Source: a virus
Strand: one strand, 5' to 3'
DNA: 51,151 nucleotides
IMG/VR virus record: IMGVR_UViG_3300043446_003475
Coordinates: 1 to 51,151 of that record
The notes below the pieces were generated by a model. That model saw only the letters and a list, made by a program, of their open reading frames with translations. It had not been told where the DNA came from and made no database searches. The position numbers and the translations under genes are program-made. Positions 1 to 51,151 of the stretch are shown here, in pieces. Each line of letters begins with the position of its first letter. Positions within the stretch are counted from its first letter, which is position 1.

Positions 1-1
1 C

Positions 2-223
2 GGCGGTGGATTATTTGCCAAAAAAATGGAGGCTCGCAACTTACGCTATGGAGTAGATCCAATAGACCCCTTCCAAGGAACAAATATGATTGATAGATAC
101 AATCAAAATTCTAATTTAGTTACATCATTGACTGGATCTACAGGATTTTTCCCACCTGTAGAAAATCCACCATTTAGCTTAGTTGATCCTATCTTGACAG
201 ATAAGGATAAATTAGACTGTTAA
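2..223 (+). CDS. 3' end of a phage gene with a glycine-rich stretch (partial)
   Basis: The reading frame is open from the first bases of the window and ends with TAA at 221-223; the true start lies outside. The visible part begins Gly-Gly-Gly-Leu-Phe-Ala-Lys-Lys and continues for about 70 residues rich in Asn, Pro and Phe. An internal ATG at 26 could make a small separate protein, but the frame is open upstream and no Shine-Dalgarno is seen, so a C-terminal fragment is more likely. The glycine run resembles the end of the portal gene at the other edge of the window, so this could be the portal C-terminus if the ends belong together. That is inference. It converges on and overlaps the next minus-strand gene by 12 bases. 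Confidence 0.5.
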   Translation, partial: GGGLFAKKMEARNLRYGVDPIDPFQGTNMIDRYNQNSNLVTSLTGSTGFFPPVENPPFSLVDPILTDKDKLDC

Positions 224-1372
224 TTGGTCGTCATCTGTTTCTTTTAAATTTTTGTTAAGTTCTTTAAGTCTCTTGATGTAGTCTGGTATAGGCAGTTTGA
301 CGTCTTCGTATAGGTTGCCTTCTAAAAGGTGAATTGCAAATCCTTGATCATTTATCTGCTGAATGGGTATTTTTAATTTGTTTATTATATAATCTATTTG
401 ATCGTGATAATATTTGACATACTTTACATTTATCAAAGATCCCCTATAGTCCAAATTATAACATTTTAAAACATACAACCTCATAGGGTGATAGTAATAA
501 GACTCAACAAAAAATCCTCTGTCTAAGTATTTTTTTCTTATATATTCTACAAAAGCATCTGCACTTTTTTGCAGAGCATTAATGCGTTGTCTGTTAAATT
601 CTGCAAGTATTTCTTCTGCTGTTACGGGTTTAGGTATATCTGCAGTGGCTGAAGGATTACCTTGTATTAAAAGAGAATTTAAATTGTCTTCTGTATATTC
701 GATAATTTGTTGCCCATCAGAGTCACAAATATAATTGTTTTTTATGATGAGTCCTTTATTTGTAAGGTAATCTATATAAGCTTTGACTCGTGGCCACCAC
801 CATTGAAACATACCTTGAAGGGCATATCCTAAAGTCCAACGAGGGTCTCCTACCAAGGACCAAGCATTAATATCTGGTAAAAAAGCCTTCCACTCAGGAA
901 ATATTTCTGGTAATTTTAATTCACCATTAAAATTTTCATCCAAAGCTGCTCGGGCCAATTTTTGATGAAAAGCGCTTGGATCGTAATTTATACCATAGGG
1001 ATCTTCTTGGGTAGAACTTTCTACTAAAGAAGCTGGAAAATCTTTGTTAGGATAAACATATTTTATATCTACAGGTAGTATAGTGCCGTGAGATATTGCT
1101 TGATATCTTTGAGAATATATATGATCCTCTACAGTAGAAGTGGGAGTAATGATGGGTTCATTGTTTGTGTCTTTGTTTACTGTGGATGTGTAAACCTCAG
1201 AAGAGTTATCAATAGGCACGTGTTCTACTATATCTTGAATACGTGGGTCACTTTCTCTGCTTTGAGAAGAGTAAGAGCTATTTGTAACTATTATACTCCC
1301 ACCAGGTTTTTTATTAGCAGCTGCCTTTTCTTTGCGAGCTGCGTTTAAAATATCTACTAATTTACGATCCAT
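212..1372 (-). CDS. Hypothetical phage protein (386 aa)
   Basis: I do not recognise this protein. The N-terminus is basic (Lys/Arg/Ala-rich, residues 1-25), followed by a Ser/Thr/Asn-rich stretch to about residue 85 that looks disordered. The centre (about 145-220) is rich in aromatic residues, including three consecutive Trp near residue 190, and the rest looks like a mixed alpha/beta fold. There is no signal peptide or membrane segment. It is the last gene of the long minus-strand block and starts one base after the stop of its upstream neighbour, so the two are probably cotranscribed. A structural or assembly role is possible but unproven. Confidence 0.6.
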   Translation of the reverse strand: MDRKLVDILNAARKEKAAANKKPGGSIIVTNSSYSSQSRESDPRIQDIVEHVPIDNSSEVYTSTVNKDTNNEPIITPTSTVEDHIYSQRYQAISHGTILPVDIKYVYPNKDFPASLVESSTQEDPYGINYDPSAFHQKLARAALDENFNGELKLPEIFPEWKAFLPDINAWSLVGDPRWTLGYALQGMFQWWWPRVKAYIDYLTNKGLIIKNNYICDSDGQQIIEYTEDNLNSLLIQGNPSATADIPKPVTAEEILAEFNRQRINALQKSADAFVEYIRKKYLDRGFFVESYYYHPMRLYVLKCYNLDYRGSLINVKYVKYYHDQIDYIINKLKIPIQQINDQGFAIHLLEGNLYEDVKLPIPDYIKRLKELNKNLKETDDDQLTV

Positions 1373-1373
1373 A

Positions 1374-1853
1374 TTACGTTTCGCTGTCTAAATCATCTTC
1401 ATCTAAAAATTTCATTTGAGTTTGTTGTTGATGAGAAAGAAAAACATTTTTCAAAAATTCAACAATAGCATCTTGATCTTTGGCAGATGCAGCATGTTGA
1501 ATTAAAATTCTATCACCTATAGTGTTATAACCTATTAACAGATAGCTGTCTAGATATTCAGTGATAACAGATTTTAAAAGATGATAGTCTCTTTCTTCGA
1601 TCTTAGAAGCTGATTGGTTTTTCTTTAGCCAAGCATCCAAAGCTCCTTGTAATTCAGAATCATTTATAGAATTATAAATGTTTTGTTTAACTTCTGATAA
1701 GATTCTATCAGCAGTTTTTTCATCTAAACCAGACAAAGAGGGCACCGCCACTGCTATTTGAAACTTGCCCGAGGGATTGTTAGCAGCTGGCGGTGTTTGT
1801 TGTTTAGAATTTGGCTTGTCTTTTTTATTCTTTCTGGGTCTAGGCGATGGCAT
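1374..1853 (-). CDS. Hypothetical phage protein, basic Pro-rich N-terminus (159 aa)
   Basis: Unrecognised. Residues 1-30 are rich in Lys, Arg, Pro and Gln and are probably disordered; the rest is predicted mostly helical and ends in an acidic tail (Asp/Glu from about residue 150). It overlaps the upstream gene (1840-2163) by 14 bases and is followed after one base by the 386-aa gene, so the three form a tight minus-strand unit. No catalytic motif is visible. Confidence 0.6.
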   Translation of the reverse strand: MPSPRPRKNKKDKPNSKQQTPPAANNPSGKFQIAVAVPSLSGLDEKTADRILSEVKQNIYNSINDSELQGALDAWLKKNQSASKIEERDYHLLKSVITEYLDSYLLIGYNTIGDRILIQHAASAKDQDAIVEFLKNVFLSHQQQTQMKFLDEDDLDSET

Positions 1854-2163
1854 AAGTGGATGCTTTATTATTTACTCCAAACTTAACCAAATACTCGATA
1901 ACCACTTCAATAGAACTGGTCTTGATTTTAAAGTTATTAGGAACAAACTGCCCACCGTCATAGATTTCAAAATATTCTTCTCCTAAATTGTTATGGTTAT
2001 TATAACAAGTTACAAAAACAGAAGATACACCGGGATCAATAATAGCCGTCCAAGAACGAGGATCATGTTGACCGAATTCACTGAACAATTTGTCTGCTAC
2101 ATAACCACTGTCTCTCAAGCGTTTAATGAAGTAACTACAGGTTGTGATTTTATTTTTTGCCAT
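1840..2163 (-). CDS. Conserved small phage protein of unknown function (107 aa)
   Basis: A compact protein with a short N-terminal segment resembling an arginine-containing helix (residues 8-20), then alternating strands containing Gly-Gln-His-Asp-Pro-Arg and a Cys-Tyr motif. The style resembles small conserved proteins of T4-like marine phages, from memory only. It sits downstream of the sliding clamp and overlaps the next gene by 14 bases. The function is unknown. Confidence 0.6.
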   Translation of the reverse strand: MAKNKITTCSYFIKRLRDSGYVADKLFSEFGQHDPRSWTAIIDPGVSSVFVTCYNNHNNLGEEYFEIYDGGQFVPNNFKIKTSSIEVVIEYLVKFGVNNKASTYAIA

Positions 2164-2186
2164 ATGTTTTATTTAATAATGTTGGT

Positions 2187-2948
2187 TTATTTTACTAGTG
2201 CTGAAATGATGTATTTTAATTCTATACTCTCTTCTTCTGTGTTTTGAAACACAAAAACTTTATATTGATTGTTAATCTTAACCTTAATGTCATTGCGACA
2301 CAAAGCCAGGTTCTTGAACACTTCCATGCTAATAGGAACTGGTTGTTCTAAAGAAGTGCCAATATACTCTGATGCTGCAACCAAAGTAATGTTGTCCACG
2401 TTTTGAAGAGTCTTATCGTCAATCTCTGCGTAAACCTTATTTTCTTTGGTGGAAAAGTAGATTTTAGTTAAGTCTGACGTAAAACTATAACCATACATTA
2501 ATTGTTTTAATTTACTTTGTGAAATAGTAAATTCTGTATCAAATTTAAGAGAGGATATTTTATTAATATTGACAGCGGCTTCGCGTACAATACTATCATC
2601 AACTAAATGATACTTAAAATAGGTTTTTTCTTCAGTCTCGTGGTCTACACTTTGACATTTAATATTGTTAGATTCTAACTCAATACTAAATTGACCATTA
2701 TCTCCTAGACATTCTAAACCAGATAGTAACCGTTTGATACTAATAATATTAAGACGAATAGATTCTTTTACAAATTCTGACTCTTTAGGAAACTGAGCTT
2801 TTGCGTAAAGAATTACCGTATTATCAGCTGAGGCACTGATAGAATAAATACTTGAAGGTGTTATGTTTAATACACAACTCTCTGTCAATCTATTGATTGG
2901 TTTAAGAATCTTCTCCAAAAAGCTCTTTGGAAGAGGAATATGCGTCAT
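2187..2948 (-). CDS. 45: Sliding clamp (T4 gp45-like DNA polymerase processivity factor)
   Basis: The protein would form the ring that tethers the phage polymerase to DNA; in T4 it also carries the late-transcription machinery through gp55 and gp33. The call rests on length (253 aa; T4 gp45 is 228), the clamp-like layout of repeated beta strands (early Ser-Ile-Tyr-Ser-Ile-Ser-Ala-Ser, a central strand pair, and a C-terminal strand ending Ile-Ser-Ala-Leu-Val-Lys), and context with gp32, gp41 and gp43. Sequence identity to T4 is not obvious by eye, so a structure-based search would be decisive. A gp62-like loader subunit lies far away at 44790-45179; I see no gp44 ATPase here. Confidence 0.6.
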   Translation of the reverse strand: MTHIPLPKSFLEKILKPINRLTESCVLNITPSSIYSISASADNTVILYAKAQFPKESEFVKESIRLNIISIKRLLSGLECLGDNGQFSIELESNNIKCQSVDHETEEKTYFKYHLVDDSIVREAAVNINKISSLKFDTEFTISQSKLKQLMYGYSFTSDLTKIYFSTKENKVYAEIDDKTLQNVDNITLVAASEYIGTSLEQPVPISMEVFKNLALCRNDIKVKINNQYKVFVFQNTEEESIELKYIISALVK

Positions 2949-2953
2949 TAATA

Positions 2954-3424
2954 TTACTTGTTAAGTGTTTCTTTTTGAGTGATAAAATTAAACACTTTAC
3001 CCATCATTCCAGAAATCTTTGTAAAAGTAGAATCAATACGCAAAAGAGTAGACTTAATAGTCTTAATGTCTTCTGCTAAAGATTCTAATTCTGGCGCTGA
3101 AACTTTAGAGATTGGTAAAGAAACAGCAGCCGGTAGTTGTGTCGGCTGCTGCATTTCAGTAATAGAAATGTTGACTGGATCTGGATTAAATGTAGCTGCA
3201 GAGCTGGTGTCAGGTACCATTTGCTGAACAAGAGTTTCTGGAACATATCCCTGAAACGCTTCGCTATTTTGAATGATCGTACGTTGTCCACGAACCAGAG
3301 AATTGATATCAAGTTTATTGATACTTCCTTCTGCTGAATTCTTTCCAACCATTAACTTATCAACTCGATTGAGTTCACCATTAGCCATTGCGGCAAACAT
3401 TAAAAGATCTTTGTCAACACTCAT
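2954..3424 (-). CDS. Hypothetical phage protein with C-terminal coiled-coil (156 aa)
   Basis: Unrecognised. The first 45 residues look helical, followed by a Pro/Thr/Gln-rich middle (about 65-105) and a C-terminal heptad-like helix (about 108-150) that could form a coiled coil. It lies between folE2 and the clamp gene with gaps of one and five bases, so it is part of the same transcription unit. No enzymatic motif is visible. Confidence 0.55.
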   Translation of the reverse strand: MSVDKDLLMFAAMANGELNRVDKLMVGKNSAEGSINKLDINSLVRGQRTIIQNSEAFQGYVPETLVQQMVPDTSSAATFNPDPVNISITEMQQPTQLPAAVSLPISKVSAPELESLAEDIKTIKSTLLRIDSTFTKISGMMGKVFNFITQKETLNK

Positions 3425-3425
3425 A

Positions 3426-4268
3426 TTATTTTAATTCTCTTCCTGCATTAATTACACTTACTGCAATAGAACTGTGAATAGATTCGTAATGGTTAACAAT
3501 TACAAGATAATCTTTAATGCGACCATCTAAGTCTTTATCTAGCTCAACTGCTACTTTACGTACCATGTCTTCAACGAAGACTGGGTTTTCATACATCAAT
3601 TCGGTTTGATATGCTTCATCTACTCGCTTGAGAGCATTGACAATTGGTGCAGAAGAACTCTTTTCCACTGCTTGAACCAATTCTTCAAACCAATAAACAT
3701 CTGAGTCTACTCCTGTCTTGGACAGCTGTACTGTTACATCAGCATAAGACTGTTGGTTATGAGCTCCGTAATCCGAGATCTCTTTGGAGCAAGGACACAA
3801 AGAAGCATACAACACATTGGCGTGTAGGTAAAACTTCTTCTCACCGTTTACCAAACGACCTTCAAAAGATCCTTGATAATCCATGTGTGAAACAACTTTA
3901 GATACAGGTGCTTCTTTCTTCAAGAAATAGTCAAACTTAATTTTGATATAAGCATTTTGACTCTTGAGGCGTTCCTTGCATTCATCTAGAAGAATGTCCA
4001 TAACCTCATCAATACGATGAGTCTTGTTGGCTAAGACTTCTTCTACCAAAATACGATAGCGACTCATGTTTGTACCCTTAACCTCTGGAGTAAGATCCGT
4101 GTACATACTGATGATAGCTTTAGTAGGATTGATAGATCCATCTTTACGAATGATCTCCATAGGAACAACAATGTTGCGTGATCCTACCTTGGGAATGTAC
4201 TTTTTAGGAAAGCCGTCAAGTGTATTTTGGATATCAGGAATGTCTGCGTTGGTTTTGATTCTAGGCAT
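3426..4268 (-). CDS. folE2: GTP cyclohydrolase I type B (FolE2)
   Basis: This enzyme converts GTP to 7,8-dihydroneopterin triphosphate, the first step towards preQ0 (and folate). Family features seen are Asp-Ile-Gln-Asn at residues 12-15, Met-Ser-Arg near 68-70, the metal/catalytic stretch Leu-Cys-Pro-Cys-Ser-Lys-Glu-Ile-Ser around 157-165, and Gly-Ala-His-Asn-Gln at 168-172. I start at the ATG at 4268 (280 aa) because FolE2 proteins begin close to this Pro-Arg segment; the frame stays open to 4361, but the extra 31 residues are basic and unlike the family. With queD, queE and queC elsewhere in the window, the role is most likely 7-deazaguanine synthesis. Confidence 0.92.
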   Translation of the reverse strand: MPRIKTNADIPDIQNTLDGFPKKYIPKVGSRNIVVPMEIIRKDGSINPTKAIISMYTDLTPEVKGTNMSRYRILVEEVLANKTHRIDEVMDILLDECKERLKSQNAYIKIKFDYFLKKEAPVSKVVSHMDYQGSFEGRLVNGEKKFYLHANVLYASLCPCSKEISDYGAHNQQSYADVTVQLSKTGVDSDVYWFEELVQAVEKSSSAPIVNALKRVDEAYQTELMYENPVFVEDMVRKVAVELDKDLDGRIKDYLVIVNHYESIHSSIAVSVINAGRELK

Positions 4269-4323
4269 ATTATTTGATGGTTGGTTTTTATTATAGAGTA
4301 AGTTTTTTAGATTGCTAATAAAA

Positions 4324-5190
4324 TTACAGATCTTTGAGAATATCATGGATGCGATCGTCAATAGGACTTTCTTCTTCTACTGTCTCTGTTTGTTTAGATT
4401 GAGGAGTTGAATAAGATTCATATTCATCTTCTTCTGGTTCAGGCTTAGAAGCTTGCTTAGCAGCTGGTCTAGATGCTACTTCTTCTGTCTTACCCAAGAA
4501 GTGAACATTCAACAACTTTTGAATTTCATCATAAGGTTTCAATTCAAAAATGGTATCCAATGATTTAACTGAATTGTAAATCTCATCTTGATCTGGATCT
4601 CCTTCTAAAGCTGAAGGTGTCAAGAATCTTGATGCAACATAAGTTGGATATCCGCCTTCATTTTCTTCTACTTTAATACGCAAATTGCATCCGTTTTCTG
4701 ACAAGTCAAAAATCTTTGCACCAAAGTCTTCTGCATCATCGCCCTCCATTGCTGAAGTGATAATCTTGTCCAATTGCTTACCATAACGAAGAATTTTGGT
4801 TTGGCCTTGATTATCTGGATTGGTTGGATCTTTGATTACAAATACATTGACTAACCAATTTTCATTGCGTTTAATGGGTTTAATCTTTTCGATCTCTGCT
4901 TTATCGTTGGTTTTGTAAATCTTGGAACGATACTCATCAATGGGGCACCTTTCCTTAACTGTAGCAGGACAAAGAACTGAAACTAATTCTTGTGTAACTG
5001 TGCTATTCCAAAGGTGATGATAATAGTGGAAGATAGTTCTTTCTGGATGTGCAAGGTTCGGAATGAGACGGACCAAATAGGTCTTTCCAATCTCTAGCTT
5101 GAGGAAATCTTTGAAATTTCCATCTGAAGAATTGCTCTTCTTGGCCAAAGCGTCTTTGATTGAATTAAATAGTGAGGTTGAATATTTCAT
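4324..5190 (-). CDS. 32: Single-stranded DNA-binding protein (T4 gp32-like)
   Basis: Coats single-stranded DNA during replication and recombination. The protein has the T4 gp32 layout: a short basic N-terminal cooperativity segment, a core containing Gly-Lys-Thr-Tyr-Leu-Val-Arg-Leu-Ile-Pro and an aromatic/His cluster (54-61), and a long acidic tail (about 245-288) of the type that contacts partner proteins. The zinc-site region has Cys74 and Cys82 followed by Pro-Ile-Asp, so the last Cys of the T4 pattern appears to be replaced by Asp. Length 288 aa (T4: 301). It lies downstream of the two genes that sit where gp59 and gp33 sit in T4. Confidence 0.88.
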   Translation of the reverse strand: MKYSTSLFNSIKDALAKKSNSSDGNFKDFLKLEIGKTYLVRLIPNLAHPERTIFHYYHHLWNSTVTQELVSVLCPATVKERCPIDEYRSKIYKTNDKAEIEKIKPIKRNENWLVNVFVIKDPTNPDNQGQTKILRYGKQLDKIITSAMEGDDAEDFGAKIFDLSENGCNLRIKVEENEGGYPTYVASRFLTPSALEGDPDQDEIYNSVKSLDTIFELKPYDEIQKLLNVHFLGKTEEVASRPAAKQASKPEPEEDEYESYSTPQSKQTETVEEESPIDDRIHDILKDL

Positions 5191-5204
5191 TGGTTTATGT
5201 TTGT

Positions 5205-5216
5205 TATATTAGGTTA
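5205..5216 (-). promoter_or_regulatory. Candidate promoter element upstream of gp32
   Basis: On the minus strand this reads TAACCTAATATA, 14 bases before the gp32 start and overlapping the stop of the upstream gene. The same 12-mer occurs at 10559-10570 before another minus-strand gene. TAATATA is close to a -10 box. No -35 element was identified. Confidence 0.3.
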
Positions 5217-5858
5217 TTTTGTTTGGTTTTTCAACACAGAGGTGATGAAATTTTTTATCTGCTCAGAAGCCTTTTTTACAAGAGTTCTGGCTTGAGAAGA
5301 ATTAGTATAGCGCGTTTTAAAAGCCATAAAAGTGTCTTTAAGGTTAGGCATCCACAGTTCTAATTCGTCTGATGAAAAGGTGTCTAGTTGGAGGTCTCCC
5401 AACTCCATCAAGCAATAAGGATTAATTTGATATTGCCTATAATGTTCTGCCCACACTGGCATCAATCCATTCTTTTGATGTATATAATCTGATAAATTTA
5501 TTTTATTGTCTACACAATAAGAACCTATAAAAGCAAATCCCTTTTTAATATCTTCTAGCTGATTGTCAGGGTTCTCGTTACGAAGCTTGGTCTTATATAA
5601 ATTATAAGCTTTTATAGCCTTGCGTGTGCAGAAGTAATCCAGATAGGGATATGGTTCATCTGGATGTAAATTTAGAGGAGCACTAAAAAAATCGTCTATA
5701 CTTATGAAAGAAAATTTTCTAAAAAAATCACCAAGATGTAGTAAATGATTTTTGATGTTTGGAGCTAAATCATCAAAATTGTTGCGTGGTTTCCACGGTT
5801 GACCCTTTCTAGAATGCTTGAGGTGGGAATTGTATATTTGTTTTTCTAGAAAGGTCAT
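5214..5858 (-). CDS. Putative helicase loader (gp59-position protein)
   Basis: The 214-aa protein is close in length to T4 gp59 (217 aa), which loads the gp41 helicase onto gp32-coated DNA, and it lies directly upstream of gp32 as gene 59 does in T4. The visible sequence has a basic N-terminus, an Asp-Asp-Phe-Phe-Ser-Ala-Pro motif near residues 55-61, and mostly helical segments. I cannot match T4 gp59 residue by residue, so this call rests on synteny and size. It overlaps the upstream 104-aa gene by four bases (ATGA-type coupling). Confidence 0.45.
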   Translation of the reverse strand: MTFLEKQIYNSHLKHSRKGQPWKPRNNFDDLAPNIKNHLLHLGDFFRKFSFISIDDFFSAPLNLHPDEPYPYLDYFCTRKAIKAYNLYKTKLRNENPDNQLEDIKKGFAFIGSYCVDNKINLSDYIHQKNGLMPVWAEHYRQYQINPYCLMELGDLQLDTFSSDELELWMPNLKDTFMAFKTRYTNSSQARTLVKKASEQIKNFITSVLKNQTK

Positions 5859-6169
5859 TGAGACGCTGCTGTTAGGTTTTTGTTGGTTTGTCGGAAACGG
5901 AATATTTTTTTGTTAATATTAGGAGTAAGGCTCAGGTAGGTACGTATAATATTATGTAAATTATAGTCTCCCAGCAACTCAAAAAATATTTTTTGTGTCT
6001 TTTTATCTTGGATTAAATATTTTAAAAAATTTAAAAAATTTAATTTTTTGCCTTTAGATATACAAACAAAAGACCCAAATTTTAACACAATATTTTCAAA
6101 TTCAGATAAATTTGAAGCCTCAGAAGGATTCATTAAATCCTTAATTTGTTGAGAGGAAGTAATAATCAT
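5855..6169 (-). CDS. Small protein in the gp33 position (possible late-transcription coactivator)
   Basis: A 104-aa protein directly upstream of the gp59-like gene. In T4 this position is held by gene 33 (112 aa), which bridges RNA polymerase and the sliding clamp for late transcription. The N-terminal half is mildly acidic (Asn-Pro-Ser-Glu-Ala-Ser-Asn-Leu-Ser-Glu-Phe-Glu) and the C-terminus is basic; no motif proves the function. It overlaps both neighbours by four bases. A gp55-like sigma factor in the window makes a gp33 equivalent likely, but identity is inference from position and size. Confidence 0.35.
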   Translation of the reverse strand: MIITSSQQIKDLMNPSEASNLSEFENIVLKFGSFVCISKGKKLNFLNFLKYLIQDKKTQKIFFELLGDYNLHNIIRTYLSLTPNINKKIFRFRQTNKNLTAASQ

Positions 6170-7062
6170 ACACTTATAGGAACAAGATTTTTAGTTATTT
6201 CTAAAAATAATGGAGTAATTACCCCACCACCGGCGTGTTTGTGACCTCCACCTTCACAAATCTTTTCAGCAAAGGTGCCTACATTAATTGGATCTTCTTT
6301 AGTGTGTTGTCTAATATAAACCTTTTCAGACTTCAAATTAATGAAAATAAAAATGTCTGGTTTGTGATCTTTAATTAGATAGTCTGCACATAAATTAGAG
6401 AAGGTATCACCCATAGCCGCTAGAACTCTTTTAGACTTAGAACCAAATTGAACATTGCCTGAAAATAAATTAATTTTTTTAGATTGTTCATACGCAGAAT
6501 TTTTAATAAAAGCTATCGCTTTCTTTTGTTCAGGTGTAAATCCTTTAAATCCATCCTGATAGTCTTTAATAAATTTGGTAAAATTATTTTTATATTCAGA
6601 CCAAAATAAAATGTTTAAATCATATGATTCAGGAATTTGTAGTCTATAACAATCAAAATCATCTGCTAGGGCTACAAGTGTCTTTTGAGCCGTAGTACGA
6701 GCCGGATATCCATTTGCCGTGGAATACTTTTTAGCCATTAACAAAGCATTAGAGGTAGTGTTCTCGTAAATTATTTTTGCTTTTTTAAATTGATTTAAAA
6801 GAGGTTCTGACGACTCGTGATGATCAATAAAAGTGATATGTTCTAGGTCTAAATTCTCTACAAATTCCTTTCTCAAAGAAAGATCTAAAATAAATGTAGG
6901 ACACGGTGAATTAACCTCATCTAGGTCTGATTTAATGCTATCAATTTCTAGATTGTTATATGCTTTCCATCTAATATGATCATTGGGTAAAGCCCACAAA
7001 AGGGTCAGCAAACTAACTGCTCCGTCTAAATCTTTGTGGGTGTATACTTGATAGCAAACCAT
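6166..7062 (-). CDS. DHH-family phosphoesterase
   Basis: Members cleave phosphodiester bonds in short oligonucleotides or cyclic dinucleotides using two metal ions. Seen here are the N-terminal metal motif His-Lys-Asp-Leu-Asp-Gly (9-14), the signature Asp80-His81-His82, and the DHHA1 substrate motif Gly-Gly-Gly-His-Lys-His-Ala-Gly-Gly-Gly (271-280). Length 298 aa fits NrnA/oligoribonuclease-like DHH enzymes. It lies among replication genes, so a nanoRNase or cyclic-dinucleotide-degrading role (nucleotide salvage or counter-defence) is plausible; the sequence alone cannot separate these. It overlaps the downstream gene by four bases. Confidence 0.8.
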   Translation of the reverse strand: MVCYQVYTHKDLDGAVSLLTLLWALPNDHIRWKAYNNLEIDSIKSDLDEVNSPCPTFILDLSLRKEFVENLDLEHITFIDHHESSEPLLNQFKKAKIIYENTTSNALLMAKKYSTANGYPARTTAQKTLVALADDFDCYRLQIPESYDLNILFWSEYKNNFTKFIKDYQDGFKGFTPEQKKAIAFIKNSAYEQSKKINLFSGNVQFGSKSKRVLAAMGDTFSNLCADYLIKDHKPDIFIFINLKSEKVYIRQHTKEDPINVGTFAEKICEGGGHKHAGGGVITPLFLEITKNLVPISV

Positions 7063-7094
7063 ATTTTATTTAAAGTAAATGGTATAAATAGCAC

Positions 7095-8480
7095 TTAGTC
7101 TTCTAAATCACCCAAAGACTCTATAATACTGAGAGTGTTGGTAATACTGTTGTCTTTACCTATACCGGGTATATTTTTTGTTTGAACTGCTAGAGTTCTA
7201 GAAATTCCATCTGGATCTTTGAGGGTAAGTGTTGGGTAATCAATGTTCAAAATAGTATGACATTCTCGCGGCCCAAAGCGATTTTTAGTTATACCAAGAT
7301 GAATAATACCCAATTCAAAGTCTTCTTCTTCTGTCCAAATAGAAAACTGAGCATCAGCTGTATGAGACAATCCCATTGACTCGCTAGTTGTTTCTAATCC
7401 AGGATTCTTTTGATCATAAGCTGTGCGATTGGCTTGAGTTGCTGTGATTACTGGGCAAGAAAAGAAATAAGACAAAGCTCGTACTTGTTCTGCAATTTGT
7501 TTAATTGCTTCGTATGAGTTCATGCCTCTATCTGGAGGTGCTAACAAATTTAAATAATCTAATACTATGGCATCAGGTTTAATGCCTTTACGTACTAATT
7601 TTTCTAGATAAGCTTTAATATGAGTTGGAGAGACTGACTTGGGTGGAAACTCTTTAACTATTAATTTAGCGCCTTTGTGTTTGTTTTTATAACTAATAAT
7701 TTTGTCCTTGAGAGGTCCTACATGAATAGACAAATCATTCATAGCAATTTGTGATAGCTGGGAGCTAATACGTTTGCTGTAGATTTGCTCAGACATTTCT
7801 AAAGATATCAAAACAACTGTCTTGTCTTGGTCTAGAATATTTGTAGCAATGTTACCTAAAAATATAGATTTACCAACGTTAGTTACTCCATAAAACACAT
7901 ACATTGCTTTACCATCTGCTTGGAAACCACCTCCAATTTTTTCATCCAACCAAGACCATTTTGATGGAATAGTTTTAAATACTTTTTGAAGTTCTTCGCA
8001 GTGTTTGTCTATATTTTCTAGATAATCAAATCCTAAACTTTCTACCAAGTTAATGTTACATGCTGCTTCTACATCTTGTAACATTTTATGAGTGTTTATT
8101 TCACCTGATTGAACTTCTACAGAAATTTTTAATATGGTATCTTTAACAGCTTTCTCTCTAAAAAATCTTTCTGAATTGACTAATAAAGTATCTTTGTCAT
8201 ATGTCTTGTCTATGTCTTGAAAAGACAATACAACTTGCTTTAATGCATTGCGTTTTTCTGGATCTACAAGATGTAATTTTAATTCTGTAATGTTGGGTAT
8301 TTTTTTATGATGAGAAAAATATTCTGCCAAACTTTCAAATATACTTCGTATGTTTTTGTCTTCAAAATATTTTGGTTTAGCATGCTCTATAATAGATTCT
8401 AAATAACTAGAATCCATGATAGCATTATATATGATTAATTTTTCTAGAAGATTTAAATCTAACGGTAGATGAGACTTCAC
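7095..8480 (-). CDS. 41: Replicative DNA helicase (T4 gp41 / DnaB-like)
   Basis: Hexameric 5'-3' helicase that drives the replication fork. The 461-aa protein has a helical DnaB-type N-terminal domain (about 1-140), a Walker A motif at 198-205 (Gly-Val-Thr-Asn-Val-Gly-Lys-Ser), a Walker B region around 303-312 (Ile-Val-Leu-Asp-Tyr-Leu-Asn-Leu-Leu) and the RecA-fold Gln-Ala-Asn-Arg stretch. The start codon is GTG at 8480. Upstream lies a strong hairpin (8492-8523), so the gene probably has its own promoter; a TATAAT-like box is visible on the minus strand at 8492-8487. Confidence 0.9.
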   Translation of the reverse strand: MKSHLPLDLNLLEKLIIYNAIMDSSYLESIIEHAKPKYFEDKNIRSIFESLAEYFSHHKKIPNITELKLHLVDPEKRNALKQVVLSFQDIDKTYDKDTLLVNSERFFREKAVKDTILKISVEVQSGEINTHKMLQDVEAACNINLVESLGFDYLENIDKHCEELQKVFKTIPSKWSWLDEKIGGGFQADGKAMYVFYGVTNVGKSIFLGNIATNILDQDKTVVLISLEMSEQIYSKRISSQLSQIAMNDLSIHVGPLKDKIISYKNKHKGAKLIVKEFPPKSVSPTHIKAYLEKLVRKGIKPDAIVLDYLNLLAPPDRGMNSYEAIKQIAEQVRALSYFFSCPVITATQANRTAYDQKNPGLETTSESMGLSHTADAQFSIWTEEEDFELGIIHLGITKNRFGPRECHTILNIDYPTLTLKDPDGISRTLAVQTKNIPGIGKDNSITNTLSIIESLGDLED

Positions 8481-8491
8481 AATTCTATTAT

Positions 8492-8523
8492 AAAAGGCTA
8501 TTGAACTTAATCAATAGCCTTTT
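8492..8523 (-). terminator. Intrinsic terminator between queD and gp41
   Basis: A perfect 13-bp inverted repeat (AAAAGGCTATTGA / TCAATAGCCTTTT) with a six-base loop at 8505-8510. On the minus strand the stem ends in TTTT directly after queD; on the plus strand it is followed by a T-run (8525-8531). It is the only clear intrinsic terminator I see in the window, and it would separate the queD transcript from gp41. Confidence 0.75.
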
Positions 8524-8546
8524 ACTTTTTTTATGGGTTAGAGGTT

Positions 8547-9023
8547 TTAGTAGATAGATCTTTCTTCTCTATATACTGCTGAGTTTCTTTCATGTTCCCA
8601 AACCTCTACCTGAGTGACCCAACAACGACCATACGTGATTTCTTGAATATGTTCTTGAGCTCTCTTGAAGCACCACTCTGCGGTTTTTTCAATACCAACT
8701 CCGTCCATAATTCTCAAATCACAACCACCTTCATCATGTAATTGTTTAAAAGAAGGCAACAAGGGATCGTCTTTAGCAATACAAAGAGTATGATCAAATT
8801 GATTCTTTAAAATCTTTTCTAACTCTTTTAAACTGCCAAAGTCTACTACCCAATTACGTTCATCTAATTCCTTAGCTTCAAACCAAAATTTGGCTTTAAG
8901 CTGGTAACCATGAATAAATCGACAATGAGAAAAAGAAGCTGTCCATTGTCGAAATGCACAGCTACCTAACTCTATCATCTTGGTAGATTGAAATGTTGTA
9001 ATATTACTCTTCATCGTCGTCAT
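8547..9023 (-). CDS. queD: 6-carboxytetrahydropterin synthase (QueD)
   Basis: Converts dihydroneopterin triphosphate to 6-carboxy-5,6,7,8-tetrahydropterin, step two of preQ0 synthesis. Seen are the zinc and catalytic cluster His33-Cys34-x3-His38-Gly-Tyr, Val-Val-Asp-Phe-Gly (59-63), Phe-Asp-His (76-78) and a C-terminal Glu/His pair in Val-Trp-Glu-His-Glu. The His-Gly-Tyr in place of His-Gly-His is, as I remember, usual in one QueD subgroup. The frame opens at 9023, overlapping uvsX by 20 bases; ATG codons at 9014 or 8978 are alternative starts, and the last would leave a 25-base gap and fit the family start better. A terminator follows. Confidence 0.88.
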   Translation of the reverse strand: MTTMKSNITTFQSTKMIELGSCAFRQWTASFSHCRFIHGYQLKAKFWFEAKELDERNWVVDFGSLKELEKILKNQFDHTLCIAKDDPLLPSFKQLHDEGGCDLRIMDGVGIEKTAEWCFKRAQEHIQEITYGRCWVTQVEVWEHERNSAVYREERSIY

Positions 9024-10137
9024 CTTCTTCAGGTTCTTTAGCTGCTGGAGAATTTTCTTTTTTGTATTGCAGCTCTGTTTGAAGTTTAATTTCTAATTGT
9101 GGTAGAATTTTATTCCAAACTTCTTCGTCTTGTCTCCAGCTTTTATAATAGCCCAATTTAGTACCGTCAGCAAGAGCAAACGTAGCTCCACTTTGAATTA
9201 CTACTCCATAACCAACAGCCATATCAAGTAAGCCAGAATATTTTGCTAAACCCGATTTAAAGTTGAGATACATTTCAGTTTCCATGTATGGAGGTACTAC
9301 TCGATTTTTTGTAGTTAAAGCTCGAAGAGTAACTCCATTAATGTCTTTAGACAAAGGAGTTGTATCTTCTACTGCATCTCTACTACCAGTGTTACCGCCT
9401 GAGGTCTTTTCATTCTTTACTGCCATCTGTACTAAAACAGAAGACATATAAAGGGGGCCAGAACCTCCAGATTGTTGTTTAACCAAACTTGGAAACATAG
9501 CAGCCGGGTTATCATATACGTGATTGGAGAACAGAATAGGAACATCAGCTTTTGCAGCTTTATGAGTCAAAACTCGAAGCATACTCTTGAGCCCTTTGGC
9601 TCTAGATCCCATATCAGCAGCTTCTTTGCCTTGAGCCACATCATTCATTTCTTTTGTAGAAACTAAATTACCTAAAGAATCAATAGAAATAATAAATTGA
9701 CTTTTAAGCTTTTTTTCTATAACAGAATCTAAGAATTGGCTGATTTGATTACGACATTGTTCTACAGTTTCTACTGGACAATACTTTACTTTAGTAGTAT
9801 CCATACCCATGTTGGTAGCGCCTCGATCATCAACTGCATTTTCTGTATCAAAGATAACAACATAACGCCCTTCTTTTTGAGCATTAGCTAAAATTCTGTT
9901 AATGATATAAGTCTTACCACAGGAAGTAGGACCACTGAATCCAGTAATCCTACCACTTGGAATGCCTTTGTGCAAAGAACCACTAATGATGGCGTTAAGA
10001 GCCATACAACCAGTGTCTATAAAAGAACTAATGTTAGACAGAGCACTTTCATTTAAAAAGGTGGCATCTGGATTTAGATCTTCTAAAACTTTAAAAGCAG
10101 CTAAAACATCTGCTGGATGATTTTTTTTAGAAGCCAT
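9004..10137 (-). CDS. uvsX: UvsX recombinase (RecA-like)
   Basis: Forms the strand-exchange filament for recombination-dependent replication. The 377-aa protein has a Walker A motif at residues 69-76 (Gly-Pro-Thr-Ser-Cys-Gly-Lys-Thr), a Walker B region near residue 150 (Phe-Ile-Ile-Ser-Ile-Asp-Ser) and an acidic C-terminal tail (Glu-Glu-Asp-Asp-Asp-Asp-Glu-Glu) like those that regulate RecA/UvsX. T4 UvsX is 391 aa. The mediator UvsY and the helicase UvsW are also in the window. It starts six bases after the upstream 136-aa gene and is followed by queD. Confidence 0.92.
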   Translation of the reverse strand: MASKKNHPADVLAAFKVLEDLNPDATFLNESALSNISSFIDTGCMALNAIISGSLHKGIPSGRITGFSGPTSCGKTYIINRILANAQKEGRYVVIFDTENAVDDRGATNMGMDTTKVKYCPVETVEQCRNQISQFLDSVIEKKLKSQFIISIDSLGNLVSTKEMNDVAQGKEAADMGSRAKGLKSMLRVLTHKAAKADVPILFSNHVYDNPAAMFPSLVKQQSGGSGPLYMSSVLVQMAVKNEKTSGGNTGSRDAVEDTTPLSKDINGVTLRALTTKNRVVPPYMETEMYLNFKSGLAKYSGLLDMAVGYGVVIQSGATFALADGTKLGYYKSWRQDEEVWNKILPQLEIKLQTELQYKKENSPAAKEPEEDDDDEE

Positions 10138-10142
10138 TAATT

Positions 10143-10553
10143 TTATTCTTCAAAAAGGTTTACAACTTTACTACCGTCTTGGCTAGGAGTTGCTTGATCA
10201 CCTTGAACAGTACCAGCTGGAACAAAAACATTATTTTTGTTAAAAAGCTGAGCATACTGCCCTGCTAGACGAAAATCAATAGCTTCAATAGAGGTTAGAG
10301 TGATCAAAGATCTGCTGTATTCAAAAACAACATCTTCTGCTTTGTCGCCTAAAAATTCTCGAAAAAACAAAGGAAACAACTGAACAGACATTCTGCCTCC
10401 TTCAGCTGCAGCTACGTTAAGAACTACTGGATTTTTAACTTTATAGACAGAAGAAGATTCTTGATCTGCCAATGGTTCACCTAGAATAGTACGACCAATG
10501 GCGTCTAGAAAAACTACTAAGTTGGGTTTAGGATTTGTTGTTGTGTTACTCAT
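10143..10553 (-). CDS. Conserved phage protein of unknown function (136 aa)
   Basis: A 136-aa protein with an N-terminal Leu-Asp-Ala-Ile-Gly-Arg-Thr-Ile motif (16-23), a Pro-Val-Val-Leu-Asn-Val-Ala segment, and a disordered acidic C-terminus. I associate this type with a gene found near uvsX in T4-like marine phages, but I know of no function. It lies immediately upstream of uvsX in the same transcription unit and has its own candidate promoter element five bases before its start. Confidence 0.6.
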   Translation of the reverse strand: MSNTTTNPKPNLVVFLDAIGRTILGEPLADQESSSVYKVKNPVVLNVAAAEGGRMSVQLFPLFFREFLGDKAEDVVFEYSRSLITLTSIEAIDFRLAGQYAQLFNKNNVFVPAGTVQGDQATPSQDGSKVVNLFEE

Positions 10554-10558
10554 ATGTA

Positions 10559-10570
10559 TATATTAGGTTA
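10559..10570 (-). promoter_or_regulatory. Candidate promoter element upstream of the uvsX operon
   Basis: The minus strand reads TAACCTAATATA, an exact copy of the 12-mer before gp32 (5205-5216), five bases before the start codon at 10553. If TAATATA is a -10 box, the transcript would have almost no leader. Confidence 0.3.
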
Positions 10571-10579
10571 AATTTAAGA

Positions 10580-11311
10580 TTAATCAATATTCTTTTCAGT
10601 TGATTCTAAAGTTTGAGGTTCTTTGGAAGGCTCTTCTTGATCCGGCAACGGAGTAGATTGCCAACCCAAAGCTTCGCTAATTGAAGGAAAAATTTCTATA
10701 AAACTTTGTTTAATATTATCTGCTATTAGACGATGTTCTAGTTGAGTGTCTTCTTTGCATCTAATACTCAGATAATGAATCCATGATCTCACTGAACCAG
10801 TCATGTAGATTGTTGTTTCAGCGCACAGAGGTAAAACTTTACGAGCACTTTCTCGAGCTGCTCCCCTTTCTATAAGGGTTTTATAAAGTTCCATGCTGCT
10901 TGTAATGTGATTTGTAATCAATTTGACTTCTTCTTCAGACAAATCTAACAATTCTACACTAGATTGACGATTTTTATCAGCTTGTTTTCGAATGTTAAAC
11001 GGTTCTAAAGAGACTACTTCACTGTATCGTTGGCTAAATTCTTGAAAAGAAAAGCTTCGATGCCTGATAATTTGGGCAGATATGTCCCTACTGGTGACTA
11101 TTTCGGCTGTCATAGACACTTGTTCAAAGATAGACCAGTGCTCGTGCTCAATACAATACTTCAACAACTTAGAAGAAGTGGCAGTGTTGAGTTGATTGGT
11201 AGGATTAGAGACTCGAGCACAATATACAATAAACTCTTCTGGATCCAAGAAACGAGTGTTGTCTCGGGTTCTAATTAAAGGTTGGGTGAGGGCTATGATT
11301 TGTGTTTTCAT
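10580..11311 (-). CDS. thyX: Flavin-dependent thymidylate synthase (ThyX)
   Basis: Makes dTMP from dUMP using FAD, NADPH and methylene-tetrahydrofolate, supplying thymidine for phage DNA. The ThyX signature is at residues 83-96 (Arg-His-Arg-Ser-Phe-Ser-Phe-Gln-Glu-Phe-Ser-Gln-Arg-Tyr); it has Gln90 where the usual motif has Asn. A C-terminal Arg-Ser-Trp region fits the dUMP-binding half. Length 243 aa is normal. It starts directly beside the stop of the DpdA-like gene. I see no dCTP- or dUTP-modifying genes, so the predicted DNA modification is on guanine. Confidence 0.92.
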   Translation of the reverse strand: MKTQIIALTQPLIRTRDNTRFLDPEEFIVYCARVSNPTNQLNTATSSKLLKYCIEHEHWSIFEQVSMTAEIVTSRDISAQIIRHRSFSFQEFSQRYSEVVSLEPFNIRKQADKNRQSSVELLDLSEEEVKLITNHITSSMELYKTLIERGAARESARKVLPLCAETTIYMTGSVRSWIHYLSIRCKEDTQLEHRLIADNIKQSFIEIFPSISEALGWQSTPLPDQEEPSKEPQTLESTEKNID

Positions 11312-12223
11312 TTATACAGCTAATTTTTTGAACTCTTCTATGTTAAATTTGATCTTTTCCCACTGATCTTCCGACACATTTTCATAAAAAACATCTACCA
11401 TTTTACTGTGTAGTTTGCTCCACATGTATTTGTAGTCACCGTAGGAAGCTCCATAATACCCTGTCATAACTGGGTGGGAAGTGTCTATACTTTCTATAAA
11501 AAAGTATTTAAGTTTGTCGTAATCACCAAATTCAATAGGTATTCCACACCCCAAAAGATGATGTGGTTTCTCAGTATTGATCAAATTATTCTTCATTAAA
11601 TGGTTAATAAGAGCCATTCGCCCCTCAGCTTGAGCTGCTGGTTTAGCATATTTTTTGATAAAATTCAAAGTTACTGTTTCTACTGCCCTGAAAGCTAGTG
11701 AATGTACATCTGCTACTTTACAAAATTCTTCTAAAATCCAAGGTAAATGCAGCAATTTCTTGTAAGTGTCTGAAAATAACTCCCAATAAAGGTCATAACC
11801 AAAGCTAATTGCAATTTTATCAGCAAAGGATGACATAAAAACATAGCATTCTTCCATTTCTTCCAAGGTTTTGCCTTGAACTACTCCAATTTTCTTGCCT
11901 TTTAGCTTGTCTAAATCAAAAGAATACTTAAAATTTGAGAAAGCTTTAGTATTTGCTTCGCAATCTTGCCATACATCTGGTACAATATACTCATCTGGTT
12001 GGATTTCTAACAGCCAATCATAGTATTTTTGTGCATCAAATGCTTTACCCAACTCAAAAAGGCTGCAGTCCATCATTATCTTTCTGCCTTTTTGCTTAGC
12101 ATCTTTAAAAAATTTAAGATATTCTGGACTTTCTTCCAAGAGATGAACTAAACAATAGTCATAATCAGTAATTTCTTGGACTTTGTCCATGATACATAGT
12201 GGTGCTTCGTGTGCTATTAACAT
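11312..12223 (-). CDS. dpdA: DpdA-like DNA 7-deazaguanine transglycosylase (TGT family)
   Basis: Predicted to exchange guanine in phage DNA for preQ0, as DpdA does. The 303-aa protein looks like a TIM barrel with TGT-style features: Met-Met-Asp-Cys-Ser-Leu-Phe-Glu around Asp52, Ile-Val-Pro-Asp at 80-83 (candidate catalytic Asp83), Val-Val-Gln-Gly-Lys-Thr (114-119), a His-His-Leu-Leu-Gly-Cys-Gly motif (221-227), and Ser-Ile-Asp-Thr-Ser-His-Pro around Asp247, which corresponds to the second catalytic Asp of tRNA-guanine transglycosylases. The Cys3-His zinc site of bacterial TGT is not obvious, which fits phage DpdA forms. The full preQ0 pathway in the window supports the role. A tRNA-directed activity cannot be excluded by eye. 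Confidence 0.75.
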   Translation of the reverse strand: MLIAHEAPLCIMDKVQEITDYDYCLVHLLEESPEYLKFFKDAKQKGRKIMMDCSLFELGKAFDAQKYYDWLLEIQPDEYIVPDVWQDCEANTKAFSNFKYSFDLDKLKGKKIGVVQGKTLEEMEECYVFMSSFADKIAISFGYDLYWELFSDTYKKLLHLPWILEEFCKVADVHSLAFRAVETVTLNFIKKYAKPAAQAEGRMALINHLMKNNLINTEKPHHLLGCGIPIEFGDYDKLKYFFIESIDTSHPVMTGYYGASYGDYKYMWSKLHSKMVDVFYENVSEDQWEKIKFNIEEFKKLAV

Positions 12224-12242
12224 AATTTAAGAAATATTATAC

Positions 12243-14816
12243 TCAGACCCCAAATAAATCAAACAAATCTGTCTGAACTTCTTTACCAACCTGTGGTGTG
12301 CGCCATCCGATGCAGTCGTAAAACCTCTCCAGAGGGGGTTGAACTGTCTTATCAAACATGGTTTGGTAATCTGCTGCAACAATTTCTTTTAATTCTGGTG
12401 GATAGGTGTCTATAAATGCCATGCTCTTATATGCAAATGGGTTTTTAGATGCATAAAAGTACTTGATCTTGATTCCACTTGTGATGGTTTCGTATTTGTT
12501 GTCAAGTTTATACTTTTTAAGCAGATTATTATAATGAATAGCACTCTTCCCGTGCAGAGTTGCTCCCTTACCTATTCTTCCATACTCATCTACCTTTGAT
12601 TCTTGCTTCTCGTAATCTGAAATTTTGCTTCTCAAAGAGATTTCTTCAATAGGCATATTACAAAATTCTTCATAAGCCTGTCTAAAATGAGAGTCTGCCT
12701 TCTTTTTATCTTGAGACAACATAGCCAATTCAATAACTTTCTTGATTAAAGACTTGACTGGTACTGAAATAGATGATCTGGCAACCTCTACACCGACATA
12801 TTTAAAAGGTTTTTTGGGTTTTTTGCCTTCTTGATCTATGACATGTAGGATGTATCTCTTCTTACCTTGTAAAGAAGCCACATCACATATAGTTTCTCGC
12901 TTGAAAACAAAGCGAGCATCTATTGATTTCAATTCTTTCTTAGCCCATTCTACAATTTCTCTATTTAAATATACGTCAATTTCTTTAATGATCTGATGTG
13001 CCCCCGAGGTAATCTCATTATTTTCCAATAGCTGCATGTTTTGATGCCTCAAAATTGGTTCTATAGAGAAGTATGCACTGTCTGTATCACCATATTTGTA
13101 TATATCAGCCTTTTCACATTGAACTCCTTTACCCAAGGCATACTGATAAACCAATTCTGACGCTTGTTTTGCTACTGCCTGACCCGTTAGTGTAATGCTA
13201 GCCGAATGATCAATGTCAAATAGTGGAGAATATTTCTGAGCAAATACTCCATATATAGAGTTGAGTACCAATTTAATAACATTTTGCTGAGTGTCTAGAT
13301 TTAATATCTCTGCTTCTATAATTTTTTTCTCATTTTCATCTGTTACCTTTGAAGAAATGTCTATCAACTCAGATATTTTTGATTTAATCTGAACTCGCTC
13401 ATTGTAAACTCTATCAATAAGGTTGGGTACTACGCCTTTAAACTTTTGAGTATACAAAACATTATACTTTGACACTGATAATTTTTCTTTTTCTACTAGC
13501 TTGGAAAATTTATCTGCGGTAAGTGTGACTGTTTTGTTGTTGGACAAGCGGATTGTGTATTCTTCTTCTGTATTTTCTAGGATTTTGCCTATCTTAGTCT
13601 CTGGTGATATGTTTAAAGTAATGATTGTGTTTGGGTATAGACTGTTTGCATCGTAGCTTACTACTGAATTACACAATTTCTTTTCTGGTTCATGAACATA
13701 ACCACCAACATACTCGTCTCTTAGACCATCATTTTTAAACGTAGGTATCCTGTAACCTTGTAATATGGCCTGATGTGCTACTGCACCAGTGATCATAGAC
13801 ACTTTACCTAAAGATTGCTCAAATGGAATAAAGCCTTTGTAAGACAAAGCTCTAATAAGTTTAAGATATTTGAGTGTATTTTCTAATTTTACCAAGAGTC
13901 TAACATCTTGAATGTTATAATCTACAAACAAGTCCCAGTCTTCATCAGCTACTGTAGATAAATTCCATCCTTGAAGATCTGTTTTGCCTTCACCCAATTC
14001 ATACTCTGCAATAAAATTTAGAGAATAAGACTCTCTATCACCGCGTGCAAATGTAGCATACACTTCCATGTAGTCGATATTTGAAACACCACGAATATAC
14101 CAGCGATTGATCATCTTACCAAACTTGTTCATTGCGACGTTTTCTCTGTAATAGATTGCTCTCACTGGAGAAAGCCTTGATCTTTCTTCTTCTCCCAACA
14201 ATTTATTAAGCCTATTCATCAAATAAGGAATATCAAACCCTTCTGTATTCCAACCAACAATCATATCTGGTGGGTCTGACTCCCAAAAACTTAAAAAAGA
14301 TCCTAGCAATTCTGTTTCTCTTTTACAATGAAAGTAAACTACGTCTTTATTTTTATTGTTGTAAGGTTTTAGACCCCATGTGTAGTATTTTTCTGACAAA
14401 GAATCATAAACTGTAATCAGGTTAATAGTATCTTTAGCCTGAGCCGGGTCTGGAAACTCTCCTGGGCTATATGTTTCAATATCCCAAAAGAATATTTTTA
14501 AAGGATTAGCTACTGCCTCTGGTTTTTGAATATCATCTTTAAATGAAGACAATAAAAATTCTTGCTCACAACTTAAATTGTGAAACAATCTTTTTATTGG
14601 AGTTTCATTTACAAATTTATTTCTCTCAAATTGATTTTTAAATTTAATTTTTTTGAGAGGAGTATTAAAAATACTCAAAGCATCTGTGCCGTGAACAGAT
14701 TCTACAAAAAGATAAGGCTCATAGCTAGACTCTAGCTTAATTCTTCTGCCAGCTTCATCCCAAGTCCATAAATGTATACATTGTTTAGCAGAATCATAAA
14801 AGACATTTCGATACAT
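12243..14816 (-). CDS. 43: DNA polymerase, family B (T4 gp43-like)
   Basis: Replicative polymerase with 3'-5' proofreading. The 857-aa protein has the exonuclease I motif Trp-Asp112-Ile-Glu114-Thr, an exonuclease II region Gly-Trp-Asn-Thr-Glu-Gly-Phe-Asp (188-195), motif A Asp389-x2-Ser-Leu-Tyr-Pro (389-395), motif B with Asn-Ser-Ile-Tyr-Gly (519-523) and motif C Tyr-Gly-Asp-Thr-Asp-Ser (575-580). All catalytic acids are present and the gene is uninterrupted by introns or homing genes. The C-terminus ends with Gln-Thr-Asp-Leu-Phe-Asp-Leu-Phe, a likely clamp-binding peptide. It starts two bases after a glycosyltransferase-like gene. Confidence 0.96.
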   Translation of the reverse strand: MYRNVFYDSAKQCIHLWTWDEAGRRIKLESSYEPYLFVESVHGTDALSIFNTPLKKIKFKNQFERNKFVNETPIKRLFHNLSCEQEFLLSSFKDDIQKPEAVANPLKIFFWDIETYSPGEFPDPAQAKDTINLITVYDSLSEKYYTWGLKPYNNKNKDVVYFHCKRETELLGSFLSFWESDPPDMIVGWNTEGFDIPYLMNRLNKLLGEEERSRLSPVRAIYYRENVAMNKFGKMINRWYIRGVSNIDYMEVYATFARGDRESYSLNFIAEYELGEGKTDLQGWNLSTVADEDWDLFVDYNIQDVRLLVKLENTLKYLKLIRALSYKGFIPFEQSLGKVSMITGAVAHQAILQGYRIPTFKNDGLRDEYVGGYVHEPEKKLCNSVVSYDANSLYPNTIITLNISPETKIGKILENTEEEYTIRLSNNKTVTLTADKFSKLVEKEKLSVSKYNVLYTQKFKGVVPNLIDRVYNERVQIKSKISELIDISSKVTDENEKKIIEAEILNLDTQQNVIKLVLNSIYGVFAQKYSPLFDIDHSASITLTGQAVAKQASELVYQYALGKGVQCEKADIYKYGDTDSAYFSIEPILRHQNMQLLENNEITSGAHQIIKEIDVYLNREIVEWAKKELKSIDARFVFKRETICDVASLQGKKRYILHVIDQEGKKPKKPFKYVGVEVARSSISVPVKSLIKKVIELAMLSQDKKKADSHFRQAYEEFCNMPIEEISLRSKISDYEKQESKVDEYGRIGKGATLHGKSAIHYNNLLKKYKLDNKYETITSGIKIKYFYASKNPFAYKSMAFIDTYPPELKEIVAADYQTMFDKTVQPPLERFYDCIGWRTPQVGKEVQTDLFDLFGV

Positions 14817-14818
14817 GC

Positions 14819-16141
14819 CTATATTTTCTGGTCTAAATTAAGGGAAATCAAGCCCGGACTTTTTAAATTTCGTTCTTTAGATCCCCATTTAGTAAAATAC
14901 ACTGCTTCGTACTCATTTAAATGATCTTCTAACCACAAGCCGTTTGTGAATTTATGAATATTGTCTGAATACTTCATATAGGTATCTATATCTGAAGTAA
15001 TATGTTCTAGTTGAGCAATGAGTTCTGATCCGTTACCAAATTTTAAATCAGCTCCCTCATATGTGCAGAGATCTTGGAAGGTTCCTGGATAGCCAAAAGC
15101 TCCAGCCTCTACCATTTTAATATTGCTTTTAGATTTGTTAAATACATTGTCTTGCAAAGGAGCATATACCGCATTGCAATTTGAGTCGTATACAGATTGC
15201 GGAAGGTCGTATAGTGGAGACCAGTCTATATATTCCATTTCTCCGTTATCAATAAATGGTTTAATTTCTAACGGATAGGTACCTTTCCAAATAAATTTAA
15301 ATTTTTTTCTAGCTGCAATAATTTCTTTTACAACATGAGCAAAATCATCTTTTAAATTTGTTTTATTTGCAACATCAATATGTGTTCCTGATCCAGCATA
15401 TAAAATGCGCGGCTTCTTTTTATACTTTTCAAAGTTGTCTATTAGACGTTGACGGTTATAAAAACGTCCTAACCAATATTTTGGCGGATAATTTGGAATA
15501 ATAGTGACTCTTTTGTTACCAGTCTTTTCTTGGTAGTATTGTTTCATGTACGGACAAGTAACTGTAATCTCATCCATTAAAGACATAATTTCTAAAATAG
15601 TTTTTTCAGTTTCTTCTGATGCAAAAGACTCCTTACATCTATTGTAGTCTGGAATATCATTACGGAATACAATGTCATCTATTTCATAAATTAATTGATA
15701 CCCCAAAGAATCTTTGTGTTTATGTAATTCTTTGATAAACATTGCTTGTACCGGGGTAGCTTGGCGTTGCATGCGTATGCTTTTAAGGTTTTGATAAAAC
15801 CTTAAATCTAAAACCATACTAGTTAATCCAGAAATACAACCTTTTTGATAGGAATTTACAGCAGTCTCTGGCCAGACCATACGCCAAAATCCACAACCAC
15901 CATAATCAGCGTAATAATTTAAAGCTCGCGGTAAAGATGTTTCTTGCATTTCAACTGGTGGAGGTGCTGGTGCTTTAACCACTGTTGAAGCAATATAAGA
16001 ATAGGTTGGTCTGCCTAATGTGGGGGCTCCAACTGGAGGATGAGGTATAGTTGCTTGAACTGGTTTATATTCATAAACTACCTTGTTGTTTAAATCTATT
16101 GTAGAATTAGATTCAGATTTTGATTTAAGTTTTAGAGCCAT
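14819..16141 (-). CDS. GT-B fold glycosyltransferase-like protein
   Basis: The 440-aa protein has a Pro-rich, probably disordered N-terminus (about 1-70) followed by a region like family 4 glycosyltransferases: Tyr-Glu-Ile-Asp-Asp near 146-150, Ile-Pro-Asn-Tyr-Pro near 216-220, an Ile-Leu-Tyr-Ala-Gly-Ser-Gly nucleotide-sugar-binding loop near 243-249, and Lys-Ser-Lys-Ser-Asn-Ile-Lys-Met-Val-Glu-Ala-Gly-Ala-Phe-Gly near 340-355, the donor-binding Glu region of GT4 enzymes. Donor and acceptor are unknown. It lies between gp43 and queE, away from the glycosyltransferase cassette, so DNA, virion protein or host glycan could be the acceptor. Confidence 0.7.
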   Translation of the reverse strand: MALKLKSKSESNSTIDLNNKVVYEYKPVQATIPHPPVGAPTLGRPTYSYIASTVVKAPAPPPVEMQETSLPRALNYYADYGGCGFWRMVWPETAVNSYQKGCISGLTSMVLDLRFYQNLKSIRMQRQATPVQAMFIKELHKHKDSLGYQLIYEIDDIVFRNDIPDYNRCKESFASEETEKTILEIMSLMDEITVTCPYMKQYYQEKTGNKRVTIIPNYPPKYWLGRFYNRQRLIDNFEKYKKKPRILYAGSGTHIDVANKTNLKDDFAHVVKEIIAARKKFKFIWKGTYPLEIKPFIDNGEMEYIDWSPLYDLPQSVYDSNCNAVYAPLQDNVFNKSKSNIKMVEAGAFGYPGTFQDLCTYEGADLKFGNGSELIAQLEHITSDIDTYMKYSDNIHKFTNGLWLEDHLNEYEAVYFTKWGSKERNLKSPGLISLNLDQKI

Positions 16142-16176
16142 TTGATTAATAAATACAAAAATAAATTTAAAAGCAA

Positions 16177-16929
16177 TTATACCTTTAATGCTTTATCCCA
16201 AACCATTAAATGCAAACGAGGAGACATTTTAAATCCATATAACTTACACAACTCTGCCACTGCTTCTGCATTTGCTACATGTTCTGCTCTTGAACCCGCC
16301 ATCACCATTAACCATATGCGATGTTTGGGTATTCTAATACCTTCATTGTTGATATATTCTACAAACAATTCTTGAACTTCTTCTTCTCCTCTAACTACAA
16401 ATTTAAAACAAGAGTTTTGAGCTACGTGCCATTTTAATACATAAGGAATATAGCGTCTTTCTTTAGGATCTCCATTGCTAGACATCTTGGGTGATACAGT
16501 AAATGTAGCTTGATACTTTTTAACCCATTTTTCATCTGGCATAATAGTTCCGTTGGTTTCAAAATCTATACGTGGAATAAAACCATATCTTTTATCAAAT
16601 TCTTCTACAAATTTAAGAAGAGGTGCTTGTCTTAACATGGGTTCTCCGCCTGTAATCTTCCAGATGTCTCCTCTTTTAAGTTTAAGATGTAATTCATTTT
16701 CTTCATAAAACTTAAACATTTCGTCAAATGTATATTTGTTTTTCTTAGACCATGAAATATAAGAATCACATCCCCATGGAGAGTCTGGAGAAGCCCAACC
16801 TTTACAGGTTAAATTACAACCAAACAAGCGCATAAATACACTTGGATGGCCAATATACTCTCCCTCTCCCTCTACTGTATGAAATCCCGGACCATCATCA
16901 CTTATTAATAGATAATTTTCTTCTGACAT
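16177..16929 (-). CDS. queE: 7-carboxy-7-deazaguanine synthase (QueE), radical SAM
   Basis: Radical SAM enzyme that converts 6-carboxytetrahydropterin to 7-carboxy-7-deazaguanine, step three of preQ0 synthesis. The N-terminus has the QueE layout Gly-Pro-Gly-Phe-His-Thr-Val-Glu-Gly-Glu-Gly followed by Phe-Met-Arg-Leu-Phe-Gly-Cys38. The cluster cysteines are Cys38-x3-Cys42-x11-Cys54, an expanded spacing compared with the common CX3CX2C. Ile-Thr-Gly-Gly-Glu-Pro (about 92-97) is the SAM-binding motif, and Phe-Glu-Thr-Asn-Gly-Thr follows. Length 250 aa. Its neighbours are gp46 (9 bases away) and a glycosyltransferase, not other que genes. Confidence 0.9.
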   Translation of the reverse strand: MSEENYLLISDDGPGFHTVEGEGEYIGHPSVFMRLFGCNLTCKGWASPDSPWGCDSYISWSKKNKYTFDEMFKFYEENELHLKLKRGDIWKITGGEPMLRQAPLLKFVEEFDKRYGFIPRIDFETNGTIMPDEKWVKKYQATFTVSPKMSSNGDPKERRYIPYVLKWHVAQNSCFKFVVRGEEEVQELFVEYINNEGIRIPKHRIWLMVMAGSRAEHVANAEAVAELCKLYGFKMSPRLHLMVWDKALKV

Positions 16930-16938
16930 AAAAACATT

Positions 16939-18744
16939 TTACTGTAAAATTGTTGTTTTTCCATTTAACTTTTGGAGTAAAATAACTTGGTCTATATTAG
17001 ACTTAATGGCTGCTTTGTTGTGAGAGATGATGTAAATGTTTTCACCATATTTTTTAACTCTTTCTGCTAGCACTGTTAATATTTTGTCTACACCCTTTTC
17101 ATCTAGAGCAGAATCAAATAGTTCATCATATATACTCAAAGAAAAAGAAGTTCCAGATTGATTCCTCAATAGATCTTGAAACATAAACAAGATAGCCAAA
17201 TCTATACGTTTGCGTTCACCACCACTAAAATTAAAATAAGAACATTCTTTATTGTTTTTATTATAAATGGTTTCTTCAAACATTTCATTAAACATACACT
17301 TACACGGTGCATCCATTGCTTGAAGGTAAAAATTAAGCCTACTGTTAAGAACGTTTAACATTTTCTTGACAATAAAAGTTTTAACACCCTCTTCTGAAAC
17401 TATATATTTGGCTGATTCTAAAATGTTAATTTTTTTATTGAGCTTATTTATTTCCTCTTCTATTAAAGTTATTTCTTTATTAGTTTGTTCTATAAGAGGT
17501 GTAAAATCATTATCTATAGCAGAAATATCTTGTATTTCTTTTTCTATTTCTAAATTTCTATTTTTAAGTTGAGTAATTTCTTGAGAAATTAAAGCCAAAG
17601 ATTGTTTTTTCTGAATGTCTTGTTTAATTTCTTTTTCTACTTTAGACTTAGTATCTGAAATTTTAGAACAACTTTTACTTTGATCAGACAAATCTTTTTC
17701 TATTTTTTTAAATAATTTTTTTAAATCCTTTTCAGTTTGCTTAGTTTTTTCTGTGACACATTCTATGTGAGATTTGTTATAATCTTCATAATCTCTTTTG
17801 CAAAGAGGACAAAAGGCTTGTGAACTTTCTAAAGATTTAATTTCTTTTTGAACCTGAGAAATTTGTATTTCTAATTCTTGCTTTTCTTTCCAAAAAGACA
17901 TTGATTTAGATTCACAATCTTTTAAGAGTTCTTCTAATTTTTTTATAGCCTTTTCTTTTTTAAAAATTTCTTCATCTAAATTCTTAATATTATCTTCTAC
18001 ATTAGAATAATTTGATATTTCTTCTATGCGAGAAAAATTGCCTTTAATTTTATCTTGTAATTGTTGTATTTTTGTCTTTTTAGAAAGTTCTGTCTTTTCG
18101 TACTGTTGCTGAAATACAGACAAATTTTTTTGTTTTTCAGAAAATTGAGAAAGAGTCAAATCATATGCTTTTTTGTTTTCATTATAATCTGATCTAATTT
18201 GTAAAAGCATTTCACCAAAAATGCCCAAACGCAAAATACCTTCTACAAATTTACGTTTGTCTACCTTTTTTTGAGCCATGAAAGGCAGAGTATTATTAGC
18301 AGACATAATAACTGCATTTTGAAATACCTCTTCCGTAGCACCTATAATTTCTTTAATAAGATCATCAGTCTTGGGCATGGATGATCGCGTAATATCTACT
18401 TCATTACATGTAAGAGACACTTTATTAGGATTAATAAATCGTGATAAAACATAACTGTCCGTTTTATCTGAAGATATTACATCAAATTCTAATACCACAT
18501 TACTACTACCATCACATTGATCGTGTACAATTTGATCTCTTTTAATTTCACGCATGGTGTTACCAAATAAACACCAATATAAAGATTCTACAACTGTGCT
18601 TTTACCAACTCCATTCCTCCCACCCTCATCGCGGTTTTCTCCGGTAATTAAAGATATTCCAGACCTGAAATCTAAAATTAAAGGAGTTTCTCCTACAGAA
18701 AGAAAATTGGTTACAGAAATTCTTTTAAAGAAAACTTTTTTCAC
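16939..18744 (-). CDS. 46: Recombination endonuclease subunit gp46 (Rad50/SbcC-like ATPase)
   Basis: ATPase that works with gp47 to resect DNA ends and help degrade host DNA. The 601-aa protein has a Walker A motif at 42-50 (Gly-Arg-Asn-Gly-Val-Gly-Lys-Ser-Thr), long coiled-coil arms (about 195-300 and 325-450), a zinc-hook motif Cys312-Pro-Leu-Cys315, an ABC signature Phe-Ser-Gly-Gly-Glu-Arg (near 520) and Walker B Ser-Ile-Tyr-Asp-Glu-Leu. The start is GTG at 18744. In T4, genes 47 and 46 lie close together; here about 6.8 kb of glycosyltransferase genes separate them. Confidence 0.93.
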   Translation of the reverse strand: MKKVFFKRISVTNFLSVGETPLILDFRSGISLITGENRDEGGRNGVGKSTVVESLYWCLFGNTMREIKRDQIVHDQCDGSSNVVLEFDVISSDKTDSYVLSRFINPNKVSLTCNEVDITRSSMPKTDDLIKEIIGATEEVFQNAVIMSANNTLPFMAQKKVDKRKFVEGILRLGIFGEMLLQIRSDYNENKKAYDLTLSQFSEKQKNLSVFQQQYEKTELSKKTKIQQLQDKIKGNFSRIEEISNYSNVEDNIKNLDEEIFKKEKAIKKLEELLKDCESKSMSFWKEKQELEIQISQVQKEIKSLESSQAFCPLCKRDYEDYNKSHIECVTEKTKQTEKDLKKLFKKIEKDLSDQSKSCSKISDTKSKVEKEIKQDIQKKQSLALISQEITQLKNRNLEIEKEIQDISAIDNDFTPLIEQTNKEITLIEEEINKLNKKINILESAKYIVSEEGVKTFIVKKMLNVLNSRLNFYLQAMDAPCKCMFNEMFEETIYNKNNKECSYFNFSGGERKRIDLAILFMFQDLLRNQSGTSFSLSIYDELFDSALDEKGVDKILTVLAERVKKYGENIYIISHNKAAIKSNIDQVILLQKLNGKTTILQ

Positions 18745-18774
18745 TTAATAAGATTAACATTTTATATTAAAAAA

Positions 18775-19521
18775 TCAAATGTTAAAATAATTGTCTACAA
18801 TGTTGTAGTTGTAACCGTGTACAAAATCTGTACCATTAAATGGTCTAGAAAACTCTTCATTTACCTGAGAAACCCAATCACGGTCATGACAGTGCCCCCA
18901 GTTTTTAACTTTACGAAGCATGTCTTCCTTAGATCTTACCCAAGAATAGTGATGTACCATAGATTTACCATCTAAACCAAAAATTAATTGCCTCTCTCCG
19001 TGGATAAAATTAGGCAAATGATGCATTTGGTCCCTTTCTTCTCTAACATTTATCTGCCAATTACAATATTTTTTCTTAAGAAGAAGTCCTTGAGCTTCTG
19101 TTTTAGTTGCTTGGTATATAGGTTCTCTAAAATACCAATAAGAAGTCAATTGAAACCCGTAGTCTGTATTTTTTATTTTTTCAAACCACGGGATAAAATT
19201 ATCATCCGTTATTTCATCGCCGTCTACAAAATATAACCATTCATTTTGAGATAAGTCGGTGCCTAATTTTCTGCTGACATTGTGATAATACCCTTTATTA
19301 TTTTTAATACCTTCCCATTCAAAAACTTTAACCCGGGCTAATGGATATTTTTTAATAATTTCTTTACTTTTTACCAATAAATTAAAATCTTCTTCTTCAC
19401 CATTAAAAAGATGAGTACAAATAGGTATAATAATTTCATTACTAAATTTAGACAATTGTTTTAAATTGGCATCTAAAAATCTAAAGTCTATAGTACTATA
19501 TTGTAGAATAGTGGATATCAT
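18775..19521 (-). CDS. GT-A glycosyltransferase-like protein (family 2 type)
   Basis: The last gene of the nine-gene cassette. It has a likely metal-binding Asp100-Gly-Asp102 in Tyr-Phe-Val-Asp-Gly-Asp-Glu-Ile and a C-terminal Val-His-His-Tyr-Ser-Trp region followed by a Lys/Trp-rich helix, both typical of family 2-like transferases. Length 248 aa. It overlaps the upstream gene by 26 bases, which suggests translational coupling. Sugar and acceptor are unknown. Confidence 0.7.
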   Translation of the reverse strand: MISTILQYSTIDFRFLDANLKQLSKFSNEIIIPICTHLFNGEEEDFNLLVKSKEIIKKYPLARVKVFEWEGIKNNKGYYHNVSRKLGTDLSQNEWLYFVDGDEITDDNFIPWFEKIKNTDYGFQLTSYWYFREPIYQATKTEAQGLLLKKKYCNWQINVREERDQMHHLPNFIHGERQLIFGLDGKSMVHHYSWVRSKEDMLRKVKNWGHCHDRDWVSQVNEEFSRPFNGTDFVHGYNYNIVDNYFNI

Positions 19522-20326
19522 AGTGGTATAAATTTTTAATATAATTTTTTACAGAAGATGGAGAATAATTTTGTTTCCAAGAATTATAAGAATTTAGAGA
19601 AGATTGCAATAATAAATCTGAATCATTTAATAAATTAGATATTAAATCTACAATTTCTTTTGGATTATTCCAGTCTACTTTGTAATAATCATTGTTAGAA
19701 TATAACCAATTGTTAGGTAGGTTTTTACTTGCTAGGTTAACACAACCAAAATAAGTTGATTCAAAAAATCTAAAAGTCTCAGGTGTAATTTGTCCATCTA
19801 AAATTAAAGATATTTTTGTGTCATTTAAATTTTCTGAATATTTTAAGCTATTAGTAGAATTAGCTATTAAAACATTATAGGCTCTATCAGTGTTTCGATT
19901 GTTTAATTCCTGAATAATATGATTCAATATGTGAGGTCTAGATGTGTGCAAATTACCCTGAAATCCTATATCAAATTTTCTTTCAGATATTTTTTTAACA
20001 GGCAGAGGCACTATACCGTAACTGTATCCCATGGGTATTGGATACACTTTAAATTTTTCTTGCTCTGGTAATACGTAGTTTTTAAAAATTAAAACATTAC
20101 CATCTGCATAGAGAGGCAGTGTATATCTTTCATCTGAAATAACAAAAATGATAGATTTTTCTTTATTAAAATTTTCTGGTAAAGATTCTAAATTATCAGT
20201 GAATAAAATATTGATACCATTAAAAAAAGAATCATCACTCATTTCTCTAAAAATAGAAGCAAAATAATGCCATTCTAAGATAGACTCTTGTTGAATTAAT
20301 TTTCTTTTATCTAAAATAAGATTCAT
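19496..20326 (-). CDS. Exostosin-like glycosyltransferase (GT47 type)
   Basis: The 276-aa protein shows features of exostosin-like transferases: Tyr-Pro-Ile-Pro-Met-Gly-Tyr (about 118-124), Asp-Ile-Gly-Phe-Gln-Gly-Asn (about 143-149), Pro-Glu-Thr-Phe-Arg-Phe-Phe-Glu-Ser (about 206-214, the acidic donor-binding region) and a C-terminal Trp-Lys-Gln-Asn-Tyr-Ser-Pro. GT-B fold is likely. It overlaps its neighbours by 26 and four bases within the cassette. The substrate is unknown. Confidence 0.65.
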   Translation of the reverse strand: MNLILDKRKLIQQESILEWHYFASIFREMSDDSFFNGINILFTDNLESLPENFNKEKSIIFVISDERYTLPLYADGNVLIFKNYVLPEQEKFKVYPIPMGYSYGIVPLPVKKISERKFDIGFQGNLHTSRPHILNHIIQELNNRNTDRAYNVLIANSTNSLKYSENLNDTKISLILDGQITPETFRFFESTYFGCVNLASKNLPNNWLYSNNDYYKVDWNNPKEIVDLISNLLNDSDLLLQSSLNSYNSWKQNYSPSSVKNYIKNLYHYDIHYSTI

Positions 20327-20991
20327 TGTAATAAATTTAAATAATTTTTTAAATGGTCTAATTTTCCGTGAAATCCAAAAGATTTAATAAAAAGAGAATC
20401 ACTATTTATTAAATGTTCTATTGAAAATTGTTGACCCACTTGAAATGGTGAATATTTTAAATTTTTATTTTTTAATTCTCTTCTTTTGTATACAGACACA
20501 AAACAGTCTTCTTCTATAGAAGTATCATTATAATCTAAAAGAGAACATTCTTTTAAAAATTTTTTACTTCTCAAAGAAAATCCACCATTACCTACTATAT
20601 TTAAATTAGAGGTTGCTGGAACTAAATTGCATTTATTTATTATATCTAATGTTAAAAAATCTGGCCACGGTGCACCGATATAATCATATTCTAAAAAAGA
20701 ATCAGACCAAGAAAGGGGATTAACTACATAACCATCTGGCTGAACTGTTAAACAGTAATCAGTTTGTATAAAATTTGTTAATTCCTTTACACAAAAATAA
20801 CTGTAACTATCAGAAGAATTTAAACCATTTACTATTTTTGTTTCTATACCCGGAAAAGAAACATTTCTATTGGTAATAAGTAACTTTGCTCCAAAATTAA
20901 TTTCTCTACAGCTAAAATTTATAGCCTTTGCAGAATTCTCTGGGTCTCTACCATTAATGCTAACTATGGTGACATTGTTTAAATTTAACAT
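20323..20991 (-). CDS. DUF5672-like putative glycosyltransferase
   Basis: The 222-aa protein carries the hallmarks I associate with DUF5672: Val-Gln-Pro-Asp-Gly-Tyr-Val near residue 84, Tyr-Asp-Tyr-Ile-Gly-Ala-Pro-Trp near 101-108, and Val-Gly-Asn-Gly-Gly-Phe-Ser-Leu-Arg-Ser near 132-141. The Gln-Pro-Asp-Gly motif probably takes the place of the metal-binding DxD. It overlaps the downstream gene by four bases and the upstream gene by seven. Donor and acceptor are unknown. Confidence 0.72.
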   Translation of the reverse strand: MLNLNNVTIVSINGRDPENSAKAINFSCREINFGAKLLITNRNVSFPGIETKIVNGLNSSDSYSYFCVKELTNFIQTDYCLTVQPDGYVVNPLSWSDSFLEYDYIGAPWPDFLTLDIINKCNLVPATSNLNIVGNGGFSLRSKKFLKECSLLDYNDTSIEEDCFVSVYKRRELKNKNLKYSPFQVGQQFSIEHLINSDSLFIKSFGFHGKLDHLKNYLNLLQ

Positions 20992-21776
20992 ATTTTATCA
21001 GCATATACTCCAGAAGGTATCCACTTTAAAAAATGATTTACCTCGCATGGAAATTTAGTTTGTTTTTGCATATCAACCCACTGATTGTATGCATTGGTAT
21101 AGTTATAAAAATTTTCTTTAAAAATTAATTGCTCAGGAGTGGTGTAAGCATAGTGATCAAACATCCAACCTCTTTTAGATGTTGTTTTCTTTTCTACAAT
21201 TCTATTTTCTTTTTTAAAAATTCTAGGTGGTTCATGACTTACAAAGTGAGTCGGTTCGTATATGGTCCACAAACGAACCCATTCTTCCGGATAATCTCCA
21301 TAAGAATTTTCTGTAATTATTTTTAAATTATCACCTACAAAGTAATTACATTTAAATTTCATTGAATCAAAATCATAAAATTTAGATTTACAATTATATA
21401 ATAAATCTTTTAGAACCGTTTCATCCCATATTTCATCAACATCAAATTCCATTAAAATAGAATTTGATACCTGTGGCATAAAGGCATTACACATTTCTAT
21501 TTTACCATTCCAAGGATTATTTTTTCTTAAGATTGTAATGTTGGGATTGTTAATAGAATTTAAAAATTCATAGGTACCATCTGTACTACAAAAATTTGAA
21601 TTATACCATTTTTTATCTGGTAAACTACACCAGCTAGTACAATTAACTGGTAAACTAACTCCTTCTACTATAAACCAATGATCAAAAACTTTAGGAATAA
21701 TTTCCATTTGTCTTTTTATAAATGGCATACCATTTAAAACTATTGTAAAGGCTATGTTTTTTATAGTATTGTCCAT
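20985..21776 (-). CDS. GT-A glycosyltransferase-like protein
   Basis: The 263-aa protein starts with a GT-A-like strand (Phe-Thr-Ile-Val-Leu-Asn-Gly-Met-Pro-Phe-Ile), has Ser-Thr-Asp-Gly-Thr in the nucleotide-binding part and a clear Glu-Phe-Asp112-Val-Asp114-Glu metal-binding motif. A C-terminal Arg-Gly-Trp-Met-Phe-Asp-His-Tyr-Ala-Tyr stretch resembles the acceptor side of such enzymes. It overlaps its neighbours by seven and 16 bases in the cassette. The family is uncertain (GT2 or GT17/92-like). Confidence 0.65.
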   Translation of the reverse strand: MDNTIKNIAFTIVLNGMPFIKRQMEIIPKVFDHWFIVEGVSLPVNCTSWCSLPDKKWYNSNFCSTDGTYEFLNSINNPNITILRKNNPWNGKIEMCNAFMPQVSNSILMEFDVDEIWDETVLKDLLYNCKSKFYDFDSMKFKCNYFVGDNLKIITENSYGDYPEEWVRLWTIYEPTHFVSHEPPRIFKKENRIVEKKTTSKRGWMFDHYAYTTPEQLIFKENFYNYTNAYNQWVDMQKQTKFPCEVNHFLKWIPSGVYADKIC

Positions 21777-22456
21777 TTGTTACGCAGTGTGGGTGTTGCT
21801 TTGGGAGGAGATCTTTTGATAAAGAATTTTTTATTAGATAAATTAAGTTGTTCTATTAAATTTGCTACACAACTATCATACATTATAAGATAATCTGCTT
21901 TTTCTAAAGCTAATGTCCAATCAAAAATAGATGTAGTTATTGGTTGAACGTGGTATATTGGTAAATTCTTAGGATTGTTAAAAGAAATATCTGCCCGACT
22001 ATCTGAGCCCTCTAAATGAGCTAAAGAAAAATTGCCTTTTGTGTTTAAAAAGTTTAAAATGTTTTGTTCTCTTTCTGGAATACGATTAAAAGTTAATTTC
22101 CATTTTTCTGAAAAATCTACTTGAGCTAATTCATACCTAAATTCATCAAATGGTTTAGATTGAGACTGAAATTTTTTTGTATTTTCATTGTGCCAACAGT
22201 CTTGATTGGTAAAAGATAAATCTAAAGCTTTCCAATTATTTTCTTTAGCAAGATTTAAGCTTTCTGTTACACCTTTGTTAAAACTTACTGGTATAAATTT
22301 TACATAGTCTATATGATCTGTAAAATTTTGAATTAAAAAATCCCAGACTGGCCATATAACCTCATAACCCAAATCTGCATAATATTTGGCTATAGGTAAA
22401 CATATAACTATATCACCTATTTTACCGGGTAAAATTATACAAAGGGAAGGTTTCAC
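21761..22456 (-). CDS. GT9-like (heptosyltransferase-type) glycosyltransferase
   Basis: The 231-aa protein opens with Leu-Pro-Gly-Lys-Ile-Gly-Asp-Ile-Val-Ile-Cys-Leu-Pro, which matches the N-terminal loop of GT9 heptosyltransferases (Gly-Asp-x3-x2-Pro). The C-terminal half contains Leu-Ile-Met-Tyr-Asp-Ser-Cys-Val-Ala-Asn-Leu, similar to the GT9 donor site. At 231 aa it is shorter than bacterial heptosyltransferases (about 320-350 aa). It overlaps its neighbours by 16 and four bases. The substrate is unknown. Confidence 0.6.
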   Translation of the reverse strand: MKPSLCIILPGKIGDIVICLPIAKYYADLGYEVIWPVWDFLIQNFTDHIDYVKFIPVSFNKGVTESLNLAKENNWKALDLSFTNQDCWHNENTKKFQSQSKPFDEFRYELAQVDFSEKWKLTFNRIPEREQNILNFLNTKGNFSLAHLEGSDSRADISFNNPKNLPIYHVQPITTSIFDWTLALEKADYLIMYDSCVANLIEQLNLSNKKFFIKRSPPKATPTLRNKWTIL

Positions 22457-23268
22457 AAAATAAATTCTTTTAATTTAGAATTGTTTTTAGCCTCTGCAAC
22501 ATAATGTTTAATAATGTCTTTTTCATTGGGCTTAAAATTTAAAAATTGTCCAAAATCTGATCTATCTAGATAGGTACTATTGCATATATAGCCCCACCAA
22601 TCAAAAAGAGGTTTAAGTTTATTATTTTTTTGATCTACATTAAAATGATAACATTCATCTCTTTCAAATGAAACTATTTCGTGCATGTAGTGGTAGGTAA
22701 GATATTCTGTACTTTCGTGTACATTGATGGAATTTAAATCCATAATAGCTGTATAAGCTACATCAAACTCTGGCCTACCTAATAACATGTCAGGAAAAAG
22801 ATGTCTATGTTTAAACCACCAAGATTTATTAACTATCCAAGTATCAAATCCGGCTGGTTCCATACGAATAATTTGACTAGGTTGAGACAAATTATCTACT
22901 TCTAGTATATCTATACGAGATACTCCCAAAGCTTCTATTTCATTATTGTTAATATAATCTATTAATTTTTGAGAAAGAGTAATATCACTGTTACTAAAAA
23001 CAAAAATCTCTTCAGATGCTTCTGCAGAAGCATCAAATAAATCTTTGATATAAGGGAGGGACTTTTTAGTTCCTAAGGTAGTATGAGAACCCCTGTCCAG
23101 AACATCTAAAATCTTTAATTTGTTGTAAGGAACTTTCTCATTTTTGTATTGTATTAAAGCACATTCTACATTTTGGTTTTTATTCTTTAATAAAGACATT
23201 TTTTCTATAGACAAATCTTGTCTTTTATAAGAAGAGAATGTATTAGTTGTTAATAAAATCTTTTTCAT
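22453..23268 (-). CDS. Putative GT-A-like protein of the glycosyltransferase cassette
   Basis: The 271-aa protein contains Ile-Phe-Val-Phe-Ser-Asn-Ser-Asp95-Ile, in the place where GT-A enzymes carry DxD, followed by conserved-looking Gly-Phe-Asp-Thr-Trp-Ile and Arg-Pro-Glu-Phe-Asp stretches. The motif is degenerate (Asn-Ser-Asp), so the activity is uncertain. It is coupled to both neighbours by four-base overlaps. The call leans on context and the overall GT-A-like pattern. Confidence 0.5.
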   Translation of the reverse strand: MKKILLTTNTFSSYKRQDLSIEKMSLLKNKNQNVECALIQYKNEKVPYNKLKILDVLDRGSHTTLGTKKSLPYIKDLFDASAEASEEIFVFSNSDITLSQKLIDYINNNEIEALGVSRIDILEVDNLSQPSQIIRMEPAGFDTWIVNKSWWFKHRHLFPDMLLGRPEFDVAYTAIMDLNSINVHESTEYLTYHYMHEIVSFERDECYHFNVDQKNNKLKPLFDWWGYICNSTYLDRSDFGQFLNFKPNEKDIIKHYVAEAKNNSKLKEFIL

Positions 23269-24047
23269 TTTATTTGATATGTAGATTTAAGATATTTTAA
23301 GGAATTTTTTAAATCTTCTATGGAGGGTTCTTGAATTTGATTAGTAAAAATGCCCCACTTTTTTATAAAATATTCAGCTCCATTTTTGACATTTTCATTG
23401 TAACCTGGTTTATTGGTGATAGAAGAATTGTTTAAGCTGTTGGGAATTTCTAAAACATAGTAGTTACTGTTTAACACATCCGGAAAATACCAAAAGGGAG
23501 GTGCTACTTTATTTTTAACTAAATTATAGGTAAAATCTACATGTTCAAAGGCATTAAAATAATTTTCATCAAACAATCCGTATTTGTTTACTAAATCAGC
23601 ATGAATATATGTAAATCCAGCCTCTGCATTATGAAAAAAATCTAAACCATATTCAGAATTTGGATCTTTATAACTAGCTTTGAGGGTGTTTTCTGTACGA
23701 GTCAATCTTTCGTAAGCCAAATGATGTACGCCGTAATAATTTGCAGTGTTAATATAAACATCAAATACATCTGGATGAATAACAAGGTTGTCATCTTCAA
23801 TTAAAAAAAGATGAGTACAACCTTTTTTTAAAAGATCTTTTAATATAAGATTTTTACTAAAAGAAACTCCGGCTTGTTTTTTAGTTAAAATTACAGTTTC
23901 TGCATCATCTGTTGAAGCATATTCAAAAGTACCATCATTAACTACAGTCAAATGATCTATTTTCTGTTTGGGTATAGAAAATAAAACTCTTTTATAATAA
24001 TCTGGCCTATTATAGGTTAATAAACCTACTCCTATTTTAGCTTTCAT
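23265..24047 (-). CDS. Family 2 glycosyltransferase (paralog 1 of 3)
   Basis: The 260-aa protein starts Lys-Ile-Gly-Val-Gly-Leu-Leu-Thr-Tyr-Asn-Arg-Pro (4-15), the first strand of GT2, has Val-Val-Asn-Asp-Gly (35-39) and the metal-binding Ile-Glu84-Asp85-Asp86. The next two upstream genes share the same layout, pointing to tandem duplication. It overlaps its neighbours by four and 11 bases. Confidence 0.78.
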   Translation of the reverse strand: MKAKIGVGLLTYNRPDYYKRVLFSIPKQKIDHLTVVNDGTFEYASTDDAETVILTKKQAGVSFSKNLILKDLLKKGCTHLFLIEDDNLVIHPDVFDVYINTANYYGVHHLAYERLTRTENTLKASYKDPNSEYGLDFFHNAEAGFTYIHADLVNKYGLFDENYFNAFEHVDFTYNLVKNKVAPPFWYFPDVLNSNYYVLEIPNSLNNSSITNKPGYNENVKNGAEYFIKKWGIFTNQIQEPSIEDLKNSLKYLKSTYQIK

Positions 24048-24834
24048 TTTTAACTTTATTTTTTAAGAAAGTTATTACTTCTTGTTCTGGTACTTGAGGT
24101 ACCTCTAGCATATGAACCCCATGAAGTTCTTTGAAAATGTTGCAAGCTTCATAAAAATTTTTCATCATGTCTTCTTGGTTTCTTACTACACTGTCAGATC
24201 CCATATTAGAAAGATTTTCTATCATGTCCCAGCTGCCGTAGATGTCTGCAAACCACCAAAAAGGTGTAGTAAATCCGTGTTTCCAAGCCCTGTATGTTAA
24301 TTCTGGATGATCACCGTGTCCTTTATTAAATTTAAAATGATGTAATCCAATAGTTTGCAATGCTTGACGGGTATAAAAAGTTAAAGCCCCTAAAACATTA
24401 GGAGTCAATACAATAGAACAATTTTTATATTTGACTATTTTTCTATAAACTGGTTTTAAATCTGGTGTAAGATTTTCTTTTTGAGAAAAACCAAAATTAA
24501 AATGTTCTAATCCAGTTTCTAGACTAGCATTTATATAATGATTAAAAGTTTCTGGGTCTTTAATCATTATATCATCTTCTAATGTAAAAATATAATCACA
24601 TCCTCTATTTAAGAGATGAGACATAGCTAAATTTTTACATTTTCCTACTTGTTTGCCTGTGGGGTTTTGTATTAAAGAACCTCGAATTTCTATTTCCTTA
24701 GATAAAACTTTACCGTCATTAACTATGACTAATTCATCTATATATTCAGGAATAGAACCTAGACATTTTTTTAAAAAGTCTTCTCTATTACATGTAATAA
24801 TTCCTACACCGATTTTATTGCGCGCGTCTGGCAT
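24037..24834 (-). CDS. Family 2 glycosyltransferase (paralog 2 of 3)
   Basis: The 265-aa protein resembles its downstream neighbour: Lys-Ile-Gly-Val-Gly-Ile-Ile-Thr-Cys-Asn-Arg (7-17), Val-Asn-Asp-Gly (38-41), Glu86-Asp87-Asp88, and a conserved Lys-Gly-His-Gly-Asp-His-Pro-Glu region in the C-terminal half. It overlaps the downstream gene by 11 bases and the upstream paralog by 20. Sugar and acceptor are unknown. Confidence 0.78.
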   Translation of the reverse strand: MPDARNKIGVGIITCNREDFLKKCLGSIPEYIDELVIVNDGKVLSKEIEIRGSLIQNPTGKQVGKCKNLAMSHLLNRGCDYIFTLEDDIMIKDPETFNHYINASLETGLEHFNFGFSQKENLTPDLKPVYRKIVKYKNCSIVLTPNVLGALTFYTRQALQTIGLHHFKFNKGHGDHPELTYRAWKHGFTTPFWWFADIYGSWDMIENLSNMGSDSVVRNQEDMMKNFYEACNIFKELHGVHMLEVPQVPEQEVITFLKNKVKNES

Positions 24835-25561
24835 ATTTTTCTTGTAATTTTTCTAAAGCTGCAAACATATCTTCTTTGCTAACTGGTTTAGGATCTGAAT
24901 GTCCAGGAATATATCCGTGTAAATGTTGAAATAGTCCAAAAGATAAAGATATACCCTTTTCTAAATTTCTTGCTGGTATTTTTTGAACTTTAGATTCTGA
25001 TTTATATAAACCAAAATTAACTATAGGATTATAAAAATGAGGCAAATACAATCCATTGTTTCTCATTCGTATAATGTAATCTAAAACATCTAAAATGTCT
25101 GTTTCATAAAACTGTTCGTTAAAATAACCACAATTTTTAATAATTCCAAAATGAATAAACAAAAAATTAGTATTCAATTCTGGTGAAACTTGAAGGGTTA
25201 ATTTATGATCTTCATCTTCTACCTCTAGAACATTGCCACATGGCCCGGTCATGAACCATGTTCCAAAATTACTAGCCAAATTAATAGTATGATTAAAAAT
25301 ATTAACATCTGTTACAGCTAAATTAGAATTGATAAGAAAATAATACTTTAGGTCGGGGTTGGCTCTAAATTGAGATAGAGCATAATTCCTCATTGCAGCA
25401 TAAGAGGTTTCTCGAGTAAATTTAAAATTTTTACCTTTAAGTTTGTTGTTAGTGCTAGAAACTGTGAAAATAGAATCTCTTAACGCTTCGGGTATAGAAT
25501 TATAACAATTGTCATAATCTAATTGGGAGTGGTTATCTAAAATACCTATTGCGATACTCAT
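24815..25561 (-). CDS. Degenerate GT2-like protein (paralog 3 of 3)
   Basis: The 248-aa protein aligns by layout with the two downstream GT2 paralogs (N-terminal Ile-Ala-Ile-Gly-Ile-Leu, Ser-Ile-Pro at 22-24), but where they have Glu-Asp-Asp it has Asn78-Ser79-Asn80. Without the acidic metal ligands it may be catalytically inactive or use another mechanism. It overlaps gp47 by four bases, so the cassette is directly coupled to gp47 translation. Confidence 0.6.
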   Translation of the reverse strand: MSIAIGILDNHSQLDYDNCYNSIPEALRDSIFTVSSTNNKLKGKNFKFTRETSYAAMRNYALSQFRANPDLKYYFLINSNLAVTDVNIFNHTINLASNFGTWFMTGPCGNVLEVEDEDHKLTLQVSPELNTNFLFIHFGIIKNCGYFNEQFYETDILDVLDYIIRMRNNGLYLPHFYNPIVNFGLYKSESKVQKIPARNLEKGISLSFGLFQHLHGYIPGHSDPKPVSKEDMFAALEKLQEKYARRAQ

Positions 25562-26625
25562 ATAGCTAATTTATGATAAAGCTCATTTAAGTAAAGGCAC
25601 GTTTCATTTTTGTGTAAAATATCCAAAGCTTCTACAAAATCATTAATATTTTGAGGTATATCTATAGAATCATATTGACTGGTACCACTTGTAGATAAAT
25701 TTAAAGTTTGATCAGTGTTTTGATAGTCTGTTCTAAAAAATTTCGGATTCAATTTTTGAATTTTAGCCGATAATAAAGATAATTTAGACGGTTCTAAATT
25801 AGAATCGATTACCAAACTAACCATATTATTAGGAATAATACTTTTAAGGGTAGTTGTAGACACCTCACCATTTAACAAAGAACTTAAAAGTATTTTTTGA
25901 TGGGTAGGAGAAATGTTGTTTTCTATAAATTCTGTTTCATCATTTAGTAGATTTAAAATATACACTCCTCTAGTATCACCTGCATCACCAAAGTTTTGTT
26001 GATAGGGACTTCCAAGGTATAATATTTTTCCTTTACTATAATTCCTAAGACAAGGAGTGTGGAAGTGTCCGGTAATAATGAAAGGTGATTTGCTTAAGAT
26101 GTCTGTAGATTCCCAACCATGATCGCACACTTTAAAAGAATTCATTTTAAAAGATGTTATTTCAAAATGTCCTACACAAATGTCTGATTGAGGAATGTTC
26201 GGTATATCTACACCCCACGGAATCATGGATAAAGTCTTATCTGAGTTAAAAATAGAAAAGACTTGAGGCTGTTTATCTACTAATACTATGTTATCCCAAC
26301 CACCCAACATAGAAATAGAATTTATGTCTGTGCGGTCCTTGTAGTAACAATCGTGATTACCAGTAGAAATGTAAAGTTTAAATCCTTCAAATTTTTTAAA
26401 AAAACTTTGAGCTACACTTAAAGTGTTAACTGATATTTCATTACGATTGTGAAATATATCACCGGGTATTAAAATTTCTGAAATACCTCTTTTTTCATAA
26501 AAATCTACAACCCAGTCTGCAAATTCTAATATATTTTTGTGCCATATAGAGCTGTCTTGACCTAGACCTATATGAATGTCAGAAAATAAACCTACTTTAG
26601 GACCTTTAATTTGAATTTTATTCAT
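25558..26625 (-). CDS. 47: Recombination endonuclease subunit gp47 (Mre11/SbcD-like)
   Basis: Metallophosphoesterase nuclease partner of gp46. The 355-aa protein has all main motifs: Ser-Asp16-Ile-His18 (motif I), Gly-Asp56-Ile-Phe-His (II), Gly-Asn90-His91-Asp92 (III), a Gly-His-Phe-Glu segment and the late Gly-His-Phe-His. T4 gp47 is 339 aa. It overlaps the gp55-like gene by one base and the first glycosyltransferase gene by four bases. Confidence 0.92.
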   Translation of the reverse strand: MNKIQIKGPKVGLFSDIHIGLGQDSSIWHKNILEFADWVVDFYEKRGISEILIPGDIFHNRNEISVNTLSVAQSFFKKFEGFKLYISTGNHDCYYKDRTDINSISMLGGWDNIVLVDKQPQVFSIFNSDKTLSMIPWGVDIPNIPQSDICVGHFEITSFKMNSFKVCDHGWESTDILSKSPFIITGHFHTPCLRNYSKGKILYLGSPYQQNFGDAGDTRGVYILNLLNDETEFIENNISPTHQKILLSSLLNGEVSTTTLKSIIPNNMVSLVIDSNLEPSKLSLLSAKIQKLNPKFFRTDYQNTDQTLNLSTSGTSQYDSIDIPQNINDFVEALDILHKNETCLYLNELYHKLAI

Positions 26626-27332
26626 TAATAAAAAGAATTGGGATTAACAGAAATGCGCTGTTGGTTGTTTTTGGTAATAGTGTTATAATTTTCTGAAAAC
26701 ATCATAAGTTCATTTTGATACTTTTCGTGAGTTTCTCTCATGTGTTTTTCTTTTTTAATTCTATTACGAAAAGCATTAAAAGCAATGCGAGTAAAATATG
26801 AGAAAGGACCTGCAGAAGCTGATGCTCCTTTTTGGTGATCATACTTTTTAGTTGTTAAAGCTTTAAACATTCTAATAATTCCATCTCCCACCATTTCTTC
26901 TCTAAACGTATAGTTAATAAAATTGGGAGCATAACTTAATTTGTTGGCTATATTGCTGATCATGGTTGCAAGATTGTCAGACATGTGTCCAGATTCATAA
27001 TAATCTCCAATTTCTTTATCAAACTCTAAGGGATTAACATAATATCGATCTTTATCAGCCTTCTTTTTATTTTTAATTTTCTTTTTCTTTTTAATAGAAT
27101 TTTCATACTCCTCATCTTCATAATCTTCGCCCTCTTCTGTTTCTTCTAAAATTTCTGCATCATCTAATTCCTCTTCCATTTCCTCTAATTCTGTTTCAGT
27201 GAATTCTTCACCCGCTAATTCCTCTAAATCACCTATCTCTTCTTCAAACTCAATTTCTTCAAAATCATCTTCTGGATCTTGAGATTTAAAATTAGTGGTG
27301 TTACGCGTGGATTTCTTTTTCGATGTATTCAT
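26625..27332 (-). CDS. 55: Late-transcription sigma factor (T4 gp55-like)
   Basis: Directs host RNA polymerase to phage late promoters (TATAAATA in T4). The C-terminal half (about 100-235) has the gp55 core, including Met-Val-Gly-Asp-Gly-Ile-Ile-Arg-Met and Phe-Ser-Tyr-Phe-Thr-Arg-Ile-Ala-Phe-Asn-Ala-Phe-Arg-Asn-Arg. Unlike T4 gp55 (185 aa), this 235-aa protein has about 75 N-terminal residues dominated by Asp and Glu followed by a Lys-rich stretch (about 80-92). It overlaps uvsW by 32 bases and gp47 by one. Confidence 0.85.
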   Translation of the reverse strand: MNTSKKKSTRNTTNFKSQDPEDDFEEIEFEEEIGDLEELAGEEFTETELEEMEEELDDAEILEETEEGEDYEDEEYENSIKKKKKIKNKKKADKDRYYVNPLEFDKEIGDYYESGHMSDNLATMISNIANKLSYAPNFINYTFREEMVGDGIIRMFKALTTKKYDHQKGASASAGPFSYFTRIAFNAFRNRIKKEKHMRETHEKYQNELMMFSENYNTITKNNQQRISVNPNSFY

Positions 27333-28740
27333 ATTTTTCTAAATTGTACATTTTTTTACGTTCTAAAACATGTTTAGATCCGTATTTGGTATTGTCTGCT
27401 ATATCAAATATAGTAGCTTCAGTTTTAGTGTGATGCAACCTTAAGGCTCTTCCTATAGATTGCATAATTTTTATTTTAGCTTTACCTATAGTTGCAAAAA
27501 TAATGTTGTGTAAATTAGGTATATTGATACCGGTACTAAAAATTTTAGAAATAGCTACCACAATTACATCACGACGTGCGTCCATTAAAGCTCTTATCTT
27601 TTCTCTATCTTCAACCTCTGTAGCTCCTTGAATAAAATAAACTGGTCTGTCTTTTAAATTAGCTGAGTTAGATAATTGTTCGTAAATTAAATTACCATGT
27701 TCTATTCTGTCTACCATTATTAGAGAATTTTCTTTTAGTTTTAATGTTAGATTAACTATGATTTCATTTCTTCTAGCATTATTTGTTAAAAATTCTAATT
27801 CCTGCTGATAAGCAAGAGCTGGCTGAGAAAAATCTACATCAAAATTTACAGCATTGTTATGTATAACATTTAAAATTATAATTTTAAATTTAGACACATA
27901 ACTTTGTTCTTTGAGGGTGTGAGTTTTTTGTTCGTATGTTACGGGTCCTATTTTACCTATAATATTCCACTGATCTATTTTTTGAGAAGGCATTGTGCCT
28001 GTAAATCCAAATTTATGAATAGTAGGTACTAGTTTTAATACTTCATTAATACGATTACCTCTTTTGAGAGAGTGTACTTCATCTACTAAAAGTAATTCTA
28101 CGTCTGCTAAAATAGAAAGATCAGTTTTGTCTGACATTAAAATTTGTGTGCCAGCTACAATTATATCAGAATCATAATTTAATTCGTTGGAACCAGACCA
28201 TTTAGAAACATTTTTTAGACCATATTCTTCAAAATCAGATGCAGTTTGTTCAACAAGCTGTAGAGAAGGTACTAATACTAAAATTTTACCAGTTATTTGC
28301 TTCAAAGAACAAATTGTTTTTATAACACCAGCCATAATAAGAGTCTTTCCCCCGGCAGTGGGAATAATAGTAACTCCCCTTCCCTGACGTATAGCTGCTA
28401 TAATACTTTGTTCTTGATAATCTCTATAATTTTTAGAGAGATTTGAAATAGAAAAATCTTTATTTAACGAAATAGTAGGATTAAAAATTTTCTTCAGGTC
28501 TTCGGGGACTTGAAAAGGTATATTAGACAATTGCAAGAACTCTAAAATTTCCCTTAGAAGACCTATTTCAAATTTACCTTGTGGGGTAATACTATAAAGC
28601 CTGGCGGGAATAAATCTTCCCGAATTTCTTCTATAAGATGGATTGGCTGTAGAGAAATTTTCCCTCACAACGTCAAGCTCTTCTGGTGGAGCTGATATTT
28701 GAGCTTGTTTATTTTTATTTATTAAGCTAAATGTCACCAT
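27301..28740 (-). CDS. uvsW: UvsW-like SF2 helicase
   Basis: ATP-dependent helicase that unwinds R-loops and branched DNA and helps switch origin-dependent to recombination-dependent replication in T4. The 479-aa protein has an N-terminal accessory region, the Q-like motif Arg-Asp-Tyr-Gln-Glu-Gln (106-111), Walker A Pro-Thr-Ala-Gly-Gly-Lys-Thr (127-133), a DEVH box (Leu-Leu-Val-Asp-Glu-Val-His), Gly-Phe-Thr-Gly-Thr (motif III region) and the motif VI sequence Gln-Ser-Ile-Gly-Arg-Ala-Leu-Arg. It overlaps uvsY by one base, a neighbourhood also seen in T4. Confidence 0.9.
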   Translation of the reverse strand: MVTFSLINKNKQAQISAPPEELDVVRENFSTANPSYRRNSGRFIPARLYSITPQGKFEIGLLREILEFLQLSNIPFQVPEDLKKIFNPTISLNKDFSISNLSKNYRDYQEQSIIAAIRQGRGVTIIPTAGGKTLIMAGVIKTICSLKQITGKILVLVPSLQLVEQTASDFEEYGLKNVSKWSGSNELNYDSDIIVAGTQILMSDKTDLSILADVELLLVDEVHSLKRGNRINEVLKLVPTIHKFGFTGTMPSQKIDQWNIIGKIGPVTYEQKTHTLKEQSYVSKFKIIILNVIHNNAVNFDVDFSQPALAYQQELEFLTNNARRNEIIVNLTLKLKENSLIMVDRIEHGNLIYEQLSNSANLKDRPVYFIQGATEVEDREKIRALMDARRDVIVVAISKIFSTGINIPNLHNIIFATIGKAKIKIMQSIGRALRLHHTKTEATIFDIADNTKYGSKHVLERKKMYNLEKYEYIEKEIHA

Positions 28741-29132
28741 TATGTCGTCTCCAGACGATTAATATCTATAATATTTTTAATATCATAGGTCATAGAACGA
28801 AAAATTTGTTCTACTTTTTCTAGATACTCAATTATAGTTTGAGTATCTTCAATTTCTTGATCTATTTTTTGTATAGTATCTGAGGCATCAATTTTCTTTT
28901 CTAAAGAAGCTTTAGGAATGCCAGGTGGAATATCATTTAAAGAAGATAATACAGCTGCTTTAGCTACTTTCTTCTTTCTTATTAAAGAATTTAAATGTCT
29001 CTTTTCAGTAATTAAACGAGCAACCCATTTATGTTTAATACCAGGCAACATTAATTGTTTTTGAAGAAGATTTAATTCATCTATTCTGGTATCCTCTTTT
29101 AATTCTTCACTTAAACGATTTAAGTCCAACAT
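28740..29132 (-). CDS. uvsY: UvsY-like recombination mediator
   Basis: UvsY helps UvsX displace gp32 from single-stranded DNA. The 130-aa protein (T4 UvsY: 137 aa) begins with Leu-Ser-Glu-Glu-Leu-Lys-Glu-Asp-x-x-Ile-Asp, resembling the T4 N-terminus, has the basic Lys-His-Lys-Trp and Arg-Lys-Lys-Lys-Val-Ala-Lys-Ala segments, and is helical throughout. The immediate link to uvsW agrees with T4 gene order. It is the first gene of the long minus-strand block and faces the plus-strand block across 23 bases. Confidence 0.78.
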   Translation of the reverse strand: MLDLNRLSEELKEDTRIDELNLLQKQLMLPGIKHKWVARLITEKRHLNSLIRKKKVAKAAVLSSLNDIPPGIPKASLEKKIDASDTIQKIDQEIEDTQTIIEYLEKVEQIFRSMTYDIKNIIDINRLETT

Positions 29133-29137
29133 AAATA
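29130..29137 (+). promoter_or_regulatory. Late-promoter-like element (CATAAATA)
   Basis: Seven of eight bases match the T4 late promoter TATAAATA. It lies 18 bases before the start at 29156, at the head of the plus-strand block, and overlaps the uvsY start codon on the other strand. Confidence 0.4.
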
Positions 29138-29155
29138 TTTTAATAATAATCCTAT

Positions 29156-29422
29156 ATGTCTAACTTTTTTCAACTTTTAATAGAGCAAGTATTAGAAAAT
29201 ATGAACACCGCCGGAGCTGGTGGAGTATTTGGTGTAGCTAATGTATATGGCAACCCGGAAGCTTTTGGGCAAGAAAGTACCTATAAAACTATGGCTATAG
29301 CTGGTAAAGATGTGGTTAAGAAAGGAAAGAAAAAGGTGAAAAAGAAAAAAACACCCATAATTAGGAGAACATTCCCTGAAACAATATGGAAACCGGCCAC
29401 TGGCAACTCAAAGAAGGAGTAG
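29156..29422 (+). CDS. Small phage protein, Gly/Ala patch and Lys-rich tail (88 aa)
   Basis: The 88-aa protein has an N-terminal amphipathic helix (Phe-Phe-Gln-Leu-Leu-Ile-Glu-Gln-Val-Leu-Glu), a Thr-Ala-Gly-Ala-Gly-Gly-Val-Phe-Gly patch (18-26) and a Lys-rich stretch (55-65). I have seen similar short proteins in T4-like marine phages, without a known role. It is the first gene of the plus-strand block, behind a late-promoter-like element, and overlaps the GIY-YIG gene by 37 bases. Confidence 0.6.
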   Translation: MSNFFQLLIEQVLENMNTAGAGGVFGVANVYGNPEAFGQESTYKTMAIAGKDVVKKGKKKVKKKKTPIIRRTFPETIWKPATGNSKKE

Positions 29423-29808
29423 TATTAACTGAAGATACCTTTGGGTTTATATATGAAATACATAACATTAAGGAAAACAAATATTATATAGGCAAAAAAC
29501 AATGTTTTTCTAAAGTTAAACGCAAACCTTTAAAAGGTAAAAAACGCAACAGGATAGACTTCAAAGAATCTGATTGGAAATTTTATACTAGTTCTTCTGA
29601 TAAAGTCAACGAAGACATTTTACGGCTGGGTAAAGAACATTTTACTTTTACCATTATTAAAACTTGTGGTAGTAAATGGGAATTAGCTTATTTTGAAATA
29701 AAAGAACAAATTTTAAGGGATGTTTTATTCAAGCTGGAATATTACAATGGTATAATCAACGTAAGAATTGGTAGACCCCCTAAAAATTTTACCGTTGACA
29801 ATTTTTAA
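29386..29808 (+). CDS. GIY-YIG-like endonuclease domain protein
   Basis: The 140-aa protein has the GIY-YIG core as Phe-Gly-Phe-Ile-Tyr-Glu-Ile near 19-25 and Tyr-Tyr-Ile-Gly-Lys-Lys-Gln near 33-39, followed by basic residues and a Glu-rich helix that could carry the catalytic acid. Phage members include homing (Seg-type) enzymes and small endonucleases. The lack of a DNA-binding C-terminal extension and its place within an operon argue against a free-standing homing gene. A Tyr replaces the second-motif residue in places, so activity is unproven. An internal start after 29386 is possible because of the long overlap. Confidence 0.6.
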   Translation: METGHWQLKEGVVLTEDTFGFIYEIHNIKENKYYIGKKQCFSKVKRKPLKGKKRNRIDFKESDWKFYTSSSDKVNEDILRLGKEHFTFTIIKTCGSKWELAYFEIKEQILRDVLFKLEYYNGIINVRIGRPPKNFTVDNF

Positions 29809-29831
29809 AACTGACAGATTCTCTAAATATA

Positions 29832-30296
29832 ATGAGAATTAAAGAAAGTTTAGTGGTTTACTTAGAACAAAGAATTATAGTTCTACCACTACACCTATAT
29901 CTAGATACTCTATTAACTCGAGTAATAGATAGATTATCTGATTGGAATCTTTTAAACAAAAAGATCACCGGAAAAGAAAAATTTTTTAAATTTTTTGTTG
30001 AAAAAGAAATTCTAGACATTATTTTAGAAATTAAAATTGTATATAAAGAATTAAATTTAAAAATTCTTACAGTATATAAAGATTTTTCAGAATTTAAAAA
30101 ACTTTCAGAATATTTTGAAGAAAATAATTTTGTATCAGAAGTAATTTCTAAAATTTGTAAAAAATTATTTAAAAATTATTTTAAAAAATTAAATTCAAAT
30201 AATTTAAATTTTAAACCTTCTAACAAAATTTATAAAGGTTTAAATTGCGGAGATCCTACAGGTGAAGAAATAGAATTTTTAACTAAATTAAAGTAA
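29832..30296 (+). CDS. Hypothetical Lys/Phe/Leu-rich protein (154 aa)
   Basis: Unrecognised. The protein is very rich in Lys, Phe, Leu, Ile and Asn, reflecting extremely AT-rich DNA. It looks helical, with no signal peptide and no catalytic motif. The short C-terminal segment Cys-Gly-Asp-Pro-Thr-Gly-Glu-Glu is the only distinctive stretch. It lies 23 bases after the GIY-YIG gene and two before the next gene. Confidence 0.5.
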   Translation: MRIKESLVVYLEQRIIVLPLHLYLDTLLTRVIDRLSDWNLLNKKITGKEKFFKFFVEKEILDIILEIKIVYKELNLKILTVYKDFSEFKKLSEYFEENNFVSEVISKICKKLFKNYFKKLNSNNLNFKPSNKIYKGLNCGDPTGEEIEFLTKLK

Positions 30297-30298
30297 AC

Positions 30299-31210
30299 AT
30301 GGACAAATACGTTATCTTTCATATAGATGGTGGAGCTGGTAAAAGTGTCATGGCTACGGCTATGTGTGAATCTATCAAAGCAGCCTACCCAAAACATAAA
30401 CTAGTAGTCGTATCAGCTTGGGCTGAACCCTTTCTGCATAATCCACTAGTTCATAGAGTTTATAAAATGGGTAACTTTGCTTATTTTTATGATGATTACG
30501 TAAAAAACAAGGATTCTATCATTTTACGCACAGAACCCTACCATCACGGTGATTTTATTAATAATAAAAAACATTTAGTAGAGGTTTGGTGTGAACTTTT
30601 TAATATTCCATGTGTTACTACTAAACCAAAATTGCACCTCACACAAAGAGAACTTTTTCATGCTGCAAAAACTATTAATAAACAAGGTAAAATGTTAATT
30701 ATGCAGCCATTTGGAGGAGCCCAAGGGCAAGAAACACAATATTCTTGGGCTAGAGATCTTCCACCTGCTTTTGCTCAGCTTTTGGTAGATGAATGTAAGG
30801 GTAAATTTGAAAAGATTTTACATTTTAGAAGAGACGATCAGCCAGCTCTTCAAAATACCATTCAAGTTACAGACAATTTAAGAAATTTATTTTGTTATGT
30901 GTACTTAGCAGACAAATTAATCTTGATAGATTCTTTAGTTCAACACATTGCAGCAGCTTTAGACAGACCGGCAGCTGTTGGTTGGATTTACAATTCTCCA
31001 AAAGTGTTTGGTCATAATTTACATACTAACATTTTGCCTTCACAACAAAAAGCTTTCAGACACAACATTGATAGTTATCTAGAAGAAGGAGATTGGGTGG
31101 GTAGAAGGATGTATGAATGTCCATATGATGATATAGATAACATTTTTGACAAAAAACCCTTCTTAGATTACATCAATCAAGAAGAAATTAATTTTGATAA
31201 ACCGATTTAA
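30299..31210 (+). CDS. GT9-like (heptosyltransferase-type) protein
   Basis: The 303-aa protein begins Val-Ile-Phe-His-Ile-Asp-Gly-Gly-Ala-Gly-Lys-Ser-Val-Met-Ala-Thr-Ala, matching the N-terminal loop of GT-B transferases of the GT9 type. The C-terminal half has Leu-Ile-Asp-Ser-Leu-Val-Gln-His-Ile-Ala-Ala-Ala-Leu (about 217-229), the region that binds the donor in GT9. The Gly-Ala-Gly-Lys-Ser resembles a P-loop, but the rest does not fit a kinase. It starts a group with a methyltransferase and a sulfotransferase. Sugar and acceptor are unknown. Confidence 0.6.
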   Translation: MDKYVIFHIDGGAGKSVMATAMCESIKAAYPKHKLVVVSAWAEPFLHNPLVHRVYKMGNFAYFYDDYVKNKDSIILRTEPYHHGDFINNKKHLVEVWCELFNIPCVTTKPKLHLTQRELFHAAKTINKQGKMLIMQPFGGAQGQETQYSWARDLPPAFAQLLVDECKGKFEKILHFRRDDQPALQNTIQVTDNLRNLFCYVYLADKLILIDSLVQHIAAALDRPAAVGWIYNSPKVFGHNLHTNILPSQQKAFRHNIDSYLEEGDWVGRRMYECPYDDIDNIFDKKPFLDYINQEEINFDKPI

Positions 31211-31211
31211 T

Positions 31212-31907
31212 ATGTCAGATTTACTAAACCAACCAGAATATATAAATTTAAAAAGTTCTTTATTTGTAGATACCGTTAATCTTTTGATTAAAAAACATTC
31301 TCTAATAGAGATCATTGAAACCGGAGCCTTTAATGGCTTGGGTTCTACTAAGGTTTTTGCAGAAACTGGTTTAAATGTAATTTCTTTAGAAAGTTGTAAA
31401 TCACATTATCAAGTAGCATCAAATAATTTAAAAAATTATTCTAATGTAAAGGTATTACATGCTTCGTCTTTGCCTATAAATGAAATGCGTAAATTTATAG
31501 AAGAAGATTCTGTTTATAAGTCTGAATTAGTTTTTACCAAGAAAATAAATGTTGACGGCGGGGAAAATGCCAAATCTTTTTATTTACAAGAGATTTGCGG
31601 TTTTGATGATGGATTACCTCCAGAAGAAAATAAACTGTGGGACTTAATAAACAATCATACTCGACAGTTAATATTTTTAGATTCTGCTGGGGGTGTAGGA
31701 TATTTAGAGTTTCTACAGTTTATGAAATTAGATCCAGAAAAACTTAAAACAAAAGTTTTGTTAATGGATGATATTTTTCATGTTAAACATTATAGGTCTA
31801 TAGTTAAATTAAAAAATGATTATTTTTATCCGGTGATTTCATCAGACAGAAGGTTTGCTTATTGTGAATTTATACCTTTAGATGACAACACCAACCATAT
31901 TCTTTAA
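31212..31907 (+). CDS. Putative SAM-dependent methyltransferase
   Basis: Start taken at the ATG at 31212, one base after the upstream stop; a start at 31194 would add six residues. The 231-aa protein has an Ile-Glu-Thr-Gly-Ala-Phe-Asn-Gly-Leu-Gly-Ser-Thr glycine-rich loop near residues 36-47, then Val-Ile-Ser-Leu-Glu-Ser (the acidic end of strand 2) and Leu-Ile-Phe-Leu-Asp-Ser-Ala-Gly-Gly-Val-Gly, as in class I methyltransferases. The acceptor may be a sugar, given its neighbours. It overlaps the sulfotransferase gene by 26 bases. Confidence 0.6.
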   Translation: MSDLLNQPEYINLKSSLFVDTVNLLIKKHSLIEIIETGAFNGLGSTKVFAETGLNVISLESCKSHYQVASNNLKNYSNVKVLHASSLPINEMRKFIEEDSVYKSELVFTKKINVDGGENAKSFYLQEICGFDDGLPPEENKLWDLINNHTRQLIFLDSAGGVGYLEFLQFMKLDPEKLKTKVLLMDDIFHVKHYRSIVKLKNDYFYPVISSDRRFAYCEFIPLDDNTNHIL

Positions 31908-32706
31908 TTCTTCTCTTCCACGATCTGGAAGTACTTTGTTGCAAAATATTTTAGGTCAAAATCCTAATTTTTATGTAACACCTACTAGTGGAGTTTTAGA
32001 ATTATTGTACGGTGCTCAACTTAATTTTTCTAAGTCTATAGAATTTAAAGCCCAAGATTTTAATACAGTCTCTACAGCATTTAAAAATTTCTGCAAAGCT
32101 GGTCTAGAAGGTTATTTTAGAGCCATTACAAATAAAAAATATGTAATAGATAAAAGTAGAGGCTGGGCTATAAATTACAATTTTTTAAATTCATTTTATC
32201 CCAATCCGAAGATAATTTGTTTGGTAAGAGATTTAAGAAGCATACTAGCTTCTATGGAAAAAATAGAAAGAGAAAATTCTATTCTTAATCCAGATAACAA
32301 AAATTACTTAGAATTAAAAGGTACTACTACAATAAAAAGAGTAGAGCAAAACCTTTCTAAACCTCCTATTGGATTGTCTATTAATCGAATATTTGACATA
32401 ATAAATCAACCCTTTAGAGATAAAATTTTGTTTATTAAATTTGAGGATTTAACATCTAATCCTAAAAATACATTAAAAAATATCTATAATTTTTTAAAGA
32501 TAGAAAATTTTGAGCACAATTTTTCTTTAGTAGATCAAATTACGTTTGAAGATGATGAAGTTTTTGGTATAAGAAATTTACACACTATAAAAAAAGAAGT
32601 TTTACCAATTGCTAATTATTACAATGAAATTTTAGGTGAATCTTTGTCTAATACTATCTATAATAATTTTAAGTGGTATTTTGATTTTTTTAATTATGAG
32701 CAATGA
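31882..32706 (+). CDS. Sulfotransferase
   Basis: Transfers sulfate from PAPS to a hydroxyl or amine. The 274-aa protein shows the 5'-phosphosulfate loop Leu-Pro-Arg-Ser-Gly-Ser-Thr-Leu-Leu (12-20) and the 3'-phosphate-binding motif Cys-Leu-Val-Arg-Asp-Leu-Arg-Ser-Ile-Leu-Ala-Ser (about 113-124). The late Lys-Phe-Glu-Asp-Leu region also fits the family. It is surrounded by glycosyltransferase- and methyltransferase-like genes, so a glycan acceptor is likely. No PAPS-synthesis genes are seen, so it would depend on host PAPS. Confidence 0.85.
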   Translation: MTTPTIFFNSSLPRSGSTLLQNILGQNPNFYVTPTSGVLELLYGAQLNFSKSIEFKAQDFNTVSTAFKNFCKAGLEGYFRAITNKKYVIDKSRGWAINYNFLNSFYPNPKIICLVRDLRSILASMEKIERENSILNPDNKNYLELKGTTTIKRVEQNLSKPPIGLSINRIFDIINQPFRDKILFIKFEDLTSNPKNTLKNIYNFLKIENFEHNFSLVDQITFEDDEVFGIRNLHTIKKEVLPIANYYNEILGESLSNTIYNNFKWYFDFFNYEQ

Positions 32707-32980
32707 AAAAGATTTAGACGCAGAAAGTCTAAAAATAGTTGGTAAATTAGGTTTGATTAAAATGCAAGACGGAGAAGTCTGGTTACCTTGTTTTAGAGAT
32801 GTAGAAAATCACGAATTTGACGCAACCACAGTAGCAGCTATGATGTATCTAGTATATGAAAGATACACTTCTCATGTTCCAGACAATGCTCAAATAGAAT
32901 TTACCAAGGATGTAATGAAATATTTTAAAAATATGTTAGAAGTAGGTTCTAATTATTTGCTACAAGTAAACGATAAATAA
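32696..32980 (+). CDS. Small hypothetical protein (94 aa)
   Basis: Start chosen at the ATG at 32696, which overlaps the sulfotransferase stop by 11 bases; the frame is open to 32636, but the extra 20 residues are an accidental hydrophobic stretch from overlapping coding sequence. The protein is soluble and mixed, with Val-Gly-Lys-Leu-Gly-Leu-Ile-Lys-Met early and an acidic helix late. Unrecognised. It ends just before the first DUF1501 gene. Confidence 0.6.
   Translation: MSNEKDLDAESLKIVGKLGLIKMQDGEVWLPCFRDVENHEFDATTVAAMMYLVYERYTSHVPDNAQIEFTKDVMKYFKNMLEVGSNYLLQVNDK
32972..32979 (+). promoter_or_regulatory. Late-promoter-like element (GATAAATA) before the first DUF1501 gene
   Basis: Seven of eight bases match TATAAATA. 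It ends five bases before the ATG at 32985. With T4 spacing, transcription would start on or next to the A of the start codon, giving a leaderless message. It overlaps the stop codon of the upstream gene. Confidence 0.45.
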
Positions 32981-32984
32981 CTAT

Positions 32985-34256
32985 ATGAACAGACGAGACT
33001 TCATTTACAGTGGGCTTGTAGGTGGTTTAGGTTTAACCATGGGTGAATACTTCAAACTTCAAGCTCAATCCCCCCAAAATTTGTCTGCAAAGGCTCAATC
33101 GGTAATTCATATCTTTTTACCCGGCGGTGCTGCAGCCCAAGAAACCTGGGACCCCCATCCCAATGCTCCTATTGAGTATAGGGGTCCACTTGGAACGGTT
33201 AAAACTGCTATTCCTGGAGTACATTTTTCCGAGTATTTTAAACATACAGCCAAGATTGCAGACAAATTAACCGTTGTTCGCTCCATGACTCATGGTGAAG
33301 CTGCACACGAAAGAGGTACTATATCTATGTTTACAGGATACCGTCCTTCACCAGCTTTGGAGTATCCTTCGTTTGGTTCAGTTGTAGCTCATGAACTTAA
33401 AGATAGAAATAGTTTGCCGGCTTATGTTTGTGTGCCACAAAAACTTTCAGATCCAGCAGACACTGGATATCTCAGCAAAGCTTACGGACCTTTTAGTTTA
33501 GGATCTGATCCAGCATCTGAAAAATTCAAGGTAAGAGATTTAAATTTACCAGAAGGAATAGATACAGCTCGCTTTGAAAAAAGAAGAAGTATTCTAGATA
33601 CAGTAGATAGCCACTTTAAGTACATGGAAGCTAATGATAATGTAGCTGCTATGGATGAATTTTATCAAAAAGCTTATGCTATGATTTCTTCACCCCATGC
33701 TAGAGAAGCTTTTGATTTGCAAAAAGAATCCGATAAAATGAAAAATTCTTACGGCTTGAACCAAGCTGGTCAACGTTTACTCATGGCCCGCAGATTAGTA
33801 GAAGCCGGAGTACGATTTGTGTCCGTAACTTATGGAGGTTGGGATATGCATACTAATATCGCTGGCGGAATTAGTAAACAACTTCCATTTTTTGATCAAG
33901 CATATGCAGCTTTGATTACAGACTTAGAGCAAAGAGGAATGTTAGATTCTACTCTTGTAATGGTTAGCTCTGAGTTTGGCAGGACACCTAAGATTAACAA
34001 AGATGCAGGCCGCGATCACTGGCCCAGAGTGTTCTCTGTAGCATTTGCAGGTGGAGGATTTAAGAAAGGATTGATTTACGGTTCTTCAGATGCTACCGGA
34101 GCAGATGTAGAAGAGAATCCAGTTTCTGTAGAAAACCTTGCAGCAACTATGTATACCCAATTAGGCATAGATCCAGATAAACATTTGATGGCTCCTGGTG
34201 GGCGTCCCTCTGCTATAGTTAAAGACGGAAAGGTTATAACAGATCTTTTGGCTTAA
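32985..34256 (+). CDS. DUF1501 family protein with Tat-type signal (copy 1)
   Basis: DUF1501 proteins belong to the alkaline phosphatase/sulfatase-like fold, are abundant in Planctomycetota and Verrucomicrobiota, and have no settled activity. The 423-aa protein begins Met-Asn-Arg-Arg-Asp-Phe-Ile, a twin-arginine motif, followed by a Gly/Leu-rich hydrophobic stretch to about residue 27. Family motifs include Phe-Leu-Pro-Gly-Gly-Ala (about 43-48), Arg-Ser-Met-Thr-His-Gly (about 100-105) and Ser-Glu-Phe-Gly-Arg-Thr-Pro with Gly-Arg-Asp-His-Trp-Pro further on. It would be exported to the periplasm, unless the signal is inactive and the protein is packed in virions. It is full length and less AT-rich than its neighbours, suggesting acquisition from a bacterium. 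Confidence 0.88.
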   Translation: MNRRDFIYSGLVGGLGLTMGEYFKLQAQSPQNLSAKAQSVIHIFLPGGAAAQETWDPHPNAPIEYRGPLGTVKTAIPGVHFSEYFKHTAKIADKLTVVRSMTHGEAAHERGTISMFTGYRPSPALEYPSFGSVVAHELKDRNSLPAYVCVPQKLSDPADTGYLSKAYGPFSLGSDPASEKFKVRDLNLPEGIDTARFEKRRSILDTVDSHFKYMEANDNVAAMDEFYQKAYAMISSPHAREAFDLQKESDKMKNSYGLNQAGQRLLMARRLVEAGVRFVSVTYGGWDMHTNIAGGISKQLPFFDQAYAALITDLEQRGMLDSTLVMVSSEFGRTPKINKDAGRDHWPRVFSVAFAGGGFKKGLIYGSSDATGADVEENPVSVENLAATMYTQLGIDPDKHLMAPGGRPSAIVKDGKVITDLLA

Positions 34257-34269
34257 TTTAACTCAAATC

Positions 34270-34863
34270 ATGAATAGAATAACTATTATTCAAGACCTTA
34301 TAAATAAATACAAATATACTAGTTATTTAGAAATAGGAATATTTAACAAAGATTGCTTTAATGCTGTAAATTGTACTGAAAAAACTGGAGTAGATCCAGG
34401 AGTCAGCTCTTGTTCTTATAACCCACCAGATAAAGGATATCAACTAACCTCAGATGAGTTTTTTTCTTCTTTAAGTTCTGATGTTAAATATGATATTATT
34501 TTTATAGATGGCCTTCATACAGAAGAACAAGTAGATAGAGATTTGGCTAATTGTATTAAACATTTATCTGAAAACGGAACAATAGTTTTACACGATTGCA
34601 GCCCAGACACCGAAGCATTAGAAGATCCACATTGGTGTGGTACAGTGTGGAAAAGTGTGTACAAATTTCGCAAAAATCAAAAAGATTATGAAGGATTTGT
34701 AGTAAATGTTGATCACGGATGTGGAGTAATTCAAAAAAAGAAATCCACCTTTTCTTGTAATCTAGAAGACAGTGTTTTGTCGTATAGTTTTCTGAACAAT
34801 AATAGAAAAGAAGTATTAAACCTTAAAACACCTGAAGAGTTTGAAGCTTTGATCTTAGATTGA
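34270..34863 (+). CDS. Class I SAM-dependent methyltransferase (family 24 type)
   Basis: The 197-aa protein has Tyr-Leu-Glu-Ile-Gly-Ile-Phe (18-24) as SAM-binding motif I, Gly-Val-Asp-Pro-Gly (38-42) as the acidic strand-2 region, Asp-Ile-Ile-Phe-Ile-Asp-Gly-Leu-His (74-82) and Ile-Val-Leu-His-Asp-Cys-Ser (about 108-114). These are typical of Methyltransf_24 proteins, often found in glycan clusters. It lies between the two DUF1501 genes. The substrate is unknown. Confidence 0.78.
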   Translation: MNRITIIQDLINKYKYTSYLEIGIFNKDCFNAVNCTEKTGVDPGVSSCSYNPPDKGYQLTSDEFFSSLSSDVKYDIIFIDGLHTEEQVDRDLANCIKHLSENGTIVLHDCSPDTEALEDPHWCGTVWKSVYKFRKNQKDYEGFVVNVDHGCGVIQKKKSTFSCNLEDSVLSYSFLNNNRKEVLNLKTPEEFEALILD

Positions 34864-34864
34864 T

Positions 34865-35029
34865 TCAATGATTCCAGTGTCGAATAATTCCTGCCACAAT
34901 AAAAAAGTTTGTTATTACATAAACCAAAACAATAGCAGTTCTTATAATAGCAACTTTATCTGAAACACTGTCACTATTACTTGCCTTTTCACCTAAAGCT
35001 TTAGACCAAATGTACCAAAAATTCTTCAT
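34865..35029 (-). CDS. Small single-pass membrane protein (54 aa)
   Basis: An ATG at 35029 (minus strand) opens a 54-codon frame ending at TGA 34867-34865. It encodes an N-terminal soluble part (Met-Lys-Asn-Phe-Trp-Tyr-Ile-Trp-Ser-Lys-Ala-Leu-Gly-Glu-Lys), then about 20 hydrophobic residues (31-50) and a short Arg-His-Trp-Asn-His tail. I recall similar Trp-Ser/Ala-Lys-Ala-Leu-Gly-Glu-Lys small proteins in T4-like marine phages. It fills the only sizeable gap on the plus strand between two genes (34864-35069). The function is unknown; its membrane nature suggests a role at the host envelope. Confidence 0.6.
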   Translation of the reverse strand: MKNFWYIWSKALGEKASNSDSVSDKVAIIRTAIVLVYVITNFFIVAGIIRHWNH

Positions 35030-35051
35030 TGAATTATTATACAAATTTAAT

Positions 35052-35059
35052 TATAAATA
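35052..35059 (+). promoter_or_regulatory. Late promoter (TATAAATA) before the second DUF1501 gene
   Basis: Exact match to the T4 late-promoter consensus, ending ten bases before the ATG at 35070. T4 spacing would give a leader of about five bases. A gp55-like sigma factor in the window can read such sites. Confidence 0.6.
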
Positions 35060-35069
35060 ACAACATATT

Positions 35070-36434
35070 ATGAAAGATTGTGGATACCACCCCTCTGAAC
35101 CAACAACTCGAAGAGAATTTTTAACTAGCTTTGGAAGCGGTATAGGAGGATTAGCATTGGCCTCTCTGTATGGAATAAATCCCCATACAGCAGAAGCTAT
35201 TTCTCCTACCCTTCCCAAACAGTCTCATTTTCCAGTTAAAGCTAAGTCTATCATTCATCTATTTGCAGGTGGAGCACCTTCTAGTGTTGATACGTTTGAC
35301 TATAAACCAGAACTTCAGAAAAATAATGGCAAGAAAATGGAACACGGGGAACTACTAGCATCTCCATTTCAATTTAATAAAAGTGGTAAATCAGGAATAG
35401 AAATCTCAGAAGTGTGGTCTGAATTAAGCAAACATGCAGATCATATGGCAATTATTAATTCTATGTTTGCAGAAATTCCTGATCACGGCATTGCTGCTAA
35501 AGTAATGCACACGGGAAGTGCTCAATTGCCTAAACCTAGCTTAGGTAGTTGGATTGTGTATGGTCTGGGAACCGTAAATCAAAACATGCCTGGTTTTATT
35601 AGCTTAAATGGCTCCTCGGTATCGAGACAAAGTGCATTTTTACCAGGCATGTTCCAAGGCAGCAATGTAGATTATCGCCCAGGAGCCACGGCTGATCAAT
35701 TAATTAACAATATTAGAAGCCAATTTTCCGGCTTAGACCGTCAACGTCGTCAATTAGACTTTTCTAAGACCATAAACGAAATTCACATGCAAAATGTTCA
35801 GCGTGATGCTCAATTTGAGGCACGCATAGAAGCGTTTGAAACTGCATTTAAAATGCAAACAGAAGCAACAGATGTTTTTGATTTAACCAAAGAACCGGAA
35901 AACATTAAAGAAATGTACGGCGTCAATCCAAACGGAGCACGTTTGTTAATTGCTAGACGGTTAGTAGAGCGAGGAGTGCGCTTTGTTCAGGTAAACATTG
36001 GTGGTTATGATCACCACGAAAATATTAAAGAAGCAATGCCCAGGACTACTAAGACCCATGATCAAGCCATTGCGGCTCTTATTACAGATCTCAAGCAAAG
36101 AGGCTTGTTAGACTCTACGTTAATTGTTTGGGGTGGAGAATTTGGTCGTACGGTTACAGCAGGAGGTTCAGCAGGTGCTCCGGGAAGAGACCACAATGGC
36201 AAAGCATTTAGTGTCTGGATGGCTGGTGGTGGAGTTAAAGGTGGTCAAAGATATGGTGAAACAGATGAAACTGGTGGCAAGGCTGAAAAAGATAAGGTAC
36301 ATGTTCATGATTTACATGCTACCATTCTCCAATTAATGGGATTTGATCACACTAAGCTCACATATTCATACAACGGCAGACCCTTTCGCCTCACAGATGT
36401 TTATGGAAACGTAATTAAAGAAATTACAGGTTAA
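35070..36434 (+). CDS. DUF1501 family protein with Tat-type signal (copy 2)
   Basis: The 454-aa protein has an N-terminal Thr-Thr-Arg-Arg-Glu-Phe-Leu twin-arginine motif (residues 12-18) and a hydrophobic segment ending near an Ala-Glu-Ala site (about residue 43). Family motifs are His-Leu-Phe-Ala-Gly-Gly-Ala-Pro-Ser, Asp-Thr-Phe-Asp-Tyr-Lys-Pro (about 74-80), Trp-Gly-Gly-Glu-Phe-Gly-Arg-Thr and Gly-Arg-Asp-His-Asn-Gly (about 355-375). It resembles Planctomycetota proteins more than any T4-like phage product I know. It is clearly different from copy 1, so the two look like separate acquisitions or an old duplication. Confidence 0.9.
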   Translation: MKDCGYHPSEPTTRREFLTSFGSGIGGLALASLYGINPHTAEAISPTLPKQSHFPVKAKSIIHLFAGGAPSSVDTFDYKPELQKNNGKKMEHGELLASPFQFNKSGKSGIEISEVWSELSKHADHMAIINSMFAEIPDHGIAAKVMHTGSAQLPKPSLGSWIVYGLGTVNQNMPGFISLNGSSVSRQSAFLPGMFQGSNVDYRPGATADQLINNIRSQFSGLDRQRRQLDFSKTINEIHMQNVQRDAQFEARIEAFETAFKMQTEATDVFDLTKEPENIKEMYGVNPNGARLLIARRLVERGVRFVQVNIGGYDHHENIKEAMPRTTKTHDQAIAALITDLKQRGLLDSTLIVWGGEFGRTVTAGGSAGAPGRDHNGKAFSVWMAGGGVKGGQRYGETDETGGKAEKDKVHVHDLHATILQLMGFDHTKLTYSYNGRPFRLTDVYGNVIKEITG

Positions 36435-36435
36435 T

Positions 36436-36918
36436 TTATACAAATATTTCAGTTAAAAAATTTAACCATTTTTCATAATGGTGAGCCAAATCTTCTAAAT
36501 TATTTGTTTCAAACAATCTTTTGGAATATTGTTTGTAAAAATCTGGATGTGGACCCCCCTTTTTCCACCTTTTTTCCATAGCTGGGTAGAAAAAAGCTAA
36601 AGACACAAAGGTTTTCTCTGCTAGTTCTAAACCCCTATCATCTAAAATATAAGGTAGAGGATTGGGTTCTACTATTCTTCGATGAATTATTACAGCTACA
36701 TTTTGAGATTCATGTAGGTTAGAGGCAAATTTGGCAGTGGCACATATTAACATTAATATGTCTAAAGGTTTTTGAGACAAAAATTCTGATTGTTTTTCTA
36801 AAATTTTATTCCCAAATGCTTCATAGAAAGATTCTCTAGCATTAGGATCTTCTTTGTATAGATCTCTTATTAAAGATACAGCCTTAGGTGTATATAATTG
36901 CTCTATTAGACTTTTCAT
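36436..36918 (-). CDS. Hypothetical phage protein (160 aa), minus strand within the plus block
   Basis: Unrecognised, mostly helical, with Cys-Ala-Thr-Ala-Lys-Phe near residue 54 and Arg-Gly-Leu-Glu-Leu-Ala-Glu-Lys plus an aromatic Phe-Phe-Tyr-Pro-Ala-Met motif in the second half. It converges on the second DUF1501 gene with a one-base gap and diverges from the next plus-strand gene across 23 bases. No signal peptide. Confidence 0.6.
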   Translation of the reverse strand: MKSLIEQLYTPKAVSLIRDLYKEDPNARESFYEAFGNKILEKQSEFLSQKPLDILMLICATAKFASNLHESQNVAVIIHRRIVEPNPLPYILDDRGLELAEKTFVSLAFFYPAMEKRWKKGGPHPDFYKQYSKRLFETNNLEDLAHHYEKWLNFLTEIFV

Positions 36919-36921
36919 ACA

Positions 36922-36929
36922 CGTAAATA
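36922..36929 (+). promoter_or_regulatory. Late-promoter-like element (CGTAAATA)
   Basis: Six of eight bases match TATAAATA, 12 bases before the ATG at 36942. The longer GTAAATATA (36923-36931) occurs at the same distance before the minus-strand gene starting at 41098. Confidence 0.35.
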
Positions 36930-36941
36930 TAATTACTCAGT

Positions 36942-37676
36942 ATGAAACCCTCTTCTTTTAATTCTATTTTAGAAAAATATAACAAAATTTACAGCAAAGA
37001 ATTTCCGTATACAACAAAATTTGATACAGTTTTGTCAGATTTCTTATTAGAACAAGAGGCTCCTCAGGTTCCAGCTCCGGCACCTTCTGGACCACCCCAG
37101 CAGTCTTTAGAGCCAAATCTAGCTCCTCCTCCTCCTCCTTCTCCAACTCCAGATTCTTCATCCAGTGCGAATAAAAAAACAGAATTACCAAAAGAAGATT
37201 TAATAACTAATGTTAAATTAATAAAAATATCTGTAGCTTGTCTTTACACAGATATAGATAGTATTTTAGAAAAATATCCCGAAGCTCGGAAAATGCGTAA
37301 CCGATTACAAATGTTGAATCCAAATTCTTCTTCTGATAATGCAGAAATATTAAAGCTCATATATGCCCTCATAAGAAAGAGTAACCCACCCAAAAACATT
37401 AAGGATGAAGAAGAATTTACTACAGACGAAATCAAAGATTACGGAAGTGTAGCATTATTAAATTTGGCCTACAAAGCAATATTGACTCCAAAAAAAGATT
37501 TAGATACTACAGTTTCTGATATGATAGCTGATGTCACAACAGATTATAAAAAAATCGAAACTCTTTTACAAAGTGGTGCTGCAGATTTAATGGAAATAGA
37601 AAAAATGTCTGAAGATATTACTAATAAAATTCAGGAAATAGTTTCTCAAACAGAGTTGACAGATGCCTCTTTATAG
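36942..37676 (+). CDS. Hypothetical protein with Pro/Ala-rich linker (244 aa)
   Basis: Unrecognised. Residues 1-40 form a predicted amphipathic region ending Phe-Leu-Leu-Glu-Gln-Glu-Ala-Pro, followed by a Pro/Ala/Ser-rich linker (about 41-75) and a helical C-terminal part (about 85-244). The layout (short N-terminal helix, acidic-Ala cleavage-like site, Pro-rich linker) resembles capsid-targeted phage proteins, but this is speculation. A late-promoter-like element precedes it. Confidence 0.55.
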   Translation: MKPSSFNSILEKYNKIYSKEFPYTTKFDTVLSDFLLEQEAPQVPAPAPSGPPQQSLEPNLAPPPPPSPTPDSSSSANKKTELPKEDLITNVKLIKISVACLYTDIDSILEKYPEARKMRNRLQMLNPNSSSDNAEILKLIYALIRKSNPPKNIKDEEEFTTDEIKDYGSVALLNLAYKAILTPKKDLDTTVSDMIADVTTDYKKIETLLQSGAADLMEIEKMSEDITNKIQEIVSQTELTDASL

Positions 37677-37689
37677 GTAAAATCCTTAA

Positions 37690-37956
37690 ATGGAAAAAGA
37701 ATACACGATTAAATTATCTAAAAAAGATATACAAGTTATTTTAGAAGGATTATTATTTTCTTCTAGTGAAGATGTTTGTTTACACTCCTACAAGGAAGAT
37801 ATAGACTATATTAGTAATTTGGCTATAAAATTAAGACAACAATTTCAAAATGTGCCAGTTACAAATGCCTATACCATATCAAATGACAATTTGTGGTCTA
37901 CAAGTAATTTATCTAAAAAATATACCGAGTATTTTCCAGAATTGCTATTAAATTAA
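37690..37956 (+). CDS. Small hypothetical protein (88 aa)
   Basis: Unrecognised. Two predicted helices with Leu-Ser-Lys-Lys-Asp-Ile-Gln-Val-Ile-Leu-Glu-Gly-Leu-Leu (9-22), then a polar C-terminus. It lies 13 bases after the previous gene and four before the kinase gene, so it is in the same operon. Confidence 0.55.
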   Translation: MEKEYTIKLSKKDIQVILEGLLFSSSEDVCLHSYKEDIDYISNLAIKLRQQFQNVPVTNAYTISNDNLWSTSNLSKKYTEYFPELLLN

Positions 37957-37960
37957 TATT

Positions 37961-38599
37961 ATGAAAATAGCAGTTGTAGGTACACAGTGTATTGGTAAGA
38001 GCACATATGTAAAAGACTTTCTCCAGAAATGGAGCATGTATTCTACTCCAGAAAAGACTTATAGAGACTTAATTAAAGAAAAAAATATTCCTATTAATCG
38101 ATTAGGATCAGAAGAATCACAACAAATTATTTTAGACTTTTTAGTAGATCAAGCCACACAATATTCAAAATCAGATAATATTATTTTTGATAGATGTGTA
38201 TTAGACAATTTAGTGTATTCTTCTTGGCTTCATCTTCACGATAAAGTGTCTGAAAAATTTTTAGATAACTGTCGTTTAATTGTTAAAGAATCTTTAAAAC
38301 TTTTTGATATCATTTTCTTTTTACCAATCACTAAAGCCTCTCCGGTTAATCTAGTAGAAGATGGTGTAAGAGATACGGATCCTATTTACAGAGAAGAAAT
38401 AGACAACATTTTTAAAGCCTTTATGCAATCTTATGTTCACGGAGATGGTAGAATCTTTCCTAAAGTAGATTCACCTGCTTTTATAGAGATTTTTGGAACA
38501 CCAGAACAACGTATAGCTTTAACAAATTTATATATTACAGATTTAGGACACGCTTATGGAGAGAAAGAAAGTTTACTTTCTGACATATGGACTCCATAA
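37961..38599 (+). CDS. P-loop nucleotide/nucleoside kinase-like ATPase (AAA_28 type)
   Basis: The 212-aa protein has a Walker A loop Gly-Thr-Gln-Cys-Ile-Gly-Lys-Ser-Thr (7-15), Ile-Phe-Asp-Arg-Cys-Val-Leu-Asp-Asn (about 73-81) in the substrate/Walker B position, and Arg-Asp-Thr-Asp-Pro-Ile-Tyr-Arg (about 135-142) resembling the lid Arg region of NadR- and deoxynucleoside-kinase-like proteins. It probably phosphorylates a nucleoside or related metabolite; the substrate is not clear. It lies upstream of the primase region with no overlap. Confidence 0.7.
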   Translation: MKIAVVGTQCIGKSTYVKDFLQKWSMYSTPEKTYRDLIKEKNIPINRLGSEESQQIILDFLVDQATQYSKSDNIIFDRCVLDNLVYSSWLHLHDKVSEKFLDNCRLIVKESLKLFDIIFFLPITKASPVNLVEDGVRDTDPIYREEIDNIFKAFMQSYVHGDGRIFPKVDSPAFIEIFGTPEQRIALTNLYITDLGHAYGEKESLLSDIWTP

Positions 38600-38602
38600 A
38601 TA
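38595..38602 (+). promoter_or_regulatory. Late-promoter-like element (CATAAATA)
   Basis: Seven of eight bases match TATAAATA; it ends six bases before the ATG at 38609 and overlaps the stop of the kinase gene. The predicted transcript would begin at about the start codon. Confidence 0.45.
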
Positions 38603-38608
38603 AAATAT

Positions 38609-39556
38609 ATGAGTTTATTTGACAATATTTGCGAAAGTACTTTAGAAGAAATGGCTGCTCCTAAACGAGGTGGAGTAGGTATTCCCGGTGAAGTTTTAAA
38701 ATCTCCAGCATTTGCTAGTAAAGAAAAGTTTGGTGGACAAGCTGGAAAATATACAGGAGCACAAATGCTTCAATATCTAGGAGAATTTTTAAAAGACAGA
38801 GCCAATTCTGAAATAGATTATCAGGAATTAAAAGATTCTATTAGAACTTTTCTTAGAAATAGAGGATTTGGAGGTACTGCAGCAGAATATTGGACTAGAA
38901 CCCTTAGCCAGACTATCTTTGATTTCGGATTTAAACCAGAAAAACCTTCAGAAGTAAATGATGGTCAAGGTGAACCAGAAGAATTTGAAGATTCAGAAGT
39001 TCCAGAAATTACAGATTCACCAGAATCTAGTACAGAAGAAGCTCCAGAAGCCTCCGAAGAGCCAGAATCAAAAGAATCAGAACCAGAACCAAAGGCTTCC
39101 GGAGAATTTTCTGATACAGAAGGAGCCGAATTAGACCTTACTGATTTGCAGCAAACTTTATTAGATCTTATTGAAGCAGAAGGTCCATTAGAAAACAATG
39201 AATTAGTGTCTAAAATAGATAGATCTTTAATCCCCTCTCAGCATTCTGAATCTGATGCTTCTATTAAATCTTATTTAAGAAGTATCGCAGCAGAATTGGG
39301 CAGAAAAGGATTAGTTAAGAGAACAGATGAAGGGTGGATAGCAGTTCCACGTTCTGCCTCTGGTTCTACTTTAGATGAATTAGGTGATGAAGAGGATGCA
39401 GCAGCAGATTTAGACCGTGCTCAACAAGCTGAATTATCAAGGTTACAAAGAATGTCTATGGGTGGTATGACAGCTAGATCTCCTTTAGAAGATAGTGTAG
39501 ATTTTAAAAACATTTATTCAAATATTTTTAAATCTAAGAGCTTGATTCAAGAATAA
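38609..39556 (+). CDS. Acidic protein with C-terminal winged-helix-like domain (315 aa)
   Basis: The N-terminus (1-110) is basic and structured, with Gly/Lys-rich stretches. Residues about 115-170 are very acidic (Glu/Ser/Pro repeats) and look disordered. Residues about 172-248 have a winged-helix pattern (helix with Leu-Leu-Asp-Leu-Ile-Glu-Ala, then Asn-Glu-Leu-Val-Ser, then Gly-Leu-Val-Lys-Arg-Thr-Asp-Glu-Gly-Trp as the wing). DNA binding is plausible. It is not a known T4 protein. It could be a capsid-packaged DNA-binding or regulatory protein; this is inference. Confidence 0.6.
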   Translation: MSLFDNICESTLEEMAAPKRGGVGIPGEVLKSPAFASKEKFGGQAGKYTGAQMLQYLGEFLKDRANSEIDYQELKDSIRTFLRNRGFGGTAAEYWTRTLSQTIFDFGFKPEKPSEVNDGQGEPEEFEDSEVPEITDSPESSTEEAPEASEEPESKESEPEPKASGEFSDTEGAELDLTDLQQTLLDLIEAEGPLENNELVSKIDRSLIPSQHSESDASIKSYLRSIAAELGRKGLVKRTDEGWIAVPRSASGSTLDELGDEEDAAADLDRAQQAELSRLQRMSMGGMTARSPLEDSVDFKNIYSNIFKSKSLIQE

Positions 39557-39576
39557 AATTACTATATACTGCTTTT

Positions 39577-40542
39577 ATGAGGCAGTTACCAGGTCAGTAT
39601 GTATTAAGCAAATTTTATACATATGCCGGAGAACCGGTTTTTCGTAAATTTGACGGTACATATAATGCTTCTTGCAACATTTGCAGAGAAGGTAGAAGTT
39701 GGTTGAAAAAGAAAAGACTCTTTTTTTATCCATCTACTAATACTTTTTATTGTTTTAATTGTTCTAAATCATGGAATGCTTTGAGTTGGATTCAAGCTTC
39801 CAGTGGTTTAACTAGACAAGAAATAGAATTAGAGATTCAAAACAAGGAGAGTGGTTTTGATCTGTCTAGACAAATGAATTCTTTTGGCAAGAATAACAAA
39901 AAAGAGAAGCCGCTCCTTCCTTACGATTCAATAAATCTTCTAGATAATCAACAATATCAGCATTACAAGAATAACCCTTATTACATCCAAGCTTTAGATT
40001 ATCTAAAAGAAAGAAAATTAGACACAGCAATTAATAGAAGTTCTTCTTATTATATTAGTTTAACAGATCACTTTCATAAAAACCGTTTATGTATACCTTA
40101 TTTGAGCAGAGATCGTAAAATTTTATTCTATCAAACCAGAGCATTAGATGGTTCAGAACCTCGTTATCTTAATAAAATTGGATATGACAAGACTTGTTTT
40201 GGTTTAGAAAGAATAGATACCAATTTAGATTATATTTTTATATTTGAAGGCCCGATAGACGCGATGTTTGTAAAAAACGGTGTATGCTTAGCTGGACTAA
40301 CTATGAATGATACTCAGAAAAAACAATTATCAGAGTTCACCTTTCATGAAAAGATATGGGTTTTAGACAATCCACAGAAAGATCAAGCTTCTAAAGATAA
40401 AATTTTAGAGTTAATACAGGCAAAACAAAAGGTATTCCGTTGGCCGACTAACAGTCCATATAAAGATTTCAATGAATGGGCTGTTAAAGAAGGAACAAAC
40501 GAAATACCTTATGATTTTATATTAAAATCTTTATATGTTTAG
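39577..40542 (+). CDS. 61: DNA primase (T4 gp61-like, zinc + TOPRIM)
   Basis: Makes RNA primers for the lagging strand together with the gp41 helicase. The 321-aa protein has an N-terminal zinc-binding site Cys33-x2-Cys36 ... Cys59-x2-Cys62 and a TOPRIM domain with Phe-Glu-Gly-Pro-Ile-Asp-Ala-Met (about 220-227) and Val-Leu-Asp-Asn (about 263-266). T4 gp61 is 342 aa. It converges on the minus-strand gene at 40544. It is separated from gp41 by over 30 kb, unlike T4, where 41 and 61 are close. Confidence 0.85.
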   Translation: MRQLPGQYVLSKFYTYAGEPVFRKFDGTYNASCNICREGRSWLKKKRLFFYPSTNTFYCFNCSKSWNALSWIQASSGLTRQEIELEIQNKESGFDLSRQMNSFGKNNKKEKPLLPYDSINLLDNQQYQHYKNNPYYIQALDYLKERKLDTAINRSSSYYISLTDHFHKNRLCIPYLSRDRKILFYQTRALDGSEPRYLNKIGYDKTCFGLERIDTNLDYIFIFEGPIDAMFVKNGVCLAGLTMNDTQKKQLSEFTFHEKIWVLDNPQKDQASKDKILELIQAKQKVFRWPTNSPYKDFNEWAVKEGTNEIPYDFILKSLYV

Positions 40543-40543
40543 A

Positions 40544-41098
40544 CTATCCAGCAGCACCAGTAGCCACTAAAGCTTCTGTATCTCTTTGTTTCTTGGGAGC
40601 CAAATTAATAAATCCATCTAAAGTTTGCTTCAATTTAGCAATTTCTCCAGCTACACGAGTAATACCATCAGAAGTTTTTCTTGTAATACCTTTAACTAAA
40701 GAACCGGGTCTGTCAAAGTCTGCTAACAGTTTATGTAAAGATTGAGATTTAGGGTCATTTAAGAAATGGACAAACTGATCTAGCTTAGTTGACCATTCTT
40801 GAACAGAAGAAATAGCATCTGCCAGTGCTTGTGGGTCTACACCTTGAATATCAAACTCACCTTCTGGAGTACTCGGCTCCATAGCCCCTTCAAAATCCTC
40901 TTTATTTTTTTCTGGTGTAAAATCTTCCGGTGCTTGAGGGGGTAATTCATCTGCCTCTTTTACCAAACATTTAAGAAAACTTTTAATAAAAGGTGTTGAA
41001 GCCTCTTCTTGAACATTACTTTGCATGTTTTTCAGTAAACGAGACACCTCATTTAATGAATCAATATTTTTTTTAGATGATTTAGCTAGAGTTTTCAT
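40544..41098 (-). CDS. Hypothetical protein (184 aa), likely virion-associated or regulatory
   Basis: Unrecognised. A basic N-terminal helix (1-35) with Leu-Val-Lys-Glu-Ala-Asp near 50-55, an acidic Pro-rich stretch (about 57-85), then helices with Trp-Ser-Thr-Lys-Leu-Asp-Gln-Phe. Its pattern resembles the genes at 36942 and 38609 (N-terminal helix, acidic/Pro linker, C-terminal domain). It diverges from queC across 22 bases and carries a late-promoter-like element. Confidence 0.55.
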   Translation of the reverse strand: MKTLAKSSKKNIDSLNEVSRLLKNMQSNVQEEASTPFIKSFLKCLVKEADELPPQAPEDFTPEKNKEDFEGAMEPSTPEGEFDIQGVDPQALADAISSVQEWSTKLDQFVHFLNDPKSQSLHKLLADFDRPGSLVKGITRKTSDGITRVAGEIAKLKQTLDGFINLAPKKQRDTEALVATGAAG

Positions 41099-41110
41099 TA
41101 GAATATACTA

Positions 41111-41118
41111 TATTTACC
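41111..41118 (-). promoter_or_regulatory. Late-promoter-like element (GGTAAATA) before the minus-strand gene
   Basis: On the minus strand, GGTAAATA followed by TA (GTAAATATA) lies 12 bases before the ATG at 41098, the same distance as the matching element before 36942. It sits inside the 22-base gap to queC. Confidence 0.35.
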
Positions 41119-41120
41119 GT

Positions 41121-41867
41121 ATGAATGTGGAAAATTCTCCGAAGTCTTGTCTAGTGTTATACAGTGGAGGTATGGATAGTACCGTAGTTTTACATCATGC
41201 CTTGAAAAAATATGAGTTAGTTCAGGCAATTTCTTTTGATTACAACCAAAGACACGGTAGAGAATTAAGATTAGCACAGCAGTATGCTTTGAATTTTAAC
41301 AAACAAGCAGGTTCAGAAAGAATTAAACATACATTTATAGATTTAACGTCAATCGGAGCAGCTCTAGTAGACAGTTCTTTGACCAATTTAGACCTAGATG
41401 TTCCAAAAATGAGAGATGTTATAGGAGATCCTCAAACATCAGCATATGTACCCAATCGTAATATGATGTTTTTATCAATAGCAGCATCTTTAGCAGAGAG
41501 TGCAAAAGCAGATACGATCTTTTATGGTGCAGCAAAAGCAGATGATACTTCGGGTTATTGGGATTGTACTCAAGAATTTAGAAGCTTATTAAACCAAATC
41601 CTAAGCCTCAATCGTAGAAATTTAATTCAAATAGAAGCACCTCTTATAGACTTAGATAAAAAGCAAATCATAGAATATGGGTTAGAATTAGGTGTAGATT
41701 TTTCAAAAACACACACTTGTTACAATAGTTATGGTACAGATTTAGCATGTGGAGAATGCCCTTCTTGTTCAGCCCGCATAGCTGGATGGATTCAAGCAGG
41801 TAAAATAGATCCAATCAAATACTCCAGAGAAATAGATTGGCAAAAATATAATTGTGAATTAATATAA
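41121..41867 (+). CDS. queC: 7-cyano-7-deazaguanine (preQ0) synthase (QueC)
   Basis: ATP-dependent conversion of 7-carboxy-7-deazaguanine to preQ0. The start is taken at the ATG at 41121 (248 aa); an upstream ATG at 41025 in the same frame would add 32 residues and read through the divergent gene, so it is unlikely. The PP-loop Ser15-Gly-Gly-Met-Asp-Ser20 is present, with a middle Tyr-Val-Pro-Asn-Arg-Asn-Met-Met-Phe motif and the C-terminal zinc-site layout Cys-Tyr-x6-Ala-Cys-Gly-Glu-Cys-Pro-Ser-Cys. It is the last step of the preQ0 route, and the amidotransferase gene follows after four bases. Confidence 0.95.
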   Translation: MNVENSPKSCLVLYSGGMDSTVVLHHALKKYELVQAISFDYNQRHGRELRLAQQYALNFNKQAGSERIKHTFIDLTSIGAALVDSSLTNLDLDVPKMRDVIGDPQTSAYVPNRNMMFLSIAASLAESAKADTIFYGAAKADDTSGYWDCTQEFRSLLNQILSLNRRNLIQIEAPLIDLDKKQIIEYGLELGVDFSKTHTCYNSYGTDLACGECPSCSARIAGWIQAGKIDPIKYSREIDWQKYNCELI

Positions 41868-41871
41868 TTGT

Positions 41872-42516
41872 ATGTGTGGAATTGCAGGCAGTTCAGATTT
41901 AGAGAAGGCATATACTCTTTACAAATTAAATTTAAAAAGAGGGTCTCACTCATCTGGGTTTATGGCTTTATCCTTTCAAGAAGATAAAGAATGTATTAGT
42001 TTAGTAGAAAAAGCTAAAGGAATTTTTAATTTAAATCTTTTAAAACAAAGAATTAAAGATTTAGATAATGTTTGTAATTTTTCTTACTTTGCATTTCATT
42101 CAAGAGCACCTACCAATTCTACAGAAACTATCTGGAAAGAATCTCACACACATCCATTTAACAATGATTCGTATTATGTAGCTCATAATGGTATTATTTC
42201 TAACTTTAAATCTTTTCCAGAACACTCTTCATTTGAAGTAGATTCATCTATTATTCCTTATCTTTTAACAAAAAACCATAATATATCTCAAACATATTCC
42301 AAGCTGCAAGGATTGCTTACTAGTTGGGTTTTTACTGGTAAGAAATTTTATGTAGTTAAAGCTGGAAGCTCTTTGTGGGTAGAAAAAGACAGCTTTAGCT
42401 CTTCAGAATTTGAAAATGCAGAAAGAATAAAAGAAGACGGAGTAATTTTAGAATTAAAAGATAATTTCTTGACAGTCAAAGACTCTTTTAAATACACAAA
42501 TCCTTATTTTATATGA
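41872..42516 (+). CDS. Class II glutamine amidotransferase, candidate deoxyarchaeosine-forming enzyme
   Basis: The 214-aa protein starts Met-Cys-Gly-Ile-Ala-Gly, so Cys2 would be the N-terminal nucleophile after Met removal. Further family features are Arg-Gly-Ser-His-Ser-Ser-Gly (about 24-30), His-Ser-Arg-Ala-Pro-Thr-Asn (about 73-79), Ser-His-Thr-His-Pro-Phe (about 88-93) and Ala-His-Asn-Gly-Ile-Ile-Ser-Asn (about 101-108). It is a single amidotransferase domain with no synthase partner attached, directly behind queC. In phage 9g and some archaea the same two domains are fused (Gat-QueC) and yield archaeosine. I infer that it delivers ammonia to the preQ0 nitrile. A general amidotransferase role for sugar synthesis is the main alternative. 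Confidence 0.75.
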   Translation: MCGIAGSSDLEKAYTLYKLNLKRGSHSSGFMALSFQEDKECISLVEKAKGIFNLNLLKQRIKDLDNVCNFSYFAFHSRAPTNSTETIWKESHTHPFNNDSYYVAHNGIISNFKSFPEHSSFEVDSSIIPYLLTKNHNISQTYSKLQGLLTSWVFTGKKFYVVKAGSSLWVEKDSFSSSEFENAERIKEDGVILELKDNFLTVKDSFKYTNPYFI

Positions 42517-43526
42517 AATATCAAAAAGACCAAAAAAAAGCTTTAGTTTTAGGAGCCGGTGGTTTTATCGGTTCTCATTTAGTTAACCGTTTAAAACAAG
42601 AAGGTTATTGGGTTAGAGCAGCAGATTTAAAACATCCAGAATTTTGTGATTCATCTGCAGATGAATTTGTAATTTGTGATTTACGTGATCGAGAAAAGAC
42701 TTCTCTTTTGTTTTTAGCACCAGAACAACATTCTTTATCAGAAAAAGAAAATGCTTTTGATGAAGTATATCAGTTAGCAGCAGATATGGGAGGAGCTGGA
42801 TATATTTTTACTGGTGAAAACGATGCAGACTTAATGACTAATTCTGCTACTATTAATTTAAATGTAGCAGAATTGAGTGTCAAATTCAATGTTAAGAAGG
42901 TATTTTATTCTAGCAGTGCTTGCATGTATCCAGCATACAATCAAGAAGATCCATCTAATCCTAATTGCAAAGAATCTTCTGCATATCCTGCAGCACCAGA
43001 CAGTGAGTATGGCTGGGAAAAATTATTTAGTGAACGTTTATATCTAAGTTATGCACGTAATAAAGGATTAAATGTTAGAATAGCAAGATTTCATAACATC
43101 TTTGGACCGTTTGGCACTTGGAAAGGCGGCAAAGAAAAAGCACCGGCTGCTATTTGCCGTAAAGTATTAAGTGCACCTACTTCTTCTGAAATTGAAATTT
43201 GGGGTGATGGAAAACAAACTAGATCTTTTTTATACATTGATGAATGTATTGAAGGGGTGAGAAGGTTAATGGAATCGGATTTCTCTGAACCAGTTAACAT
43301 AGGTTCAGATGAAATGGTTTCAATTAATGAATTAGTAGATCTGGCGTGTAATTTTGAAGGCAAAAAATTAACCAAGAAACATATAGCCGGACCAACCGGT
43401 GTAAGGGGTAGAAATTCTGATAATACGCTTATTTTTGAAAAATTAAATTGGAAACCTACACAACCTTTAGTAGAAGGTTTAGCAGTCACTTATCAATGGA
43501 TTAAAAGTCAATTAGCTTCTGTATGA
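42513..43526 (+). CDS. GDP-mannose 3,5-epimerase (GME-like, NAD-dependent)
   Basis: Converts GDP-D-mannose to GDP-L-galactose. The 337-aa short-chain dehydrogenase-like protein has the Rossmann motif Gly-Ala-Gly-Gly-Phe-Ile-Gly (14-20), Ala-Ala-Asp-Met-Gly-Gly-Ala-Gly (89-96), Ser-Ser-Ala-Cys137-Met-Tyr-Pro and the catalytic Tyr166-x3-Lys170. The stretch Arg-Phe-His-Asn-Ile-Phe-Gly-Pro-Phe-Gly-Thr-Trp-Lys-Gly-Gly is a hallmark of GME. It overlaps the amidotransferase gene by four bases and the next transferase by four. It would feed a galactose-containing glycan built by the phage transferases, using host GDP-mannose. Confidence 0.87.
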   Translation: MKYQKDQKKALVLGAGGFIGSHLVNRLKQEGYWVRAADLKHPEFCDSSADEFVICDLRDREKTSLLFLAPEQHSLSEKENAFDEVYQLAADMGGAGYIFTGENDADLMTNSATINLNVAELSVKFNVKKVFYSSSACMYPAYNQEDPSNPNCKESSAYPAAPDSEYGWEKLFSERLYLSYARNKGLNVRIARFHNIFGPFGTWKGGKEKAPAAICRKVLSAPTSSEIEIWGDGKQTRSFLYIDECIEGVRRLMESDFSEPVNIGSDEMVSINELVDLACNFEGKKLTKKHIAGPTGVRGRNSDNTLIFEKLNWKPTQPLVEGLAVTYQWIKSQLASV

Positions 43527-44203
43527 AACAAGTAGTAATAGTATCAGCAACTCAATCTAAAACTTTAGAAGAATTTTATAATTGTCCTCTTTATAAAAGT
43601 CTTTACAAATTAGACTTATTGTATAGTGATGGGCAAAAATTATTTGATTTTAAAATAACTAAAGACAATAAAACTGGTTTGTCCAAAGTTTATAATTCTT
43701 ATTTAAATAATCTGGAACACAAAAATAAAATTCTTTTATTTGTTCATGATGATGTAGAGATAAATGATTTTTATTTAGTAGAAAAATTAAATGAATCTCC
43801 TTATGTTGTGACTGGATTAGCCGGTGCTAAGAAAATAGACCTCAACAAACCAACAGCATGGCATTTAATGAGTAACAGAGAAGATTGGGTAGGAGAAGTA
43901 TCTCACATAGCTGATGGAAATGAATGGACTTCAGTTTTTGGACCTACTAAAAGCAGAGCTTTGGTAATAGATGGTCTTTTTATAGCTGTAGATGTAGACA
44001 AAGCTTTTGAGAAGGGTTTAAATTTTGACGAAGACTTTGATTTTCATCATTATGATTTGTCTTTTTGTTTACGCTGCAATGAAAAGAAAGCATCTGTGGG
44101 AGTATTACCTATTAAAGTAACACATCATGGTTTAGGTGATAGCATGAATACCCCAGAATGGCATTCTAGTGCCATAAAATTTAGAGAAAAATTCAACAAA
44201 TAA
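43523..44203 (+). CDS. Glycosyltransferase-like protein (Glyco_tranf_2_5 type)
   Basis: The 226-aa protein shows Phe-Val-His75-Asp76-Asp77-Val-Glu79, a metal-binding motif, and a C-terminal Phe-Asp-Phe-His-His-Tyr-Asp-Leu-Ser-Phe (about 174-183) typical of the Glyco_tranf_2_5 group. It directly follows the GDP-mannose 3,5-epimerase with a four-base overlap, so it is a candidate user of GDP-L-galactose; that is inference. The acceptor is unknown. Confidence 0.7.
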   Translation: MKQVVIVSATQSKTLEEFYNCPLYKSLYKLDLLYSDGQKLFDFKITKDNKTGLSKVYNSYLNNLEHKNKILLFVHDDVEINDFYLVEKLNESPYVVTGLAGAKKIDLNKPTAWHLMSNREDWVGEVSHIADGNEWTSVFGPTKSRALVIDGLFIAVDVDKAFEKGLNFDEDFDFHHYDLSFCLRCNEKKASVGVLPIKVTHHGLGDSMNTPEWHSSAIKFREKFNK

Positions 44204-44217
44204 TTTATTATAAACAT

Positions 44218-44790
44218 ATGAGTTACGTAAAAGAAGATTATGACGGTTCTTTAATACATCAAAGATTTGCCTATAAATTAGTACACAAAGATATAGGCAA
44301 TTCTCCTTTAGGATTTTTATATATTACTAGAGGTGTAATGAATGTGACAGACAATCTGATAGATCTAGAAGATAAAATTAATAATGATTTTATCTATTCA
44401 GATGATGCATTAAATTTTTGTTGGGAAATTCCTAACATGAACCCAATCGGAGCAGTATTTTTTCAAAGACTTTTTGTTCAGGAAATAGCAAATTTGCTAC
44501 GAAAAAAGACATACGGCCTTTATGATGTAGAGGTAAGAGGTGATGATTTAATGTTAAAAAAGAGTGGTATGGAAACCTTTGGTAAAGCTAGTGTTAGTAT
44601 TACCAAAGTCTCAGAAAATGTAGCTTTGGGTCATTTAGGAATTAATATTTCAGCAGGTCCTAAAGCACCTTCCTTTGCATTTTCTTTATTTTTATCAGAA
44701 GCAGATACAAAATCATTCGCAGAAGACGTTAAAGCTATCTTTGAAAACATTTTAAAAGATTGTTTCATAGCTACCACAAAAGTAATTTAA
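44218..44790 (+). CDS. DUF366 family protein
   Basis: The 190-aa protein fits the DUF366 pattern: Tyr-Asp-Gly-Ser-Leu-Ile (8-13), Phe-Ala-Tyr-Lys (17-20), Leu-Ile-Asp-Leu-Glu-Asp (48-53), Val-Phe-Phe-Gln-Arg-Leu-Phe (80-86), Arg-Gly-Asp-Asp-Leu (about 105-109), Ala-Ser-Val-Ser-Ile and Gly-His-Leu-Gly-Ile-Asn-Ile. The family is widespread in bacteria and archaea and has no established function. It lies 3' of the queC/amidotransferase/epimerase group and its stop codon shares a base with the next ATG. Confidence 0.7.
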   Translation: MSYVKEDYDGSLIHQRFAYKLVHKDIGNSPLGFLYITRGVMNVTDNLIDLEDKINNDFIYSDDALNFCWEIPNMNPIGAVFFQRLFVQEIANLLRKKTYGLYDVEVRGDDLMLKKSGMETFGKASVSITKVSENVALGHLGINISAGPKAPSFAFSLFLSEADTKSFAEDVKAIFENILKDCFIATTKVI

Positions 44791-45179
44791 TGACTAAAAA
44801 ACCTAAAGACGATTTGTTTCCATACCTTAATTGGTTAATTAAAAAAAATAATATTCAACCATCATCTAATGTGCCATCTAGCTTTATTGTGAATAGGTGG
44901 CTTTCTATGTTAGATGATAGTTATGCTCAAATTATTAATGTCACTGTAAACAGATGGCTCAAGCACACTTGTTTAAACAAATATCCAGAATGTGTTGGAT
45001 ATTTTTACAGAACAATATTGCCCAAAGTAAATAAAAAATTTTCTTACATCAAAAAACAAAGCAAAGAAAATTTAGAACAAGAAGAATTAACAAATTACGC
45101 ATCTAGTATGGAGATTTCACAAAAAGAATTATTGGTTTATAATCAACTCCTTGAAGATTTCAACATTAAAATTAAATAA
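44790..45179 (+). CDS. 62: Clamp-loader small subunit-like protein (gp62-like)
   Basis: Start taken at the ATG at 44790, which overlaps the DUF366 stop (TAATG). The 129-aa protein matches the pattern of phage gp62: Pro-Ser-Ser-Phe-Ile-Val-Asn-Arg-Trp-Leu-Ser (about 31-41), an Asn-Val-Thr-Val-Asn-Arg-Trp repeat, and a basic Leu-Pro-Lys-Val-Asn-Lys-Lys-Phe-Ser-Tyr-Ile-Lys-Lys (about 82-94). The gp44 ATPase that would complete the loader is not in the window. The identification is by pattern, at moderate confidence. Confidence 0.5.
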   Translation: MTKKPKDDLFPYLNWLIKKNNIQPSSNVPSSFIVNRWLSMLDDSYAQIINVTVNRWLKHTCLNKYPECVGYFYRTILPKVNKKFSYIKKQSKENLEQEELTNYASSMEISQKELLVYNQLLEDFNIKIK

Positions 45180-45185
45180 CATAGT

Positions 45186-45575
45186 ATGATAGATAGGCCT
45201 ACAAATTTAGAAGACAGAATTGGTGGAAAAATCCAAGTAGAACATTATCAAGGAAATGCCTTTGAATTAGAAGATTGGCAATTAGAAAAAGTCCTAGACA
45301 ATATCTTAATGGTCCAGTACGTAGATATTAACGAAGAAGGTACAGAAGTAAAAAGAGGTAGTATTTGGGTGCCATTGGGAGCTGTACAACATACTTGGAG
45401 AATTGGTAGAGTAGTTTTAAGTGGACCTGACTGTAAGACTGTAAAACAAGGAGATTTTATTGTATTTCCCAATGATAGAGGATTACAAGTATCTAATTTA
45501 AATGGTCTTAAAAACATTGTCTTCTTAAATGAAGATAGAATTTTTGGAGTTTGTTCTCCTAAAACAACCAAGTGA
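45186..45575 (+). CDS. GroES-like co-chaperonin (gp31-like)
   Basis: The 129-aa protein has the GroES order of elements: Asp-Asn-Ile-Leu-Met-Val-Gln-Tyr-Val (about 38-46), a mobile-loop-like insertion with Lys-Arg-Gly-Ser-Ile-Trp-Val-Pro (about 56-63), Gly-Arg-Val-Val-Leu-Ser-Gly-Pro, Val-Lys-Gln-Gly-Asp-Phe-Ile-Val-Phe and a terminal Leu-Asn-Glu-Asp-Arg-Ile-Phe-Gly-Val. T4 gp31 replaces host GroES to fold the major capsid protein; a similar role is likely. The mobile-loop sequence differs from bacterial GroES. Confidence 0.65.
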   Translation: MIDRPTNLEDRIGGKIQVEHYQGNAFELEDWQLEKVLDNILMVQYVDINEEGTEVKRGSIWVPLGAVQHTWRIGRVVLSGPDCKTVKQGDFIVFPNDRGLQVSNLNGLKNIVFLNEDRIFGVCSPKTTK

Positions 45576-45952
45576 GCTTATCAGTTAATGGGTTAAAACA
45601 ACTATTGTCTAAAAATGTAGTAGAGTTAAGATTTACTCGACGTATGCAACGAGCAAACAGACCTACTACTAGACGTATGCTGTGTTCTTTAAATTTAGAA
45701 ATTTTAAATTCTCCAATGGGATTAAAATTTTTAAATTTTAGATTACCCACTAACTCACCTGCTTACAATTTTGAATCTTATAATCTTTTAGCTGTGTATG
45801 ATATTTTCATGCAAGACTGGAGGGCCGTACCAGCGGGCAATGCTAGTGTGGTTCAGGTTTTAGCCAGTACACCAGAAGAATTTTGGAAATATTTTTCTGA
45901 AATTTTAATTAAAATGTCAGCACAAGAAAAAGCTCAATTTATGGATAAATGA
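45572..45952 (+). CDS. SH3-like beta-barrel phage protein (126 aa)
   Basis: Starts with GTG at 45572, overlapping the GroES-like stop codon (GTGA). The 126-aa protein contains Val-Val-Glu-Leu-Arg-Phe-Thr-Arg-Arg (16-24), Pro-Thr-Thr-Arg-Arg-Met-Leu-Cys (31-38) and Tyr-Asp-Ile-Phe-Met-Gln-Asp-Trp-Arg (about 76-84), a pattern I recall from proteins annotated as SH3 beta-barrel fold-containing in T4-like phages. The function is unknown. It overlaps the next gene by four bases. Confidence 0.55.
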   Translation: MSLSVNGLKQLLSKNVVELRFTRRMQRANRPTTRRMLCSLNLEILNSPMGLKFLNFRLPTNSPAYNFESYNLLAVYDIFMQDWRAVPAGNASVVQVLASTPEEFWKYFSEILIKMSAQEKAQFMDK

Positions 45953-46305
45953 ATATTAATGGATCTACCTTAGAAGAAGCATGTAAATTTTTGCTTCAAA
46001 AAAATGTAACGTTGGAATTTAACAACAAAACCTATAAACAAGGTAGACTTATTCTTTTTTATCAAAAGAATTTTTATATTTCATTTATTATTAATTCATC
46101 TAAAAGAGACAAAGATAAAATAGAAATACCTATTCCTTATGATATTGAATTTTATCCAGATGAAGGATTAGTTTATTTTGATTATAGGATTAAAACCTTA
46201 GCAAAATTGGCACCGGAAATAGAACATTATTTAAAAGTTTACGCAACCAAGGTAGCTAATAACAAATTTTGGGATAGTATATTAACTATTAATTGCCATG
46301 AGTAA
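45949..46305 (+). CDS. Hypothetical phage protein (118 aa)
   Basis: Unrecognised. Mostly beta strands by pattern, with a Tyr/Phe-rich middle (Phe-Tyr-Gln-Lys-Asn-Phe-Tyr-Ile) and a Pro-Ile-Pro-Tyr-Asp-Ile-Glu-Phe-Tyr segment. It overlaps its neighbours by four and eight bases, so it is part of the translationally coupled group from 45186 to 48188. Confidence 0.5.
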   Translation: MNINGSTLEEACKFLLQKNVTLEFNNKTYKQGRLILFYQKNFYISFIINSSKRDKDKIEIPIPYDIEFYPDEGLVYFDYRIKTLAKLAPEIEHYLKVYATKVANNKFWDSILTINCHE

Positions 46306-46588
46306 AACTATTTTATTTTTTAGTGCGTTTTCGGGTATATTTTACCATTTACCAGAATCTGATGTTAAATTAATGGGGCTTGGACAATTACCCCTTAAAA
46401 AACAACCCAAAAATAATTGCAAGAAATGTAGTGCAAGAGGCTTTACAGGCAGAGATACTAATACTCTATTCTACCTTACCTGTACCTGTGTACAAAAAGA
46501 ACTTAACCTAGAACTTCTCAAAGAAATTGAAGACAAACACATTCCTAAGCAACTTCCCGGGCAACAACCCCTGGCCTCAACAAATTGA
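46298..46588 (+). CDS. Small Cys-containing (zinc-ribbon-like) protein (96 aa)
   Basis: The 96-aa protein has Cys-Lys-Lys-Cys (about 41-44) and Thr-Cys-Thr-Cys (about 61-64), enough for one zinc site. Similar short cysteine proteins are common in phages. Its last 62 bases overlap the helicase gene in another frame, which is unusually long for this genome. The function is unknown. Confidence 0.5.
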   Translation: MSKTILFFSAFSGIFYHLPESDVKLMGLGQLPLKKQPKNNCKKCSARGFTGRDTNTLFYLTCTCVQKELNLELLKEIEDKHIPKQLPGQQPLASTN

Positions 46589-48188
46589 GGCTTTACAAAA
46601 AGCAGAACATTACTTTAATTTAGGAAAAAAATATGTAATCCTTAGATTACCTACAGGATCTGGCAAGTCTCACATAGCAACTTCTATTGCTAGGTCTTCA
46701 GACAGTATTAATTCAGAGCTTTCAACTTTGTTAAATACGTACGAGGCATTTAAAAAAGACAATTCTGGAAATTGGATGCATTCTTCAAAATTTGAAGCAG
46801 CATCTCCCTTCGGTGCAGCTATCCTTACAGTTACAAGGTCTTTGCAAAATCAATATATAGAATTGTTTCCAGAACAAATAGCAGCTAAAGGCAAAAACAA
46901 TTACAATTGTGACATAGATAAAAACGTTACAGTAGATTTTGCACCTTGTTTATTTACACCTGGTTTAAAACAAGAATGCTTTGATGCTAATAGATGTCCG
47001 TATTTTAAATCTCGCAAAGATGCATTAACATCCAAAGATCCAGTCTTAAATTATAAAGCATTTTTTAATCTTCCTAATTTTCTTCAGAAAAGACAATATC
47101 TCATTTTTGATGAAGCTGACAAATTGGAAAGTGAGCTTGTAGGACAATACAGCATAGTTATTAACTATTCTCAGCTTGCATCAGAAGAAATACCATTCAC
47201 CAAATTAACTTCAGATTCGTCAATAGAAGCAGGTCTTTGGTTAAGTGAATTATTTTTACACATTAAAGAAAGAGTAGCAGAGCTTAAACATAAAGTGTCT
47301 TTAATGGTAGGTAAAAATTACAAATCAAACGGCATTCTTTTTAAGCAAATGCAGAGACTCGGAAAGTTGAACAACTTGTACAACTCAATGATGGATGTAG
47401 TATTAAACTGGAGAGATTGTCAGTATCTAGTAGAGAACCGCACAGCCAAAGAAGTAACCTTAGTACCATATGACATTAAACCTTTAGCAAAGCAACTCTT
47501 TGAAAGGAGTAAAAGAATATTGCTGATGTCAGCTACAATTAGTAACCCAGAACAATATGCTAAAAGTTTAGGTATTAAAGATAAAGAATATACGTTTATA
47601 GATGTTAAATCAACATTTGACCCTCAAAAGTCGCCTATATATTGTTCAACAATGTATAGTCTGTCTCATAAAAACCTAGAATCAAGTCTTCCTAAGATTA
47701 TTAATATTATAAAAGAGATATGTGATAAACATAAAGGTGAAAAAGGATTAATTCACACTCATACTAACTCAATTACAGAAAATATTAAAAAGGTTTTAGG
47801 TAGAAATAGTAGATTTTTGTTTAGAGAAGTAGGTATTTCTAATGAAGACATTGTATTAGAACACAAATCCCGTACCAAAGATGACACAGTTTTAGTTAGT
47901 CCTTCGTTAGATACAGGAGTTAGCTTAGATGATGATTTAGGTAGATTTCAAATTATAGTCAAAGCACCATTTTTGCCATTGGGTTCTAAAAGAATTAAAA
48001 AAATCTTTGACAAAAATCCAAATTATTACAGCATGAAGATGCTAGATACTTTGATACAAATGTGTGGTAGATGCACACGATCTAAAAAAGACTATTCAGT
48101 CACTTATATTTTGGATGGCACTATAGTCAAAGCAATTGTTAACAATAAAAACAACCTACCTAAATATTTTTTAGATAGATTTATGTAG
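46527..48188 (+). CDS. DinG/XPD-like SF2 helicase with four-cysteine cluster
   Basis: The 553-aa protein has Walker A Pro-Thr-Gly-Ser-Gly-Lys-Ser (42-48), a DEAD box Phe-Asp195-Glu-Ala-Asp (about 194-198), and motif VI Gln-Met-Cys-Gly-Arg-Cys-Thr-Arg near the C-terminus. Cys128, Cys141, Cys151 and Cys157 lie between motifs Ia and II with the spacing of the iron-sulfur cluster of XPD/DinG helicases. It is separate from UvsW. I know of no such enzyme in T4 itself. The start at 46527 gives a long overlap with the upstream gene; no alternative ATG lies before Walker A. Confidence 0.78.
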   Translation: MKTNTFLSNFPGNNPWPQQIEALQKAEHYFNLGKKYVILRLPTGSGKSHIATSIARSSDSINSELSTLLNTYEAFKKDNSGNWMHSSKFEAASPFGAAILTVTRSLQNQYIELFPEQIAAKGKNNYNCDIDKNVTVDFAPCLFTPGLKQECFDANRCPYFKSRKDALTSKDPVLNYKAFFNLPNFLQKRQYLIFDEADKLESELVGQYSIVINYSQLASEEIPFTKLTSDSSIEAGLWLSELFLHIKERVAELKHKVSLMVGKNYKSNGILFKQMQRLGKLNNLYNSMMDVVLNWRDCQYLVENRTAKEVTLVPYDIKPLAKQLFERSKRILLMSATISNPEQYAKSLGIKDKEYTFIDVKSTFDPQKSPIYCSTMYSLSHKNLESSLPKIINIIKEICDKHKGEKGLIHTHTNSITENIKKVLGRNSRFLFREVGISNEDIVLEHKSRTKDDTVLVSPSLDTGVSLDDDLGRFQIIVKAPFLPLGSKRIKKIFDKNPNYYSMKMLDTLIQMCGRCTRSKKDYSVTYILDGTIVKAIVNNKNNLPKYFLDRFM

Positions 48189-48189
48189 C

Positions 48190-48197
48190 TATAAATA
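48190..48197 (+). promoter_or_regulatory. Late promoter (TATAAATA) before gp15
   Basis: Exact T4 late-promoter consensus, ending six bases before the ATG at 48204. By T4 spacing, transcription would start on the A of the start codon. It fits the late structural genes that follow (gp15-like, portal). Confidence 0.65.
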
Positions 48198-48203
48198 ATC
48201 TAT

Positions 48204-49355
48204 ATGAAAAAATACACATATCATTTTGAGGTAATGACTTTAATAGAGCAATTTATTGAGGCTCTCAATGATATTGTGGTCAAGGGTTATGACAAAGATT
48301 TAAATTTAATACCAGATTCAGAGGCCAATGTTAGGTTTGTATACGCACCTAAACAAAGAGTAGTTCAACAACTCACAACACCTGGTCCAGGTGGTATTAC
48401 TTTGCCAGTAGTTGCAGTTACTTTAGGGGGTTTAACTAGAGACAACAACAGAGTTGTTAATAAAAATGATGGATTTTACATTCCTTACTCAGACCCGTTA
48501 GACCCAAGTGTAGTTTCCAAAAAAATTCCACAACCTCAACCCATTAATATTACAGTTAACCTATCTATCATGGCTAGGTATCAAGAACATTTAGACCAAA
48601 TTTTATCTAATTTTATTCCATATTGTAATCCTTATATTATTATTTCTTGGAAATTTCCAGTTAAAGACCCCACTAACAATTATCAAGAATTAAGAACAGA
48701 AATTTTATGGAACGGTACAGCAAATATAACATATCCATCAGAATTAGCCGGTAATGCAGCTTATAGAGTATCTGCAGATACTCAATTTACAATTAAAGGT
48801 TGGCTCTTTAAAAGTACAGATGAAATTATTAAAAAAATATATGTTATTAATGAAGAATTTTTTAGTACCAGACAAGGTTCATTTAAACCTACAATCTTAG
48901 AAAAATTAAATTCAGAAACAGTTACGGTTTCTGGTCGGCCGTATGTTCTTAATGCCTTTCCGAGATATTTTAATTTTATATCTACCAACCCAATTGAACA
49001 GGGTCTAGATATTAATTTACTAGGAAAATATTTTATTAAACCAGAAAATGTTTATTTAAGTGCGTCTAGCCCTACAATGTTGTCTGGGGTTCATTTAGTT
49101 GCTCCATTTTCAGCAGTTGCTAAGTTGTCTGCGGTTTATCCGCCTTTTTATGGCATAAAAATAGATTCATTTAATTATAATGGTGAATCACTTATAGATT
49201 TTTCATTACCCCAAGTACCTACTGAAACTGGTTATCTAGATGTTATAGTTCAGAATGAGGCTGGTTACGGTAAAATTACAGAAGGTCATTTTGTGAAATC
49301 TGGAGTAAGTACTATCCTATCAGGAATCAGTGGAATAAAATTTAACCTTTATTAA
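48204..49355 (+). CDS. 15: Tail sheath stabilizer/completion protein (gp15-like)
   Basis: Caps the tail and joins it to the head in T4. The 383-aa protein starts Tyr-Thr-Tyr-His-Phe-Glu-Val-Met-Thr-Leu-Ile-Glu-Gln-Phe, has Arg-Phe-Val-Tyr-Ala-Pro-Lys-Gln-Arg (44-52) and Leu-Ser-Ile-Met-Ala-Arg-Tyr-Gln-Glu-His-Leu-Asp-Gln-Ile-Leu (about 120-134), matching the T4 gp15 stretch around Thr-Arg-Tyr-x-Asp-Asp. It is longer than T4 gp15 (272 aa); the extra C-terminal part (about 265-383) resembles repeated beta-sandwich (IPT-like) domains, which are often surface-exposed. It lies 14 bases before the portal gene. Confidence 0.65.
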   Translation: MKKYTYHFEVMTLIEQFIEALNDIVVKGYDKDLNLIPDSEANVRFVYAPKQRVVQQLTTPGPGGITLPVVAVTLGGLTRDNNRVVNKNDGFYIPYSDPLDPSVVSKKIPQPQPINITVNLSIMARYQEHLDQILSNFIPYCNPYIIISWKFPVKDPTNNYQELRTEILWNGTANITYPSELAGNAAYRVSADTQFTIKGWLFKSTDEIIKKIYVINEEFFSTRQGSFKPTILEKLNSETVTVSGRPYVLNAFPRYFNFISTNPIEQGLDINLLGKYFIKPENVYLSASSPTMLSGVHLVAPFSAVAKLSAVYPPFYGIKIDSFNYNGESLIDFSLPQVPTETGYLDVIVQNEAGYGKITEGHFVKSGVSTILSGISGIKFNLY

Positions 49356-49369
49356 AATTTAAACAATTT

Positions 49370-51151
49370 ATGGCAGATATTTTAGCAAGTTCAAATCGTC
49401 AACAAAGTACTAATCGTAACTTTGTGTCTAGCATTCTGCAGAGACTGCCTTATGTGACAGCTCCGATTGAAATGGACACAAATAATCCAAAATATGAATT
49501 ATTTGACAGGCTGGCAAAGAAGACTCAATTAAAACTTTTAAAACAATCCATCATTACAGGCCCTTCTATGACAAAGGCCGATATGGATGCAAACAGCAAA
49601 GGGTCCATAACCTCTCACAGTCCATATCACAATTATGTATATGCCAACCTAGATACAGATAAAACAAGAAGATTGGCAGAATATAGGAGAATGGCTTCTT
49701 TTGCAGAGGTTTCTGATTGTATTGATGAAATTTGTGATGAATTCATTGTAAAAGACGAAAACAATAAAGTTATACATTTAAAATATTCTTCTTTTGCAGA
49801 ACTTGGTCCAGAAGAAAAAACAGAACTGCAAAAGGAATTTGAAAAATTCATTAATATTTTTGATTTAGAACACAAAGGATGGGCTTATTGCCGTCAATTG
49901 TTAATTGAAGGTGAAGTGTTTTTTGAAAACATTACATACAAAGATCGCCCAGATTTTGGAGTTATAGGTTGTTTAAATATACCGTCTGAGCTTATAAGTC
50001 CGGTTTATGATAACGTACAAAATAGTGTTATTGAAAACTTTACCTTTCAAAAACCTATTAATTTAAATGACAATAAGGCTAATCCATTGTCTCAGCAACA
50101 ATCAAACATTAGTCCAGTCAATGCCCTGCAACAGCAAATTATTACCTTTCAAGGTAATCAGGTCACCTATGTTAATTCAGGTTTATGGAATGAAGATTAT
50201 TCTATAAGAATACCTTTCTTAGAAAATTGTCGCAGAGCTTATAAATTGCTTTCTTTATGTGAAGATGCAATTATTATATATCGCCTAGTCAGAGCTCCCG
50301 AACGTTTAAAATTTGTTATTGACGTAGGTAACATGCCGCCAGCTAAGGCTGAATCTTATCTACGCCAGTTGATGCATCAATATAATGCTAAACAAGTTTA
50401 TACAGGTGATTCTAGTAATTCTCCTGTAGGAAACGTTTATAACCCTCAGTCCATGTTGGATAGTTATTGGTTTTCACGCAGAAATGGAGAAGTAGGATCT
50501 GACGTTTCTGTGCTACAGGGCGGTGAAAACTTAGGTAAATTAGACGACTTAAATTATTTTGTAGCTAAACTTTACAAGAGTTTAAAAGTACCAATCTCTA
50601 GATTAAATCCTAATGAATCTTTCAAAGATGGTGCAGAGATTTTAAGAGAAGAATTAAAATTTGCAAAGTTTATAATGAGATTGCAGAATCAATTTGCTGA
50701 GGGCCTTAAACAATCCTTTATAACTCATTTAAAATTGAGAGGTTGGTGGGAAGAATACAAATTACATGAATCATTTGTACAATTAGAATTTAATCCACCC
50801 TCTAATTATTTTGCAATTCGTCAACAACAAATACTTGAACTCAAACACAAGAATTTCGGTGACATGTGTAATAATGAAAGTATATCAAATATTTTTGCTC
50901 AGCGCCATTATCTTGGATACAATGATCAAAGAATTAGTGAAAATATGGAATGGATGCGCAAAGAGGCTGCATTTAAATGGGAATTAGCTCAAATAGCCAA
51001 TGGAGGTCCAAATTGGAGAGAACAATTAGAAGCCGCTCAAGAGGCTGCTGATGCGGCATCTGCTGGTGGTGGTGAAGGTCCTGGATTTGGAGGTGGTGGT
51101 GGCACAAGTCCATCAGCTATTCCAGAATTTGGAGGCGGTGGCGGAGGTGGA
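49370..51151 (+). CDS. 20: Portal protein (T4 gp20-like), 3' end outside the window
   Basis: Forms the dodecameric DNA channel at the capsid vertex. From the ATG at 49370 the frame stays open for 594 codons to the window edge without a stop. Portal features include Leu-Cys-Glu-Asp-Ala-Ile-Ile-Ile-Tyr-Arg-Leu-Val-Arg-Ala-Pro-Glu-Arg (about 298-314), Val-Gly-Asn-Met-Pro-Pro-Ala-Lys-Ala-Glu, Gly-Gly-Glu-Asn-Leu-Gly-Lys-Leu-Asp-Asp and Lys-Val-Pro-Ile-Ser-Arg-Leu. The C-terminus is a glycine-rich tail (from about residue 564), as in relatives. No Shine-Dalgarno precedes the ATG. Confidence 0.93.
   Translation, partial: MADILASSNRQQSTNRNFVSSILQRLPYVTAPIEMDTNNPKYELFDRLAKKTQLKLLKQSIITGPSMTKADMDANSKGSITSHSPYHNYVYANLDTDKTRRLAEYRRMASFAEVSDCIDEICDEFIVKDENNKVIHLKYSSFAELGPEEKTELQKEFEKFINIFDLEHKGWAYCRQLLIEGEVFFENITYKDRPDFGVIGCLNIPSELISPVYDNVQNSVIENFTFQKPINLNDNKANPLSQQQSNISPVNALQQQIITFQGNQVTYVNSGLWNEDYSIRIPFLENCRRAYKLLSLCEDAIIIYRLVRAPERLKFVIDVGNMPPAKAESYLRQLMHQYNAKQVYTGDSSNSPVGNVYNPQSMLDSYWFSRRNGEVGSDVSVLQGGENLGKLDDLNYFVAKLYKSLKVPISRLNPNESFKDGAEILREELKFAKFIMRLQNQFAEGLKQSFITHLKLRGWWEEYKLHESFVQLEFNPPSNYFAIRQQQILELKHKNFGDMCNNESISNIFAQRHYLGYNDQRISENMEWMRKEAAFKWELAQIANGGPNWREQLEAAQEAADAASAGGGEGPGFGGGGGTSPSAIPEFGGGGGGG

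Follow-up and report, generated by a model that had tools for sequence, protein, structure and literature searches.

7-Deazaguanine modification of DNA is a known armour against restriction, and the gene set described here for it is an unusual one. In phage CAjan, insertion of the base needs DpdA and the modification guards the DNA against restriction, and in Vibrio phage nt-1, for which a DpdA2 is stated, dG+ amounted to only ∼0.02% of G (PMC6884629). For Campylobacter phages CP220 and CPt10, dADG was reported in place of 100% of dG (PMC8306585), and a review describes gene sets putatively for modified nucleotides in the genus Immutovirus (PMC11500664). QueC was described as spending ammonia on two ATP-dependent steps by way of ADG (PMC13329287).

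The window, that is, the whole stretch of 51,151 nucleotides analyzed here (IMG/VR record IMGVR_UViG_3300043446_003475), carries a complete GTP-to-preQ0 gene set together with a TGT-fold protein of a phage DpdA clade, which is well supported. It is very likely that preQ0 is made by these viral genes and that the DpdA-like protein puts a 7-deazaguanine base in the place of guanine in DNA, most likely as a protection against restriction. The virus's own FolE2, QueD, QueE, and QueC would convert GTP to preQ0, the DpdA-like transglycosylase would take guanine out and put a 7-deazaguanine base into viral DNA, and DNA modified in this way would most probably resist restriction, while Gat would supply ammonia to QueC and perhaps also turn the inserted nitrile into an amidine (dG+). 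The features concerned are as follows.

3426..4268, minus strand: FolE2, GTP cyclohydrolase IB, GTP to dihydroneopterin triphosphate (PF02649, E = 3.4e-65)
8547..9023, minus strand: QueD, 6-carboxytetrahydropterin synthase (PF01242, 1.2e-19; phrog_2389, 1.3e-37)
10580..11311, minus strand: ThyX, thymidylate synthase, a context gene that the pathway does not need, adjoining dpdA downstream (TIGR02170, 6.4e-49)
11312..12223, minus strand: member of the CP220/immuto group of DpdA-like guanine transglycosylases, predicted to exchange guanine for 7-deazaguanine in DNA (phrog_19058, 1.1e-46; fold prediction)
16177..16929, minus strand: QueE, radical-SAM 7-carboxy-7-deazaguanine synthase (phrog_2076, 3e-49)
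37961..38599, plus strand: P-loop (deoxy)nucleotide kinase-like protein, "thymidylate kinase" PHROG (phrog_2107, 1e-21)
41121..41867, plus strand: QueC, 7-cyano-7-deazaguanine (preQ0) synthase (PF06508, 3.8e-59; TIGR00364, 176 bits)
41872..42516, plus strand: Gat, class II glutamine amidotransferase (Cys2) encoded by a gene of its own, which presumably supplies ammonia to QueC, forms the amidine, or does both (phrog_18128, 1.2e-11)
43523..44203, plus strand: glycosyltransferase-like protein of the QueC-Gat block (PF13712, 1.2e-8, over the cutoff)
44218..44790, plus strand: DUF366 protein with a biotin/lipoate-ligase fold, candidate 7-deazaguanine enzyme (PF04017, 9.9e-21)

Genomic context and the genes from GTP to preQ0

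The window belongs to a T4-type myovirus and represents the same virus as a 125,677-base (125.7-kb) contig, which matched the record from end to end with a single mismatch, showing that the record is a fragment. It contains phrog_213, 138, 262, 224, 234, and 227 (portal, head protein, polymerase, SSB, late sigma, and sheath stabilizer), which we take to be T4-type families, and the host of this T4-like bacterial virus is possibly a planctomycete. In relatives, the polymerase gene and thyX flank dpdA, queE is found upstream, and queD and folE2 follow downstream. This arrangement, together with the conservation of the QueC-Gat block, supports the view in the initial annotation that the scattered genes are an integral trait. 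The presence of thyX within 2.5 kb of dpdA (10 of 58 nonredundant loci) was confined to the window's clade, a supported group comprising 11 of the 56 tree rows (support, 98/89).

All six reading frames named in the initial annotation (FolE2, QueD, DpdA-like, QueE, QueC, and Gat) were open at the coordinates listed above, and its claim that FolE2, QueD, QueE, and QueC cover the route from GTP to preQ0 held, with profile matches far beyond chance. Family profiles recognized these four enzymes, and phrog_18128 and phrog_19058 recognized Gat and the DpdA-like protein, respectively. NCBIfam equivalog cutoffs were missed by QueD, QueE, and, narrowly, FolE2 (NF010200, 212.8 bits versus a cutoff of 215), and QueC exceeded its own (TIGR00364, cutoff of 150 bits) and retained the SGGMDS motif and the zinc cysteines. 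QueE matched TIGR03365 at 3e-12, under the cutoff, and within Pfam only Fer4_12, at its cutoff; its cysteines align with those of relatives. In QueD, HGY replaces the usual HGH motif, as HGY does in 29 of 32 aligned sequences. The pathway entry enzyme is FolE2 rather than FolE and was present in six of the eight distinct clade records; its frame could start earlier (TTG, 4361), but in the ATG version (4268) the profile match sets in at residue 10. Searches of eight distinct long records from the window's clade, which may be incomplete, found neither QueF nor ArcS.

The DpdA-like protein and its target

The DpdA-like protein had no match in Pfam or NCBIfam, and phrog_19058 carries no annotation. 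Its AF2 model (pLDDT, 92.7) retrieved two TGTs first and the DpdA crystal structure 7UI4 third in a Foldseek search against the PDB, with TM-scores to the TGT/DpdA rows of just 0.39 to 0.50 (query length) and a galactanase of similar E value at rank 4. The VIA comparison gave a Z score of 17.6 to TGT 2PWV (rmsd of 3.0 over 225 residues), with TGTs filling all of the best 50 rows, from which 7UI4 was absent; barrels generally score well there, 957 of 1,000 chains reaching a Z score of ≥8. By sequence, the DpdA profile reached 7UI4 at an E value of only 0.86, ranked under chance-looking matches, and the PADLOC DpdA models gave no match to the window protein and an E value of 0.011 for the CP220 protein. 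Residues D52, D83, and D247 were invariant in all 48 aligned DpdA-like sequences, and D52 and D247 may correspond to the catalytic aspartate pair of TGTs, judging from motif context. tRNA-only TGTs carry a CxCxxC zinc site near the C terminus, a motif seen in none of the 58 nonredundant family members (two of them incomplete). The initial annotation had named a tRNA-only TGT family or another TIM-barrel family as assignments that would overturn its reading; instead, the best structural matches were TGTs and the zinc motif was absent.

Homologues, predicted fold, and genomic linkage place the protein, with its TGT-type fold, in a phage DpdA clade. It shares 40% identity with an immuto protein annotated as "DNA guanine transglycosylase" and 36% identity over 92% with a CP220 protein annotated as hypothetical. 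The close parallel to phage 9g drawn in the initial annotation was not borne out, as the window's DpdA sides with CP220 and immuto and Gat, fused to QueC in 9g, is a separate gene in the window; profile comparison with the 9g DpdA covered 34 columns at an E value of 0.054, which is weak and not convincing. A scan of IMG/VR confirmed at least 570 related stretches for the family, and at least one other 7-deazaguanine gene was present in the fetched flanks of 53 of the 58 nonredundant loci. We infer that the protein is a catalyst acting on DNA rather than tRNA. That the genes might instead raise queuosine in host tRNA and leave DNA unmodified, an option put forward for phages with preQ0 genes but without DpdA (PMC6884629), is very improbable here, considering that a TGT-fold protein without CxCxxC is conserved and linked and that QueF, needed for preQ1, was not found in the clade records.

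Homologues of the kinase-like protein lay within 2.5 kb of dpdA at 29 of the 34 nonredundant loci holding both (11.3 expected), including CP220 (gap of 42 bases) and immuto (659 bases), and a role for it in the pathway is putative. This linkage and the complete replacement reported for CP220 and CPt10 (PMC8306585) favor a scheme in which this DpdA subfamily would make a 7-deazaguanine deoxynucleotide, the linked kinase would phosphorylate it, and the phage polymerase would incorporate it, fully replacing G as in CP220. However, the kinase gene of the window is 25.7 kb away from dpdA, and the predicted fold is that of TGTs acting on nucleic acids. Moreover, dADG nucleotides were reportedly absent from CP220-infected cells, and we regard this scheme as decidedly unlikely, exchange within viral DNA being preferred.

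Gat and the final base

Gat scored only 19 bits against GATase_6 (cutoff of 27), and a profile of 12 Gat relatives retrieved PDB chains of GlmS and PurF (E values of 3.9e-7 to 2.7e-3). C2, HNGI (105 to 108), and D124 were invariant in 12 of 12 sequences, identifying a class II glutaminase with an N-terminal Cys. It is a separate gene after QueC, an N-terminal Gat-QueC fusion not being seen here, and QueC and Gat occurred together in six of the eight distinct long clade records, the other two being fragments without both. An assignment of Gat to the downstream sugar genes was rejected, given that an NAD-epimerase follows Gat in the window only (among seven QueC-Gat-GT-DUF366 blocks) and that QueC-Gat recurs.

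The initial annotation had predicted dG+ as the product; the preQ0 set, the DpdA-like protein, and Gat that it invoked are all present, whereas dG+ itself is not established, given the co-occurrence of Gat and QueF elsewhere, the weak 9g matches, and the trace of dG+ in nt-1. The available sequence yielded neither QueF nor ArcS, and on that basis our estimates for the product are split: dG+ comes marginally first but is less likely than not, dPreQ0 follows closely, a further elaborated base is unlikely, and dADG is more unlikely still. A split archaeosine synthase, in which QueC and Gat would act on preQ0 already in DNA as 9g Gat-QueC does, is a tentative explanation leading to dG+. It is favored by the position of Gat within two genes of QueC at all 11 loci with both (1.8 expected), by the lack of QueF, which would divert preQ0, in the eight distinct clade records, and by the dG+ that 9g Gat-QueC and DpdA yielded in E. 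coli plasmid DNA (PMC6884629). On the other hand, Gat matched the 9g Gat domain weakly (E = 0.0085 over 179 columns), and nt-1 has both Gat and ArcS, yet only trace dG+. A QueF match was present in 8 of 14 distinct Gat-bearing whole records, all eight outside the clade, where QueF accompanied Gat without exception (8/8; one QueF under the cutoff). QueF was also present at 10 of 11 local Gat-bearing DpdA loci, a figure that counts genes near dpdA only and misses most of the window's clade, in which Gat is far from dpdA.

Since Gat is shared with QueF viruses, Gat alone is no sign of dG+ and need not make an amidine; it may simply feed ammonia to QueC. There is close to an even prospect that Gat is the glutaminase partner of QueC only, in which case the DNA would hold dPreQ0, or dADG if QueC stops halfway. 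Such a role fits the two ammonia-consuming steps via ADG described in PMC13329287, the occurrence of Gat in viruses with and without QueF, the dADG reported for the DpdA relatives CP220 and CPt10 (PMC8306585), and the dPreQ0 of CAjan and Rosebush, which have DpdA and preQ0 genes and no amidotransferase (PMC6884629). Nevertheless, CP220 lacks Gat according to the Gat profile and is therefore an imperfect analogue, and the absence of QueF from the clade leaves space for an amidine-forming role.

DUF366 and the glycosyltransferase

The AF2 model of the DUF366 protein (pLDDT, 90.2) gave Z scores of 21.4 to 2DDZ and 12.9 to BirA. All 20 Asgard archaeal loci that were fetched have DUF366 next to QueD. 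The protein is a candidate for a 7-deazaguanine enzyme not yet characterised. In viruses, the best 80 of 199 confirmed stretches yielded 28 nonredundant DUF366 loci, with QueC, Gat, and the glycosyltransferase nearby in 11 of them. The other 17 had no queuosine-pathway gene within ∼6 kb (two end <600 bases upstream), which weakens the viral tie of DUF366 to these genes. In relatives, the order is QueC-Gat-GT or QueC-GT-Gat, and the glycosyltransferase sits where other viruses hold sugar-gene cassettes, leaving its tie to base modification uncertain. It is quite improbable, though conceivable, that DUF366 is an archaeal/viral acyl-adenylating ligase of the BirA/LplA fold that would act on a carboxylate such as 7-carboxy-7-deazaguanine and, with QueC, Gat, and the glycosyltransferase, build a further elaborated, undescribed DNA base. 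DUF366 was not found in the six genomes tested (one archaeal and five bacterial). Strict tracking of FolE2 by DUF366 was discarded, as records with one but without the other exist, and so was MW495066, the single DUF366 match among phage records, which is annotated with apparently bacterial chromosomal genes. By eye, an epimerase similar to that of the window was seen just upstream of DUF366 in virus L231, which has no local QueC. Among the matches listed, no paper used DpdA3/DpdA4, DUF366, COG2029, or PF04017 in this context, although subscription papers may do so.

Comparison with described systems

These findings extend the DpdA family that includes CP220, with its reported complete replacement of dG, to a large set of uncultivated viruses, in which clades with and without QueF sharing one DpdA family offer a natural comparison for what sets the final base, and they point to DUF366 as a candidate, open to testing, for a gap in preQ0 or archaeosine metabolism. 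CP220 (Firehammervirus, as is CPt10) resembles the window in its DpdA-like orthologue, annotated QueD, QueC match, kinase gene beside dpdA, and lack of a QueF match, but has no match to Gat, FolE2, or DUF366. Flavobacterium phage immuto (Immutovirus) shares the DpdA-like protein, and its annotation lists QueC, QueD, QueE, GTP cyclohydrolase, and thymidylate kinase; however, the cyclohydrolase is labeled FolE and gave no match to FolE2, QueF and a formyltransferase are annotated as well, its QueC is without the zinc cysteines, and it has no Gat or DUF366 match. In Vibrio phages KVP40 and 2.275.O, a standalone Gat gene of this family comes after queC, and nt-1 has such a Gat too, whereas QueF is present in the first two and ArcS in nt-1, and none of the three has a FolE2 or DUF366 match. 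Enterobacteria phage 9g differs in its fused Gat-QueC, its lack of a FolE2 match, and a DpdA without a convincing profile match to that of the window, but shares with it the same preQ0 chemistry, a DpdA, and a Gat.

The DpdA-like protein is read as a TGT-superfamily enzyme

The six proteins named in the initial annotation, namely, FolE2, QueD, QueE, QueC, a standalone class II glutamine amidotransferase (Gat), and the DpdA-like protein, were all present where it had placed them and had profile support. Considered by itself, the DpdA-like protein matched only PHROG families, all of them unannotated. Comparison with 50,697 phage records yielded 19 matches at an E value of ≤0.01, comprising 4 to Flavobacterium phage immuto (40.5% identity, annotated as DNA guanine transglycosylase), 14 to Campylobacter phages (36%), and a weak one to a Weizmannia phage. 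Among predicted viral proteins, it matched one encoded by Cellulophaga phage phiST and, at a lower rank, another encoded by Vibrio phage nt-1. Residues D52, D83, R202, H222, and D247 were invariant over 48 aligned DpdA-like proteins.

The AlphaFold model of this protein had a mean pLDDT of 92.7, and a Foldseek search against the PDB returned tRNA guanine transglycosylases (TGTs) as top matches, with 7UI4, a crystal structure of DpdA, the DNA preQ0 insertase, at rank 3; TM-scores (by query length) were modest, TGT and DpdA rows spanning 0.39 to 0.50, and rank 4 was a galactanase. In a second structure comparison (VIA), the top 50 rows were all TGTs (Z, 17.2 to 17.6), 7UI4 was not among these 50, and Z was ≥8 in 957 of 1,000 chains. 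TGTs carry a CxCxxC zinc motif, which was found in none of the 58 nonredundant DpdA-like members. We read the protein as a TGT-superfamily enzyme, not a canonical tRNA TGT. Profile comparison with the DpdA of phage 9g covered only 34 columns (E = 0.054), so that placing it in the 9g subfamily is not warranted.

Pathway genes around dpdA and variants of QueC and QueD

An alignment-based IMG/VR scan for the DpdA-like protein gave at least 570 confirmed stretches, of which the best 80 loci were kept. The data set, drawn from two scans plus the window and three named phages, comprised 85 DpdA-bearing loci, reduced to 58 nonredundant loci at 85% identity. Flanks reached as far as 10 kb at scan loci and 20 kb in two of the named phages, and the window was taken whole. 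Within these flanks, 53 of the 58 held one or more homologues of FolE, QueC, QueD, QueE, or QueF. The other five were L036, L042, L075, L095, and phage CP220, the last only because its annotated QueD, ∼9 kb off, fell outside the clusters used. QueE was found at 37 of the 58 loci, QueF at 35, a P-loop (deoxy)nucleotide kinase-like family at 34, a formyltransferase-like family at 34, QueD at 32, QueC at 24, FolE1 at 22, Gat at 11, FolE2 at 10, and ThyX at 10. Of the 34 loci holding both the kinase and dpdA, 29 had them no more than 2.5 kb apart, compared with 11.3 expected if placement were random. Gat lay within two genes of QueC in all 11 loci holding both (1.8 expected). In addition, homologues of a phosphoribosyltransferase, so annotated in immuto (L004, 17834-18229), occurred in 18 of the 58 loci and in none of the window's clade.

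An immuto-type QueC variant lacking all four zinc cysteines and keeping SGGMDS was observed in 7 of 26 readable rows (L004, L058, L060, L068, L073, L081, and L096). Moreover, of 32 aligned phage QueD sequences (the window's, at 8547-9023, and its relatives), 29 had HGY where the zinc-ligand motif HGH would be expected; unlike the window's HGY-bearing QueD, that of CP220 had neither HGY nor HGH.

An inherited pathway in the window's clade

A tree built from 56 DpdA rows placed the window in a supported group (98/89) of 11 rows, none of which had QueF in the fetched flanks, in contrast to 35 of the 47 loci outside. Among the long records of this clade, the window (G000) and its parent contig (G001) belong to the same virus, leaving eight distinct records (G001 and G003 to G009). 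QueC and Gat occurred together in six of these, and neither was found in G003 (44 kb) or G008 (91 kb); QueF and ArcS were found in none of the eight. FolE2 was present in all except G004 and G005, which end 2.5 and 5.4 kb past dpdA, and in relatives it lies ∼7 kb past dpdA. Given this clade-wide gene distribution, the 7-deazaguanine pathway is inherited within the virus group and retains its synteny there, in agreement with the earlier proposal of an integral trait.

The window, an IMG/VR virus record of 51,151 bases, corresponds, reversed, to positions 57,152 to 108,302 of the 125,677-base contig, identical except for one mismatch. The contig sequence flanking the window encodes a portal protein, a major head protein, and a terminase, and the window itself encodes a DNA polymerase, a DnaB-like helicase, SSB, a late sigma factor, and a tail sheath stabilizer. 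A search of the window and of the seven pieces of the larger contig detected no tRNA gene. The window also holds two genes with DUF1501 matches and without PHROG matches:
32985-34256, DUF1501 protein 1
35070-36434, DUF1501 protein 2

Of 35 genome loci compared with the product of the first, the best six encode planctomycete proteins with 57 to 62% identity to it, and the next reach 45 to 46%, which suggests a planctomycete as host or donor, and nothing further. The segment with both genes is missing at the corresponding place of the close relatives G004 and G006 and is apparently host-derived cargo. Separately, a run of about nine same-strand genes (18775-25561) appeared sugar related by eye; three tested by Pfam gave one weak glycosyltransferase match, one unrelated weak match, and none, respectively. 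Leaders of most pathway genes in the window were AT-rich, with no obvious Shine-Dalgarno sequence by eye.

DUF366 in viruses and Asgard archaea

Two conserved genes lie 3' of Gat:
43523-44203, glycosyltransferase-like protein (GT; PF13712)
44218-44790, DUF366 protein (PF04017)

Four blocks (the window's and those of G004, G006, and G010) had the order QueC-Gat-GT-DUF366, and three (G005, G007, and G009) had QueC-GT-Gat-DUF366; only the window, among these seven blocks, had an NAD-epimerase between Gat and GT. Two further records (G025 and G027) had Gat and GT close to QueC and DUF366 elsewhere. DUF366 was detected in 12 of 36 records searched, counting window and parent contig separately; a control, Methanosarcina acetivorans, was matched as well. 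Among 28 nonredundant viral DUF366 loci (from the best 80 of 199 stretches), QueC, Gat, and GT were close by in 11 and not in 17, in three of which DUF366 followed sugar-metabolism-like genes (by eye). One entry, MW495066 (L142), filed as Microcystis phage MaAM05, carried SecDF, glycyl-tRNA ligase, FliM, and FabI annotations in the stretch viewed and looks like a bacterial chromosome, not a phage.

Of 195 genomes sampled from the Asgard archaeal phylum, 33 had a DUF366 locus. In all 20 of these loci fetched with wider flanks (L173 to L192), a QueD homologue immediately adjoined DUF366 on the same strand; FolE2 directly preceded DUF366 in 13, and QueC lay within the stretch in 13, with family assignments verified by Pfam in one locus. 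The order QueE-FolE2-DUF366-QueD-QueC was seen in 12 loci, with QueE matched directly in 8 and a same-size protein at its position in the other 4; the QueE cluster covers 16 of these 20. The model of the viral DUF366 protein, with a pLDDT of 90.2, best matched Pyrococcus 2DDZ (Z, 21.4; rmsd, 2.4 over 173), itself labeled "protein of unknown function," followed by biotin protein ligases (Z, ≤12.9; rmsd, 3.1 over 156). K123, invariant in 28 of 28 sequences, sits, when aligned with 2DDZ, in a stretch that we take to resemble the catalytic-lysine region of BirA. DUF366, which has a biotin/lipoate-ligase fold and is mostly located between FolE2 and QueD in the Asgard loci, is a candidate for an unassigned archaeosine/preQ0 gene; it is probably a 7-deazaguanine protein in archaea and only possibly one in viruses of the window's type, the lower grade reflecting the 17 viral loci without QueC, Gat, and GT close by.

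Gat and the modified base

All 12 Gat sequences shared C2, H105-I108, D124, and an NPY motif toward the C terminus. Of 14 distinct Gat-bearing records, the 6 in the window's clade lacked QueF, and QueF was matched in all 8 outside, in one case below the cutoff. Since QueF would reduce preQ0, Gat in the QueF-bearing viruses is better read as an ammonia donor to QueC, which is reported to consume ammonia twice on a route via ADG (PMC13329287).

As in the window, Vibrio phages KVP40 and 2.275.O carry a Gat of this family after QueC; Vibrio phage nt-1 also has such a Gat, together with ArcS. The 9g precedent would allow, by analogy, dG+ in the window's clade, but nt-1 DNA contained only ∼0.02% of G as dG+, ∼0.11% as dPreQ0, and 0.035% as dADG (PMC6884629). 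For CP220 and CPt10, 100% dADG is reported, with reference to other work (PMC8306585). Because nt-1, with both Gat and ArcS, has trace dG+ and CP220 and CPt10 are reported with 100% dADG, dG+, dPreQ0, and dADG are kept side by side as candidate products. The initial assignment of dG+ as the product is not well supported. What is well supported is a DNA modification pathway of a known kind, complete as far as preQ0, whose setting and gene combination are new.
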